This document shows positions 1 to 64,000 of a DNA stretch of 64,000 bases, piece after piece. Source of the stretch: [Phialemoniopsis] sp. UDSM-2020 (Eukaryota > Ascomycota > Sordariomycetes > Thyridiales > Thyridiaceae). The position numbers and the translations under genes are program-made. Location of the stretch: the NCBI GenBank assembly GCA_018873225.1, contig JAEILZ010000005.1:1054001-1118000 (forward strand). The letters are read 5' to 3'. Below the pieces are notes generated by a model that was not told where the DNA came from, did no database searches, and saw only the letters and a list, made by a program, of their open reading frames with translations. The first letter of the stretch is position 1. Every line of letters begins with the position of its first letter.

Positions 1-627
1 ATGTAAACGAGACGGATCTCCATACCGAGGCGGTCAGAGAACCACGTCGCGTACCCGTCCCCCATGTCGTAGGCGGGTGCTTCACTCGTGTGCAAGATGG
101 TGTTAATCTTTTCCCGTCCATCAACGGTGGGATGAAGTGGGAAGCGGATCTCGTCCTTGGGGTGAATGTCCTTCGCCGTGTCAAAGTCGGTGCCCCTGCC
201 GTGCCATGACACGACGACCTCGGCGCCGGGTGCGTTTTCGAGCTCCTCGTTGAACTCGACCGAGGCGCGGAACAGCGCCACTTGGAGGTAGTATCCGGCC
301 AACACCGTTTCATACCTCGTGATCTTTTTGTCTTCGTCTCGATGGATTCTTTGTAGCGAAAACGTACGGTCTCCTACCATCCCGTACTTGCCGATGTGAG
401 CCGTCTTTAGCGCCGTGCCGCGGAGCGACTTGACAGGATAGACGTAGAGCTTCGAGATGAGTTAGTTGTATATTATACACGAGCGAAAGGATCCAGTCCA
501 TATTCACCTGGGAGACTTCCAGGGTCTCACCATCGTGCGGCCGCGAGGCCACCCACAGCAGTGCGGCGAGGATTGCCGTCAGCACGGCCACAGCGAGCGC
601 TACATCGCCGAATGGGCCCAGCAACAT
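1..627 (-). CDS. MOSC-domain protein (mARC/MoCo-sulfurase C-terminal type), 3' end outside window
   Basis: Exon 1 is 508-627 (40 codons, ATG at 627) and exon 2 runs from 449 off the left edge; the 58-nt intron 450-507 has a GTGAAT donor and a CTAAC branch site before its AG. Residues about 9-27 form a hydrophobic segment, so a membrane anchor is likely. Exon 2 opens with LYVYPVKSLRG followed by a GDRTF motif, the hallmark start of the MOSC N-terminal beta-barrel domain. The family includes mitochondrial amidoxime-reducing proteins and molybdenum-cofactor sulfurase tails, which bind molybdopterin or sulfur carriers. The catalytic MOSC domain itself lies beyond the window, so activity cannot be judged. 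Confidence 0.75.
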
Positions 628-1241
628 GATCGAGGATGCCAGTTTTAAGGCTGTTGAACATAGATTTGAATTGGAAGAGTGCTAAGCTATGAAAGAGAGT
701 GACATGATGATAGGTTTATCAGGAAACCCGCCACCTGCAGCAGCCTCCGATCTAACAGCCGGACCCAATGGGTAGGTCTTGGCTAACGATGGGGGCATCC
801 AGTCCACTCCCTTAGCTTCTGGAACCTTACCGCTTCCGGTAATTGGGGTGACCAAAACCCAAGAGGCGACCAAGATGGCCCCAGCCGGCTTTGTACCCTC
901 GCCTTATCGGCGCTAACAATGGATGCGGAGATAATGACTAACCCAGCGTGCATCCCAGTCGCTACACCAGGTGTGGTGAGTGCCGAATCGTCGTTGAGAC
1001 TACGGAGTACCTACTCAGGTATGCCCAATGGTGTGCATCGCAGAGCACAGGTCGCGCGCCGTTTCGCTCACCTCGCTTCCCCCGCAACGCGCACATCACC
1101 CTGGAACCTCCTCCGCTCGATCCCCTGTCGCTTGGCCCCGACTGCCCCCGCTCTTATCTCTGAGGTTTCAGCCTTCCCGACCGCAAGACGCTCTGCCAAA
1201 AGAAGCTTGGAGTCCCCCCCGTACAGACGACGCTGTTCAGC
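628..1241. other. Intergenic, divergent promoter region of the MOSC gene and the Zn2Cys6 regulator
   Basis: Only short overlapping ORFs with no recognisable domain are present. This stretch separates two divergently transcribed genes and probably holds both promoters. I saw no clear TATA box or repeat. Confidence 0.5.
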
Positions 1242-2729
1242 ATGGAGGGTCACCTGGTGATTCCCCGGCAGATTGAATACCGCTCTCCTCCCCCTCCTCC
1301 TCTTCTTCCTGCCGCCACACAGACCTCGACATCCCCATCGTCATCGTCGTCATCATCCTCCATGGCCGTCAAGAGGATCCGCGTCGTCGAGGGCTCATGC
1401 TGGTCCTGCAGAAAGCGCCGCATCAAGTGCGACTTGGCCAAGCCGCGATGCGAGCGCTGCTCCCGCGTCGGCGCGACCTGCGAGTACGCCGCGAGGCCCC
1501 TCCGGTGGTGCACCAGACCGACGGCCGCCGCTCCGGCCCGCTTCCAGGTAGTGCCCTCGGCCGTCGACCAACTGGCCGCGCCCCTCGGCGCTCGCGAGAA
1601 GCGCGCCCTAACATACTTCAGCGGTCGCTTCTGGCCGCTCCTGACGACGACGATGGACCCCTGCGCCCTGCCCATGATGCTCATCCTCGAGCACAGGGTG
1701 CTGCTGCTGACGGCCTGCCTCGTCGCCGACACGCACCGGGTCCTGCAAGACGGGCGCAACAGCCGCAAGGGGCCGCAGCTGAAGCGCCTCGAGTGCCTGT
1801 CGGCGATGAGGAGCCAGCTCAACGAGTACTGCTCCAACGACGAGGTGCCCTGGACGGGATTGTTGCTCGCGGTGCTGCTGCTCTACTTTCACGACGGCTA
1901 TCTTGAATGTGCCGAAAAGTCCGCCTCCACGGCCAGTCACCATGCCGGGGCCAACGCCATTATCGAGAAGCTTGGCGGGGTCGAGGTAGTTCTGGATACC
2001 GGACCTGAGGCGCTGCATTTGCTTGTCTCCGAGTTTGCCTCGACCGATCTTACCACGGCCATGCTCAACGGCGGGCGGCCGAGCTTCTCGCCGCAGATGT
2101 GGGAAAAGATCGATCAGCGGTCCGTCTGGTGGAGCCGGGATCCGAATGAGCGGTTTCTGTCGCTGGCCACGGTCCTGGGCCGCATCTCGAGCATGGCGCA
2201 CTTCCTAGATGACGTGAAGAACAGGGTGGTTGCGCATTCGGACGACAAGGTCCGCGAGTTTGAGGTCGCCCTCACGCCGACATATGCCGGCTTCTCTACC
2301 ATTACCTGCGGACCCTATGCGGGCCCCGAGGACGAGGACCTGGAAGCTGTGCATGCCTACGCCCTCACCCGGTCCTTCCAGCACGCAGGCCTCATCTACC
2401 TCTACCGAGCCATCTGCGGCCTGCCCGTGGACCACGGCCTGGTCCAGCAGCACGTGCTCCCCTGTCTAGACTGCATCCTCAACGTCAAGAAGCCGTCCAA
2501 GGTCGTGAACTGTGCCTTGTTCCCGCTCCTTGTGGCAGGGACGCACGTGCAGTCGGCACGGCACCAGCGGGAGATCGTCAACGTTTTAAACCTACTGCAC
2601 GACAGAATGAAGTTTGCGTCGGTGCAGTCGGTGAGCGCGGTGTTGAACGATATCTGGAGCTCAGACCCCGGGACGATGACGTGGTTCGAGATGTTTACGG
2701 GGCTGGGGACTGACGCGGCTGTATTATGA
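1242..2729 (+). CDS. Zn2Cys6 transcription factor with fungal-specific domain
   Basis: Single exon of 495 codons if the ATG at 1242 is used; the ATG at 1362 (MAVKRIR) is an equally plausible start because the first 40 residues are a low-complexity Pro/Ser stretch. A binuclear zinc cluster (GSCWSCRKRRIKC, then CERCSRVGATC) lies at about residues 52-80. The rest resembles the Zn2Cys6 fungal middle-homology regulator type with long helical segments. It should be a nuclear DNA-binding regulator. Target genes are unknown; the aldehyde dehydrogenase downstream converges on it and so does not share its promoter. Confidence 0.85.
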   Translation: MEGHLVIPRQIEYRSPPPPPLLPAATQTSTSPSSSSSSSSMAVKRIRVVEGSCWSCRKRRIKCDLAKPRCERCSRVGATCEYAARPLRWCTRPTAAAPARFQVVPSAVDQLAAPLGAREKRALTYFSGRFWPLLTTTMDPCALPMMLILEHRVLLLTACLVADTHRVLQDGRNSRKGPQLKRLECLSAMRSQLNEYCSNDEVPWTGLLLAVLLLYFHDGYLECAEKSASTASHHAGANAIIEKLGGVEVVLDTGPEALHLLVSEFASTDLTTAMLNGGRPSFSPQMWEKIDQRSVWWSRDPNERFLSLATVLGRISSMAHFLDDVKNRVVAHSDDKVREFEVALTPTYAGFSTITCGPYAGPEDEDLEAVHAYALTRSFQHAGLIYLYRAICGLPVDHGLVQQHVLPCLDCILNVKKPSKVVNCALFPLLVAGTHVQSARHQREIVNVLNLLHDRMKFASVQSVSAVLNDIWSSDPGTMTWFEMFTGLGTDAAVL

Positions 2730-2913
2730 GCGATTTCGTTTGGGCAACGGTATTCGAAGCTTCAGTTCTTTACGCGGATTCGCTCGGACTTTTTGAAGGG
2801 AAATGGCTTGCACTTGTACATAATGGCGAGCGGAACACGGGTTATTAGGATCATCATGACTTTATTCAACAATTTCTATGTCGTTGCATGGTTTGCTACT
2901 TCAATGTTGCTTC

Positions 2914-4419
2914 TCAAAGCCTCGATCCCATGTTGACATGGATGGCTTTCGTCTGTGTATACGCAGCCAGACCGGCCTCGCCTAGCTCCCTACCCACGCC
3001 GCTGGCTTTGACTCCTCCGAAGGGTACCCGGATGTCCGAGTCGTTGGAGCTGTTGATCCAAACCATACCGGATTCGAGCCCAGCAGCCACGCGGTGGCAC
3101 CGCTCAATATCCCGCGAGAAGAGGGCGGCCCCGAGCCCGTAACACGTGCCGTTGGCCAGCTTGATGGCCTCCTCCTCCGTCTTGAAGGGACTGATGGTGA
3201 CAAACGGTCCAAAGACTTCTTCTTGGAAGATCTTCATGCTCTGCCCCACGTCGGTAAAGACGGTGGGCTCAATATAGAACCCCTTCCCGCCTGCGACGTT
3301 CTTGTGCGGGACACCGCCGGCCACAAGCTTGGCGCCGTCCGACTTGCCGGTCTCGATGTAGCCGAGGATCTTGTCATACTGCGCCTTTGTAATCTGCGGG
3401 CCCTGGAACGTATCTTCCGAGAACGGCTCGCCGACCTTGTTCTCGGCGCACACCTGCTTGAACTGCGCGACGTAGTCCTCGTAGATGTCCTCGTGCACGA
3501 GGATGCGCGACGTCGACGTGCACACCTGGCCCTGGTTGTACATGATGCCGACGTGGCCCCATTTAGCTGCTTGGTCCAGGTCGGCGTCCTTAAAAACGAT
3601 GAGCGGCGACTTGCCTCCCGTCTCGAGAGTCAAGTTCTTAAGGTTGACGCTTGCCGCCTTCATAACCTGGCGCGCGGTGGCCGTGGAGCCGGTGAAGGCG
3701 ATCTTGTCTACATCCGGGTGGGAGCAGAGGGCGTTACCGGCGTCCTTGCCAAAGCCATTAACAATATTGATGACACCTGGGGGTATGCCAGCCTTTTTGA
3801 CGAGGGTGGCAAAGTAGAGAATGGACAGCGGGGTCTGCTCGGCGGGCTTGAGTACGACCGTGTTACCACAGGCGAGAGCGGGGCCGATCTTCCACATGGC
3901 CATCATGATGGGGAAGTTCCACGGGATGATCTGGCCGCAGACGCCGATGGGCTGTTTGATGGTGTAGGCGAACTTGGTGGGCGTCGTGGGGATGGTCTGG
4001 CCGTGGATCTTGTCGGCCCATCCGGCGTAGTAGCGCAGGACTGCGACGCTCTCGGCCAGGTCGTCGTTGAGGGCGACGCTGTAGGCCTTACCGTTGTCCC
4101 AGGTCTCGAGGGTCGCCAGGACCTCCTTGTGCTCCTCGACGACATCGGCGAGCTTGAAGAGCAGGGCGCCCCGGTCGGTGTTGGAGATGCCGGCCCACTC
4201 GGGCGAGCTCAGCGCGGCGCGGGCGGCCTTGACAGCGCGGTCGACGTCCTCGTCTGAGGCGGCCTCGACGGAGGCGATGACGGACTCGTCGCTGGGGTTG
4301 ATGCTGGTGATCTGGGCCCCCGACGTCGCCTTGACGAACTCATTGTTGATGAAGAGGCCCGTCGGCAGGGCGACCTTGGTGCCGTTCGGGGCCGTGAGAT
4401 TGACGACAAGGTCAGCCAT
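2914..4419 (-). CDS. NAD(P)-dependent aldehyde dehydrogenase
   Basis: A 501-residue intronless ALDH superfamily enzyme oxidising aldehydes to acids. The frame is open further upstream, but the family-typical start is MADLVVN at 4419. Visible motifs: the cofactor-binding IPWNFP region, GFTGS, the glutamate motif LETGGKSP, the catalytic cysteine in NQGQVCTS, and EEVFGPF near the C-terminus. Length matches the usual 490-510 residues, so it appears intact. No targeting peptide is evident, suggesting a cytosolic enzyme. It converges with the Zn2Cys6 gene on its left. The physiological aldehyde cannot be named from sequence. Confidence 0.95.
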
Positions 4420-4988
4420 GGTACATGTGCGAAGGGATTGGAGAGCAAGGCAATTGGATGAGACTTGACGAGGAAGTGAGGGGACGTGTTCAAAAGACAG
4501 ACGACCGAGCAGTGCACACTCGTGATCGTGAAGAAGACATTTTATCGTCAAAAGAGACAATTATACCATGGGACCCGACTTATCTCGGGACCGGGGTGCG
4601 TACTCGTCAGGGGAGTTGTCCCCCGCGCCCAGAACGAGGCACGTATCGGGACCATGCTAGTCCAAGAAAGTTTCCCAAAACGGCAATTATAATGACCATT
4701 TTGCGGGGAATGACCAGATTGTCCCACAGGCTTGGCTTGCAGGCCTCACTGACCCCGCCGTTATCTACCCGTGGATGCTAGTGGTCCGCTAGTTCGTTAA
4801 TCATGCAACTCTTGTCCGCCCGGTACTACCCCAGGGTCTCGGGTAGCAGGCGTGATAGGTGATTGATGATGAATGATCAGTGACCTGTTCACGGTGTGTG
4901 CGTCATCACCAAAGCCTAGATGGTGATTGGCAAGGCACGGACTGGCTCTACTACAGGCACATGAGGTTCATTTGGGAATACAGACTTT
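4420..4988. other. Intergenic region upstream of aldehyde dehydrogenase
   Basis: Contains the ALDH promoter and the 3' flank of the cytochrome b5 gene. ORFs here are short, overlapping and featureless; I see nothing else. Confidence 0.5.
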
Positions 4989-5470
4989 CTACAGTGAGAT
5001 ATCTAGAGAGAGTCTGGCCAAGAGCAACAGCAATCCGACCCCAAAGAGAGGCGCAAGCCAGATGTACAGACTCGACAGCCCCGTGATAGTACCTCCTTGC
5101 TTGATAGCCGTCTAGGATCCGGAATCAGCACAGCACATCATCACGAGTCCAACATGACCTTACCGTAGTACTCGAAGATGTCTTCAACTCGCCCACCAGC
5201 AAGGTTTTGAGTTGTTTCTTGGCATTCTCGCTGTGTCCCACCTCGTGAAACGCCTCTGTTGCGTCCTTTCCGAGGACCTCAGCCAGGATATCATCGCCAC
5301 CCCTGAAGACCATCATGTCAGCGTGCTGCGTCTTTGTAAGACATCACAAAGATGACTTACGGGTGCTTTGACATGTAGTCTGTGATTTCGTACACCTTTC
5401 TGTCGATGACGATGTATCCAGAGGTTTCGGTAGACTTCCTGGCTACCTCGTCGAGGGTAAAGTTCTCCAT
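4989..5470 (-). CDS. Cytochrome b5, tail-anchored
   Basis: Exons 5361-5470, 5164-5302 and 4989-5111 give 123 residues; introns are 58 and 52 nt with GTAAG donors. The heme-binding core is present: DYMSKHPGGDD gives the first axial histidine (the codon before the GG is split by intron 1) and FHEVGHS gives the second. Exon 3, missed if only long ORFs are read, supplies a C-terminal hydrophobic helix (SLYIWLAPLFGVGLLLLLA) as expected for an ER or outer-membrane tail-anchored cytochrome b5. It donates electrons to desaturases, hydroxylases or P450s. A degenerate cytochrome b5 reductase lies about 1.7 kb away. Confidence 0.9.
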
Positions 5471-5973
5471 GTCGAATTCCGGAACAACTTCATAGGGTGA
5501 AGTAGAACGTTGATAGTGAAAAAAGAGGTTGGTGGTTTCCTGTTACAAGAGAACAAGAGTGTCAAGCAGCTAGATTTAATCTGTACAAATAGACCTTTCA
5601 TGATCAGTAGCCCGAGCTGAGCGGATCCAAAGATTGCTGAATCGGGAAGTCGGGAAGGCCAAATATGACTTTATATTGGACTTGATACGTTCAATTTCAT
5701 GTCTGTCCGGACCATCATGAGCTAGTGAGGGCGCTTCGCAGCAAACCCTACGATCCGGACCCACGAGCTTGATATCACCTTGAGAGAACGACGTCCTTCA
5801 GGCACACATGATGAAACGGTCACCGAGACGTCCCATTATGTGATGACATCAAGCCAGAAGATGCTGTATGAGTGTATTGACTATCTCTTGCGTTACCAGG
5901 TCCACTCTGCTACACCTATTGCCTTCGTAAAAGCTATGTATGTGTCCGGCATCGCCTATCTCAACTCTAGCCT
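5471..5973. other. Intergenic region upstream of cytochrome b5
   Basis: Probable 5' UTR and promoter of cytochrome b5 plus the 3' flank of the RidA gene. I see no further gene or repeat. Confidence 0.5.
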
Positions 5974-6375
5974 CTATTCCGGAACATAGGCTTCCACCTC
6001 GATCTCTACCTGCATGCCCTCGAGACCAAGCTTGCCGATCTGGACGCAGGTCCAGATAGGGCGGTGGCTCTGGAACAGCTTCTTGAACGTGGCCGTCATG
6101 ATATCGAAGCTCGTGTCCATGTCGAGATGATACGACCGTATGGCGTAGATGTGCTCGAACTCGAGGCCAGGGTTGACAGCCTTCAATGCCTTCAGCACGT
6201 TGCCAAAGGCGACTTCGATCTGCTTCTCCAGATCGGGAGTGATGTTGCCCTGCTCGTCCCAGCCGCCCTGGCCAGACGTCCGGACCACGTTGCCCAGCTT
6301 GACGGCCTGGGAGTAGTGGTACTGCTCGGCGTTGACCTCCGTGCCGGGGTAGTTGAAGAATTGAAGAGGGGCCAT
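5974..6375 (-). CDS. RidA/YjgF-family enamine deaminase
   Basis: Intronless, 133 residues, the normal length for the family. Typical features: SQAVKLGNVVRTSGQGG near the N-terminus, an internal FGNVLKAL helix, and the C-terminal strand VEIEVEAYVPE that completes the chorismate-mutase-like fold. RidA proteins hydrolyse reactive enamine/imine intermediates released by PLP enzymes, or act on related substrates, usually as homotrimers. The usual catalytic arginine motif near the C-terminus is not obvious here (IWTCVQIGKLG occupies that position), so it may belong to a divergent Rid subgroup. A second, more canonical RidA gene lies at 36291-36862. Confidence 0.85.
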   Translation of the reverse strand: MAPLQFFNYPGTEVNAEQYHYSQAVKLGNVVRTSGQGGWDEQGNITPDLEKQIEVAFGNVLKALKAVNPGLEFEHIYAIRSYHLDMDTSFDIMTATFKKLFQSHRPIWTCVQIGKLGLEGMQVEIEVEAYVPE

Positions 6376-7071
6376 GGCGAGTGAGTGTAGTGGTAGAAGA
6401 CTTGAGATCTAAGTTCTGGGCTCGAATTTGCAGCAAACGATAGGACGAAGTGTTAGCATACAAGATACAAGGTAGGAGGATAACAGTTATCAGTCTGCTA
6501 TAAATCCTGGCGTATGGGAGGAGTGGGTCCTCGTCTCGTTTCCTACTCGTATCTTCCAACTCCGTTAGTCGCCCAAGCCCCCTCCCCGCATGGGCTTGGC
6601 TTTTTGCGACCACATGGCCCAGAGCTACTCGTTGTCCGTCTGGATGCCACATTAGGTAGGTTCTATGTCCAGCAAGGGTGGAATGGAAAAGATCTGCGCC
6701 AAGTGTGACACCGCAGGCTGGGCATGCAGCCAAGTGACCCAGTCGGAGACTCTCTTGATGAAAAGTCCCGATCCCAAGGGGGAGGATTGGTCTGCTCATT
6801 GACAAGAAAGCAACAGGAACGTCTATGTATCACTAGTGACATGTGCATTTGACATATCAGGTTGATGATCAAAACCTATCATTCTGTACAACACTCGATG
6901 GAAGGCAGGCCCAGGCGGGGCATTACCATACTCGACCACGTTAAGCATCTTGACACTGTACTTGACGCTTTTGAACTTGGGTATCTGTCTCGCCGCGGCT
7001 GCACATGGTTTTCGAATCTCCTTTCGTCTTCATTCCAATAAGTAGCCTGCCTGAACAAAAGACGAAACCAT
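6376..7071. other. Intergenic, no gene recognised
   Basis: Promoter side of the RidA gene followed by sequence with only short unsupported ORFs. I looked for upstream pieces of the cytochrome b5 reductase relic here and found none I could defend. Confidence 0.4.
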
Positions 7072-7572
7072 ATGTTCATGCTTCTTTTTTTGACGGACAT
7101 AAGGAAGAAAAGAGCTCTTAAGCCTGAAGTCTTTCAAGAGTTTCAACTGGAGAAGATCATAGATGCCATTGTTCACGGACAAGTCTGCGGGGACGAAACG
7201 ATAGTCGACCTCATCCATGCCCACATCACCTCAGAAGATATTCTCCCCAAGTTGATACTTGATGGGTACACGCGAGACGCAGGTATCCGAATTCATTATG
7301 TGCTTGGTAAGCAATCATAGGGATGGGAGCGACGCGTTGGCAATCCCACTGCCGAGATGATCACGGTGAGGGCCCAGAAGTCTTTGCATCAGAGATTCTA
7401 TAGCTGGCGTTATCAGAAATGGCTCCTTGTTCCCGCTTCGGATGTAAAAGTTCTTTGTGGTCCACCTCCTATGGTTGCAGCTCTGAACAAGACCACGGAA
7501 AGACTGGGCTACCACAAGCCTCAGCCTGTCAGGAGGTTGCAAGATCAGGTGTTTTCATTTCAGTGTAAATAA
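7072..7572 (+). pseudogene. Degenerate NADH-cytochrome b5 reductase, C-terminal NADH-binding half only
   Basis: One reading frame carries family-like segments in the right order: IVDLIHAHITSEDIL, then IHYVLG, then VGNPTAEMI, then [11 protein letters not shown] and a C-terminal LQDQVFSF. These match the NADH-binding lobe of cytochrome b5 reductase, including the CGPPPM motif and the usual terminal QVF-F. A TAG at 7318-7320 interrupts the frame after GKQS. The only GT-AG pair spanning it would be 14 nt, too short for an intron. The FAD-binding N-terminal half and the GGTGITP motif are absent upstream. I read it as a decayed gene fragment rather than a functional enzyme. Confidence 0.6.
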
Positions 7573-8350
7573 CCTGTCGATTATTGAGGGGCAGAAGGTC
7601 GCCAGAAGGAAGATGTTCAACATTCTTGCGTAGAGTTGAATTAGGGAGCTCGAGATAGAGCAGTTCATAGTGAAAAAAATGGCTTGAAATTAGTTATGCT
7701 TTTGGTCGTCTCCGTGCTACCCCTAATTCAGCAGAGGAGTGATGATAATGAAGCGATGGCAGTCTTTATGCAGCATCGTCACAGTTTGTTCAAAACAATA
7801 GAGAATTTCGATCCTGCTAGTTTCAACACGGAAATCCGGGGCGTCAATGCTGGATGCTTCCCGCGTCTCGGTCACCAGGGCCAAGCTAGCTGACTGCCGC
7901 TAAGAGGCATTCAGCCCACCGCTATCACGCCCCAATCACAGCCAGCAACAGTTGACACTAGCTTAAGGTCCATACCTGTTGGTGCGTGATAGTGGTTGTT
8001 ATCGGTGATTCAGGTCGGTCAGTGGTTTGGGTCTGTTATCACTCTACCGGTCCATTTTGGCTCACACCATCAACAGGCCCAACTTATTGCCAAGAAGGGC
8101 ATAGTCCGACTTGAGTCCGCCAGTGTTTGAGCTAGGCAGTCTTGATCCTAATAGACCTCCAGGGTTTTGTTCTGAGTTGATGATGGGCAAATTGAGACTC
8201 ACTGCATACTCTGTCGCGAGCCGTGGGCAACCTTCAGGCTGTGAGAGTACTTAAAAACTCGCGATTGTCCACGAAGTATCAGCCTGAGGAGATCCCAGCC
8301 GGGCACTGCTGCCTCTTCTACCTGATTTCAAATTCCCCAAACAACAGAAA
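7573..8350. other. Intergenic, promoter side of the MFS gene
   Basis: Contains a 69-codon ORF at 7684-7893 with no recognisable domain and the 5' flank of the MFS gene. Nothing else is supported. Confidence 0.4.
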
Positions 8351-10038
8351 ATGTCTTCGGCTATCCCAGTCCCGGGCACCGTCCATCTCGTCGACCTTGA
8401 GGGCGTGTTCCACGCCAAGCATGAACGAAGCCACAAGGACATCGTCCTGATCCCCCAGCCGGGCGATCATCCGGATGATCCCCTCGCATGGACGCCCCGG
8501 AGAAAGGCCTTCAATATCTTCTGGGCCATGACCTGGTGCTTTCTGGCTGCCGCCATCATCTCAGGCCTCTCCCCCGCCTACCTCTTGATCAGCAAGGATA
8601 CTGGAATCTCGGTTGCCGACCTCAGCACCGGAAACGGCCTTCTCTACCTGTTCCTGGGATGGGGCACGCTCGTCACCCAGAACGTGGCCCTGAACTACGG
8701 CCGGCGTCTCACGCTGGTGGTCTCGATCCTAGTGACCACCTTTGTCACCCTGTGGTCCGCCTACGTGCAGTCGCGAGCCGAGTTCTACGCCAACCGGATC
8801 CTCCTCGGCATCGTCTCGTCTCCCATGGAGACCCTCATCGAAGTCATCATTGGCGATGTCTTCTTCACGCACGAACGGGGCCTCTACATGGGCATATACT
8901 CTTGGACCCTCTGGAACGGTGCCTTCTTGTGCCCCGTCGCTTCAGGCTTCGTGGCCGAGGCCCACGGCTGGCGGTGGATCCAGTACATCCTGTCGATCAT
9001 TGGCGCAGTTCTCACAGTTTTGACCTTCTTCTTCTTCGAGGAGACCATGTTTCATCGGGCAACACAACCCTCCGAGATTGTAGGAATGAGAGACCCTGCT
9101 ACGCTCGAGGCCGCGACACAGGATCCGTCTGAGAAGGCCCAACCCAATGATGGGGCTTCGGCCGACCGTCCTGACTCGATCTCTCCACCATGCCCGGATT
9201 CCCAGCCTGCTCCTGGAAAGACATTTATACAGAAAATGACCCTCTGGGTGCCCAAGTCGCAACGCCCTCCAATGCGGGTGGCCTACCTATTTCTACCCTT
9301 TCTCCTGCTCGTGCGGTTCCCCGTCATTGTCTTTAGCGGCTTTCTTGTGGGCGGCATCCTCTCTTGGTACAACGTGGTCGGAGGTTCTCTCGCTCTGATC
9401 CTCGGCAATGCTCCATACAACTTTGGAACCAACACCATCGGCCTGTTCTACTTGGCTGCCGTTATCGGCGTTTCCATCGGCTGTTTCCTCTGCAGCGCGT
9501 TGACCGACAAGCTGGCCGTCTGGTTCGCGAGGAAGAACAAGGGTATCATGGAACCCGAACAGCGACTGTGGCTGTGCACTGTGTGTCTCGTATGCCACCC
9601 GGCGGGTTTTCTGCTTTACGGCATCGGAGCAGCTCATCAGATCCACTGGGTCGGTATTGCGGTCGGTCTCCTCTTGATATCGATCACACTACCCATCGGC
9701 TCTGCTCTGGCGTTCAACTACATTCTCGACAGCTACAAGGAAGTGGCAGGAGAGGGCTTAGTCTCGTCCATTCTGATTCGAAACTTGATGGGTATGTTGG
9801 ACTCCTGAACATCTTGATGAACAGACCTAACAAAATCACAGGTTTCGCCTTCTCTTACGCGGTCGTGCCCATGATCACTAATCTGGGTCTTCAGAACTCG
9901 TTTATCCTGATTGCATGCCTTGGGTTCGCCTTGTGGTGCGTGTGCATCATCATGATCATCTTTGGCAAGTCTATCAGGCAAGCGTCGGCCATGACCTACT
10001 GGAGCCTGCTAGAAAAGAGAGGCGCGGTAGCTCATTGA
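8351..10038 (+). CDS. MFS transporter, drug:H+ antiporter-like
   Basis: Exons 8351-9791 and 9842-10038, joined across a 50-nt intron, give 545 residues. Without splicing the frame stops at residue 485 and loses the last two membrane helices (GFAFSYAVVPMITNLG and SFILIACLGFALWCVCIIMI). The protein has a roughly 50-residue cytosolic N-terminus, twelve predicted hydrophobic segments and a long charged central loop between helices 6 and 7, the pattern of fungal 12-TM DHA1-type transporters. The GRRL sequence after helix 2 matches the MFS signature loop. Substrate unknown. It is oriented away from the RidA/b5 genes. Confidence 0.9.
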
Positions 10039-10632
10039 GGTTCCCCCAACCCCTCCGGGCTGAGTTGAAGATCGAAAGGAGAATTATAGCACGCGATGAA
10101 TCGACAATGAAATGTCTTGGATCAGATCTCGCATTTACTTTGATTTCCCATGAAACCCTGTCCAAAGAAACGTAATATTAGAGAGTTTGGTATTATTTGC
10201 TGGTCTATCCTTCTGTTAACTATCCTTTTTTATCTGAGAACAATCTGGTTGTCAAATCATGATCACACGACTAAAGAAGCTTGCTGGCACCTAGTTATCT
10301 GACTCCCAGGCATCATCTGCTTCATAGGACTGATCGCCTGTAAGCGCAGGGTGAAGTTCTGGTGAAAAGCTATCCGGAAAGCCTCCGGGCGGATATAACC
10401 AGTAGCACGCTGATGGACTTGCCCGATTGAGACATGATTTGTGAACCACATGCCTCGTTATGCAGGTCATAGGTAATCATGAATGATATTGGGAAATCGA
10501 CTAGTCTGTAAGATAGTCACCGACACACGGGGAGTGGTATTCCTTGTGGCAGTTCCAGTTGCATCCCCCATGGTATGTGGACCGACACCCATGTCAGAGG
10601 TAACAGATTTGATCCTTGTTCGCACTGCCCTT
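10039..10632. other. Intergenic between convergent MFS and dioxygenase genes
   Basis: Holds the 3' flanks of two convergent genes. Short ORFs only; nothing recognised. Confidence 0.5.
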
Positions 10633-11902
10633 CTATCCTACAATCTTTGGCTCATCTTCTTTCTCATCATCCCCAAGAAGCCCCAAAGCCTGGCGGCGAG
10701 TAGGTGCATCGGCATCAAAGAATGGCTTCTCGGCCAATGAGGTCACTCGCGTTCCATGTCTCGGATACAACCCTCCATAATCCCAGCTCGCGTTGTGAAT
10801 AGTAATTCTAGTGCCTGTTAGTTTCGTGCGTCGGTGCAGAGCAAGATCACCTACCTGTTATCCCAGAGCGCACTTGTCCTCGGTGTCCACTTGAACCGCA
10901 CCTGAATGTCCACATTGGTCTCGTAAACATGGTACAGGTAGTTCAGGATGGCGTCGCTCTCGGCCTTGTCGAACCCGACGATGCGGTCCGTCATGGCTCG
11001 GTTCACCCACAGGGCCTTCCATCCAGTGGCTGGGTGCACACGGACAAGCGGGTGCGTGCGCTCAAGGTACTTGGGCCCGGCCTCGGGCTTGTCGCGGTCA
11101 AGGTACGGATGGGCCGACCGGTAGACGGCGTAACGGCCGTCGATGATCTTGCGGAACGCCGGCGACAGCTTCTCGTACGCCGAGTAGCCGCTTGCCCACA
11201 ACGTATCACCGCCGATGGGAGGCACTGTGTCGTTGTGCAGGTGCGTAATGCCGGCTGGCTGCAGCTCGTGCACAAGGTCCGTGTGCCAGCGGGATGCACC
11301 TCCCGGGTTGCGGAAGTTTGCCGGCCGTTCCGTTGCCTGGAGGTCGGGCCAAATTACCGTCACACCGGCCACTCCAGGAACCTGAGGCACTTGAGGCTGG
11401 CGATGTGGATCATGTCAGTCAGAGTCAATGTGCTGTGCAAGACCTCCGGGCTACTCACGTGGATTTCAACCTTGCCATAGTACTCGCCCAGCGCTTTCTG
11501 CTCCTGTGGAGAGATATCCTGATCGCGAAAGAACACGACACTTCGCTCAGCAATGAGGAGCGCAAGTTCGTCACGCTGTTGGTCCGTGAGATCTCGCAGC
11601 TGCAGGCCCTCAATCTCGGTCCCAATGTGTGCCGTCAGATCGGTCACCTTGGTAGCGGCTGAGAAGAGCGAACTCTTGGACTTGTCTGCTGCGGCACCGC
11701 GCTCATTGTGCTCCCAGGGCTGGTTACGGATGTTGTAGACATCCTGCAGATAGAGCGGCCGGGACGGGCGGTATGGGTAGCCGTCACTAAGGTCGATGCC
11801 GGCCTTGGTGAGCCGCTTGAAGGCCGAATCCGGGAGTCCGAGCGTGTCCTTCTTCGGCTCCACCACATCCCGGATGGCAACGTCAATCGGAGCTGGCGCC
11901 AT
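10633..11902 (-). CDS. TauD-family 2-oxoglutarate/Fe(II) dioxygenase
   Basis: Exons 11459-11902, 10855-11396 and 10633-10807 give 386 residues. The iron-binding facial triad is visible: HTD in SRWHTDLVHE, and the distal histidine in the WDNR-ITIHN motif that spans intron 2. Exon 3 is therefore required: ending at the unspliced stop (10851) would remove the distal histidine and 50-odd C-terminal residues. The 2-oxoglutarate-binding arginine is expected downstream, in GTRVTSL. Family members hydroxylate taurine, alkylsulfonates, sulfate esters or related substrates, releasing succinate and CO2. It is likely cytosolic. A flavin monooxygenase and an MFS carrier follow, so a small oxidative catabolic module is possible. 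Confidence 0.9.
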
Positions 11903-12582
11903 GACTGTTCACAGACCTTCACGTAAACTCTGCTGTGCAAGTGAGATGAATTTGGTGGTCAATGATGCTTAATCAACCTGTTCAAATGGATATGCACATG
12001 AAGCTCAATACAAGCGAAGCCACGATAGAGCATGAGGAATATTCCCACCAATTTTTGCTGTAGTAGAAAGGGATTATGCACGCTCAAAAGCACCAGCTAA
12101 CATTCGCCAGAAAAACACTTGATTACCAATGCTGTCTTACTTGATGGTGTGTTGACCCCGAGCTATCTATGGTGAAAGTTGGGGTAGGGATTGCAGAACC
12201 TCCAAAAGTACGACGTCACCGACCAACCATATCAACATGCGCAAACACCAAAACGACTCCGCATAGCACGCCATTGACACCAACGCATCTCGTGCAGAGA
12301 TCACGTCGGCAATGAGGCGGGAACTGCGCGTAATTCTTGTCTTGAGCACCTAGAACAAGCTCACTGTCCGGATGGCGACATCTGACTTGACCGTGGGGGT
12401 TTCTTCATACCCCATGAAAATGGTACGTTGCCAGTCATGGCACGGTGAGACGGATGGGAATACCCCAATTATACGGCTAGGGCCGCGACGGATGTTCTCC
12501 ATTCATAAGCACGAGCTCTCCTTGAGAAGAATGTTGCTAGTACGCATTCCAAGTAAGGAACTACTAGCTTTTGACACGTTCC
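11903..12582. promoter_or_regulatory. Divergent promoter region, TauD dioxygenase / MFS transporter
   Basis: This spacer separates the minus-strand dioxygenase from the plus-strand MFS gene. ORFs are short and featureless. The head-to-head arrangement suggests shared regulation but I found no convincing motif. Confidence 0.45.
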
Positions 12583-14141
12583 ATGATGGCGCCAGAGGCC
12601 GTAGAGCACAACAAAGAACTTGATGGTCCAGGGCCAGCCGAAATAGCGTCGTCTTTAAGATCTAGCTCCGAGCGGCGGCACCTGGAAGCGGAGAGTACTG
12701 CGGCTGAACTTGTGCAACAAAAGCCCAAGCTAACATGGCGCTCGTACATATGGGACACCTTCGATAAGTCTCCCGAGGAGCGGCGTTTCTTGGCAAAGCT
12801 TGATGGCGTGCTATTGACTTTCGCGAGTCTGGGGTACTTTATCAAGTATCTTGACCAGATCAATGTCAACAATGCCTTTGTCTCGGGGATGAAGGAGGAT
12901 TTGGGTCTGTACGGAAATCAGTTGAACTACATGACGACCTGCTGGACTGTCGGATATGTGTTGGGTGAAATACCGAGGTGAGCAGTTCTTGCTTCTCTCC
13001 TATTGATCAGTCGTGATTGACGCTGGACAGCAACCTCATCCTAACAAGAGTTCGCCCTTCATACTGGATCCCGGCTTGCGAGGTTGTCTGGTCCGTTCTG
13101 ACTATTGTCATGGCCAAGTGCTCCTCCGTCAACCAGATCTATGTCCTCCGTTTCTTTGTGGGCCTTGCCGAGAGCACGTTCTACCCAGGAATGCAGTACA
13201 TCATCGGCTCATGGTACCGCAAAGACGAGCTTGCCAAGCGCTCTTGCATCTTCCACACAAGCTCGGCAATTGGAACCATGTTTAGCGGATATCTTATGGC
13301 TGCTGTCTATCACCTTGACGGCCGCAACGGCTTCAAGGGCTGGCAGTGGCTCTTCATCATCAACACCGTCATCTCGCTGCCCATCGCCATCGCCGGGTTC
13401 TTTGTCATGCCTGACGTGCCCGAGATCACGCGCGCTTGGTACTTCACGGCCGACGAGATTGCCCTGGCTCGGAAGCGCATGGAGCTCGAAGGGCGAGCCA
13501 ACCGAGGTCCGTACACTCGAGCCAAAGTGAAGAAGATCTTCTCGTCCTGGCACATATACCTACTGCCACTTCTCTACATCCTCTTCAACAACGGCGGGTT
13601 TGCCGGCCAGCCGGTATTCGCACTGTGGCTCAAGTCCGAAGGCTACGGCGTCACGGCGATCAACGTGTGGCCGACCATCACCTCCGTGATAGTAGTGATT
13701 TCGACGCTCATATATGCCTGGACCTCGGACACCATCTTTCGGGGAGCGCGCTGGCCGCCTATTGTGTTCGCGGGGGTGGCTAGCATCGTCATCAACTCGA
13801 GCTTGGCGGCGTGGAACATCCCCGACGGGTGGAAGTGGGCGTGCTACATGCTGGGCGGGCTCACCTCTGGCATCAGCGGTCTGACCTTTGCATGGGCACA
13901 CGAGATCTGTAGCGCTGACAATGAGGAACGTGCACTTGTGACAGGTACTATGAATGAGATGGCGTATGTCGTCCAGGCATGGCTGCCACTTCTCATCTGG
14001 CAGCAGGTCGAGGCTCCACGGTATCCCAAAGGCTACATAACCATGGTCTTTATTGGCTTAGGGCTAATTATAGTTGCTTTTGTCGTACGATTCTTGCACA
14101 GGAAGGAACAAGCCAAGGAACAAGACTCCGGGGTTGTGTAG
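12583..14141 (+). CDS. MFS transporter, anion:cation symporter (Dal5/allantoate permease) family
   Basis: Exons 12583-12977 and 13031-14141 (53-nt intron) give 501 residues. The first true ATG is at 12583. Family signatures: a cytosolic N-terminus, helix 1 ending FIKYLDQINVNNAFVSGM, the GEIPSNLI junction across the intron, and FVGLAESTFYPGMQYIIGSWY in helix 4-5. These match fungal permeases for allantoate, pantothenate, nicotinate and other organic anions. Divergent from the TauD dioxygenase, so it may import that enzyme's substrate, for example a sulfonate or other organic acid; this is inference from position. Confidence 0.92.
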
Positions 14142-14821
14142 GTGTATGAAAGAGTAATATGCGCAAAGTCTACTGCTTTCGAAACTGCTATTAGCTCGGC
14201 CCGCTCATCTAGATTTAAGTCGCACCGAGTTCCTGATCTGGCAATACCAACCGCATGCAATGACTGTAGTTCAATTCTCCGTTTTAAGTGTTTTTTAATA
14301 GCAATGACATAGTGAAAAGACCATATTGGGTTCCTCACTGTTCAGAGCGCTCCCAATTTCCTTATCGATCAACCGACACATCATTCGTATTGTCAATAAC
14401 ACCCCTCTATTGCGTCATGCCATGGTCCGATAAATCCGACTACTATCTCTCCTGAATGACATGATATGACCTAAGAAGGCAACATAGATCGCTAAGTAGA
14501 ATAAAATGATGAGATCAAATTTCTATGCAGATGTCACGGGCGAGGTCAATCGAATCTGGACCACCTACCACTGTGATTGATCCATGAGTCGCCGCGTGTC
14601 TTGTCTTAGGCGTATCAGTCCCTGCCAGTCGAACGCCCGATGACATGACTCTCGCAAGGAATTGAGACACTCGCGAATTAGACTAATTTGCCGTGCGACG
14701 CGATACAAAGCTTATCCTTGAGGACGAGGGCTGTTTGAGTGCGTTTGACATCGTTGTTGGAATCATTCACCAGAGCACATTTGTGACAGTAGCGGCCTCA
14801 TCGACGATTACTAGGATCACC
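14142..14821. other. Intergenic, promoter of the flavin monooxygenase
   Basis: No gene seen. The downstream frame is open from a GTG at 14693 but contains no ATG before 14822, so this stretch is read as promoter and 5' UTR. Confidence 0.5.
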
Positions 14822-16381
14822 ATGGGTTCTACGCAGTCACCGCTCCCAAACAGCCTCAGCTCCATTACACGCGTGGCAATCGTCGGAGCTGGAATCAGTG
14901 GCGTCTGCTCCGCAGCTCACTTACTCCGGCAGGGCCTCGATGTCACTGTGTTTGAACGCTCCAGTATTGCTGGTGGAGTCTGGCACTATGACCCTCGACC
15001 AGCTCAGGACCCGTCGTATCCAAATGAGACACCATCTAAGGGCGACTACACCACGAGCACCCCAGGCCAGCACGCATATGCCACTCCGCCGCCCGGAGTT
15101 AGCGAACCGGAAAGCGGTTCTGATCCGTTTGAAGCTGAGGAAAAGTCGTTCTCAGCTGCTCAGATAGAACATGCACCACCTGGACCTGCATACTTTGGCC
15201 TCAAGAACAACGTGCCCACCAGACTGATGAAGAGTATTCTTGCGGAGTATCCTGGCGGGACAGAAGACTTTGTTAGCCAGAGATTTCTGGAAGAGTACAT
15301 TCAAAATCTGTCTCAGGATGCAGGGGTGGATAAGGTCACGCTGTATAACACCAGAGTTGAGAGCATCAAGAAGGAACCAGGTGCAGAGCACTGGACAATC
15401 CGAACTCTGACCCTAGAGGGAAAGTCGAAGGCACCGCATTTGCGAGAGAAGACTTGGGCATTTGACGCTGTTGTGGTCGCTTCTGGCCACTACAACCTGC
15501 CCCGAATCCCTTCGATTCCCGGGCTAGCAGAATGGAAAGCAAAATGGCCTGACAGAGTCATGCATTCCAAGCTTTATCGTCAGCCAGAACCATTTGCAAA
15601 CCAGAAAGTACTTCTTATCGGGGCAGGCGTATCATCATGGGATATTGCTCGCGAGTTGGACGGTGTCGGTGCCACGACTGTTCAGAGCTGCAGGGGAGGA
15701 GCCTATGATATCCCTCAGAGTCTGCTCCCTCCTTCAGCAACACGGGTTGGCCGAGTCGCTACATTTGAAACGACTACGCCTTCAGAATCAGCCACAGCAC
15801 CTACACTCGGTCCCTCAGATCCCATCCCAGAGCGTGTACTTTTGGAGGATGGGACCTACGTAGAAGGCTTCCATCGCGTTGTTGTGTCGACAGGTTACAT
15901 CACGTCGTATCCGTTTCTATCGCACCTGCATGCCAACGATCTGGCCGCTCAGGATGCCAAGAGCGACACTCTTGTCACAGCAGACGGCGACATGGTACAT
16001 AATCTGTACGCAGACATCTTCTATCTTTCGGATCCGACCCTCGCGTTCGTTGGCGTCCCCTTCCATGTTGCCACCTTCTCGCTCTTTGATGTACAGGCGC
16101 AGGCGGTTGCTCGTGTGTTTGCTGGACGAGTGTCATTTCCCGATGCGGGTGAAACGCGAGCGTCCTATGAGCAGAAGATAAAGGAGAAAGGAGTAGGTCG
16201 AGGCTTTCACAGTCTGATGGCCGATGGGATGGAGCTTGGGTATGCGAACTGGCTTCGGGACTGGGTGAATCGTGACGCCGACAAGCTGGGTGATGAAAGA
16301 ATGCCACCGCCGACGGAGGAGTGGCTGAGATTGTATGCAGAGATGAAAGCAAGATTCAAGGCTTTGAGGATTGGAGAGTGA
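14822..16381 (+). CDS. Flavin-containing monooxygenase (FMO-like)
   Basis: Intronless, 519 residues from ATG 14822 (MGSTQSP). It contains an N-terminal FAD-binding Rossmann motif VAIVGAGISGVCSA, an E-R-S acidic turn, VWHYD, the central DAVVVASGHYNLPRIP segment and a second NADP-binding motif VLLIGAGVSSWDIA, followed by VVVSTGY-ITSYPF. This order is that of class B flavoprotein monooxygenases of the FMO/N-hydroxylase type, which oxygenate soft nucleophiles (N or S) or carbonyls using NADPH and O2. It converges with the MurQ-type gene, 116 bp away. Whether it belongs with the sugar cluster or with the TauD/MFS pair on its left is unclear; the latter seems more natural. Confidence 0.9.
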   Translation: MGSTQSPLPNSLSSITRVAIVGAGISGVCSAAHLLRQGLDVTVFERSSIAGGVWHYDPRPAQDPSYPNETPSKGDYTTSTPGQHAYATPPPGVSEPESGSDPFEAEEKSFSAAQIEHAPPGPAYFGLKNNVPTRLMKSILAEYPGGTEDFVSQRFLEEYIQNLSQDAGVDKVTLYNTRVESIKKEPGAEHWTIRTLTLEGKSKAPHLREKTWAFDAVVVASGHYNLPRIPSIPGLAEWKAKWPDRVMHSKLYRQPEPFANQKVLLIGAGVSSWDIARELDGVGATTVQSCRGGAYDIPQSLLPPSATRVGRVATFETTTPSESATAPTLGPSDPIPERVLLEDGTYVEGFHRVVVSTGYITSYPFLSHLHANDLAAQDAKSDTLVTADGDMVHNLYADIFYLSDPTLAFVGVPFHVATFSLFDVQAQAVARVFAGRVSFPDAGETRASYEQKIKEKGVGRGFHSLMADGMELGYANWLRDWVNRDADKLGDERMPPPTEEWLRLYAEMKARFKALRIGE

Positions 16382-16497
16382 TGGGTTCATCAGTTGATAC
16401 TTTAACACATTCTGATAGAGTCGGCAATCCTACAGAGGTTGGCATATTCGGTGTAATTGAGATATGGTAGTCGCTAGAGAATGATACACAGCAAGGC

Positions 16498-17741
16498 TCA
16501 ATGCGCCTCCATGGCCTTCTTCAATGATCCTTGCGAAATCGCAAGCTTCTTCTTGCCTTCTTCTGGAGTGCATCCCAAGGTAGCCATGAGAATACAGAGC
16601 TTTACTTGCCCATCACATCTGCTCAATATGTCGTCCAGGACCGTCTCATCATTGACATCCAAAGCCGCCGTGGCGGGAACAATGGACCGGACAACACGGC
16701 GCGCTCGATCTCGAAGCTTTTCGTTAGACATCTTTAGGTCCACCATCTGTTTGGGACTCATATCAGTAAAGCGTTCGCTTCTTGTATCTACTGTAGCATG
16801 TAGAAAGTTGACTAACCAGGTTCCCAAATGTTTTCCCGATCTGGATCTGCGACCCCGTCGATATCATGTTGAGAATCTGAAGCGACCAAGGTCAGCATTA
16901 TCAAAGAAAGAGACACACGAATAGGGGATGGCCTCACCATCTTGGTTGCTGTTCCAGCCTTGAGCCTGGTGCTGCCAGTCACAACCTCAGGCCCGGTGAC
17001 ACACTCTATGACGATATCACACCATTCCTCAAGCGCACTCGGTGAAACACAGGCCAGGCCGACTGTAATTGCGCCGATGCTTTGAGCGTACTTGAGACCA
17101 CCGATGACATATGGCGTTCGACCAGACGAAGCGATCCCAACCAAGACATCTTGTTTGCTCAACGGAGGGCTCAGCTGCTGCAGGTCAGTTCGCCCAAGGT
17201 CCTCTGAATCTTCAGCACCCTCGACGGCGTTCCGGATCGCCTGGTCCCCACCAGCAATCAAGCCGATGAACTGTTCAGGAGGTGCAGAGAATGTCGGAGG
17301 TCTAGAGGTAACAGGTTAGAAAACATCCCGTGCAGTTCGTTGCCTTCTAGACATACATTTCAGATGCGTCAAGTACACCGAGTCTGAAGTTATCAACCAT
17401 ATTGTCAGTCTTATACCACTCTCATCAAAGATGCAGTATTCAGTTACCTTCCACTTGTTCCAGCCCCAGTATAAACGACACGACCGCCTATCAACAGGCG
17501 CGGTACAACAGCATCTATGACGGCTGCGACCTGAGGTAGACATTTCTGAACTGCCCTGGCCACTGTAGCATCTTCCTCATTGATGATCTCTATGAAGGAG
17601 CACACGTATGTTAGCATTTCGAAGATAGAAGACGTTTCTTTCAAGAGACCTACGACATAGCCTCAGGGAGTCCACGGCATCGATGTTTGCTGTTCTCGTG
17701 TTCTTCTGCTCAGTCTGCAGAGTATCAAGCATAACAGCCAT
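16498..17741 (-). CDS. murQ: N-acetylmuramic acid 6-phosphate etherase (MurQ type)
   Basis: Six exons (17654-17741, 17448-17589, 17357-17383, 16938-17301, 16817-16876, 16498-16746) encode 309 residues, the usual MurQ length of about 300. The enzyme cleaves the D-lactyl ether of MurNAc-6-P to give GlcNAc-6-P and lactate. Motifs: [14 protein letters not shown] at the N-terminus, a SIS-domain sugar-phosphate loop GAGTSGR (71-77), [34 protein letters not shown], and [20 protein letters not shown]85 and D117 sit at a constant offset of two from the E. coli MurQ catalytic pair E83/D115. A single SIS domain separates it from the two-SIS glucokinase regulator. Exon 3 is a 27-nt microexon encoding the E85 loop. 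Divergent from the MFS gene at 18508. Five spliceosomal introns exclude bacterial contamination. Confidence 0.93.
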
Positions 17742-18507
17742 GGTGACGACTTTCTCGGTTTTGACCGTCCTATCAGACACGAGCCCCAAAGATAGAAAAG
17801 ATAGTCGTACGCCTTGCTTAACTACATCTAACGCTCATGTCAGGGTGTTGGCCTACGTGCTTGTAGGCATATCGTCTGTCATTGCTTCGAGCTGGACAAG
17901 GGATCCGGACTCATGGCAGTCAGCTGACTGTCTGCTCCGACAAGAACGAACCTTACGATCGAGTGCGGAGGATCCGTCGGAGTCTGTGGAGTCAGCATCG
18001 GATGCGCTAACGTGCAAGCCGAGCAGCGCCAGACCTACCCCCTGGTATCTCGGGTTTTCCGCCGCCTATCATCGGCCTCCCCACACCACCCCGAACGAGA
18101 CTTGCGTTAGCGGCAATTGAAATTGGCAGCCGACCAGCAGGGTTTGATCAACTGAGGAACTCTTCGCCGCAACAATTCCCCAAGCCTACGAGGGTTATCT
18201 CGCACCCTTGTCGGTGTCCCACGGGGTAGGTCTGGCCAAACCTGAGCTGTGGTTCGTCCCCTTTGTGTCTCCGGGATTCTTATCTTGATGGGGCAATGTG
18301 GAGTGTGACCAATATCTCTTGGGAAAAATCGAGAGTTGTTCTGGAAGAGCGAGTCCTTGATCCCACCTAGACATCCAGGTCGAGGCGCCCAAGGCTTCCA
18401 CAGCTTTTAAAAGCTTGTCATCAACCCCTGGGTCGTTGTTCGTTGAATTTCCTCCCGCTCATCTTCATCCATCATTATTTTCCCATACCTACTCCCCTCC
18501 TCACACA
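17742..18507. promoter_or_regulatory. Divergent promoter region, MurQ / MFS transporter
   Basis: The 766-bp spacer holds an inverted CGG-type repeat CGGAGGATCCG at 17966-17976, a CCAAT box near 18309, and a perfect AT-rich palindrome AGCTTTTAAAAGCT at 18402-18415, about 93 bp before the MFS ATG, which could act as its TATA element. Zn2Cys6 factors commonly bind inverted CGG triplets, so the first element is a candidate site for the cluster regulator; this is not proven. Confidence 0.4.
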
Positions 18508-20539
18508 ATGGGCGCTAAACTTCACAACCTCCGCGTCGCGGTCTGGGGAGAGGCCCCTGAAAGCCCCGAGGAGCGCAAGGTATGCTGCGACAACAAGATA
18601 TGAGCCTTCATGAGTTTGTAAGCTGATAGCAGAATTTCTAGCTGCTGCGTAAAATTGATGCTTCTATCTTGGTATGAAATGCCAACCGGTTCCTTCACGA
18701 GAAGGCACGCCGCTGACCACCACCACTGCAGACCTATTGTTGCGTCGCCTTCTTCTTCAATTATCTTGGTATGCTTCAGACTTGGGTATCCGTTGGAGAA
18801 GGCTCTCATAAACTGATGACAACATAAAGATCGCGCGGTTCTCGGAAATGCATATGTATCTGGCATGAAGGAGGACATCAACATCACCGGCAACCAGTAC
18901 AACCTGCTGGTCACCTGTCTTGCCGTTGGCTGTAAGACCTTCGACATCCCTCTATTCTTTACTTGAACTCTCACTAACGCTATGGAGACATTCTTGGTCA
19001 GGTTCCTCACGGGCTTATCATCCAAAAGGTCGCTCCTCGCATCTGGTTCCCTCTCATGACCTTACTTTGGGCTGGCCTTACCATGGTCTGCGGTGCTTGC
19101 AACTCGTTCTCCCATCTTGCCGCTGTTCGTTTCTTTCAAGGATTCATCGAAGCATCAACGTACAGTGGTACCCAGTACATCATTGGCAGTTGGTACAAAG
19201 GTGCCGAGGTCGGCAAGAGAGTTGGTCTGTTTCAGGCCTCTGGCATGGTGGGAACCATGTTTGCCGGTATGTTCTTGATATCACGTCCACTCTGTGGTAT
19301 CGCTTTGATCTAACTTGGTTGCGACTAGGCATTATGATGACTGCCATTTGGAAGACCATGGACGGTGTTGCAGGACTACCCGGTTGGCGATGGGTAATTA
19401 AGCCTTGAATACCTTCTTCGCTTTGTGTTTTCATCTGGCTAACACTTCACAACAAGTCCTTTATCATCGATGGCATCATCACCATACCGGTGGCCGTCTT
19501 CGGTTTCATCTTCTTTCCCGATCTTCCCGAGACGACAACTGCCTTCTTCCTCAAGCCGCACGAGCGTGAACTTGCCTTGAGCCGCCTGCCCCCCAAGAAC
19601 CCAGAGGGCCACAAAATCGGGTTGTCTCTGATCAAGCGTGTCTTGTTTAAGCCCAACTTGTTAGTCCTTCGCGCCACCATATTGTCTTGCATTACTGACT
19701 CTTTGTTCTAGCTGGATCTTCAATGTCTTTTGGATGCTTGGCGGTGCCCTCGAGGCCTTCTCGACTCAAACCTGCATGATCCTCTGGATGCGAGCATCGG
19801 GCGAATTCACCGTCCCGCAAAACAACACGTACCCTCTTGGCATCACCGCTATTGGTATCGTTCTTACCCTGATTACCTCCGTGGCAATCGATGCTACCAA
19901 GGTGCATGGTCCTTACGGCCTGTTTGCGTGCGTGGTCCAGATCATTGCTTGTGTCATTCTACTCTGTTGGAATATCGTTGGCACTGGTGCCAAGATGGCC
20001 GCTTTTTGTAAGTCCTCGAACCTTTCTCCAGGCAACTCAACTAACAACCTCTTTCAGATCTTGCTGGAACGGCTTACTTGATTCAACCCGTTGTTTTCGT
20101 CTGGGCTAGTGAGCTCTTATCGCGCGACGGTGACGATGCCGCGCGTGCCGTCACTCTCTACGCCATGAATGGTTAGTACGGCTACGTATTGTCTGGTGGG
20201 GTCAATGAATCTGACATTCGTTTCGACAGGTGCTTCCTCTGTCCTCTACGCCTTCTGGGGAATTGCGCTATACCCAACCACCGATGCTGCAACGGTAAAT
20301 GATCGTCCTTTGTGTTGTAGCTCCAAGAGTCGGGCCGCTGACCAAGTTCTCAGGGCTTCCACAAGGGAACCATTGCCATGGTCGTGGTCGCCGTTAGCCT
20401 AGCCCTCTGGATTGGCATAGTCTGGTGGCAAGACAAGCGAACCGCCGATATACACCCACCCATGCCGGAAAACGAGAGTAAGCTTGGAGACGAAGATGTC
20501 ACGACCAACGAGAGGAACATCGACGAGAATGAGAAGTAG
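18508..20539 (+). CDS. MFS transporter, Dal5-like; candidate muropeptide/amino-sugar importer
   Basis: Eleven exons (18508-18579, 18642-18671, 18732-18768, 18830-18931, 18988-19266, 19329-19393, 19457-19659, 19712-20007, 20058-20171, 20230-20294, 20354-20539) encode 482 residues. The reading shows twelve membrane segments with the family sequences FFFNYLDRAVLGNAYVSGM, FFQGFIEASTYSGTQYIIGS and IWFPLMTLLW. Exons 2 and 3 are only 30 and 37 nt, so automatic predictors are likely to damage the N-terminus. It shares a divergent promoter with MurQ, making it the best candidate for import of MurNAc, anhydro-MurNAc or a disaccharide. The family is better known for carboxylate substrates, and MurNAc carries a lactyl carboxylate. 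Substrate assignment is inference. Confidence 0.88.
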
Positions 20540-21079
20540 TGAAGGTTCCCCGAGCTCAGGAGCACCGCTCAGGTCTAACCGAGCACTAAGCTGAGCGCAG
20601 CAGAGAGATTGGGGATGATGGAGTTGAGTTATGGTCGGACGGTGACTTGGTCACTAGGGCCCAGGAGCTTGCATCTAGCTCTACATTTTCAAGGCTAGTG
20701 ACTAGTAAGAGTGTTACTTGATAAGAATGCTGAGTGAGGTATACGATGTTTGCAGAATCTGTCCTCTATTCAGAGACAAATCGAGTTTCGTCAAAAGGTA
20801 CATGGTTGTCAAAGAGGATTCCATGTTCATGCTGAAGCCATGAAGAGGTCGTCAGTATGAACATTTACAGTTTGATGGCGAGTCCTTAGGTTGTCACAAA
20901 GTAAGGTCATAATATGATGTGGTGCAGCTTGGCCTCCCTGAATGGCACGTAGTACACTGATCGTGGTGTGCACCAGAGCGTCAAAATCAACACGCGATGT
21001 GAGGCGTGTTTTCTTCGTCTAAACATCTGTCTATTACATGGTACGTTCCTCTACTGCTACCTCTTCTCTAGTAGAAGAT
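20540..21079. other. Intergenic between convergent MFS and NagB genes
   Basis: 3' flanks of two convergent genes. No ORF of interest, repeat or RNA gene seen. Confidence 0.5.
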
Positions 21080-22233
21080 CTATGCTGTTGAGGTCTCAAT
21101 GCGAGACATCATGTTATCTAGCATGGGTTCAGGGGTAACCGGTCTAGATGAAGGCGCCGCGAGAACGGGGTTGTTCGCACGAAGGAGATAGCCCTGAGTT
21201 TCAAGATCTCTAGAGGGGATGGGAGCATCAACTCCATTGATGGTGATCCGCGCGGTCTTCGGCTCCGCCTCTCGCCCCTTGCGAAGGCCTGTAGGAAGGG
21301 CTTGCTCGAACCCTCTCTGTCTAGCAATTTGTTCGATGGACTTGAAGTACTGAAGTGACAATACTGTGTCAGTATGGCAAATAATAAACTTCAGAACACG
21401 GGAGGGACCCACCCTGACGGTCTTGACTTGTAGCTCGAGGGTTGCGTCATCGTCTGCAACAACCATGGAGTGCTTATGTAGTTGGAGGCCAGATAAGGTC
21501 CACATATGGTTGACTCCGGACTCGATACACTTCTTCAGTGCAACAGCTTTGCGCGCGCCGAGTGCAATGACCACCACTTCCCGGGCGTCAAGCACGGTCT
21601 GTACGCCGACAGTAAGAGCCATGGCGGGCACCTGGCTGACATCATTGTTGAAGAACCGCGAGTTCGCAAGGATTGTGTCATATGCGAGCGTCTTCACCCG
21701 AGTCCTGCTGGCCAGCGAAGACCCCGGTTCGTTGAATGCAATGTGTCCATCCTCTCCGATCCCGGCCAGAAACAGGTCAATGCCACCGAGTCTTTGTATA
21801 GCCTCCTCGTATTGAGCACATTCGACCTCCAAATCAGGCGCGTTGCCGTCAAGGATATGAACGTTCGCGGGCCGAATGTTAACATGTGAAAAGAAGTGTT
21901 TCCACATGAACGAGTGGTAGCTTTCTGGGTGGTCGCGTGGGAGGCCGACGTATTCGTCCATGTTGAATGTCACGACATTCTCGAAAGAGACCTGGAAATT
22001 GTGACTGGTCAACATCTTGATGCGTATGCCCAAACTTCAGAACTCAAACTCACATGTCCCGCTTTGTAGTGCTCGACTAAAATTCTATAAACTTCGACAG
22101 GGCTACTACCCGTCGGTAAACCCAGAACAAACGGACGGTCAACCGTTGGCTTGAACTCGTCAAGTCTTTTCAGGATATACTGGGCGACATAGTTGGCGGC
22201 AGCGGCCGAGTCGTCGCGAATGATGAGTCTCAT
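21080..22233 (-). CDS. nagB: Glucosamine-6-phosphate deaminase (NagB)
   Basis: Exons 22054-22233, 21413-21991 and 21080-21349 encode 342 residues. It converts GlcN-6-P to fructose-6-P and ammonia in the cytosol, the last step of amino-sugar catabolism. Motifs: MRLIIRDD start, [12 protein letters not shown] phosphate loop, [13 protein letters not shown] with the catalytic aspartate, [13 protein letters not shown] with active-site Asp and His, and [10 protein letters not shown]. Bacterial NagB is about 266 residues; this one carries a C-terminal extension of roughly 80 residues, rich in Pro/Ser/Thr at its end ([10 protein letters not shown]), as is common in fungal forms. Divergent from the AnmK gene across 830 bp. 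The cell may hold a second copy for chitin-derived GlcNAc. Confidence 0.95.
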
Positions 22234-23063
22234 GATGGTTACCCCAGGGATGATGTCTCTTTGTATTAGTTTTGTGTCGATCGTGAAGGCTGAACTGTTC
22301 AGAGGCTGTAAATATGGGACATCTCAAGAGGGTCATCCCATAAGCATGTGATACTGGTGCAAAAATCAGCCATGATCAACACGGTTCGTAGGTCACCCTG
22401 TGCTCCGTCTCATCAGTCGGATTTCTGATGTTGGAGCCACACAAGATAGCCGACCTACCAGTCATCTGCCATGAGTAACATCGTCAACGCTCGAGGGTCC
22501 TGGTTAGTCTTCGGTTTATCCGTCGGCATGTCCCCACCCAAGTTGAGAGAACTTCTTTAGCCCCTTGAACCGGCCGCTCGGTGACGCTACTTGCGCTAAC
22601 TCGGCCCTTCCGGAGCTAGTTTGAGATGGGGCTTGACTCCACGACAAGCGCTGTTGAACTGCCGAATTTTCGATAACGCGACATCGAGTGCAGGTCTTCA
22701 ACTTCGGTTGCGCAGCATTAGGAACAGTGATTCGGATACCTTGAGAGATATCGCTGAAGGCTCCGCAACGGGAAAGATGTTACTGGGCTCGGCATGGTGT
22801 GGTGCGTAGTCACGATTGGCATTCATACTCCAGACTCCCGTTGTTTGCTTGACCTGCCGAAGCGTGCCACCTTTTGTCACTGCATACTACGTTCAGAGAG
22901 TCCTCCGGGTACTGATGAAACGAAGTACTTAGGCTCAGTGTTGTGATGATACCTTGGCTCGAGTCTGCCACCAGTACTTGACCTGCGATCTGACATTATT
23001 GGCACTGAGTCCATTCCTTCTCCACAGGAACGCTCCTTGTCACAAGCCCAACACATCTACAAG
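22234..23063. promoter_or_regulatory. Divergent promoter region, NagB / AnmK
   Basis: An 830-bp spacer between head-to-head genes. A TCCGGA palindrome lies at 22609-22614, preceded by ACTTGCGCTAACTCGGC; a partly similar ACTTGCGTTAGCGGC occurs in the MurQ/MFS spacer near 18103-18117. The resemblance is suggestive only. No gene is seen. Confidence 0.35.
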
Positions 23064-24545
23064 ATGGTCGTTCTCAATGTTCTAGGTCTTAACTGCGGGA
23101 CGAGTGTCGATGGTTTGTGCCATAATATCACCAATGCTTTCAAGGGCTGTTCCAAACTGATTCACATCATAGGTATCGACGTTGCTCATTGTCGGATCTC
23201 GCATATTCCCACAACCAAAGATGTGGAGATTGAGGTATTGTCATACACCGAAGTCTCAGTCAACCCGTATATCCGAGCACAGGTCTTGCGCCTATGTCGG
23301 CCTAACAAGGAGGGCGCTGCCACCTCCATGGCCGAGGTCTGTGATCTCAACTTCGCTCTAGGCAGAGAGTTTACACGCGCGATCGAGGCATCAGGAGTCG
23401 ATTTGTCGCAAGTGGACATTGTGGCTAGCCATGGGCAGACCTTGTGGCATCAGCCCAACGGTGAGAACAGGTCAACTCTTCAGATGGCCGAACCAGCTGT
23501 GATTGCACATAGAACCAAAAGGTATGTGGGCTTCGCATGTCAAATTACTATGTCACAAGATGACTGAGTTCAAATTCGCAGGACCGTTGTGTCAGGCTTC
23601 CGTGTTGCGGAGTTAGCAGCTGGGCGGCAAGGAGCTCCCTTGGCTGGGTTCTTTGAAGCTGGTCTGCTCTCGGATCCGAACGTAGTCAGGATTAGCCAGA
23701 ACATTGGTGGCATGGGTACGTACACCAGCTCTTGGGCGTGGGAAGATTCGTCGGACAGCTAACACCGATCCCAAGGCAACGCAACCGTGCTTGTTGGAGA
23801 GAACAAGGCCAAAGTCACAGGACCTGAGTCCAGTTATCTCGCCTTTGATACTGGCCCGGGTAATGTCTTTATCGATGCTGCTGTGCGCATCTTAACGGAC
23901 GGCAAACAGCACTATGACTGCGATGGCGTTCTTGGTGCTCGGGGCGAAGCGGAGATCGACGAGGCGGTGGTCGCCGACTACTTGGCCAATGAACCGTACT
24001 TCAAACAGCACCCGCCCAAGACAACCGGGCGAGAGCTCTTCTCCGATGATGTCGCCCGAGAATTGGTGGACCGGATGAAGGCGTCAGGCAGATCGTCTGA
24101 GGCCATGATTGCAACCATCACACGTATCACCGCCGAATCGATTACCAGAGCGTATCAGGACTTTGTGGTGCCATTGGTTGCCGATGGCAAACATATCGAC
24201 GAGATCTATATCTGCGGGGGCGGAGCTTATAATCCCAACATCCTCAAGTACCTCCAGACACAGTTCCCGGATAGCCGAGTCATGAAGCTTGACGATGCTC
24301 CTACGAAGCTAGAAGCGAATGCTAAAGAAGCGGTTCTATTTGCCCTACTAGGCTTCCTTTGTGTCTCTGGTCAGACTGTTCCTCTTGCACAGGGCTCAGA
24401 GTCCTTGGAAACTGCCATCATGGGAGTTGTCACTCCAGGGGATAACTATCGTGACCTCATGAAGCAAGTGGTTGGGGATTCAGAGTTTGCGAGCCATGGA
24501 GTCTTGGGTCGTATTAAGATCACACAATCTTCAGATAGCAAGTAA
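23064..24545 (+). CDS. anmK: Anhydro-N-acetylmuramic acid kinase (AnmK)
   Basis: Exons 23064-23112, 23173-23521, 23582-23715 and 23776-24545 encode 433 residues (bacterial AnmK is about 370). The enzyme opens 1,6-anhydro-MurNAc with water and phosphorylates it with ATP to MurNAc-6-P, the MurQ substrate. Evidence: [15 protein letters not shown], the family's N-terminal phosphate loop formed across intron 1; [11 protein letters not shown], carrying the conserved HGQT box; [24 protein letters not shown]; and [11 protein letters not shown] near the C-terminus. All key blocks are intact. No signal peptide, hence cytosolic. Anhydro-MurNAc is produced only by bacterial or phage lytic transglycosylases, so a fungal copy implies growth on bacterial wall turnover products. 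All three introns are exactly 60 nt. Confidence 0.94.
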
Positions 24546-25179
24546 TCATGCATAATTATTATTCAGGATATATTCTGTGTCCACGTTGATTAATCAACAA
24601 TTGATTGGGCAACAAGTGCCAAATTTGTTTCCACGATAGTTTGTTCAGGATCAATAGTCATTTGCTGTACGTCTGAGATCCAAGCCTTGACCACTCTACA
24701 CATAAGTCACATCCACGACCCCGGATAGATGCGTCTATCGACAGTCCACGTGCTGGTGAGACATGAGTGGTTCAGTGGCCTATTGGCGCCTTGTTGCTGA
24801 TCGGGGCCGGACCACGGGACTTCGCCAGACCCACAGCAGATTGGGAGCTCCGTCGGGTTCTCCGTCAGGCGCGCTGGACTCTCCCTTGCTTCCTACTTAC
24901 GAATTGGACCAACCAGATACGCTCTTCTGGCCGAATGTCTTGACTCAAGCAATCGCGAGGCGGCATGGGCTGCCGACAGGCGCGGCAGCACGCCTATCCT
25001 GATGCCATTATCAGTAAGCTGTCATCGCTCTGAATGTGCATGTTCGTCATAGAAAATGCTCATTGTGCACACCAAACAAAACGCCTGTCCGAAGGTAGTC
25101 AGAGAAGAGGGGTTGAACTAGATATTGCACCAGGCCTCGATCTCAACTCCGTCTACAATCGCTCTAATCGTCAATCAAA
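24546..25179. promoter_or_regulatory. Intergenic between AnmK and NagA genes
   Basis: 3' flank of AnmK and promoter of NagA, both on the plus strand. Short ORFs only. Scattered CGG triplets but no convincing repeat. Confidence 0.4.
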
Positions 25180-26656
25180 ATGCCTGCCCCTTCGTCGTCA
25201 CAATGGAGTGGCATTACGAACTTCACCAACTGCCGCCTTGTTCGAGGTGACAAGCTGGTGCAACAAGACATCTGGTTCAGCTCCACGACCGGCACCATCC
25301 TCTCTAGCCAAAGCACCTTCTTCAGCGCAGGTACTCTGCCAGATCGCGTCATAGATCTTCAAGGGCGCATCGTGTCACCCGGCATGATCGATGTGCAGCT
25401 CAACGGCGCTTTCGGCTTCAACTTTTCGACGTTCCCCGAAGACACGGCGAAATATGCCAAGACATTCAGAGATGTCAATAAGAAACTGGTCAATATAGGA
25501 GTGACTTCATACATGCCAACATTGACGAGCCAGAAGCCAAAATTGTACCAGAAGGTGCGCAATTTGTTACGACGCAGTCTTGATCCTTTGGATATGACTA
25601 ACTGACCACTGGATAAGGTACTGCCCATCCTTCGTCAAAAGAAGTCACGTAATGCCCAAGATGGTGCCGAATCACTTGGAGTGCATTGCGAAGGGCCGTT
25701 CCTGAACCCTACCAAGAACGGCATTCATGACGTGAACGTTCTTATTGAGGCCAACACCTTTGACGATATAGAAGCTTGCTATGGAGCGGAAAATCTCGGT
25801 AGCAAGAGCGGGTCGCATACCCCGGCTATGAAGAAAATCACCATTGCTCCTGAACAAGGTAGAATGACAGAACTCATCCCCCAGCTTAGGGAACGAGGTA
25901 TCATCTGCTCTGTGGGCCACTCCGAAGCTACCTATGAAGAGGCATCAAAAGCCGTTTCTCAAGGAGCCACGATGATCACCCATCTATTCAACGCCATGCG
26001 CCCGCTCCACCACAGGAACCCTGGGATCTTCGGTGTTCTTGGCACGACTAGTGCACTGAACAGGCCATTCTTTGGCATCATCGCTGACGGCATCCACCTT
26101 CACCCCACGGCGATCACAATAGCTTTCAATGCTCATCCGGAAGGCTTCATGCTAGTCACCGACTCTATGCATCTCGTTGGCTTGCCGGACGGGTCGTACC
26201 GGTGGATGAATGGCGAGGCTGAGAGTAAGATTGTGAAGAAAGGTCCGACACTGCGTTTGGAGGGAACGGATAAGATTGCTGGCAGGTAAGTAGAATTGTC
26301 ACAGTCATCAGTGATAACAGTACTGGTCATGAGTAGATCTGACTATCCCTCATAGCTCTATCACGCTGCTCGAGTGTGTCAACAACTTTCTTGCGTGGAC
26401 AGGCGCATCTGTCCCCCAGGCTCTCAAGGCCGTGACTGCCACGCCAGCATTGATGTTGGAGATGCAGGACAAGAAAGGCTGTCTCGACTCCGGTGCTGAT
26501 GCAGACTTTGTGGTCTTCTCCGAGTGTAAGAACAGTGATGGGGCTTCACAACTGGTCATTGATGAAGTGTGGAAGTTTGGTATTCTCGTGTATGAGCGCG
26601 AAGGTGCTAACATCCCCGAACCAATTTCACCTCTTAGTCCAACGAGAAGATGGTAG
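25180..26656 (+). CDS. nagA: N-acetylglucosamine-6-phosphate deacetylase (NagA)
   Basis: Exons 25180-25554, 25618-26285 and 26356-26656 encode 447 residues, within the eukaryotic range. It removes acetate from GlcNAc-6-P, the MurQ product, giving GlcN-6-P for NagB. The amidohydrolase metal and substrate ligands are visible: HCEGPFLNP (Glu), CSVGHSEAT (His), THLFNAMRPLHHR (His) and TDSMHLVGLP (catalytic Asp). Start MPAPSSSQW at 25180; PGMIDVQLNG follows the N-terminal beta domain. Cytosolic. It converges with the secreted hydrolase gene 203 bp away. Fungal GlcNAc clusters carry the same enzyme, but there it sits beside a hexokinase-type kinase and not beside MurQ. Confidence 0.95.
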
Positions 26657-26859
26657 CGATGAGAGGGTGCGACATGCTCTTAGATCACTCCACTTGAAGA
26701 TAATTAGACTTTTGAATTTGAGAAAGCTCTTCATAAGCATGATTAAGATTTTGCTCTGGTAACTACATTCTACAACTTCGAATCGACATGATCTCGCGGT
26801 GTCCTGATCGAACTACAAGAGCAAAATGAATCTCGCATTTAAGCGATTTTAGCTTCACT

Positions 26860-28155
26860 TTACTTCGGGAATTGAACATCTCTTCCAAGAGCCTTGGCGA
26901 CCCAGTAGCCCATGGCCATACGTACGGGGTTGTTGGTCGACCATTTGCGACTGGGGTGGACGCGGTTGGCAAAGTGTAGCCAGAACGTGCCGGTAGGTCG
27001 GTCCATAGCCAAGGTGGTACCAGTAAACCCGGAGTGGCTGGCGGTATGCATGCTCTGCATTGGACCCTGAGTGTATGTCTGGTTGATAGCAAAGCCGGTG
27101 CCGTAGTTGTTGCCCGGGAACTTGCCGTTGAAGTCAGTAAAGATTAGATCGACCGCTTCTTTGGACAAAACCCGGAAGCCGTTGTAGGTTCCGTTGTTGA
27201 GAATCATCTGGCAGAAAATGGCGACATCTTCGACGGTGGAAAACAGTCCGGCGTGGCCGGAAACGCCGTCGAGAGCCCATGTGTTTTCGTCATGGACGGT
27301 ACCGCGCACGGGCTGAGGTCGCTTCGGCTCTTCCGGACCTTGGACTGCGATTTCGAACTCGGTGGGAGCAATGCGGTTGTAGAAAGGGTTCAGAGATCCC
27401 TCTAGGTTCCCTCGGTTGAAGTGTGTCGACTTCATGCCGAGCGGGATGGTGTAAGCGTAGATCAAAAGATCGTAGCTAAGACCAGTCACCTTCTCCAGGA
27501 CGTAACGCAGCGTCATGAAGTTGATGTCTGAGTAGATGAACTGGGTTTGTCGAGCGGCCTGTTGGGGCAGAGTAAGGAGAGTGTCCACTCTCTGATCGAT
27601 GGATGTGTAGTTGGACTTCCACAGATCTGGAACAGGATCGGGCATGAGGCCGCTGGTATGTGTTAGGAGATCGAGGATAGTGACGTCTTGTTTGCCGTTC
27701 TCTCCAAATTTTGGGAGGTAGGTCACCACGGTGGCGTTGAGCTCGATCCGGCCGGCGTCAATCTCTCGAAGGACGGCAACACTGGCAAAGAGCTTGGAGA
27801 GGCTTGCCAAATCGTAGATGGTATCCATCGTGGCATCCTCCTGCTGAGAAGCAGGCAGGAGAGTGCCGTTGGCATCGGCATAGAGGCTCCGCTTGCCCGT
27901 GGTGAATGCGGCAACGATAGTGCCGTAGCGGGCTACGATGTTGGCCGAGCCAGGCTCTAGGGGGCGTGTTACGTTCATGCTAGCAGCGCCATAGTTGCGA
28001 GCCACAGTGTAGGACGTAATGTTCTCTACCATGTCCTTCAGAGGCTGTGGGAGCAATCCCACAGCGGAAGGACATCCCTTGTGCAGGACGTACTCCTCAG
28101 CGGAGACAGCGGTTGCAACGGTGGACGCAAGGGCGACGGCGTGAAAGAGTTTCAT
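26860..28155 (-). CDS. Secreted serine beta-lactamase-fold hydrolase, AmiE/YbbE-like
   Basis: Intronless, 431 residues from ATG 28155; the frame is open upstream but MKLFHAVALASTVATAVSA at this ATG is a clear signal peptide, cut near residue 19. Class C beta-lactamase/penicillin-binding fold motifs: nucleophile S118-L-S-K121 (SxxK), YSD in FIYSDINFM (Yxx box), and HSGFTGT in place of the KTG box. In Bacillus subtilis the murQ-namZ operon encodes AmiE (YbbE) of this superfamily, which cleaves the MurNAc-L-alanine amide bond of muropeptides. Similar secreted fungal proteins could be esterases, so the amidase role rests on the neighbours. Divergent from the cluster regulator. Confidence 0.82.
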   Translation of the reverse strand: MKLFHAVALASTVATAVSAEEYVLHKGCPSAVGLLPQPLKDMVENITSYTVARNYGAASMNVTRPLEPGSANIVARYGTIVAAFTTGKRSLYADANGTLLPASQQEDATMDTIYDLASLSKLFASVAVLREIDAGRIELNATVVTYLPKFGENGKQDVTILDLLTHTSGLMPDPVPDLWKSNYTSIDQRVDTLLTLPQQAARQTQFIYSDINFMTLRYVLEKVTGLSYDLLIYAYTIPLGMKSTHFNRGNLEGSLNPFYNRIAPTEFEIAVQGPEEPKRPQPVRGTVHDENTWALDGVSGHAGLFSTVEDVAIFCQMILNNGTYNGFRVLSKEAVDLIFTDFNGKFPGNNYGTGFAINQTYTQGPMQSMHTASHSGFTGTTLAMDRPTGTFWLHFANRVHPSRKWSTNNPVRMAMGYWVAKALGRDVQFPK

Positions 28156-28882
28156 GATGATGCTGTCTGCCAAACAAAGACCCAATGGCAATTCGACAAA
28201 GGATAATGCAAAAGCGGACAATGACTGGCGTTCTCCCCATCGAAGGTACCATGCCACCGCATTTGAGCGTCCCCGAAGAGCATCCAATCCCCCGTGGAGA
28301 AAAAGCCTCCCCGGGTATGGCCTTGTAGAATCAAGACTGATGGGTCATGCCTGTCATGTCGATCAATTGATGCAACGCTTTGGACCAATCAATGGGACTT
28401 GGTCTTATCTGGGGTCCAGGTATGCAGATTGATGACATCCGCCTGGCGCTGTTCCAAGCGTCGAAACTTGTGGAGGAGCACTAGTATTCTCTAGAATATG
28501 TCGCTATCTTGCTAGCGTCGGGATATCCGTCGCAATCTCCTGGATCCGCACGTGATATCTTGCCGGTTCATGGATCATTCACGTTCCGTCGGCGTTCATA
28601 TCTTCCACCAGTCTACTATGTACAGTTCGGGCAAAGACACCCATCGGACAACCCCACAGAGCCGACTCTTCGCTCACAATCTATCATGATCTTCTCGTTT
28701 GGTTCCTTTGCAGGCCTGCCTTCAACTCGCATGTGAACTTCCGGCTCCGCTCCACCTGGTCACGACGATCCCCTTTTGGCACTCCTTGCCCCAGACATCA
28801 TCTTGCACCCTTGTAAAGAACTCGAGAACGAGCACGGGTTTTCCGCCCTCCACACAGATAACTTCCGCCAACACGCAAAGGA
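28156..28882. promoter_or_regulatory. Divergent promoter region, AmiE-like hydrolase / Zn2Cys6 regulator
   Basis: 727-bp spacer with no gene. Several CCG/CGG triplets occur, for example TTCCGGCTCCG near 28741, but no perfect long repeat. The regulator shares this promoter with a structural gene, so autoregulation is possible. Confidence 0.35.
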
Positions 28883-30888
28883 ATGAGCAGGACATTTTCG
28901 AGAACTCCGCAGGCGTGCAGCCTATGGTCCGTAGCGCTTAGCCCTCCATTTGGGTCAATTCAGTCGCGTTGGCTGTACTGTTGCTAACGTAAACTCCTGT
29001 AGCCGCCGCCGAAAGACAAAGTGCGATGGCATTCGGCCTCGATGCCACCACTGTCGTATCAAGAATCTCGTCTGCGAATGGCCTGGCCCAGAGCTGCCCG
29101 TCTACGCGGCTCCGACGGCCCCTCTGACTCCGAACTCCTTCAATCCGGCGACCGGAAGTATCCTGGCATCAGTGTCACCGTCATCCCCACCGGCAATTGC
29201 TGCGGAGCTGTCACCGGAGGGCCTCCTGCTCTGCATCAACCTTTTTTTCGAAAGACACTTTGCCAGCGATTTCTGCTCCTTCGACCACCAGCCCGACTTT
29301 GAGCAGAAATGCCGACAAGATTCACTTCTAGCCGCATCAGTCGTGGCCCTTTGCGGTCGCTATCTAGACTCGCAGGTCGTCCAGCCCCTCTTCGGGTTCA
29401 CGACAGCTCAAGATGTATCTAGATCATACATACACAGGGCGAGGATGCTAGCGAAGATGACCTCGGATGAGCCCTCTGGTATGTGAATGCAAGCACTATG
29501 GCGTGCAATTTGAAGTTCCTGTTCGTGAGCTAACCTTCGTGCCTTTTCTGACAGTGTCGCATATTCAAGGAAACTTGATATTGGCGATGGCCGAACTCTT
29601 ATCCAATTCTGGCTCCCGGCATTGGCTATTCTCCGGCATAGCTATTCGCATGGCTGAGATCATGCGGCTCAATAAGGAGTTTCACCAGAAGCATAGTCTC
29701 AAAGAACAGGAAGTCCGTAGGAGGACTTTCTGGGCCTGCCTACTCTTTGATAGAGCTCTCGCTTATCTTCTGGGAAAGCACCGAACCATCGACCTAGACA
29801 ACGTGACTATTGCCGTTCCGGGGACGGACGCCTCCCTCGCATACGAAGACGAGTCGAGAGGTGTGACCCTCGCCTCTCTGAGTGCATATCGGCGCCCGTC
29901 GGATCTAGGCGTGCAGCCATATCTCATCAAGACGGTCTGCGTCTGGAGCGACATGGCAGATTTTGCCAACTCTTCTCGGAGACAGGTCGATCCTTACCCA
30001 CCGACAGACCTTCGGAGCATGTACTTCATCCGCAGCTCTGCGCTACAATCTTGGCAGGAGTCTCTTCCTCCCAGCCTGAGATGGAATCCCCAGAATTACG
30101 GCGGCCAAGCTGCCCTAGGCCAAGGCAGACCCTTCACTGCGATGCACTTTCTCCTCTGTAGTGCCTCTTGCGTCGCCCTCCAGTGCTATTTGCCTCATAT
30201 CACTCTGTTCACTAAACTTGTTGACCTGGTGGATGCCGCCGGCCTATCATACCTGCACAGAGATCCACAACTTATCCAGGAGTGTGTGGACAATGCTTTC
30301 AAGGTTGGGGAGATACTCCAGTTCTTGATGTCCTCCAGCCCGCAAGCCGGCGAGTCTCCATTGGAAACTGTGTGGGTGGCATCTTCCATCCTGATAGTCG
30401 CGAATACCTTTCTATGGCTTCGCTACGCCGAGGACGAGATATGCACGGGACCCAATGTTCGAGAGCGAGCCAATCACTACTTCGACCTTGTCCGTCAACT
30501 TATCTCGTCATGGGGCCCTGATTGGAAAGCAGCCAGGCAGTGGCTGTCGTCACTAGATGCCATGCATGATCTGTACAAGGCAGCCTACATTGGCGAGGTG
30601 CACGACAGCTTTCTCAACCGCGAGGAGGCAGCTTCCGCGCCTGACGAAGACGACTCAGGCAACGACTTCAGGCCGCAGCCCGGCGACGGTTTCCCCTCTC
30701 TCATCTCGCTGCCCAATCTCCAATCCTCTGTCAAATTTGCCACTTCGGATACTTCGGCCAAGTCTATCAGCCTGCAGTCCATTTGGTTGCAGCTGTCCGG
30801 TGGCTGGAATTATGGCTTTCCAGATCATGGCTTTCTGGTCGATACCGAGATGGAAGGTCAACAAACAGCCTACAATGTCGTCAACTAG
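28883..30888 (+). CDS. Zn2Cys6 transcription factor inside the MurNAc cluster
   Basis: Exons 28883-28926, 29003-29478 and 29555-30888 encode 617 residues. The zinc cluster is assembled only after splicing: exon 1 ends in QACSL, and the next cysteine codon is split by intron 1, giving C-x2-C-x6-C-x6-C-x2-C-x6-C (CSLCRRRKTKC then CHHCRIKNLVC). The donor GTCCGT is weak, so predictors may start at a false ATG and lose half the cluster. Residues about 150-450 carry the fungal middle-homology region (GIAIRMAEIMRLNKE, RRRTFWACLLFDRALAYLLGK). Position at the centre of the MurNAc genes makes it the likely pathway regulator; the inducer is unknown. Confidence 0.88.
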
Positions 30889-31222
30889 CCATTGTGCACA
30901 TGCTATGGATGAGGAGCCGGCGTTGACTTGTCAAGAAATTAAGGTCATTCGGCCCTGCAATTCGATTTACTCTTCGGCGTCAACAGCACAGCCGCCCATG
31001 TAGCCCCCGAGACAGCACGATGGAGATGTATCCATCTGCACCAAGGATATTGAAGTAGTGGCCAAGTGGCCTATGAATTCATATGAGATCTACATCTGAT
31101 AGACTGATACCGGAATGTTGATTCAACCCTTCCGAGCATGGAGCACATCCTCTCCAACGCCCCTCATCTTGTCCGGCAGAACTAATTACATGGGTTATAA
31201 TCGCAACCTTATTTTGCGAGCA
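30889..31222. other. Intergenic between convergent regulator and UNC93-like genes
   Basis: 3' flanks only; nothing recognised. Confidence 0.5.
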
Positions 31223-32696
31223 TCATGCATCTTCGTGAACCGCCTTTGTCTCTACAACGGGAGGAGTGTAGCCAGCCTCTTCCTCGACATCGGTGTGCTT
31301 CGAAACGGTCCATACCGCTGGTAGAGCAATGACAAGGGATCCGATACAAAGACCCCAGTCCATCCCAAACTGAGTTCTGCTGCTCGTTCCTAGTGCATTG
31401 ACGCGCCACGCCATAGCACCACCCGTGGCTTGAAACGTCTTGTACGCACCCACGAGGATAGCCGCGCGACCCGCGCTGTTGGATTCGGTCCCAATGAGCC
31501 AGTACGCGAAGCCTTGCCAAAGTGCATCGTAAGCACCGTAGAAGATGTATAGAAAGATGGGACCGGTGGAAATGCTCCCTTGCGTGTAGTCGATGTCCTG
31601 CTTGAGGCCGCGCAGGACACGCGCCTCGTGCCAGAGCTCAAAGCTGAGGCCTCCGCCCCAGATCGCCATGCCGGTGACGGAGAGGACGGCCCAGCCGACC
31701 CGCGCCCGGTTGGAACGATGGAGCCAGGGCATGTCCAGGATCAGACCGATAAGGAGGCCGCCCAGCATTTGCGCCAGCCAGTAAAGGGCACTGTTGAGCG
31801 ACCGCGTCCGGATGTTGAAGGTCATGCCGTTGACATTGTTCTGCTGGTAGCTGTAGAACACATTGGCGGAGAAGAAGAGGGGAAGCATGCAGGCGACCCG
31901 CCATTTGAACAAGGTGCTTGTGGCCATCTTGATGATTCCCTTGAAGTTGTGCTTCTCCGTCTCAACCGCCTGGTGTAGCTGGGCGAGGCGGATGCGTGAT
32001 GGAGAGCACAGGAAGATGCCGAGGAGCCATCCGAAAGCCATGATGGTCATGAGAGCGATGTAGGTCGAATCTGTGACACTGCCCTCTTTGGACTTGAAGT
32101 TAAGACCAAAGGATATGAAGGAGCCGATTCCGCCGCCCAAGTTGAAGATGATCCAAAACACCGCGATAGCCCGACCTTTCTGAGACTCCTCGACATATGT
32201 GGTCATGATGGCACCTTGCACGATCCAGATGAAGGAAGCACCGATACCAAGAATGGCGCCCGATGCTATGACGAAAGCCCCATTGTGATGGTGGTTGAAG
32301 TGTAGAAGACTGCCGCTATAGAGGGCATAGGTCCAACCACCGATCAAGAAGCAGATTCGAGGCCCAACACGGGAGAAGATCGGGCCCACGATGAAGAGCG
32401 CAGTGCCGGCAGTAGCAGAGAGAAGAGCAACGTTGGCATTGGCGGCGACCGTTGAGTCGACTTGTCCAGAGCCACCAAGGCCGGTGAGCGCATTGTACAT
32501 CTAATCTTTTGTTAGCACAGTAGAGAAATATATCGGCACATGTACTCACTCCGGGTAGACAGAAGCAGATGAAGCTGATAAGCACAACTTGAGTCCATGG
32601 GTGCGAGTAGAATGCCACAAGTTTCGAGGACGACAACTTCCGACCACCAGCACCGTCGGCAGTTCCTTCGTGATGAACTTCTTGAGGGTCATTCAT
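31223..32696 (-). CDS. UNC93-like MFS membrane protein (DUF895 type)
   Basis: Exons 32550-32696 and 31223-32500 (49-nt intron) encode 474 residues. The sequence has a short cytosolic N-terminus, then TQVVLISFICFCLPGMYNALTGLGG, the typical first-helix motif of fungal UNC93-like proteins, followed by about ten more hydrophobic segments, including GASFIWIVQGAIMTTYVEE, another family hallmark. These proteins are MFS-fold and often sit in fungal carbohydrate gene clusters, but few have known substrates. It is divergent from the amino-sugar kinase, so it is a second candidate importer for MurNAc or GlcNAc in this cluster. Confidence 0.88.
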
Positions 32697-33216
32697 GTTG
32701 GCGGTAATCGTTCTGCGCTTCAGGTTGATGATCCTTGAGTGTCCGACTCTGGTGTGTTTCGGCCGACTTGTGACGGACTGCGGCCTTGCCCAGTGCTCTT
32801 ATACTTGAACCTCCACGACGGTGTGTGCCAAGCTGGGGAAGGCCTGTCCAAACGAATCGACGAGACGAGCCTGTGGCATGATCAGTTGCCAGAATTACCG
32901 AAAGATAAGTGATGATAACTGAGGTTCTTCCCATATGGTTGCATCCGAAAATCGGCTACGGATAACCCGTCCGGGGGCTTCGGTGAGGGGAAAAGCGACT
33001 AAAATCTCCTAAGCACGCACGAACTCCGCTTGTGGGGGGATGAGGGTGTGGTGGAACCTAACCACCTGGACACTTTCTATCCACCTGCTGTTTGAGTCCA
33101 GGTGGCATGGACATGCTTCCATTCATTAATGTTCGCATATGCTCTGTTCTTCAATGGCCTAGTCCAACGAGACAAGGGCCAGAATGTGTAGCTCGCTCGG
33201 AAGCCAGGTCTGCACA
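32697..33216. promoter_or_regulatory. Divergent promoter region, UNC93-like / amino-sugar kinase
   Basis: Contains an everted CGG-type repeat ATCCG-N11-CGGAT at 32943-32963 and a perfect 10-bp inverted repeat, CCACCTGGAC at 33062-33071 with GTCCAGGTGG at 33096-33105; a third CCACCTG lies in the loop at 33081-33087. Both are candidate regulator sites. No gene is seen. Confidence 0.4.
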
Positions 33217-34377
33217 ATGCCAGCGCGCATCGAAGTCGACCACGGGAAGCAACCACAAAGCCCTCACTCAAGTCTAGTGCTCTGCGTGGATGCCGGAGGA
33301 TCAAGTTGCAAAGCAACTGTAGGTTCGGCTGATGGGATACTGTCTTCGAGGGTGGGCGGCCCATGCAATATGTGAGCAGACCTTGCAATGAAGTCTTCGA
33401 AGCAGATACTGACACTCAGTGATAGTACCACGATTGGTATTGAACGTGCCCTAGCAACCATAGCAGCTGTCACGAATGAGGCTCTTCAGAATCATCCACA
33501 CGGCAAAGGAGAGACCCTTTCGACAGTCGAATTCAGGCAAGCCTGGGTAGGGCTCGCCGGATACGACCGAGCCTCCTTAAAGCCCAAAGTAGACGCCGAG
33601 CTCGCCAAACTGTTCCGGCTGTCAGTACAGAGCGAGTTAAGGATAACTTCGGACATTGATCTGCTCTCCGCAGTCTTGTTGGGTCAGTCTGACATATCGT
33701 CCGCCGTTGTTCTTGTTGTGGGAACAGGCTCTGTTGCCATGAGCTACAAGAGAAGCCATGACGGTTTCGAGCGTGTGGGCCGCGTTGGTGGCTGGGGAGG
33801 TCTTCTTGGAGACGACGGATCTGGCTACGCAATAGGTCGAGAAGGCATCCGTAGAGCTCTGCAGCAATGTGATCTGCATACACTGAGGTCGAAGGCCCGT
33901 GTCAAACAGACGCCGTTTACGCCGCTGGCTCAAGCCGTGCTGGAGCACTTCCAGTCTCTTTACCCTGGCTGCGAGCCCGAAAGCCTTCTGAGCAACTTAT
34001 TGGTTCCTGCCCCAGCTGCACATACGAGGGAAGAAGGCATTACATCCATAACAAAGCCCATAGCTAGCGCTGCCTCGGCGGTCCTCTCAACTGCTGCTTG
34101 CGATGTTGAGGCGAAGCAGATCCTCGATTCCGGCGCTTCCAGTGTAGCTGACTTGGTCAATATTCTGGTTTGCGAACAGGAGATCGATGTCAAGAGTTGC
34201 GCACTGGTCCTGAGCGGCGGACTAATGAAAGACCTATCGTACAACGAGATGATCATGCAACTGGTAGAGCATCAGTGTGGCAATTTCGGTCAGGTCAAAT
34301 TCATCAGTGATCCAGCTATAGTTGGAGCAAGAGAGCTTCTTTCAAGGACACGACAACAAGGCCAACCCTTTTCGTAG
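33217..34377 (+). CDS. BadF/BadG-family amino-sugar kinase (GlcNAc kinase, MurK-like)
   Basis: Exons 33217-33371 and 33426-34377 encode 368 residues; an in-frame ATG at 33184 would add 11. ASKHA-fold kinase motifs: CVDAGGSSCKATV (phosphate 1), RVGGPCN-ITTIG, VVGTGSVAMSY, GGWGGLLGDDGSGYAIGREGIR, and LSGGLM (adenosine loop). The family includes eukaryotic NagK and clostridial MurK, which phosphorylates both GlcNAc and MurNAc at O6. In this setting phosphorylation of imported MurNAc, the NamZ product, to MurNAc-6-P is the attractive role, because MurQ needs it and no PTS exists in fungi. Fungal chitin clusters use hexokinase-type GlcNAc kinases instead. Intron 1 has two in-frame acceptors 6 nt apart. 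Confidence 0.9.
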
Positions 34378-34934
34378 ATCTACCTCATTTTTAATTAGAA
34401 TTTAGATCAGCCATAACAGGACATTGAAAGAATTATCACATATTATCGCGAAGCCAGTACCCTGTCAGCAAATTCGTCTGCAAGTATTTGGAGCTCTTGA
34501 ATGAAAGTGGTCCAACAGATGAGTATCCTCGTTGGGTTTTTGTAAGGTACGATGCCCACCACACAGCACACTAGCTCGTCCTCGTCACAGAATGACTACG
34601 CGATTCCCATGTCGCTCCACCTCCAGCTGGAGCTGGGGATGAAGCCGGTAGTGTCGGGTTATCCGTTGGTGAGATTACAACTTGCACATGGGGTGACCCC
34701 GACTCGGTTACCGGCAGGGTGGAATGCAGAGATTCGTGGAGAGTCAGGTTCTCCGAAATGAAAGATGGTATAGATCTGCAGAGAGGCGTGGTCCCTGTGG
34801 GGATTGAGGGGCTCCGCGTTATCATGATCCAGCTGTACGGTTCATACTTCAATACGAGCGCTTCTGCAGCATTTCGAGAGCATCACTATTGTTCACAGTA
34901 CGGTGTTACAGTTTTCGGTAAACCTATCTCGATC
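34378..34934. promoter_or_regulatory. Intergenic, promoter of NamZ-like gene
   Basis: Lies between two plus-strand genes. The NamZ frame is open far upstream, but the residues before ATG 34935 have no family resemblance and would hide the signal peptide. No clear repeat. Confidence 0.4.
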
Positions 34935-36286
34935 ATGTTTGCCATATTCTTCCAGCTCCTGGTGTTGGCAGCTGTTGCCCGGGGGTACGGCAAGCCAGGG
35001 CGTGTCAAAACCGGTCTTGATGTCCTCCTTGAGCAAGACTATGCGCAACTCGCCGGTCGGAAGGTCCTTGTGCTTAGCAACCCTACTGGTGTCACCCCTC
35101 AGCTGGATCTTGGAGTCGATGTCATGCATCAATCTGGCAAGGTCAACATTGTGGGTGTAATGGGCCCTGAGCATGGCTTTCGCGGCACGGCGCAGGCCGG
35201 AGACTCCGAGAGTACCTTTGTGGACGAGAAAACCAGATTGACTGTGTACAACGCGTACTTGGCAAACACGACGACCATGATGAGTTACATTCGAGACTCG
35301 GGAGCAGACACTGTTCTTTTTGATATTCAAGATGTGGGAGCCCGGTTCGATACATGTACGTCTTCATCCAAGACAGCCTGAATGATAGACACTCATCCTT
35401 TAACACAGACATTTGGGCTATGTATGACTCAATGGTCGCTGCAGCCAAGGCCAATGTCTCATACGTCGTCATTGATCGGCCGAATCCTATCACCGGCCTG
35501 GACGCCTTTGGACCGGTTCTGAACGAGTCTTTCGTCAACTCTTATGTCGGCCGTCGAGCCATCGCCCAGGCGCACGGCATGACTGTAGGCGAGCTTGCTC
35601 GGATGTTTGTCGGGGAAGGATGGATCAGCGAGGGTGCGTGCGGCCGTCAATTGGCGCTGGAAGTGATTCAGATGGAGCACTGGGAGCGCTGGATGACTTT
35701 CGACGACACGGGATTACCGTGGGTCATGCCAAGCCCAAACATGCCTACATTAACCACCGCAATGCTGTATCCTGGAACCTGTATGTTCGAGGGCGTTAGT
35801 TTATCAGAGGGACGTGGCACGACGAAACCCTTTGAACTGCTGGGGGCACCGTGGGTGAACGACTCCTGGGTCTCAGCCATGCGAGATCTCAACATTCCAG
35901 ACACTCAGTACCGGTTCCAATGTTTTACTCCCACGGCGGACGATTTCAAGGGCAACGTCTCGTGCGGAATACAGGCGTACGTTAATGCGCGAACTACTGA
36001 GCAGCTTCGAAAATTCGACGCCCCGTACATCGCCACGGCTCTTCTGTATACGGCACGACAACTCTTCACCGTCGGCAACACCAGTGCCATTGGACCAACG
36101 ACAGGAGCATTCCACTGGATTCTGAACAAGGGTGAGGATGAGATGTACGACGTGGACGTGTTGGTAGGGTCGCCCCTTATCAGAGAAGGGCTGGAGAATG
36201 GTTTACGCCCGGAACAGATACGCGATACCTGGCTCCCGGGGTTGGCAAAGTTCAAGGAGACGCGAAGTAAATACTTGCTGTACTAA
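34935..36286 (+). CDS. namZ: Secreted exo-beta-N-acetylmuramidase, NamZ/YbbC type (DUF1343, GH171)
   Basis: Exons 34935-35355 and 35409-36286 encode 432 residues; Bacillus YbbC is about 414. The N-terminus MFAIFFQLLVLAAVARGYG is a signal peptide. NamZ removes MurNAc from the non-reducing end of peptidoglycan fragments. Family motifs in order: VLSNPTGVT, MGPEHGFRG (77-84, with the conserved acidic residue and histidine), DIQDVGARF-DTY (joined across the intron), VIDRPNPITG, GRRAIAQAHGMTVGELA, MPTLTTAMLYPGTCMFEG, SEGRGTTKPFELLGAPW. All are intact. Export means MurNAc would be released outside the cell, consistent with cytosolic kinases and two membrane carriers next door. I know of no characterised fungal member. 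Confidence 0.93.
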
Positions 36287-36290
36287 GAGC

Positions 36291-36862
36291 CTAGACTACT
36301 GCCGTGCATTTGATTTCAACATCTGTGTTGCCGGGTAAAGTCTTCACGGCCACACATCTGATGTGACAGCCTCTGTTAGTGAATCGGGGAAGCAGAAGCA
36401 GGCAATCAAAGCACTTACGTTCGGGCTGGCTTAGGCTCTCCCCAGTATTCTCCGTAGACTTCATTGACCTTTGCAAAATCCTCCATATTCGCGAGAAACA
36501 CTTGAATCCCTGGTTAGTATCGCAATGGCAGGGTTTGAAGACAGGCACTCACCATTGACTTCAACAACTTTATCCAAGCTGGAGCCACCGGCCTCAAGAA
36601 CTGCTCCTAGGTTTTCAATGCATTGACGCTAGATCACCTCTTCAGCACTTGATCTCACGTCGAACACCTTCTTCGACCGTGTGTTGCGCCCCCAGACTCA
36701 ACTTACCGCTCGATCTTGAACTGTGCCTTCCGTATTGACCTTCCCGCTGGCATCCTTGGGAGTCTGACCGGAGCAGAAGACAAACCCATTGGCAATGATA
36801 GCCTGACTATATACCTGCCGTGGTGCAGGGGCCTTGTCGGTAAAGACGGCTTGTTTAGACAT
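36291..36862 (-). CDS. RidA/YjgF-family 2-iminobutanoate/2-iminopropanoate deaminase
   Basis: Four exons (36707-36862, 36553-36628, 36419-36500, 36291-36357) encode 126 residues. Classical family blocks: [18 protein letters not shown], the [30 protein letters not shown] region, the catalytic arginine in KPARTCVAV, and the terminal VEIKCTAVV strand. The acceptor for exon 3 was chosen because TTCAAG restores the canonical VNVFL; the upstream CAG would also stay in frame but adds two residues. RidA quenches enamines made by PLP dehydratases. The divergent neighbour is such a dehydratase and they share the 16-bp motif at 37032, so a coupled function is very likely. Confidence 0.92.
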
Positions 36863-37252
36863 GATAGCTTTCCTTAACACCGTGTCACACTGGCGTATAT
36901 TGAAACGAATATTATCAGACAAACTGCAGCTTATGTGCTTTCACCAAAGGCAGGACAGTAAAACGAGTCTCTCTAGGTGTAGGGTGTCCCCACAATAGTG
37001 CTAATCATATCAAATGTGGCGACGAGCGGAGCGGACGTCCATGTCCGTCCCCCTCCTTGCTCCCGCTGTAGCATATGATTTAGTTCTGTTGCTAAAATAA
37101 TAATTGCGTGACTAATGACATTTACCCTACCATTCAGAGCAGCTTATCCAACTAAGACCATAATTCATTGAAAGTTCCCAAACACTCGAATACGACACAG
37201 AACACTGAGCGTGCTGAACGCAACCCATCTCTGCAGACCAGCTACGGACACA
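36863..37252. promoter_or_regulatory. Divergent promoter region, RidA / PLP dehydratase
   Basis: 390-bp spacer with one copy of the shared 16-bp motif (37032-37047), 170 bp from the RidA ATG and about 205 bp from the dehydratase ATG. Confidence 0.6.
37032..37047. promoter_or_regulatory. Shared 16-bp motif, copy 1
   Basis: CGGACGTCCATGTCCG. Consensus over four copies is [CT]GGA[CG][GC]TCCA[TA]GTCCG, a CGG...CCG inverted repeat with a ten-base gap, typical of sites for dimeric Zn2Cys6 proteins. Other copies lie at 40893, 44233 and 44282, all in divergent promoters of this sub-cluster. Confidence 0.75.
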
Positions 37253-38446
37253 ATGACCTCCGCACCTAGCACTCTCCACCCATCTTCAGTGGCCGAAGCC
37301 CACGAGAGGATCAAAGGTTATGTGAAACGAACGCCACTTCTCTCGTCAGAGTACTTGGATCAGTTGGCCTCTAGCCACGATCCACAAGCCCTACTCAGGG
37401 GGGACGATGATGCCTCAGAACAAAACCCGGCAGAACCCAAAGAGCAATCCCCAACATTCCGCCTCGTGTTCAAGTGCGAGAACCTGCAGCGTACTGGCGT
37501 GTTCAAAGCACGCGGCGCCTTTCATGCCCTGTTACGCCTCGTGGAGGAGCATGGCCTCGACCAGGTTCGACAAAGCGGAGTGACAACAGTCTCCTCGGGG
37601 AACCATGCTCAAGGACTGGCGCTCGCAGCTGCCACTTTACAGATCCCTGCGACCATAGTCATGCCAAAGAGTAGCACCAAGAGCAAGATCTCTGGTGTCG
37701 CGCGCATCCTAGGAGTTGACAGCGTGGAGGGCGACGTCAGCAAAGGACTACATGGTCAAATTGTCTTCTGCGGAAGTTCCAACGCCGAGAAAAGGAGCGC
37801 GGTTGAGGCGGTCGCAGCCCAGACAGGAAGCCTATTCATCCCACCGTACGACCATCGCGACGTGATTCTGGGCCAGGGCACTTGTGCCAAAGAGCTGGAA
37901 GAGCAGTTCCACGAGATACAAGCCTCGGAAAACAAAATGGCGCCAGATGCAGTCATAGCCCCGATCGGGGGTGGTGGCTTGCTGGGAGGTATCGCGACCT
38001 GGTTCAGCGACAAGCCTAGCACACTCGTGTTTGGAGCCGAACCCTCATTTGAGGGCGCAGACGATGCTAGGATGGGCTTGCAGCAGGGTAGCAGAGTCGA
38101 GCACGTCGCATCGACCACTATTGCAGACGGCCTCAGAACACCGGTGGGCATCCTCAACTGGGATATCGTCAGCGACAGAACCAAGGTCGAAGACATCTTC
38201 TCCGTTGGCGAAGACGAGATCAAGGCAGTGATGAGGCTGTTTCTGGAGCAACTGAAGATAGTTGTAGAGCCAAGTGGTTGTGTACCGCTGGCCGTTGTCC
38301 TGTTCAACAGAGAGTTCCGGGCAATGACAGCAAAGCTCCAGGCTGGGAGGGCTGGGGAGCCGTGGGACCTGGCTATTGTGATCAGTGGAGGGAACACAAC
38401 TGTTGAAACTATGGCGGGACTATTGTGTGATGGAAGTGGTCGATAG
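37253..38446 (+). CDS. PLP-dependent serine/threonine dehydratase or serine racemase-like enzyme
   Basis: 397 residues from ATG 37253 (an upstream GTG is ignored). Fold type II PLP enzyme: FKCENLQRTGVFKARGAFHAL carries the PLP lysine (FKARG), SSGNHAQGLALAA binds the cofactor phosphate side, PIGGGGLLGG is the glycine-rich loop and VISGGN the ring-nitrogen serine. Such enzymes deaminate serine, threonine or 3-hydroxyaspartate to keto acids through enamines, or racemise serine. Residues after KISG contain a 17-residue insertion relative to the family; it coincides with a possible 51-nt in-frame intron (37695-37745) whose removal restores KISGLHGQIVFCG. Divergent from RidA, its likely helper. Confidence 0.9.
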   Translation: MTSAPSTLHPSSVAEAHERIKGYVKRTPLLSSEYLDQLASSHDPQALLRGDDDASEQNPAEPKEQSPTFRLVFKCENLQRTGVFKARGAFHALLRLVEEHGLDQVRQSGVTTVSSGNHAQGLALAAATLQIPATIVMPKSSTKSKISGVARILGVDSVEGDVSKGLHGQIVFCGSSNAEKRSAVEAVAAQTGSLFIPPYDHRDVILGQGTCAKELEEQFHEIQASENKMAPDAVIAPIGGGGLLGGIATWFSDKPSTLVFGAEPSFEGADDARMGLQQGSRVEHVASTTIADGLRTPVGILNWDIVSDRTKVEDIFSVGEDEIKAVMRLFLEQLKIVVEPSGCVPLAVVLFNREFRAMTAKLQAGRAGEPWDLAIVISGGNTTVETMAGLLCDGSGR

Positions 38447-38459
38447 ATCTTCATAGAGC

Positions 38460-40771
38460 CTATTCCCAGGTGTATCCGCCGTTGAGAAATTCATCCGTCA
38501 CTAGAAATCCAAGGTCGCCAGCATCATCGCTGTTCTCCAGATTCCATGTGTTTGACAGTCCCCCGACGCCATTCTCGAACATATCCATGAAGCTAAAATT
38601 GAGAGCCTGATCGTCCTCGTGAGGAGCGTTCGAGCTTTCCGACTTGATTGCCTCCAAGATGCCTTCCCGTATTTCCGTGATGCATGGCCAGACTTGCTGT
38701 ATAGACTTCATGGCGTCCAGCAAGACATCCAAAGGCTTGGATATGTCCTTGTCCTCCCAGGACGACTTTTCCAGGTACCGCTTCATCATGACGACGCCTG
38801 AGCCGGCCGAGAGTGTATGGACAAAGCTTAGCGGCAGCAGCTCGAGGCGGTAATACCGGCGGTAGCTTCGAATCAGCCGTAAAATGGCTGCAAGTGATTC
38901 ATAGCAAATCTCAATATCTTCGCCATTAGCGACAACGTCGTCATCGAGGTGTTGCTTGGGCGGCCGGTGCAGAATGATCATGCCAGTGTGGAACAGCATA
39001 TGTAAATTCAACACATACGGAGGCACCTGACCTACAGTCCATTGACTCCATTGTAGTTTCTGAGGAAGCATAGACAGCCATTTCACCAGGGACGTGTGTA
39101 TTTTCTGGGCTGTAGCTGCCGCAACCACGTCGTCCGTTTGGTGCCGTCGGTTCTCAAAGATATCGACGACCATATTATGGAAGATCTTGGCAAGCTCGAC
39201 ATGATGTATGAATGATCCGATAGTAGAGATACCGTCTTCGAATGCGGTAGCTGAAGTCCCTTTCGAGATGTATGTGTCGAGAAGGTTTTCCCATTCCGGT
39301 GGATAGGGTATACGAATGGTGTTACGGACATCAGCCTCATGTGGATACAATGCTGGTGGCCTCCCGAAGAACAGACTTAACTGCTTGTCGGCGATGAATG
39401 CTGCCCAGTATACTCGTCGCAAAATCTCACGGTCTACCGAAGACTCGGTTCGACTGCTCCAGTTGTTGGGATCGAGATGAAGCCCCATCTCATGCGTCAG
39501 GCGGCATGCCATTCCACAAAAGAGCCAGCCTTTGGAGCCCCTGCCTTGTCCAATTTCGAGATGGGCAAGGATGAGCATCGATTGCAACGTCGTTAGGTCG
39601 GGGAGGTCTAAGGAACTCAGCAAAAGGTCTTCCGCGTACTTCACAAAGTCCATGGCGAGGGCTCTGTGTGATTCGCTCTCTGATACAAGCGCGCCAACAG
39701 CGCAGATGGCATACATGAGCATGTCCGAGTAATACGGTCCGCCTTTGGCAGCATAGTCTCGAAGAAAGTACTCCCGGTAAACGCAAAAGTTGGACTGGTA
39801 GACGTTCTGGAAGAATATGGCCATCAGCTGCCGACAGATATCGTCGTACGGGTTGATTGGAAAATTGTGCCCAGCACTTGGGATGTTGGTTGGTCTGGCG
39901 GCTGACCTGTCTGGGTCGGTGCGAGGCGACGGCACTTTCTCAGATAGCTGTATCTGGAATAGGCTTGAGCCGCCGTAGAATTGCGTTGACTTGCGAGTAG
40001 TGAGTTTCCTCATCCTACCCTCACGAGCTCTTGCTACTACCAAGCCTCCCGCCGTGGAAGAGGTTGTGGGTGACTCGGACGTGGGGGAGACTATGGTCGG
40101 TGACTCGGCTGTAGGCAATATCAGACTAGGTGAAGGGCTCTCCTTGTCTGCGATTTGAATTGTGGTCTCTGTTCCACCAACATTCTGGCGTACAGATGCT
40201 TCGGGCAGGGGATGAAAGCGTGCAAGAAGTTGGCGTCTGGATGCCTCGTCTGTAGCGGCAAGCTTATGGATGAAGGTCTCGAGCGAGCCGATCTGACTTT
40301 CGAGTGCATGCACATACTGCTTTGATGCAGGCCTACAGCGGTATTGATTGTCAGCCTCTGGATCACGACCTTAGCCTGAACGCCTGTTGAAGTTGCCCCT
40401 CACTTTTGTCTCTCACCGCCTGCTGGAAATACACACTCCTCTCCAGCCTTGATACATTTGAAACATGGACTCTGTTTGTCACACTTGATCTTACGCCTAC
40501 GACATCTTTCACATCTACAATGCCAAGGATTAGTTTATGAGCCGCGTGCATGTAGAATTGGCAATTTGACGTTGCTATCTTACGAGACATTGTTGCTTTC
40601 TCCAGATATGGCTACCCGCACTGATTGGAGGTCGTTGGTGTTATTGTTGGGAGGAGGCATCGTTCGCACTTTGAAGGCCGCCGTAGAGCGGGCGAGCATG
40701 TCCGTCAGAGGTGGGCGGAGGTTGAGAGGATTATTTCTGGAAGGGGTTGGACGAGCGTAATATTCATCCAT
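38460..40771 (-). CDS. Zn2Cys6 transcription factor, likely regulator of the second sub-cluster
   Basis: Exons 40584-40771, 40404-40514 and 38460-40332 encode 723 residues. Exon 2 carries the complete zinc cluster [11 protein letters not shown] / [11 protein letters not shown] (C-x2-C-x6-C-x5-C-x2-C-x6-C); its first codon is split by intron 1. Exon 3 begins with a coiled-coil dimerisation segment ([19 protein letters not shown]) and contains the fungal middle-homology region ([49 protein letters not shown]). A copy of the shared 16-bp motif sits 122 bp upstream of its own ATG, consistent with autoregulation and control of the three divergent gene pairs. Confidence 0.92.
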
Positions 40772-41225
40772 GATGCGGAGAGATGGGTCTAGCGCTATCT
40801 ATGGGTTGAGATATGCCTCGCCCGCCAGGACAGTTCTTTGCAAGTGTCTCCACATCGACTTAGTTTCTTTATCATCGGTCGATACTAGGGCGCGGAGGTC
40901 CAAGTCCGCTGATCCCCACACTCAGATAACTCAGATACGGGGAAAGAGATTGTGGAGGTAATCTGGAGTTGTTTGCATGTCCCATCGTCTGACTCTGAAG
41001 CCTCCATGCGTGCCAGCACGAAGCCCCAGCTGATGGGTGGTTGAAACCAAGCAACCTGGACCCTTCCTCCGGGTTTCTTGCATTGCCTGGTCCCCCCTAT
41101 AAGATCCAAAGGATCCTCACGCCAGGCATTTGCGTTCTCTTGCAACATCAACATCCTTCAATATCTCATTCTTCCTTCGGTCACCTCCCCGGGGCTTACC
41201 CACCTAAACTACCCTGTACGTAATC
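40772..41225. promoter_or_regulatory. Divergent promoter region, regulator / MFS transporter
   Basis: 454-bp spacer holding motif copy 2 and a TATAAG box at 41098-41103, 123 bp before the MFS ATG. No gene. Confidence 0.6.
40893..40908. promoter_or_regulatory. Shared 16-bp motif, copy 2
   Basis: CGGAGGTCCAAGTCCG, differing from copy 1 at two positions (C to G, T to A). Lies 122 bp from the regulator ATG and 318 bp from the MFS ATG. Confidence 0.7.
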
Positions 41226-42713
41226 ATGGCAGTCCAAGATACAATCGAAGGCCACCGAAGCGTTGTCGCCTCGGAACCCAAGCGCGGCGACGCCGACAAG
41301 ACCTCGGTAGCAGAGGAAGGGGCTCAGGAAATGACCGAGATCTACGTCGATCCCGTCAAAGAGAAGAAGATCCTGCGAAAGCTCGATATTCGACTGGCTC
41401 CCATCTTCATGTCCCTCTACTTTCTCTCATACCTCAACCGCAGCAACATCGGCAATGCCGCAGTTGCGGGCATGAACACGCAGCTCAACCTCTCCGCCGG
41501 AGATTACAGCACATCGGTCAGCGTCTTCTATGCCACCTACGTGGGCCTCATCTTTCCGCTGGTGCTTGCACTGCGAAAGCTCAAGACGCACCGCGCCATG
41601 ACCGTCATGTCCTTTGCCTGGGCCATTGTCACCATTGGCACGGCCTTCTGTCGGTCTTACGGCGCATTGCTGGCGTGCCGTCTGCTCCTGGGTGTGTGCG
41701 AGGCGGGCTTCTTCCCCTGCATCAGTCTCTACATGACTATGATCTACAACCGTCGCGAGCAAGGTCTTCGGTTTGCATATCTGTTCAGCGCCATGGCCAT
41801 CTCCGGCATGTTTGGCGGCCTCATCGCCACTGGCATCACCAATATCGGAACGGTTGGGGGCTTGAAGGCTTGGTCGTGGCTTTATATCATCGAGGGTCTC
41901 ATATCGATTGTCGTTGTGCCTTGGGTCTGGTTCGGCCTCCCAGAGAATCCAGCCAAGGCCCGGTGGTGGAATGCCGATGAGCTCCAGACTCTTGAGAGGA
42001 GAGAACTGAAGCGTCAAGAGTACATGGGCCAGGAGGCCTTCGACTGGGCGCAGGTGCGATCCGCCCTGTCTGACTGGCGTGTGTACACGGGTGCTCTCAT
42101 CCAGTTCTTCCAGGACATTGTTCTGTACGGCTTCAGCACCTTCCTTCCGTCTATTCTGAAGAATGGCCTTCATTTCGATTCCCTACAGGCCCAGTACCTC
42201 AGCGTACCTGTCTACCTCCTAGGTGGCATCAGCTTCTTCACAGCTGCCATGGTAGGCGACAAGTTCGGCCTCCGAGGTTCCATTCTCTTCTTTCAGGATA
42301 TCTGCGCCGTCATTGGATACGTTCTGATCATCAAGGTCGAAAGCAACGCCGTCAAGTACTTTGCTTGTTATCTCATCGCTATCCCATTGTACTGCGGTGC
42401 CGGACTGAACGAAATGTGGATCGTCAACAACACCGCTCCTCACTACCGCCGTGCCACAGCCTTGGGTCTTTCGCAGGCGATCGGAAACATCGCGGGAATC
42501 GTGTCTGGCCAAATCTATCGCACTTCGCCGTACATGCTCGGTCACTGGTGCTCTCTCGGCGCCACGCTTGCCTCCATGACTCTGATTGCCATTCAGTTCT
42601 TCTACTTCCGTGCCAAGAACCACAAGAAGGTTCAGATTGTCCGGGGCGAAAGGGTTGATGATAGGAAGAACAAAACTGGTGAGGACAACCTTGACTTTAG
42701 GTATGTCTACTAG
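41226..42713 (+). CDS. MFS transporter, Dal5/allantoate permease family
   Basis: Intronless, 495 residues. A hydrophilic N-terminus of about 55 residues precedes RKLDIRLAPIFMSLYFLSYLNRSNIGNA, the family's first-helix signature; GVCEAGFFPCISLYMTMIYNRREQ is the helix 4-5 block. Twelve membrane segments are expected. Relatives import allantoate, ureidosuccinate, dipeptides, nicotinate and other carboxylates at the plasma membrane. Flanked by the sub-cluster regulator with a shared motif-bearing promoter, it probably imports the compound processed by the neighbouring DUF1445 and 5-oxoprolinase enzymes; a glutamate or 5-oxoproline derivative would fit. Confidence 0.94.
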   Translation: MAVQDTIEGHRSVVASEPKRGDADKTSVAEEGAQEMTEIYVDPVKEKKILRKLDIRLAPIFMSLYFLSYLNRSNIGNAAVAGMNTQLNLSAGDYSTSVSVFYATYVGLIFPLVLALRKLKTHRAMTVMSFAWAIVTIGTAFCRSYGALLACRLLLGVCEAGFFPCISLYMTMIYNRREQGLRFAYLFSAMAISGMFGGLIATGITNIGTVGGLKAWSWLYIIEGLISIVVVPWVWFGLPENPAKARWWNADELQTLERRELKRQEYMGQEAFDWAQVRSALSDWRVYTGALIQFFQDIVLYGFSTFLPSILKNGLHFDSLQAQYLSVPVYLLGGISFFTAAMVGDKFGLRGSILFFQDICAVIGYVLIIKVESNAVKYFACYLIAIPLYCGAGLNEMWIVNNTAPHYRRATALGLSQAIGNIAGIVSGQIYRTSPYMLGHWCSLGATLASMTLIAIQFFYFRAKNHKKVQIVRGERVDDRKNKTGEDNLDFRYVY

Positions 42714-43093
42714 GGCATACGTCTGTCAAGAGTCAATGAGACGATGTTTGTATCCCTTGAGGGACCTAGGTAGTTTGCTGTAGGACGAGTAGCAACAGGC
42801 AGGCTTTGAGTTTCGAGACTCGCAAGAACGGGCAGTTTGAAGTAGAGATACACGGAAATGACTTGGACTATTGTATCATCTGCTCATGTTTCTTCAAAGC
42901 GTTAGCAGTGCTGGATTTCATTATTATGCAATCAAGCATCACTACGTTTGTCCCAGAAAGATCATTCCCTTCTCGAAGAAGGAAGCGAGTGCTTCGAATC
43001 TCCTAGACTGGCTTCACCTTCATAGATCTCAAATGAATTTGCTCACAGGTCAAACGGCATTGACTCTAGGGTTTAAAAGTACCGCTATCTTTG
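42714..43093. other. Intergenic between convergent MFS and DUF1445 genes
   Basis: 3' flanks; short ORFs without recognisable domains. Confidence 0.5.
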
Positions 43094-44011
43094 CTATAGG
43101 ACATCATCCTCTCGGCAATCCAGCATGAGCATCATTCCGGGAGCATGTGCCATGATCGGCCCCTCTAGAGGCGCCTTCATCACTGCCTCCTGGGGCGTGA
43201 CTCCACAACCCCAAAAGACGGGCACATTTTCCTCATCTCCAAACACAATGCCCAAGGGTTGGCCATCTATCGTCAAGGGCGCGTGTCCCCATTGAACCTT
43301 ATTGATATCGCTGATCCCAAGCCGGGCCACCGCATCCCAGCCCCAGGCGATCGGCTCGCCGTGTGTCGGTAGATAACGCTTGGTCACCTGGCGGACCGTC
43401 TCGATGTCGGCTTTGCGGAAGGGTCGCATCGACACGACGTACGTCGATCCCGAGAAGACGCCAGAGGGGTTGAGCGGCACATTGCTGCGGTACATGGGCA
43501 CTGTGCGATCCTGCACGAGATGGCGGATCTCGAGCCCGGCACGCACCAGCGCCGACTCAAAGCTCTGACTGCAGCCGATGACGAAGGCGACATGGTCGTC
43601 CGTCCACTGCGACCTGATGTCCGGTACTGCCTCGTCGATCAACCGAGGGCCGTTGTATACATTGAACCGCGGGCAGTCGGTTCGCAGGTCCAAGTCCGAG
43701 GCGACCTCGACACCCGAGATCCGTGGGAGGTAGGATTTGAGTTGGCTGAAGCTCCCCGATTTGACCGACTCTGCGATCAGGGGGCAAGGCACAGGGTTTC
43801 GAGCGCACAGATTACGAAAGTCGTCGGCATATTTGGAGGGCAGGACCAGAAGGTTCGCTTGTAAGTAGGTGGGCGCAAGCCCGGAAGTCGACTTGGCGTA
43901 TTCGTTGTTTCGACAAGCGATGCGTGCCTCAGCTCCCGTTCTGTACAACGGGGCTTCTAGCATCAGCGACCCTGGGGCTTGGGTAGTGACAGTGACTTGG
44001 GTGTTGGACAT
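43094..44011 (-). CDS. DUF1445 family protein (D-glutamate cyclase / YcsI family)
   Basis: Intronless, 305 residues, close to bacterial YcsI. Family blocks: LAPTYLQANLLVLPSKYADDF, FVIGCSQSFESAL, RTVPMYRSNVPLNPSGVFSG, SMRPF, and HAPGMMLMLD at the C-terminus. The family is annotated as putative hydro-lyase and, from the mammalian mitochondrial protein, as D-glutamate cyclase, converting D-Glu to 5-oxo-D-proline. In Bacillus ycsI lies in the operon of the prokaryotic 5-oxoprolinase genes. Here it is divergent from a eukaryotic 5-oxoprolinase, with two copies of the 16-bp motif between them, so the same functional pairing recurs. The exact reaction of stand-alone members remains unproven. Confidence 0.88.
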   Translation of the reverse strand: MSNTQVTVTTQAPGSLMLEAPLYRTGAEARIACRNNEYAKSTSGLAPTYLQANLLVLPSKYADDFRNLCARNPVPCPLIAESVKSGSFSQLKSYLPRISGVEVASDLDLRTDCPRFNVYNGPRLIDEAVPDIRSQWTDDHVAFVIGCSQSFESALVRAGLEIRHLVQDRTVPMYRSNVPLNPSGVFSGSTYVVSMRPFRKADIETVRQVTKRYLPTHGEPIAWGWDAVARLGISDINKVQWGHAPLTIDGQPLGIVFGDEENVPVFWGCGVTPQEAVMKAPLEGPIMAHAPGMMLMLDCREDDVL

Positions 44012-44232
44012 GATGAGTGCTGGTTTTACTAGCGATAAGCATCGTATCCAGCAAGCTGCTAGATTTGGTGCGTTCGATCCCGCATGTTATTAGTTCAATC
44101 CTTCTCGCTCTCAACACTTCCTAGAGCACATCATTGGAGATCGTAATCGACCAATTCCTGGAGCAATCTCAGCTGCCCGCGAAAGGTGCGGCGAGTGGAA
44201 CAGCGCGTGCGCCCAGACGGCGCGGCGGAGCG

Positions 44233-44248
44233 CGGACCTCCATGTCCG
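44233..44248. promoter_or_regulatory. Shared 16-bp motif, copy 3
   Basis: CGGACCTCCATGTCCG; one difference from copy 1. Confidence 0.72.
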
Positions 44249-44281
44249 TTATCTGCTCAACCTTAGTCAATCAAGCGGCAA

Positions 44282-44297
44282 TGGACGTCCATGTCCG
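44282..44297. promoter_or_regulatory. Shared 16-bp motif, copy 4
   Basis: TGGACGTCCATGTCCG; one difference from copy 1, which weakens the first CGG triplet. Its start lies 49 bp after the start of copy 3, in the same orientation. Confidence 0.7.
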
Positions 44298-44532
44298 TCA
44301 AGTGGGCCACAATCCGGCGGTCTTGAGCGGACGGACGCCCCGTTCATGCTACGACGACACTCAATGTGTAACACAATGACCCTAGGAATACCTTCCAGGG
44401 CTCATCACTGAGATTGAAAATGGCGATAGATGTGAATAGATGATATAACACACCCCCTATATCCTGACAGAGAAGGACATATCTCAGTAATCCGCGCATT
44501 CCCAGCGTTGTCATTGTCCCGATTTCTTCAAT

Positions 44533-47500
44533 ATGACTGCCTCAGAATCTCCTGGCATACAGATATCAATTGACAGGGGTGGAACCTTCACAGACATCCA
44601 TGCCTCCGTTCCCGGACAGGATGACATTATCCTCAAAGTCCTGTCTGTGGATCCAGCCAATTATAATGACGCCCCTACGGAAGGCGTCCGGTGCATCCTG
44701 GAGATGGTCACGGGGAAGCCGCATCCCCGAAATCAAAAGCTCGATACTTCTCCCATCGAAAGGATACGTATGGGAACAACCGTCGGCACCAATGCCCTTT
44801 TAGAACGAAAAGGAGCCAGGTCAGCCCTCCTGATTACCAAGGGATTTCGTGATTTGTTACGGATCGGCAACCAGTCTCGTCCGAACATCTTTGACTTGAC
44901 AGTCTCGATCCCCGATCTCTTATATCAAGAGGTTGTGGAAGTAGACGAACGTATCACTTTGGAAGGCTACGCGGAGAACCCGCAGTATGAAGCTACCGAA
45001 GCGGCCCGCGACATATCCGGTGACCCGAGCCTCCTCCGAGGGTCAACAGGCGAAGTCGTTCGCGTTCTGAAGACGCCCAATCTAAGTGACGTTCGTGTCT
45101 CTTTAGAAAAGCTATGGGCGGATGGCTACCGATCACTTGCGGTCGTGTTCATACACTCGTACATCTACCCGGAGCATGAACGGCAAGTCGGTGCATTGGC
45201 ACGAGAGATGGGTTTCTCCGTTGTGGAGTCGGCAGCTTTGCAGCCCATGATCAAAGCTGTGCCCCGCGGTATGTCCGCGACTGCGGATGCCTACCTGACG
45301 CCCATCATCAAGGACTACATCGAATCTATCTCGACCAATTTCCAAGGAGGTCTGGCGGCACAGGGGCTTCGATGCGAATTCATGCAATCGGACGGAGGCC
45401 TGGTCGATTTCAGAAGCTTCGGTGGGCTCGCTAGCGTGCTGTCTGGCCCTGCCGGCGGCGTTGTTGGTTATGCTCAGACTGCGTGGGATGCCAAGCAGGG
45501 CAAGCCTGTCATCGGCTTTGACATGGGCGGAACGTCTACCGACTGCTCACGTTACGCTGGAAGCTACGAGCACACTTTTGAATCAAAAACTGCCGGCATC
45601 TCCATCCAGTCACCCCAATTGGATATCATCACGTAAGCCCCCAAGCCATGAAGGCCGCTCCGTGACAATCGAGCTAACTGGTGTGATGAATCAGCGTGGC
45701 AGCCGGTGGTGGCTCAATGCTCTTTTGGCGCAATGGACTCTTTGCTGTAGGCCCAGAGTCTGCTGGCGCTCACCCTGGGCCAGCCTGCTACCGCAAGGGC
45801 GGCCCCCTGACCATTACCGATGCGAATCTGTTCCTGGGTCGAATTGTTCCTGAGCACTTTCCCAAGATCTTTGGCCCAAATGAAGATCAGCCTTTGGGTA
45901 CCGAGATTGTAAAGGAGATGTTTGCTCAGCTCACAAAGCAGATCAATACCGACAACGTTGCCGCAGGTCGGGACGAGCTCACGGCTGAGGAGGTTGCCTT
46001 GGGCTTCCTTCGCGTTGCGTCCGAGGTTATGGCCAGGCCTATTCGTTCACTGACGGAGACACGAGGCCACGATACATCTGACCATATCCTATCATGCTTC
46101 GGTGGTGCCGGTGGTCAGCACGCATGCGATGTGGCCAACGCTTTGTCCATCACCCAAGTCGTCATCCACAAATACTCCTCAGTCCTTTCAGCATACGGCC
46201 TCTCCTTGGCCGATCTTGTGCACGAAGCCCAGAAGCCAGCAGCTACGGTGTTTGACAAGACAAACTTCGTCGACTTTGAGCAATCTTTGGTGCAGCTTTC
46301 AGAAACAGCCACTCAGCACTTGCTCAATCAGGGCATCAGCAAGTCCCAGATCCGAGTCGAGCGCTATCTCAACATGCGCTACGAAGGTTCAAATTCAGCG
46401 TCCATGATCATGCAAGATCAGCCCGATCAGAAGATATCCGAGTTTCAGCAACTGTTTGACGAGAAGCACTCCCGCGAGTTCGGCTTCGTGTTTCCCGATA
46501 AGAAGATTCTTATCGACGACTTCCGTGTTCGTGCAATTGGAAGCACTGCCAAGCACACCGGCACGAGTCCTTTTGAGCAACTAGAGAAGGTGCTCAAGAA
46601 GCCTGCCGTAGCAGCTCCCAAGCCAGATTCCGAAGTCTCGGTTTGTTTTGACTCACTCGCCGGGCATGTCAAGACTCGACTGTATCTGCTGAGCAGCCTC
46701 ACTTCTGGTGTTCGGATTCCGGGTCCAGCTCTGATTCTGGACAAAACGCAAACTATTCTCATTGTTCCAGAAGCCGAGGCCATAATTCTTGACAACACAG
46801 TTATGATCGAGTTGAAGAGTTCATCTACCGCTGTTACAAGCAAGAAGGTCTCGGATCAACAAGTCAACCCTATCCAGCTTTCCATTATGGGGCATCGCTT
46901 CATGTCTATCGCAGAACAGATGGGTCACACGTTACAAAAGACTTCAGTCTCTACAAATATCAAGGAGAGACTCGACTTCTCCTGTGCCATCTTCTCACCA
47001 GATGGTGGTCTCGTTGCGAATGCTCCCCATGTGCCGGTGCATCTGGGAAGCATGCAATTCTGTGTGAAGCATTGTGAGTGCAACTCCTGTCATGATGAGG
47101 ATCTTCAACACCCTTTCCGTGAATTGGCTACTTGAAATTTGCAAAATATTGACAACTTCTCTGATTGATAGTGCACAAGGCCTGGAAAGGACGGCTAGAA
47201 GAGGGTGATGTCCTGATTTCGAACCACCCCTCCAGCGGCGGCACCCATCTTCCCGACATTACAGTAGTAACTCCAGTTTTCGACCAGGGTGTGATTGTCT
47301 TCTACGTCGCTTCGCGTGGTCACCACGCTGATATTGGCGGAACACGGCCTGGTTCCATGCCTCCAGACTCACGCTGGCTGTATGAGGAAGGCGCGGCGAT
47401 CCTCGGTGAGAAGCTCGTCAGCAATGATCGCTTCAACGAGGACCGCATTATCGAGCTACTATTGCACGAACCTGCCAAACACCCGGGCTCTTCTGGAACG

Positions 47501-48568
47501 CGCACGCTCAGCGATAACTTATCGGATCTCAAGGCCCAGGTGGCCGCCAACAAGCAAGGCATCACATTGATTCAGGGTCTTATCCAGGAACATACGTTGC
47601 CTAGAGTTCACAAGTACATGTTTGCCATCCAAGACAATGCCGAGCAGGCAGTACGGGCCCTGCTTAAGAAGATGCACACGACAGTCGGAGGCGCCACGCT
47701 CGACGCCATCGATTACATGGACGATGGCACCCCTATCAAGCTGGCGGTGACTATCGACAGCAAGACCGGTTCTGCAGTCTTTGACTTCTCGGGTACCGGC
47801 CCACAAGTCTACGCCAATACAAATGCGCCGATTGCCATTACGCATTCGGCAATTATCTACTGTCTGCGTTCTCTCATCGCATCCGAGGTGCCACTCAACC
47901 AGGGCTGTCTGAACCCCATCGACATACGCATTCCTCCCTCCTCTATCTTGTCCCCGGCTGCCGGAGCCTCAGTAGTGGGCGGAAACGTACTCACCTCCCA
48001 GCGTATCACGGATGTGATCCTCAAAGCGTTCCAGGCGTGTGCCGACAGCCAGGGTTGCATGAACAACCTCACCTTTGGCATGGGCGGCACCAAGATCAAT
48101 GCCGACGGCTCTACGACCGTGGAGCAGGGTTTCGGATACTACGAGACTATCGGGGGAGGCGCTGGAGCAGGAGAGACCTGGGAAGGCACCAGTGGCGTTC
48201 ACACACACATGACCAACACCCGTATTACCGATCCCGAGGTGCTCGAGAAGCGATACCCGGTTTTGCTGCACGAGTTCTCCATCCGCAAGGGCTCTGGTGG
48301 AGACGGGGTGCACCATGGTGGCGATGGTATCGTGCGTGACATCGAGTTCCGCGTGCCGGGCGTGCAAGTGTCAATCTTGTCTGAGCGGCGGACACGGGCA
48401 CCGCAGGGCTGCGCCGGAGGTGAGGACGGAGCTATGGGGCAGAATCTTTGGGTCCGGCGCAGTGACGGGCTAGTTGTCAGCTTGGGCGGGAAGGCTACTG
48501 CGCTGTTTGATCAGGGGGACAGGATCGTTCTCAACACCCCTGGTGGTGGCGGGTGGGGAAGGAAGTAA
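44533..48568 (+). CDS. 5-oxoprolinase (ATP-hydrolysing), fused HyuA-HyuB type
   Basis: Exons 44533-45632, 45695-47073 and 47172-48568 encode 1291 residues, the full eukaryotic length. It opens 5-oxoproline to glutamate with ATP in the cytosol. HyuA half (about 1-735): [59 protein letters not shown]. HyuB half (about 760-1291): [64 protein letters not shown], and the terminal [10 protein letters not shown] hydantoinase role is possible, but the fused form is normally 5-oxoprolinase. Whether it accepts the D form that a D-glutamate cyclase would make is unknown. Controlled from a motif-bearing divergent promoter. Confidence 0.94.
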
Positions 48569-48714
48569 GCTGGAGAAGAACAAGACATATCTCACGTAGT
48601 GGTGACGAAAAAGGAATGTATGATCTCATACGCAATGACAAGGTGAAGCTGATCTACACTGATCATTGATCGGTCTCATGCAAGGTCTAGTACCTGATGA
48701 GAAGCCGGTCTAGC

Positions 48715-50065
48715 TCATTTCCACTCCCCAGCCCTTGCACGATCACAAATATGCTGCAATGTTGTCGCCGCCCATTCGAAGTCATCCAGAGTCAAATAGA
48801 TCTGACCGCTGATTCTGCACCAGAAGCCACCCGCATAGAATTTGATCGGTATGTACGTCTCATATTCGGCCGGGGTGAGTTCTTGCATCCACTTCGCAAT
48901 CTTCGGACCATCTGCTACGTCGATGCTGAGTTCCGAGAGTGCCAGCGGCAGGCGAACGTTGACGAAGCAGCAGCGGCGAAACGAGCTTGACAGTTTGCCA
49001 AGGGCCTCTGTCCCCAATATCTGTGCCATTCTCTCACCGCCCTTGCGCGCAATATCTTCGCAATACTGGCGCACACTGGCCTCACCGCCACATACTTCGG
49101 CCCTAAATTTGAGTGCTACAGGTACACAACAGTATGGCGTGTTATCAGTCGTTGAGACTTTGTCGAACAAGCGGGAAAAGTACTTGTTGGGGTCCATGTT
49201 CTTGCGTTCGTTCCTAGTCTCGTATCCCCAGGATGTTGGCACGGTTGTCGTGAACAGCTCCTGGTTGCGAAACGGTACATACAGGATAGCACATCCCCGA
49301 GGTACCATGAGCCACCTATGAGAAGTTAGACAAACTCATGTTTGAGTTGAGCGATACCTACTTGTAACAATTGCTTATCACAAAGTCAGGTCCAACATGA
49401 GCAAGGTGAGTGAGATCAATGTGGCCGATCCCGTGGGCGGCATCGATTAGGCTCATGATTCGATGTTCTTTGCAAGCTGACACAAGTGCCTCCCATGGAA
49501 ATCTGGCGCCGGGGAATGTGAGCACCGTATCGAACATGGCCATCTTTGGTCGTTTGCCCTGTGCTTTGAGGGATTGAACAGCGTCCTGGAAGCATTTGAG
49601 GATCTCATCATCTTCAATAGGATACGTGATGTCTATTTGATGGGACGAGAAAGGACGATCTTCCGACAGCGATTGGATCGTTTTTGCACATGCGCCATAG
49701 ATGGTGCTGAAGTAGATGATAACATCCTCGCCGTCAAATGACAAGTTACGAAGCACAGTGTTCACGCCAGTCGTGGCATTGGGTACGAAGACGACCTCGT
49801 TTGGGTCGGCACCAAGGAGGGGCGCGATAGCAACTTTGCTTTCCTTGAGGAGATCGAGGTAGGTATACCTGATAAAGGTATCGGGTCGTTCTTCGCTTTG
49901 GGACTGTAGTTGTTGCTGATGTTCTTGCACTCTTCTCGGAAAAGTGCCAAACGACCCGTGATTCAATGGTCGGTAATCGGGGGCAAATGAGAAGTGCTCG
50001 CGCATCTCACTTCCCAGCAAAGACGTTAGATCGTCCGATCCCTCTCCAGCTGCGTTTTGACTCAT
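48715..50065 (-). CDS. Class V aminotransferase-fold PLP enzyme (isopenicillin-N-epimerase/cysteine-lyase like)
   Basis: Exons 49362-50065 and 48715-49315 (46-nt intron) encode 434 residues. Diagnostic sequences: PLNHGSFGTFPRRVQEHQ, the typical start of isopenicillin-N-epimerase-like proteins; VFVPNATTGVNTVLRNL; LIDAAHGIGHIDLTHL with the PLP aspartate; and the PLP lysine in SNCYKWLMVPRG, whose codon is split by the intron. Members act as epimerases, cysteine desulfhydrases or C-S lyases. No single function can be assigned. It converges with the 5-oxoprolinase gene 146 bp away and its own promoter lacks the 16-bp motif, so membership in the regulon is doubtful. Confidence 0.88.
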
Positions 50066-50364
50066 GGTGTGGTATGCAGCGAAGAGTAGTGAAGCCAGTG
50101 ATCAGATCATAGTTTTCTTGATCCGAGCGGGTGTTCAGGACGCGAGAAACCTGCATGAATGTGTCACGTGGTGGTGATTTCGGTGTGGTTACATTTCATC
50201 TTGCCTGCAGCCTGCAGGGGAGGGAAGCGCGGGGTTTCTCCTGGCTCAGCGCGTAACATTCAGCCTCGCAACCGGATCATTCAATTCAATCCCAACACCA
50301 TGCTCATGTAGAACATCAAGAAGACAGTCGATCGACCGACTAAAGCCTCGAGTTGTTCACGGCC
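50066..50364. promoter_or_regulatory. Divergent promoter region, PLP enzyme / ankyrin protein
   Basis: 299-bp spacer; includes a CTGCAGCCTGCAG direct/inverted element near 50204. No shared motif with the sub-cluster seen. Confidence 0.35.
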
Positions 50365-52891
50365 ATGGATCCATTGTCAATCAGTGCCAGTGTCATCGCT
50401 GTCACGACAGTCGCTGCTCAAGTTATCAACACCCTCGCAGGTATCCGCGACGAATGGGTCTCGCTACCTGGGCGGGTACATGCGCTGAACAACGAGATCC
50501 AAGATTTGAATGTCGTGCTTCAGCAAATCGCCATTGCCTATGAGGAAAGGAAGCTATCAGAACAAGACAAGCATGGCGATATGACCCTCGCAGCGCTGTT
50601 GGCGCGAGGGGCGACAGTCATGGAAGATTTGAAATCGATCCTCGAGACCTTTCTTACGGCAAACAACGGAAAGAGAGAAGCTATACAGAGGGCGCTAACG
50701 TGGAGGAAGGTTCAGGGGAGGGTCTTCATACTAATGGACGACATCAAGCAGGTTAAGCTCAGCTTGAATCTACTCCTCGGCGCATCTCACTCGTATGACA
50801 TTATCCAGCGTGCTAGCAATCTTCAGACATACACTAACGTCTACCTAGCCGCGACATGGTGCATGTTCGCCTGCGGCTCGAAGAACTAACCTTGCAGGTC
50901 TCCGAGTCCAAGGATTCTGAGTCCCCAAAGGTTGAAATTCCTTCTAGCTTCATTGAAATGCTCCTCGAACAACATCATGCGTCAATGACGGGGGCATACT
51001 CACAGGTGGATGAGCGACTCAGCCGGGTGGAAGCGCTTCTTCAAGCCCAAGCATCCGACATGCACAGCTCTCAAGTTTCGCAAATTGGGCCCTTGTACAA
51101 CAATTCAGTTCCGCCGGCGAGGCGACGCCCGGTCCGGGCAGTAAGTCCTGTCTCGGCAGCTCGAATCCAGGCCAACTCCACATCAGTCGGGGTCCGACTA
51201 AGGCAGACTCGAGCAACATGCCAAGCAAGCTGCCCATGCGCTTGCCACCAGATGCAAAATCGAAAAACCGCCTCCTTTATGGACCGCCTTGTCGGGCAGC
51301 TGTTCCTAGGGTACAGTGGGTTGCCATTGTTAAGCGCGAAGTGCGACTCGAATTCTTGCGTCAAGGAACAAATCCCAACCATTGATGTTCAATACTGGTT
51401 CCCCCTCGGCTTTTGCTGGTCCCAGATAATTCGACTACACCTGTCGTACGAAGCCAATGTTGGTCCATCGCTTCAACTGAGCACGCTAAGACGAGTTTCG
51501 GACACTGCCCAGTCTGTTAGCTTTGCCCTCGATGGAAATATCGAAGGGCTGAAAGGGTTGTTTAGTCAGGGACTCGCCTCGCCCCGCGATGTTAGCTCAA
51601 CGAGGGGATATTCACTTCTTCGAGTTCGTTCAACCCAGTTCTTCCGTGGTCTTCGAGAGGGCTAATACTAGACAAAGTGGGCTCTGTATGGGCAGCAGTA
51701 TGAAACCTGCAAATTTCTTATGACAGCCGGAGCAGATCCTACCTACAGGTAATGACCCCTAGTATCGAGAAACGAGACGATTAGACAATCGCTCAGACCT
51801 GTGCATCTAGACCTGTTGCAAAAAGCGATGATCCTCCGAGCGACAAAGCTGGAGATGTTTTATTGCGTGGCTGTATTCCGCAAGAAGTGATCGATATACT
51901 CCGGCTCATGGCAGAGGGAAGCGATTTCATCGAACGGCAAAATTTCGCCAGAATTCATAAAATCGTGCTTGGTCTTTGCAGTGGGGACTTGGAGGACGAG
52001 CTACGCCAAAACCCTCACGATGTTGACTTTCCAGATGCAACGGGACGCACGGCGCTGCAGTGGGCTGCCGCAAGAGGAGATGAGCGAGCCGTAGTCATTT
52101 TGCTCAGCTGGGGGGCCGACCCAAATAATATGGACAAGAAACTCAACACACCATTGACTCTGGCTTCAAATCAGAACCAGACAGTCTGCGTCCGCCTGCT
52201 CCTTGAAGCTGGGGCATTACCCGATCCCGAATTGCCACCCGGCGTCAAATTTGGCACTCCACTCAACTGCGCCGCGCGAAACGCAGCCGATCCAATGCTC
52301 CTGAAAACGTTGTTGGACTTCAATGCACTTATTGAGGCGTGTGGAGTTGATGGGGTGACGCCGTTGCTACATGTCGCTCGCGGCAACAGTGCAGCGCACG
52401 CCATGCTTCTCCTGGAATATGGAGCAAACATCAACGCAACCTCCAAGAGCGGGCGGACTCCCCTTACAGCAGCGATTCAGTACAACAATCATGCTGTCCT
52501 AAAGCTTCTACTAGAGCGGTGGTCAGATTACGTCGAGTGCCCGAGGCTCAAGGGACCTAATCTCCTGGAGACTGCGGCTCAATACGCTGACGTTCAGACA
52601 ATCGCACTTCTTACTTCTGCCGAGCATCTTCAGATGCACAAGGACAGCTCGTATATCTTGGATCATTATAGGGAGGTCCTTGACGCCCGATCCGACAAAT
52701 CTGAGAAGTTGGAAGTAGCGTTCGAAGACTTGGTATCTGTTCTACGAATGGATGCTGGTGGGAGGGGAAACATTGAAAGTCGTATGGAGTCTGGTTTGCT
52801 TGGCCAGGTAGCTTGTGGGTCTGGATCTGATGAAGACACGGACTCAGACGTCCTGCTTTTTGAGGATGCGAAGGAGAATTTCGATCCATAG
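50365..52891 (+). CDS. Ankyrin-repeat protein with fungal STAND-type N-terminal domain, no NACHT
   Basis: Exons 50365-50792, 50849-51623, 51678-51748 and 51811-52891 encode 784 residues. The N-terminus MDPLSISASVIAVTTVAAQVINTL, with a helical bundle to about residue 140, matches the N-terminal domain found on many fungal NLR-like (STAND) proteins. A coiled-coil-like linker and a Cys/Pro-rich segment (TCQASCPCACHQ) follow, then a SGLPLL / GPSLQLSTLRRVSDTAQ region and the GLASPRDVSSTRGYSLLRWALYG block. About four ankyrin repeats occupy roughly 540-690 (TGRTALQWAAARGDERAVVILLSWGADPN type). No P-loop or NACHT motif was found. Likely a protein-interaction adaptor; role unknown. Confidence 0.82.
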
Positions 52892-53056
52892 TGACGCTCC
52901 ACCGGCGAGCTGATTCTACGTAAAGAGGCATCCTTTTTATTTTCGAGTCAGAAGTACTCCTAAAGGGTTGGCACAAATGTTCCAGGCTTACAATATCATT
53001 TATTAGTTGTCTCACTCCACGCTGAGAGTGTTGGGATACACAGACAGCCAGGAACA

Positions 53057-54524
53057 TTACAGCTCCGTGTGATCATCACGTAGCATGTTGTACTGATCAT
53101 GAATACCCGCTTCAGCGTAGTAATCGGGACAGTATGTCACGCTCTTCCTCGACCACGCCCAAAAGGCGGCCTCCTCTGCAGGCCCATATATTAGATCACC
53201 CAAAACCACAAGCCTAATATTTTCATCAACCGTACTGTCTTTTCCCTTTTCAACAGGGACGGGATCGGCCCCTGTCTTACAGATGTTTGTTATGTCTCGC
53301 ACAGCTTCATGTATCACGTCCAGAAATTCGGGCGTGTCAGCCGCTTCTCCGGCTACTAGGACTGTGAATGGCTTCTGGAGATGACACTCGGGGAGTTGCG
53401 CTGGGTGTCGTTTGACAAGAGAGACGGCCCACGCTTTGAAGTCGCTCCACAGCCGAGGAAATGTTTCAAACGGGTAGTTGAAGTCATACGGGGCAGATTT
53501 AGTTGCGTGCTGCCTGACAAGAGAGACGAGGTGGTCCTTCAGAGTGCTCCAGAACTGAACTGGCGATGTTTCCCGGTCCTTCTGGTCAAGACCATAGCGA
53601 GGGTCTATTGATGCGAGATGATTCTCCCACGAGTTGGCAAAGTAGCATTTGCTGGTTTGAAAAGCCGTGTAGAGTGAATGGTTGGTGAAGCTTTCCAAAA
53701 GGGAAGGGCCAAAAGCATTAGTATCCAGCCTTAGAGCGTCCTTTATCTTGGTCGGATACTTCAAACTCACCTAATATAAAACACAGGACCGCCAGAGAAC
53801 GCCTCACCTTCGACCTCCATGTAATGACCCGCACAAAAGTGCTTTTTGCATAACCATTGCCCCTCGCTTGCGAATGCAGTATGGACCTCGCTGAGATAGA
53901 TTTGTTCGTTACTCCAGTAATCCTGGGGGCTGAGTCCAGCGAGCCGGATGGCGTCGTTTACCACACTGTCAGACGCTATTTGGTTGTCCCAAGCTGCCAC
54001 CCAGGGAATAGTCACTCCGACCGACTCGACCGAGACCCCAAGAGAGTCCTCTGAGATGGTCTTGAGCGACCGAATCATCTCGGCCAAGATGCGGCTGTCG
54101 TTGGAGGGGACGAGACCTAGGGCTCGGATCAGTGCGCGGAGCACGCCTAGCCAACGGCCGACCAATCCCACGAAGGAAAGCCAGTGAGGAGTTGGAGGTG
54201 CCTCGATCAGCCTCTCTAAAAGGCGTGTGTATGTTTCACTCCCACGGATACTGGTAATTGGTACGGTCGTGCCATTTTCGAAGCGAGCAACAGAGGTGCT
54301 AAGTCGACGTTAGAAGAAATAGGTATGGACGGAAGAGACAATACTTACCCGTACGACTGGCCTAGATGGAATCCGATGAAGGGGCCCAGCGTTTCGGTGA
54401 ATGAGGACGTGGATGAAGAGGCCTCGTGCCCGTGGGCTTGCGAGATGATTGACGCACCGGCGAGCAGTGTGATGACCAAGAAGAGACTGTGTACCCTCGA
54501 CGTAGATGTACAAGGGTTGTACAT
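53057..54524 (-). CDS. Secreted Hsp70/actin-fold (ASKHA)-like protein of unknown function
   Basis: Exons 54349-54524, 53771-54298 and 53057-53690 encode 445 residues. ATG 54524 begins a signal peptide (SLFLVITLLAGASIISQAHG). Right after it, IGFHLGQSYG-TSVARFENG resembles the phosphate-1 loop of Hsp70 (family pattern G-x-D-L-G-T-T-Y-S), but the usual aspartate is histidine. Near the C-terminus VLVAGEAADTPEFLDVI and LGDLIYGPAEEAAFWA resemble the adenosine loop and end of the same fold. The 80-nt intron 2 was chosen for its TACTAAT branch site; a 41-nt alternative is also in frame. ATPase activity looks doubtful because of the changed loop. Confidence 0.7.
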
Positions 54525-55185
54525 GATGGTATCTAGTTGAAACTCAAGGGAGGGAGAGGTTCTTATGATTGTTCTAGCCGTTTTGCCACTCGGTATAATG
54601 CTTTCGTTGTTTGGGTGGCAGATGGTCCAAAATTGCGTCGAATAAGGGCTGCCTAGAGCCCGCCAAGTACGCAACGTAACCCTGATCGTGATGTGTGTTG
54701 GTGGGGGTTTGCTGGTCGACACCTTATATTCACCCTAGGGGTGCTCTCAGCCAATGATTTTGATTTGGGTCCAATACTCTTACGACCAACAGACATGCAC
54801 TCCGGTATTCGTCGAGTATGTGCGCCGCCCAACTAGGCCTGGGGTGGTGGCGATCTTAAATGTGGAAAAGAGTGATAAAAGGCAGTCGGAGGGGGATCAA
54901 CGTAGCAGAATGCAATGAAGGCGCTTAACACGCAGAGAACTCCTAAATACTAACCTATTAATAGAGGCACTAAAGTTCACTCGCTACCAGGTATGTACTC
55001 TTGCGAAGAATTCAGAAGTATGAAAGCCATTGTGAACCAGAAAGGTTGTTTTCAGGTCCTGGCCCGTTGAGAACTGCAGACTGAAACCGCAATTGTGTTT
55101 AAGACTCAGACAACATTCCGAGGCTACGAGTACGTTCTGCTCATATCATTAAACGGCACCTTTTCTAAATGGAACAATGATGTAT
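54525..55185. other. Intergenic, no gene recognised
   Basis: Promoter side of the secreted protein and 3' flank of the P450. AT-richer than its surroundings around 54900-55180; no ORF or repeat worth calling. Confidence 0.5.
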
Positions 55186-56891
55186 CTACAACCAAGGAGA
55201 TGATTTAGGCGTAAGCGTCACCAGCATATCATTCCAATATGCAACACCACCGACAATGGTGTACGTCCCCACGCGCTTCCTATCCGCAGCAGACACTGTA
55301 TACCGACGAAGCAACTGTCAAGTGGTCAGCCAACGATGCCCGTCAAGCTGTGGAAGACAAACTTACCTGCATCGGCGCCTTGAAGATCTCCATCTGTGCA
55401 ATGTCCTTGCCCAAACATACACGGGCGCCGTACCCGAAGCCGAAGAAGTACTTGAGGAACCTCTTGCACTGCTCCTCGTCCATCCATCGATCGGGGTTGA
55501 ACTCCTCCGCGTCGGCACCGTACATTTCCTTGTCCCGGTGAATCAAGAACGGCGTCGAGCATACCTCAGTGCCGGGAGGCGCGTGCAGACCGTTGAAATC
55601 AATACCATTTCCCGCCACGAGCCGGGGGAAGAGTGCCGGTGACGACGGCCACAGACGCATCACCTCTCGGACACAGGCCACGTAGTACGGGCAGTGCTTC
55701 GAGACCTCCTCGTACTGCGGCGGATTCGAGAGATACCCATTGCGATCCGCCTCGTCGATCTCCGCCTGCAGCCGCCCGTAGATATCTGGCCTCGTGATGC
55801 ACTGGTGAATCAGCCCTTGCATGACGGTGCCAGTCGTGTCGGCGCCCGCGAGCAGAACCAGCAGAATCTCCGACTTGATGTAGTCAATGTCGAGCAGGCG
55901 GCCATCGGGCGTCTTGGTCTCGAGCAGCGTCTGCAGCAGGTCCTGGCGCCCCTCCTTGCCAGCCTCGAGGTCGCGCACGCGGCGCTCGAGCAGGCGGTCG
56001 CGCAGGCGCATCAGGACCCCCAGGCCGCTCGCGTCGTCGGAGCCGGCGGCGAAGTAGCGCCGGCCGAGGCGGGTGCTCTTGGCGAGCTTGAGGAAGGGGT
56101 AGAGGCGGTTGAGGATGGCCTTTGTGCGCAGGCCGGCGTGCAGGTGCTTGATGATGTTGTCGCGGTCGCAGCCGGCCTCGATGAAGCCGACGGGCCCGCC
56201 GAAGCCGATCTCGCTGATGACGTCGTAGGCGAGGAACCTGATGAAGAGTTAGGTGAATGATGTTGTTGCGTTGATGGCGATGCTTTGGCTTACACAGTCC
56301 AAGGCGTGAACTCAACGGGCTTGCCCTTGTCTACAAATACTTCCTGTAAGCGCTCGAACCAGCGGTTTACCCTGGCATCGACAAGCGGTTCGAGCTTCTT
56401 GATGTTGGTGTAGCTATAAGAGCCACCCATGATCTTACGTAGCTGGGAGTGCTTCTTGTGGTCTCGGGTGATGAGGATGTTCTCAACAGGCCCGAAGCTG
56501 GGGGTGATGTAGTAATCTGACTTGTCGGCTTGGCGATGGTACATCTCGGGCAGCTTCTTCGAGTCACTGACTAGCAGCATAGTTGGCGTTATCCGTACAA
56601 CGGGTCCTACCTCACACGATTAGGCTTTCATTATTCAACTAAGGGGCAGCATGGCGGCGACATACCGTATTTTTGGTGTAGCTTCAGCTCTGTCTGGATC
56701 TCCGTACCCCAATAGAACTGAAGGGCGAGCCATATTCTTGTCACGCTGCCCCAAAAAGGCCCGGGGAACTTTGATAAGGGGTGAAAGAAGTAGTAGTAGA
56801 TAACTTGGACCACGAATTGCAACACAACGGCCGCGACCACGGCTCCGAGTGTGAAGGGAAGCCAGGTCTGTATCATCTGATTTAGTATCAT
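55186..56891 (-). CDS. Cytochrome P450 monooxygenase
   Basis: Exons 56666-56891, 56294-56606, 55367-56237 and 55186-55314 encode 512 residues from ATG 56891. An N-terminal membrane anchor (PFTLGAVVAAVVLQFVVQVIYYYFF) precedes the HPLSKFPGPFWG hinge. Other features: the I-helix oxygen-binding motif LLAGADTTGT, EVMRLWPS for the ExxR helix, FNPDRWMDE, and the heme loop FGFGYGARVCLGKD with the cysteine ligand. The small last exon (LLRRYTVS...) completes the beta-domain. ER-bound, needs P450 reductase. No backbone biosynthetic gene is adjacent, so its substrate cannot be inferred. Confidence 0.94.
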
Positions 56892-57624
56892 CTTGGCGAA
56901 ACGTAGAGTTTGAATGGAAAAGATGATCTTAGCAATTCGAGTTTGATTCACTCTGAGGAGTGGCTAGGCATCAACGAAGAAATTGATAATCATATATAGA
57001 CGAAGCATACAGGTTTACAATCACCATGACAGGAAGCCTTTTCCGAGGGCCCTGCATCCGCCAACAGGATGGGATTGAGACACATCTGGAGAAAATGCAA
57101 TGCCAGAACAGCGATTGGTGAACGCACCTGGGGTCAACCCCCTCTCCACGTCACGACGCAGAGGAGGCAATGATTCAGCGCTTGCCTCCTGATCAACTAT
57201 AAATGATGGTTCTGTGGGGTCTAGTGCCAAACAATCTCTCGCCAATGCAGACCACCATTTCTCATGGATCCAAATGTGCTGGACGTGAACCTGTGAAGCT
57301 TGCGCGACGCAAGAGAGCTTCATATTGAAGTCCAAGCATAACTGAGATGAGATGGACGTCGAAGAAGAGTCAAGGAATGCATCAAAGCCCACCGAGTTCA
57401 TAAGTCCGGCAGGATGACGGGGGAATGGACGTCGCGGAGCGGCCCCACTTTACGGCGCCCAGACCCAAATTTCAAAGGGGGATTTCGTCGAGCTAGGAAC
57501 CCCGTCAGGGTTCGCTTCAGACAACCACATTCCGTCCTCACGCCGTCCAATCCTAACGGTTCCGGACAACATTACCACTCGGAAAGCCATACCCCGCCTC
57601 TGGTAAGATCAATTGGGCATAGCC
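56892..57624. other. Intergenic, divergent spacer of P450 and HTD2-like genes
   Basis: A 126-codon minus-strand ORF at 57021-57401 has no recognisable domain and I do not call it. Otherwise promoter sequence for two divergent genes. Confidence 0.45.
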
Positions 57625-58792
57625 ATGTCAGCGTCGCTGCCCCTGCGGTCCCTGCGGCCCGCCGCCGCGCTGCGGAGGTGGCGCGTATCCAGCCCGAGGA
57701 GATGCGTCAGCACCAGCGCCGCCGACGCCGCCAAGCAGATGCTCGACACCTTTGCGGGCAAGGGTCTCACCAGGACACAAGTCCTCGACGGCCCGCAGCT
57801 GCAGAAGCTTAGCCTGACGCTGAACCGGCCGCGCCTGCACGGCGGCCTCGACGTCTCGTCCCAGGCGCCGCCCGAAGGCACGCCCTTGCCGCCGGGGTAC
57901 CATCTGGTCTACTTCTCACCCGCATCCGTCGAGTCTGAGCTGGGCCCGGACGGCACGGACCGGACGTTCAACGCACCGGCACCCTTTTCACGGCGCATGT
58001 GGGCGGGCGGACGCATGTACTGGCCCGAGCCGAGGCGGTGCAAGCTCAAGGTCGGCGACGAGGTGGAGGAGCGGACGCGGCTAGTCGGTGCGACGGCTAA
58101 GAAGGCGAGGGACGGTACGGAAATGGTGCTTGTGGATGTCGAGAAGGAGTTTTGGGTTGAGAACGGCCTGGCGCTGGTCGACCAGAGGTGAGTCGACGTG
58201 GTAGTCATCTTGCGCTGTTCTTCTCTATGCTAACAGTAACGGGGCAGGTCATGGATCTTCCGACCGCCACCAGTGGTAGGAAAAGCCCAGGCAGCAAAAT
58301 GCGAGTCTTTGCAGGCACCTTTCGCGCCGTCATCTGTCAGCGACGTGCTGCACAAAGATCAAGGTTTGCCCTCCTCCTCAGTTTCGAGGCATGCTACCAG
58401 TCGATGCTGATACAAGGATACTGAACACAGAACACCCAGAGAGACGTCTGAGTTGGTCACCAGTAGCACTATTCCGCTTCTCGGCCTTGACTTTCAATGC
58501 ACACGTCATTCACTACAATGAGACGGCCACCAGGGAGACAGAGGGCCACCCCAATGTCGTCGTCCACGGGCCGCTGAACCTGATCAACATCCTGGACTAC
58601 TGGCGAGACATGTACGCTGGGAACAAGCACTTGACAGAGATCAGCTACAGGGCGATGGCGCCTCTGTATGCCGGGGACGAGTATGTTATTCGTACTGACT
58701 ACTCAAGAGATTTTGAGGACGAGCAGACCTGGGATATTGTGGTGGAGAAAGATGGTGGTGTCTGCATGAAGGCTGAGATTGTAGCAGCGTAA
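57625..58792 (+). CDS. Mitochondrial hydroxyacyl-thioester dehydratase type 2-like / mesaconyl-CoA hydratase-like protein
   Basis: Exons 57625-58187, 58248-58363 and 58431-58792 encode 346 residues. The Arg/Ser-rich, acid-free N-terminus (MSASLPLRSLRPAAALRRWR) is a mitochondrial presequence. FSRRMWAGGRMYW and VGDEVEERTRL in the first half, and ALFRFSALTFNAHVIHYN in the second, are the double hot-dog hydratase blocks; the last contains the catalytic H-x-I-H-Y box. Yeast Htd2 dehydrates 3-hydroxyacyl-ACP in mitochondrial fatty acid (lipoate precursor) synthesis; related fungal proteins are annotated mesaconyl-C4-CoA hydratase. I cannot separate the two from sequence alone. Confidence 0.85.
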
Positions 58793-59215
58793 CATGGCAG
58801 AGGTTCGAAGCACCACTATTATACAAGTGATACGAGCTCACTTGATTGAGATATACAAATGTACAAATGGTAAAGACGTTACAAAAACCCTCTACAAGAC
58901 ATGAACCAATTTGAGTCTTTATAGGCAAATATCCTGCAATCTCAGAGTCCTCTCGGAAACGTGGAAATTGAAGCCTGCGCATCATCAACATCACGACAGA
59001 CCAAAAGTGGATTAGCGCGCAGGGCGTTATCTTATCCAACGACGGCTCGCGCTAAGAAAAAAAGTTGGCACACCGCCCGGCATTTTTCTTCTTGCTCCCC
59101 ACCCGCCGCTCTGCACCCATCAAATCTGCGCCGACCACCACCAGGAATCTCTTGGGGTCTTTCCATACAATTCCCAATTCCTCGAAACCTCAGCAGAGCA
59201 AAGCGTCCGCAGAAG
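58793..59215. other. Intergenic, promoter and 5' UTR of DBP4
   Basis: The DBP4 frame is open back to 58961, but the 85 residues before ATG 59216 are not helicase-like, so this is read as 5' UTR. No other feature. Confidence 0.5.
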
Positions 59216-61651
59216 ATGCCGGCCCAGAAAAAGGGCGCGCCCTCAAGGCACCGTCAGTCCAACAAGACTGAGGCCAGGACGCTCAAGCGGAAAAGAAACC
59301 AAGAGGATCTCACCAAGCTGAACGCCGACATCGAGCAACTCGACCCCAAAGCTTTCTCCTCCAAAAACTTTGCCGACCTCCCTCTGTCCCAGGCTACGTC
59401 CGACGGCCTACGAGACTCTCACTTTGAAACGCTCACCGATGTTCAATCCCGCGCCATTCCGCTCGCCCTCAAGGGCTCCGATATCCTTGGCGCTGCGAAA
59501 ACTGGCAGCGGCAAGACACTGGCCTTCCTGGTCCCCGTTCTAGAGAAGCTGTTCCGCGAGCGATGGACTGAACTCGACGGTCTCGGCGCCCTGGTCATCT
59601 CCCCGACTCGCGAATTAGCTGTACAGATCTTCGAGGTGTTGCGAAAGATTGGCCGACACCACACTTTCTCCGCCGGCCTGGTCATTGGTGGCAAGAGCCT
59701 CAAGGAGGAGGCAGAAAGACTTTCCAGGATGAACATTCTCGTCTGCACTCCCGGTCGAATGCTGCAACATCTCGACCAGACCGCCGGCTTCAATGGCGAC
59801 AACCTACAGATTCTCGTGCTCGATGAGGCGGATCGCATTATGGATATGGGCTTTCAGTCTGCCGTCGATGCGCTGGTCGAGCATCTGCCCACGAGCCGGC
59901 AAACTCTTCTATTCAGTGCCACCCAGAGCAAACGAGTATCCGACCTCGCTCGACTGAGCCTCAAAGATCCGGAGTACGTGTCAGTACACGAGGCTGCCAC
60001 CTCCGCGACGCCTAGCAATCTTCAACAACACTACCTCGTGACCCCACTCCCCGAGAAACTCGACACCCTCTACAGCTTCCTCCGCGCAAACCTCAAGAGC
60101 AAGATGATTGTATTCTTTTCGTCAGGAAAGCAGGTCCGATTCGCCTACGAGAGTTTCCGACACTTGCAACCCGGTATCTCACTGCTACACCTTCACGGCC
60201 GACAAAAGCAATTGGCTCGACTGGAGATCACGTCAAGGTTCTCGTCTGCGAAGCATGCCTGTCTGTTCGCTACCGACGTCGTCGCCCGTGGTGTCGATTT
60301 CCCCGCCGTCGACTGGGTTGTCCAGCTCGACTGTCCCGAGGACGCAGACACATACATTCACCGCGTCGGCAGGACAGCCCGGTACGAGCGCAACGGTCGT
60401 GCAGTCCTATTCCTCGACCCGAGCGAGGAGGAAGGCATGCTCAAGAGGTTAGAGCAGAAGAAGGTGCCGGTACAAAAGATCAACGTCAGGGAGCAGAAGA
60501 AGAAGAGCATAAAGGACCAGCTGCAGAATATGTGCTGGAAGCAGCACGACATCAAGTACCTGGCGCAAAAGGCCTTTATCAGTTACACGCGATCGATACA
60601 TCTACAAAGGGATAAGGAGGTCTTCAAATTCAAGAAGCTGGACCTGGAGGGCTTCGCCAAGAGCCTGGGTCTTGCCGGTGCGCCGCAGATCAAGTTTCAC
60701 AAGGGCGAGGACGTTAAGCGGATCAAGAACGCCTCGCGCGCGGCGGCCATCTCCAGCGGTTCTGAGTCGGAGGGCGAGGATGGCGAGGGGATCAAAGCCA
60801 GCAAGAAGAAGGGCAAGGATGAGGTGCGCACCAAGGCACAAAAGATGTTTGAGCGGACCAACCAGGACGTCTTGTCGAAGCACTACCGCAATCTCGTCGA
60901 CGACGCCGGCGATGACGAGGACCAGGACTTCTTCAACGCCAAGCGCGTCCTGCAGGGCGACGACTTTGACGAGGCCGCGGCCGACGGCGACTCCGGTGCT
61001 CCCAAAGCACAGCCCAAGACGGTCAGCCTCGGCTCCTCGGGCCAGGAGCTCGTCATCGACTCGAAGCGCCGCGAGAAGCTGCTCAAGTCCAAGAAGCAGC
61101 TGCTGCGCTTCAAGGACCGCGGTCAAAAGCTCGTCTTCGACGACGACGGCAACCCGCGCGCCATCTACGAGCTCAAGGACGAGGACGAGTTCAGGGAAGA
61201 AGGTCCCGCGGAGGCGCTGCGGCAGCAGTTCGTCGACGCCGAGGCCGGGCGCGTGCAAGAGGCCGACGTCGAGGACAAGGCGCTCGCGCGTGAGAAGCGC
61301 AAGGAGAAGCGCGCCAAGCGCAAGGCGCGCGAACGCGAGGAGCTTGGTCTATCCGCGCCGTCTGGCGGTGCGGACGAGGTGCAGCTCGGCGGAGCGGAGG
61401 ACTACGATCCGGAAGAAGGGCTCGCGCTGCTGCGGTCTCTGCCTCTGCCCGGCGAGGACGAGGAGGATGGCCCACCGAAGAAGAAGGCCAAGAAGTGGTT
61501 CCAGAACGATTCGGACGTCGAGGACGAGGATGTCACGGCGAGGAAGAAGGCCAAGCAGGCCAAGAAGGGCGGCAAGGTCATCGAGATGGCCGAGGAGCCC
61601 GAGACGTTGGAGGACCTCGAGGCGCTGGCTACGGGGTTGCTGGATGGGTGA
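59216..61651 (+). CDS. DBP4: ATP-dependent RNA helicase Dbp4 (DEAD box)
   Basis: Intronless, 811 residues. Nucleolar helicase for 18S rRNA maturation in the small-subunit processome. Motifs: Q-motif region [20 protein letters not shown] (I), PTRELA (Ia), TPGR (Ib), VLDEADRI (II), FSATQ (III), [17 protein letters not shown] (V) and [10 protein letters not shown] (VI). The start [15 protein letters not shown] follows the basic N-terminus usual for Dbp4. A long charged C-terminal tail with Lys/Glu blocks (residues about 500-811), including KKKAKKWF near the end, fits the Dbp4/Hca4 group rather than other DEAD proteins. A housekeeping gene marking the right end of the accessory region. Confidence 0.96.
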
Positions 61652-62235
61652 TTGTTACTTTAGTATTAGACTGCGTGGCACCATTACTGCATATAGCAAT
61701 TCCTTTTTTGGTGTTATACCCATGGACGGAAAAGAAAAAGTACTACATTTGCTGTCCAAATGAACTCTAGTCCCTTCGAACACGATGCCGCTCGTGTTAG
61801 CCTTCGTGACCATGCCTCGCGAACACGATGGCCGCCGGCGGTGCCGCGCCGGAGCAGAGGAATCGGAACAGCCGGACCCCCATCCTCACGAAGCAACACC
61901 ACCCGGATCGCATATTGGCAATGTATCCAATGTGTTCAAGCTGTGATCATTCAAAGTGTCAAAAGCATTCTAAATTGAATAATGCACCTTCGAGAAGGGG
62001 TATCCTTTCACGCAAACCAATGTCTGAAAAGAGCAAACGCCTCTGAAAGACTTGCTCCTCGCCTTGCCCCTACTTTGCTTTGCCTTTCTTTACTCCGTGA
62101 CCAAGTTCAAACTCAACAACTCCCAAAAGGGGAGCCTCAAATAAAGACCACAAGACGCCCCTCTCCCTGTCTCCCATGAAATGCATGTATGCAATGCTAA
62201 TCGATAAACCCTCTCTCTCTTCAAAAAGTCCCCTA
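61652..62235. other. Intergenic between convergent DBP4 and SUN genes
   Basis: 3' flanks of two convergent genes; nothing else seen. Confidence 0.5.
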
Positions 62236-64000
62236 TCAAAACCAAGACCACCCCTTCTTCTCGGTGTCAGCCTGAGGATGAGGAGGAACAACATCCTCAT
62301 CCCTCCTCTCACCAAACATGCGCAGGCGGTAGAAACACGTGTGGTCCTCGGCGCCAGCATTCGTCATGGCGCGGACCAACACGCTCTCCGTCACGGCGCC
62401 GAAATTGACCAACTCCTGCGAGAACCGATAGACCTGCACCCCTCCCCTCGCGACGACGTTCTCGTAGGTAAACTCGCCAATCTTGACGTACCCGCGGGCC
62501 GCCAGGCGCTGCAGACGCCCGTTGTCGTAGTAGCCGCGGGACGCTAAGCTCTCGGTGCCAAACTGCGCGAGCGACCAGTCCTCGAGCAGCTGGCGCAGGC
62601 GCACCTCCTGCACCTCGGCCCAGACCTCGAGATCGCGCGGCTCGGCGGCCGGGTCCAGCGTGGCGGCCGGGTCGATGTGCTCCACCACGAAGTGCGTGGG
62701 AACCACCGGCACGCCGAGGTCGACGACGAGGTCCGCCGGGCTCGTGCCCGCACTATCCCGGATGCCGGCGCACCAGCAGTCGCCGTCCTCGTCCCAACGC
62801 TCGAGCGCGGCGCGCTTGGCAGGGCGCCCCGGTCCGGGCCGGCGCTGCTTGTACGCCTCGGTGCCCATGCGCGGCTGGGCCGTGAGGAAGGTCGGGCTCG
62901 AGTACTTCTCGTTGACGACGGCGCCCGAGGCGAGGTTGAAAAAGTTGATCTGGTGGCTGAGCTCCTGGGCGTAGTTGGCGCTGATCTTGCCCTGCGCGAT
63001 CGCCTCGAGATGCGTGTTGCCCATGACCTTGCGAACGCGGGCGTCGACGAGCGCCTCGATCTCGTCGCGGGAGAGGCCGGTGTATGCTGCCGTCCCCTGG
63101 TGGGCCTTAGTCGCGTTCCGGGCGGCCTCCTGAACCTTTTCCTCCAAGTCGGCGAGCTCGGCCCTGATCTCGTGCCGGAAGGGGATCATCTCTTCCTGCA
63201 CTTGTCGGATGAATTCGTCTCTGGTGACGAGCACCTCCGAGAGCTCTTGCGCCCCGCCCTGTGATTTCAAGAACCGCCTCAGCTTCTCCGTGGCCTCCTC
63301 GTCCGTGTCGCCAGGCTTAATGGCATCGACGCCGAGTATTTCCTTAACCCGCTTGCTGTTGCTCCGGAGGTAAGACTCCCAGGACTTAGCCATGGCCCTC
63401 TGGGCAATGTCCTCCACCTCCCCTGATGATAACGCGTCGTGATCTTGTGGGCGAAATCCGTTCTTCTCCATGCGATCTTTGAGGGGAGCCCATTGCAGGT
63501 CTGAAATGTCGTATTTACCGTCCTTGGCTCTTTTCAACACGAAGATCTCCTTGTCGGCGCTGATTTGGTCTCGAATCGCATACCAAAAGTCCTGCGGGAC
63601 GATAGTCTTGCCGTCCCTATCCTTCTTAAGGAGAAGGACTGACGGCATGGTCTTTTGCAGATCCTGGAGCGCAGAGTCGTGTCCCTCTGTGGTGTATTTT
63701 AGCTTGGTGATCCGGTTATCGTGGTCGCCAAAAGCTTGCTGGAGATTGTTAAATTCGTCGTCGCTGATAGCGCCCAATGGGTGTAGCAGGCTATACGGAA
63801 CAAATTGTTGTATGTTCCTTCGCCAGCCGTTGATCCCATACCAGTGCAGACGGTTGTCGAGTCGATAACCCGCGTACTCCTCGGGGCCGGTGGTGCTGAT
63901 AACAATGACGCGTATTGCTATCCAGCTCAGAATCAAGAATGTTATCGCTGTGGCAATCTTGTTCCATATATCTGCCAATATGCCCATATTCTTCGTCGCT
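62236..64000 (-). CDS. SUN-domain nuclear-envelope protein (Sad1-like), 5' end outside window
   Basis: The frame is open from the window edge to a stop at 62236; an ATG at 63987 gives 583 residues, but no stop precedes it and Sad1-type proteins normally have a longer nucleoplasmic N-terminus, so I treat it as partial. TAITFLILSWIAIRVIVIS is the inner-membrane helix, followed by a lumenal coiled-coil region (about 80-310) and a C-terminal SUN domain with GDCWCAGIRD, PTHFVVEHIDP and DLEVWAEV. Sad1/SUN proteins link the spindle pole body and nucleoskeleton to KASH proteins. Confidence 0.9.
   Translation of the reverse strand, partial: ATKNMGILADIWNKIATAITFLILSWIAIRVIVISTTGPEEYAGYRLDNRLHWYGINGWRRNIQQFVPYSLLHPLGAISDDEFNNLQQAFGDHDNRITKLKYTTEGHDSALQDLQKTMPSVLLLKKDRDGKTIVPQDFWYAIRDQISADKEIFVLKRAKDGKYDISDLQWAPLKDRMEKNGFRPQDHDALSSGEVEDIAQRAMAKSWESYLRSNSKRVKEILGVDAIKPGDTDEEATEKLRRFLKSQGGAQELSEVLVTRDEFIRQVQEEMIPFRHEIRAELADLEEKVQEAARNATKAHQGTAAYTGLSRDEIEALVDARVRKVMGNTHLEAIAQGKISANYAQELSHQINFFNLASGAVVNEKYSSPTFLTAQPRMGTEAYKQRRPGPGRPAKRAALERWDEDGDCWCAGIRDSAGTSPADLVVDLGVPVVPTHFVVEHIDPAATLDPAAEPRDLEVWAEVQEVRLRQLLEDWSLAQFGTESLASRGYYDNGRLQRLAARGYVKIGEFTYENVVARGGVQVYRFSQELVNFGAVTESVLVRAMTNAGAEDHTCFYRLRMFGERRDEDVVPPHPQADTEKKGWSWF

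Follow-up and report, generated by a model that had tools for sequence, protein, structure and literature searches.

A putative MurNAc catabolic gene cluster in a filamentous fungus

Ten adjacent genes of [Phialemoniopsis] sp. UDSM-2020 most probably form a dedicated, self-regulated regulon for MurNAc and peptidoglycan catabolism in a filamentous fungus. Muramic acid is generally held to be bacterial, and bacteria are assumed to account for its turnover in soil. The ten genes look like a near-complete kit for its digestion, and pathways of such a kind are known from bacteria. Gene structures and protein families were observed directly, as were the sequence motifs, a second, separate GlcNAc cluster, a promoter motif and the linkage of kinase and MurQ in other fungi; together with the apparent orthology of the AmiE-type hydrolase, these motifs, clusters and linkages support the MurNAc catabolic cluster that the preliminary description had proposed. 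Enzyme activities, secretion, transport, binding by the regulator and induction are predicted throughout from the sequence.

Organization of the Gene Cluster

The genes occupy positions 16498-36286 of the window (the whole analysed stretch of 64,000 nucleotides) on contig C7 (4.29 Mb) of the 44.18-Mb genome. Spliced models and family matches bear out the places first given for them:

16498..17741, minus strand: MurQ, MurNAc-6-phosphate etherase family, 309 aa, 6 exons (spliced model, minus strand: 17654-17741, 17448-17589, 17357-17383, 16938-17301, 16817-16876, 16498-16746)
18508..20539, plus strand: MFS transporter 1, 482 aa, 11 exons (PF07690, 122.8 bits)
21080..22233, minus strand: NagB, glucosamine-6-phosphate deaminase, 342 aa, 3 exons (TIGR00502)
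23064..24545, plus strand: AnmK/levoglucosan-kinase-family anhydrosugar kinase, 433 aa, 4 exons (PF03702)
25180..26656, plus strand: NagA, GlcNAc-6-phosphate deacetylase, 447 aa, 3 exons (TIGR00221)
26860..28155, minus strand: AmiE-type beta-lactamase-fold hydrolase, 431 aa, 1 exon (PF00144)
28883..30888, plus strand: Zn2Cys6 transcription factor, 617 aa, 3 exons (Zn_clus 30.5 bits, Fungal_trans 84.3 bits)
31223..32696, minus strand: MFS transporter 2 (UNC-93-like), 474 aa, 2 exons (PF05978 45.1 bits, PF07690 43.8 bits)
33217..34377, plus strand: BcrAD/BadF-family sugar kinase, 370 aa, 2 exons (PF01869)
34935..36286, plus strand: NamZ (DUF1343), exo-beta-N-acetylmuramidase family, 432 aa, 2 exons, strongly hydrophobic N-terminus

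Most of the genes had been said to carry spliceosomal introns. Nine of the ten do, the AmiE-type gene being intronless, and all 27 introns are GT-AG and 48-76 bp long, with the hand-spliced models open. Contamination was rejected on the basis of the introns, the 4.29-Mb contig and flanking genes of fungal type. The ten spliced proteins were compared with Pfam and NCBIfam/TIGR profiles using curated cut-offs; neither NagZ nor a D-lactate dehydrogenase was found among the ten genes in this search. The family motifs searched for are present in the cluster proteins, so that the claim of kept motifs holds and the reading survives a check for residue loss; which of these residues are catalytic is our presumed assignment. 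The curated cut-offs passed, the fitting splice sites and a motif common to six intergenic regions argue that the cluster is more than a chance assembly. A module with D-glutamate cyclase, 5-oxoprolinase and PLP-enzyme genes adjoins it at 36.7-50.1 kb.

In the proposed pathway, secreted NamZ would cut MurNAc off wall fragments, the stem peptide being removed before or after this step by the AmiE-type hydrolase, which would be secreted too. MurNAc would be imported by one or both MFS carriers, MFS transporter 1 being a candidate importer of MurNAc or muropeptide, and phosphorylated to MurNAc-6-P by the BcrAD kinase; anhydro-MurNAc would perhaps be converted to MurNAc-6-P by the AnmK-family kinase. 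MurQ would then yield GlcNAc-6-P and D-lactate, and NagA and NagB, as copies distinct from those of the GlcNAc cluster, would lead GlcNAc-6-P to fructose-6-P.

Regulator and Promoter Motif

The Zn2Cys6 protein contains the six-Cys pattern and likely regulates the cluster, with CGGGTTWTCCG as the proposed site of its action. This motif occurs within one mismatch in six out of six intergenic promoters, compared to a maximum of four out of six in 200 dinucleotide shuffles, having been discovered in the same promoters on which it was scored:

18051..18061, plus strand: CGG-N5-CCG motif CGGGTTTTCCG, MurQ/MFS1 divergent promoter
22512..22522, plus strand: motif CGGTTTATCCG, NagB/AnmK divergent promoter
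24854..24864, plus strand: motif CGGGTTCTCCG, NagA promoter
28519..28529, plus strand: motif CGGGATATCCG, AmiE/regulator divergent promoter
28835..28845, plus strand: motif CGGGTTTTCCG, regulator upstream region
32959..32969, minus strand: motif CGGGTTATCCG, MFS2/kinase divergent promoter
34655..34665, plus strand: motif CGGGTTATCCG, NamZ promoter

Two of the five exact TCGGGTTWTCCG matches listed genome-wide lie inside the cluster (binomial p = 2e-6), and 2 of 60 random, possibly overlapping sextets from outside the cluster reached 5/6. In a broad scan CGG-N5-CCG ranked only about tenth of 27,320 dyads, and its p value of 1.8e-4 would not withstand correction there. No gene adjoining the three other exact sites (C2, C4 and C7) was recognised by eye as peptidoglycan-related, no exact motif was found in the stretch around the GH25 gene mentioned below, and 30 kb of C8 contained one site at one mismatch. 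The ten genes appear to be under common control.

The Two Sugar Kinases

The AnmK assignment of the preliminary description stands at the level of the PF03702 family (226 bits, the Pfam cut-off being the only one passed) and fails at that of the equivalog: the protein reached the cut-off of none of the 14 listed NCBIfam AnmK models (best 338.9 versus 387), and the score of a levoglucosan-kinase orthologue is much the same (348.6), for which reasons AnmK is used here as a family label. Among solved proteins, levoglucosan kinase is the closest relative (339 bits, compared to 128 for bacterial AnmK). The structures concerned, PDB 4yh5, 4zxz and 5tkr, are presumably those of the Lipomyces starkeyi enzyme, whose closer orthologue in our genome, however, is a different gene on C9 (674.4 bits). 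Identity to this C9 orthologue is 41%, compared to 29-34% to five actinobacterial relatives. These values favour a levoglucosan-type kinase in a cluster that also handles anhydrosugars from elsewhere, a possible though doubtful alternative that would leave the main reading of the other nine genes untouched. Nevertheless, the genome retains that clear orthologue on C9, and the C7 protein lacks the levoglucosan-kinase loop and has instead a short one, GQTLWHQP, that includes the histidine of the bacterial proteins; moreover, its gene and NagB are under one motif-bearing promoter. Of 119 actinobacterial genomes, just 5 contained a relative of the gene, a number insufficient for building a tree. 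As a hypothesis, the gene may encode an anhydro-MurNAc kinase, in which case a natural anhydrosugar substrate could be proposed for a family of kinases that, in the portion of the literature at hand, is otherwise met in fungi as levoglucosan kinase.

The second kinase matches PF01869 (BcrAD_BadFG) with 60.7 bits (cut-off 31.5) and contains the phosphate/adenosine motifs DAGG, SDIDL, GTGS and SGG; a second copy was not found in the genome. Its best solved match, the MurNAc/GlcNAc kinase 8zo3, is weak, and it scores 58.7 bits on the NCBIfam NagK model, far under the cut-off of 370. The distance from solved MurK (48.2 bits) counts against the main reading. A survey of homologues, in which a capped set of 7999 candidates was scored, revealed that a single chain combines the MurQ and kinase domains in P0265 and P0262; a protein from Beauveria joins MurQ to this kinase. 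In four other fungi MurQ and kinase records are on contigs of identical size, and the two genes apparently share one contig there. As this linkage to MurQ points to MurNAc as the substrate, we propose the protein as a MurK-like candidate MurNAc (and/or GlcNAc) 6-kinase. Metagenome contigs of equal size (46094 and 8566 bases) carrying NamZ and the kinase are suggestive only.

NamZ and the AmiE-Type Hydrolase

NamZ is a family of exo-enzymes. The fungal protein contains NamZ_N (228.5 bits) and NamZ_C (134 bits) domains and the family-invariant residues, judged from the invariant columns of 17 selected sequences, fungal as well as actinobacterial, and no second copy was found in the genome; exo-muramidase activity and secretion are predicted. 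The hydrolase (PF00144, 172.9 bits) carries SLSK, YSD and HSG, where SxxK, Y-S-D/N and H-S/T-G are the beta-lactamase-fold motifs expected of AmiE, and its N-terminus resembles a signal peptide. Its best NCBIfam model is PBP4B (140.8, under the cut-off of 385), and it is 43% identical to an Amycolatopsis gene. Of 80 bacterial NamZ loci, 21 have a strong AmiE homologue at most 2.1 kb from NamZ, in 15 accompanied by MurQ; BcrAD kinases occur in four loci, and 57, some ending at contig ends, have no AmiE or MurQ match. In all 12 bacterial genomes searched, which were drawn from these 21 loci, the namZ-adjacent homologue was the genome-wide best match, and in five more genomes without an adjacent strong homologue the best match was elsewhere. 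The hydrolase behaves, by these matches, as an orthologue of the bacterial NamZ-adjacent gene, and amidase activity is predicted. Endo-cleavage could come from a GH25 lysozyme-family gene, of which one lies on C6.

Exo-enzymes are badly suited to killing, and for lysis the cluster would need neither its five sugar enzymes of cytosolic type nor its two carriers. It is improbable, therefore, that secreted NamZ and AmiE mainly lyse or starve competing bacteria with feeding as a secondary effect, even though the available part of PMC12332128 describes a secreted fungal peptidoglycan endopeptidase with antibacterial action and ant murQ was taken as defence by its authors (PMC13320244, available part).

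NagA, NagB, and the Separate GlcNAc Cluster

NagB and NagA pass their models (TIGR00502, 391.9 versus cut-off 236.9; TIGR00221, 245.3 versus 225.65), and both have second copies on C8, with 79% identity over the main exon for NagB and 55-62% by exon for NagA. C8 harbours a separate GlcNAc cluster with its own NagA, NagB, hexokinase, GH3, GNAT and NDT80-like genes. Such second copies, and the fact that GlcNAc kinases belong to the same family as the C7 kinase, might indicate a duplicated chitin/GlcNAc cluster to which a few bacterial-type genes were added, the true substrate being GlcNAc or chitobiose. This is quite improbable: the GH3, NDT80-like and hexokinase genes are already provided for on C8, and MurQ and NamZ, neither of which has a second copy found, belong to families acting on MurNAc compounds, which are absent from chitin. 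Moreover, where the fungal GlcNAc (RON1) type and C8 have NDT80 and hexokinase, C7 has a Zn2Cys6 regulator and a BcrAD kinase. A plain copy of the GlcNAc cluster was rejected, as the C8 cluster has its own NagA and NagB.

MurQ and the Origin of the Cluster

MurQ passes the TIGR00274 equivalog (357.8 bits versus cut-off 302) and scores 277.6 bits against solved MurQ compared to 83 bits for the best GKRP. The motifs ASEIPPT (residue 83) and VEGAED (residue 112) align with solved MurQ chains, and both motif glutamates, which we take to be the catalytic pair, are retained. A second MurQ copy was not found in the genome; a search of the genome with PF22198 (second-SIS model) gave 0 matches, MurQ itself being under its cut-off. 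The family assignment is supported, and etherase activity is predicted from it. A sugar-phosphate-binding regulator like animal GKRP without etherase activity, as hinted at by the Pfam label GKRP_SIS_N and the name glucokinase regulator of some fungal relatives (among the best 120 of 8000), was rejected as very improbable in view of the 309-aa size, the passed cut-off, the far better match to solved MurQ, both glutamates and the fusion to a sugar kinase in the Beauveria record.

As genes, MurQ and NamZ are no novelty in fungi: many fungal records with homologues are among the best 120 of 8000 and of 7936 matches, respectively, some of the former already named MurNAc-6-P etherase. The nearest named bacterial NamZ among its best 120 is actinobacterial (46-48%). 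A quick MurQ tree (input P0001-P0120; twelve records, including two of Fusarium, omitted by hand as fragmentary or as unnamed and of odd length) placed 39 fungal rows, among them the query, apart from 70 others and nine MurQ of actinobacterial NamZ loci. A quick NamZ tree placed 33 fungal rows (the query, 20 named records and 12 unnamed metagenome records assigned to the fungi by similarity) separately from 42 others, of which 28 were every second match of P0185-P0239 and 14 came from loci, with P0146 and P0154-P0184 omitted. The phylogenies advised for finding bacterial donors were run for these two enzymes; the fungal rows stand apart, and block transfer of a single actinobacterial operon is unsupported, as the MurQ tree shows this separation.

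A wider scenario seems rather unlikely, namely a eukaryotic peptidoglycan-salvage island whose ten-gene MurNAc regulon would combine several bacterial sources with duplicated GlcNAc-pathway genes, with an anhydro-MurNAc kinase arisen beside levoglucosan kinase, a MurQ-kinase fusion in some fungi, and the adjoining 36.7-50.1 kb module possibly using stem-peptide D-amino acids. If the regulon leading from MurNAc to fructose-6-P is real, fungi would be direct consumers of bacterial walls, which would affect the reading of muramic acid as a necromass marker and provide a substrate and a promoter motif for testing fungal feeding on bacteria.

Comparison with Known Systems

MurQ and NamZ cannot count as new to eukaryotes as single genes, given their fungal homologues and the horizontally acquired murQ of Camponotini ants, which, in the available part of PMC13320244, is a eukaryotic MurQ of bacterial origin read as defence; unlike the fungal gene it is a lone gene without a surrounding pathway. 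The GlcNAc cluster of Trichoderma reesei and others (hxk3/dac1/dam1/ngt1/nag3/ron1) shares the NagA and NagB steps, clustered catabolic genes and an own regulator, which there is NDT80-like. As had been stated for known fungal amino-sugar clusters, MurQ, AnmK and NamZ, and likewise AmiE, are not listed for it in the available part of PMC4950302, and the paper contains neither 'muram' nor 'peptidoglycan' (0 occurrences each).

Actinobacterial loci (Kribbella, Amycolatopsis, Terrabacter, Actinoplanes and others) have NamZ, the AmiE homologue and MurQ close by in 15 of 80 cases, but their nine MurQ do not group with fungal MurQ. In Bacillus subtilis, ybbC is presumably namZ. The parallel drawn to the Bacillus operon holds in part: the murQ-murR-murP-amiE-nagZ-ybbC recycling cluster, as far as the available part of PMC5061867 describes it, likewise encodes MurQ, AmiE-type and NamZ-type proteins together and converts MurNAc-6-P to GlcNAc-6-P and D-lactate, whereas the fungus has separately spliced genes, a Zn2Cys6 factor in place of MurR, MFS carriers and a soluble kinase in place of the PTS MurP, and NagA and NagB without NagZ. 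With PTS MurP and MurR absent from its ten genes, the fungal cluster is no member of the bacterial MurNAc recycling clusters, but by analogy it may well work like one.

Gene Models and Family Assignments

The window corresponds to G000:C7:1054001-1118000 in the genome of this fungus (G000), which comprises 44.18 Mb in 11 contigs. Hand splicing of the ten genes between 16498 and 36286 yielded 27 introns of 48-76 bp in nine genes, all with GT-AG borders, and none in the hydrolase gene, in agreement with the preliminary description, which had assigned spliceosomal introns to most genes. Pfam and NCBIfam gave the gene order MurQ, MFS transporter, NagB, AnmK-family kinase, NagA, beta-lactamase-fold hydrolase (the AmiE-like protein), Zn2Cys6 regulator, UNC-93-like MFS transporter, BcrAD kinase, and NamZ. 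MurQ, NagB, and NagA scored above the equivalog cut-offs of NCBIfam. The hydrolase, the BcrAD kinase, and the AnmK-like protein each fell below the cut-off of every NCBIfam model listed for them, and NamZ had no NCBIfam match. The claim that the family motifs are kept was borne out by a script scan, which located the sought motifs in all seven enzymes, as well as the Zn2Cys6 cysteine pattern in the regulator. The hydrophobic N-termini of NamZ and AmiE (12-residue means of 2.65 and 1.93) would fit secretion, a call made by eye since the AnmK-like N-terminus (1.72) is nearly as hydrophobic.

Genes flanking the cluster and elsewhere in the genome
11363-16378, left flank: TauD-like dioxygenase, MFS carrier, FMO-like monooxygenase
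36701-38443, directly after NamZ: RidA-like gene (-) and PLP Ser/Thr dehydratase or hydroxyaspartate dehydratase-like gene (+)
43097-44086 (-): D-glutamate cyclase (PF07286, 177.8 bits)
44491-48565 (+): hydantoinase/5-oxoprolinase gene, adjoining the D-glutamate cyclase
48718-50101 (-): PLP enzyme resembling Class V aminotransferases, following the oxoprolinase; the Pfam match is confined to the 49361-50101 piece
G000:C6:3123513-3123989 (stretch L116): GH25 lysozyme-family gene, one found in the genome
Stretch L015, 4473-5795 (contig C9): levoglucosan kinase orthologue (674 bits)

D-Glu is a component of peptidoglycan stem peptides.

A Shared Promoter Motif

Six intergenic regions of the cluster (4,034 bp) were compared with the rest of the window outside it. 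Among CGG dyads scanned in inverted, everted, and direct orientation at spacings of 0-15 (48 tests), CGG-N5-CCG was the only one with p < 0.05, occurring at nine sites in all six promoters against 1.83 expected (p = 1.3 × 10−4). It ranked about tenth of 27,320 three-base dyads in a broad scan, with a p of 1.8 × 10−4 that correction would render nonsignificant. Seven of the nine sites match CGGGTTATCCG with at most one mismatch; outside the cluster, the window holds one such match, inside the oxoprolinase reading frame. Stronger evidence than the dyad scan is the blind search for the best 11-mer, seeded with the shortest promoter and allowing one mismatch, which recovered the same motif in six of six promoters. 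Dinucleotide shuffling (200 rounds) gave at most three promoters in 194 cases and four in the other six cases, and six flanking stretches taken as intergenic gave a maximum of two. Of 60 sextets drawn at random beyond the cluster, possibly with mutual overlap, two reached five of six and none reached six.

Genome-wide, five exact copies of TCGGGTTWTCCG were found among the matches listed, two of them in the cluster. With up to one mismatch, the total of 241 fell short of the 361 matches to the reversed control and is therefore background, so that only crowding is informative: the window scan counted seven sites in the 19.8 kb of the cluster versus 0.11 expected. From these sequence patterns, the ten genes may be read as one regulon and the motif as a putative regulator site. 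As the window scan revealed no site with up to two mismatches between 34745 and 44972, the putative regulon is suggested to end at NamZ. The only motif-like site of the left flank (15743, two mismatches) lies inside the FMO frame. The cluster motif was absent between the D-glutamate cyclase and the hydantoinase/5-oxoprolinase gene, and no exact copy occurred in the 10 kb around the GH25 gene.

A Separate GlcNAc Cluster

Contig C8 carries a second NagB with 79% identity to the window copy over the main exon and a second NagA with 55-62% identity by exon. The interval of at most 17 kb between them holds a GH3 gene and a GNAT domain together with an NDT80-like regulator and a hexokinase; this amounts to much of the gene set of the filamentous-fungal GlcNAc cluster as far as described in the available part of PMC4950302. 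That the window cluster is itself the GlcNAc cluster is thus ruled out, and its NagA and NagB represent an extra pair. A genome search at E 0.001 revealed no second copy of MurQ, NamZ, or the BcrAD kinase.

Context of the Hydrolase and the BcrAD Kinase

Family evidence alone places the hydrolase only as a beta-lactamase-fold protein; its best NCBIfam model, under the cut-off, is PBP4B, which is encoded in the murQ operon of E. coli according to the accessible sections of PMC5061867. When the best 80 of 592 bacterial NamZ loci were searched by tblastn, a homologue was detected in 23, 21 of them strong and 112-2083 bases from NamZ, and MurQ was present as well in 15 of the 80. The other 57, many from Streptomyces and some ending at a contig edge, contained neither a hydrolase homologue nor MurQ. 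Whole-genome searches covered 17 of these bacteria. Twelve of them come from the 21 loci with a strong homologue beside NamZ, and in all 12 the NamZ-adjacent gene was the best match of the genome (in one Kribbella, 284 bits vs 54 for the next best); the remaining five had their best match away from NamZ.

For the BcrAD kinase, 51 of 7,999 scored proteins passed, and every named organism was fungal. MurQ and kinase domains are joined in a single chain in two records, P0265 (Beauveria gryllotalpidicola) and the metagenomic P0262. Since P0265 is missing part of MurQ and P0262 its N-terminus, gene-model error is possible; even so, the two genes would be neighbours. Nine named fungal kinases comprise the P0265 chain, four on a contig of exactly the same size as the conspecific MurQ contig (Sporothrix schenckii, S. 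bragantina, S. eucalyptigena, and Niveomyces insectorum), and four from Clonostachys with no such match; the S. bragantina MurQ and kinase are numbered consecutively (008024, 008023). Four of the 80 NamZ loci, from two Actinoplanes and two Terrabacter, gave weak kinase matches (E 3 × 10−4 to 8 × 10−3); all four also hold MurQ, and Pfam confirmed BcrAD for one of each genus. In Actinoplanes, NamZ and MurQ lie on either side of the kinase; in Terrabacter, the kinase is ~7 kb from NamZ. The record of one relative of the BcrAD kinase, P0246 (Clonostachys solani), shows GNAT acetyltransferase domains on the kinase chain.

The Anhydrosugar Kinase

The weak point of the preliminary description is the anhydrosugar kinase. 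Pfam upheld the AnmK family, but the protein is nearer to levoglucosan kinase (339 bits) than to bacterial AnmK (128 bits). The C9 gene, however, matches levoglucosan kinase with 674 bits, and a third paralogue lies on contig C4. The window protein shares 41% identity with the C9 protein and 29-34% with five actinobacterial relatives; NCBIfam models did not separate the window protein from the C9 orthologue, whose loop differs from the short GQTLWHQP loop of the window protein. Mainly from its context, we predict with moderate confidence that the window protein is an anhydro-MurNAc kinase. Reading frames beside the C9 gene look, by eye, like a sugar MFS transporter.

Origin and Comparison with Known Systems

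Quick trees, in which the nonfungal sequences were the nearest search matches, many of them unnamed, plus MurQ or NamZ from the bacterial NamZ loci, placed the query and 38 fungal MurQ of ascomycetes and basidiomycetes in one clade versus the sampled sequences (support 99), far from nine actinobacterial MurQ, and the fungal NamZ likewise (support 100). The phylogenies proposed for finding bacterial donors thus resolved both fungal clades, and no donor emerged among the sampled sequences.

Among the matches listed from open-licence literature, none described a fungal MurNAc pathway; other print may hold one. The sections available of two papers describe an acquired murQ in ants, tied to defence by its authors (PMC13320244), and a secreted peptidoglycan endopeptidase in Aspergillus fumigatus (PMC12332128). 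In its predicted function, the cluster is a fungal equivalent of the bacterial operons for MurNAc catabolism. We infer that it works like them; it is not a member of the group, because the PTS and MurR of the bacterial operons are both absent from the fungal cluster.
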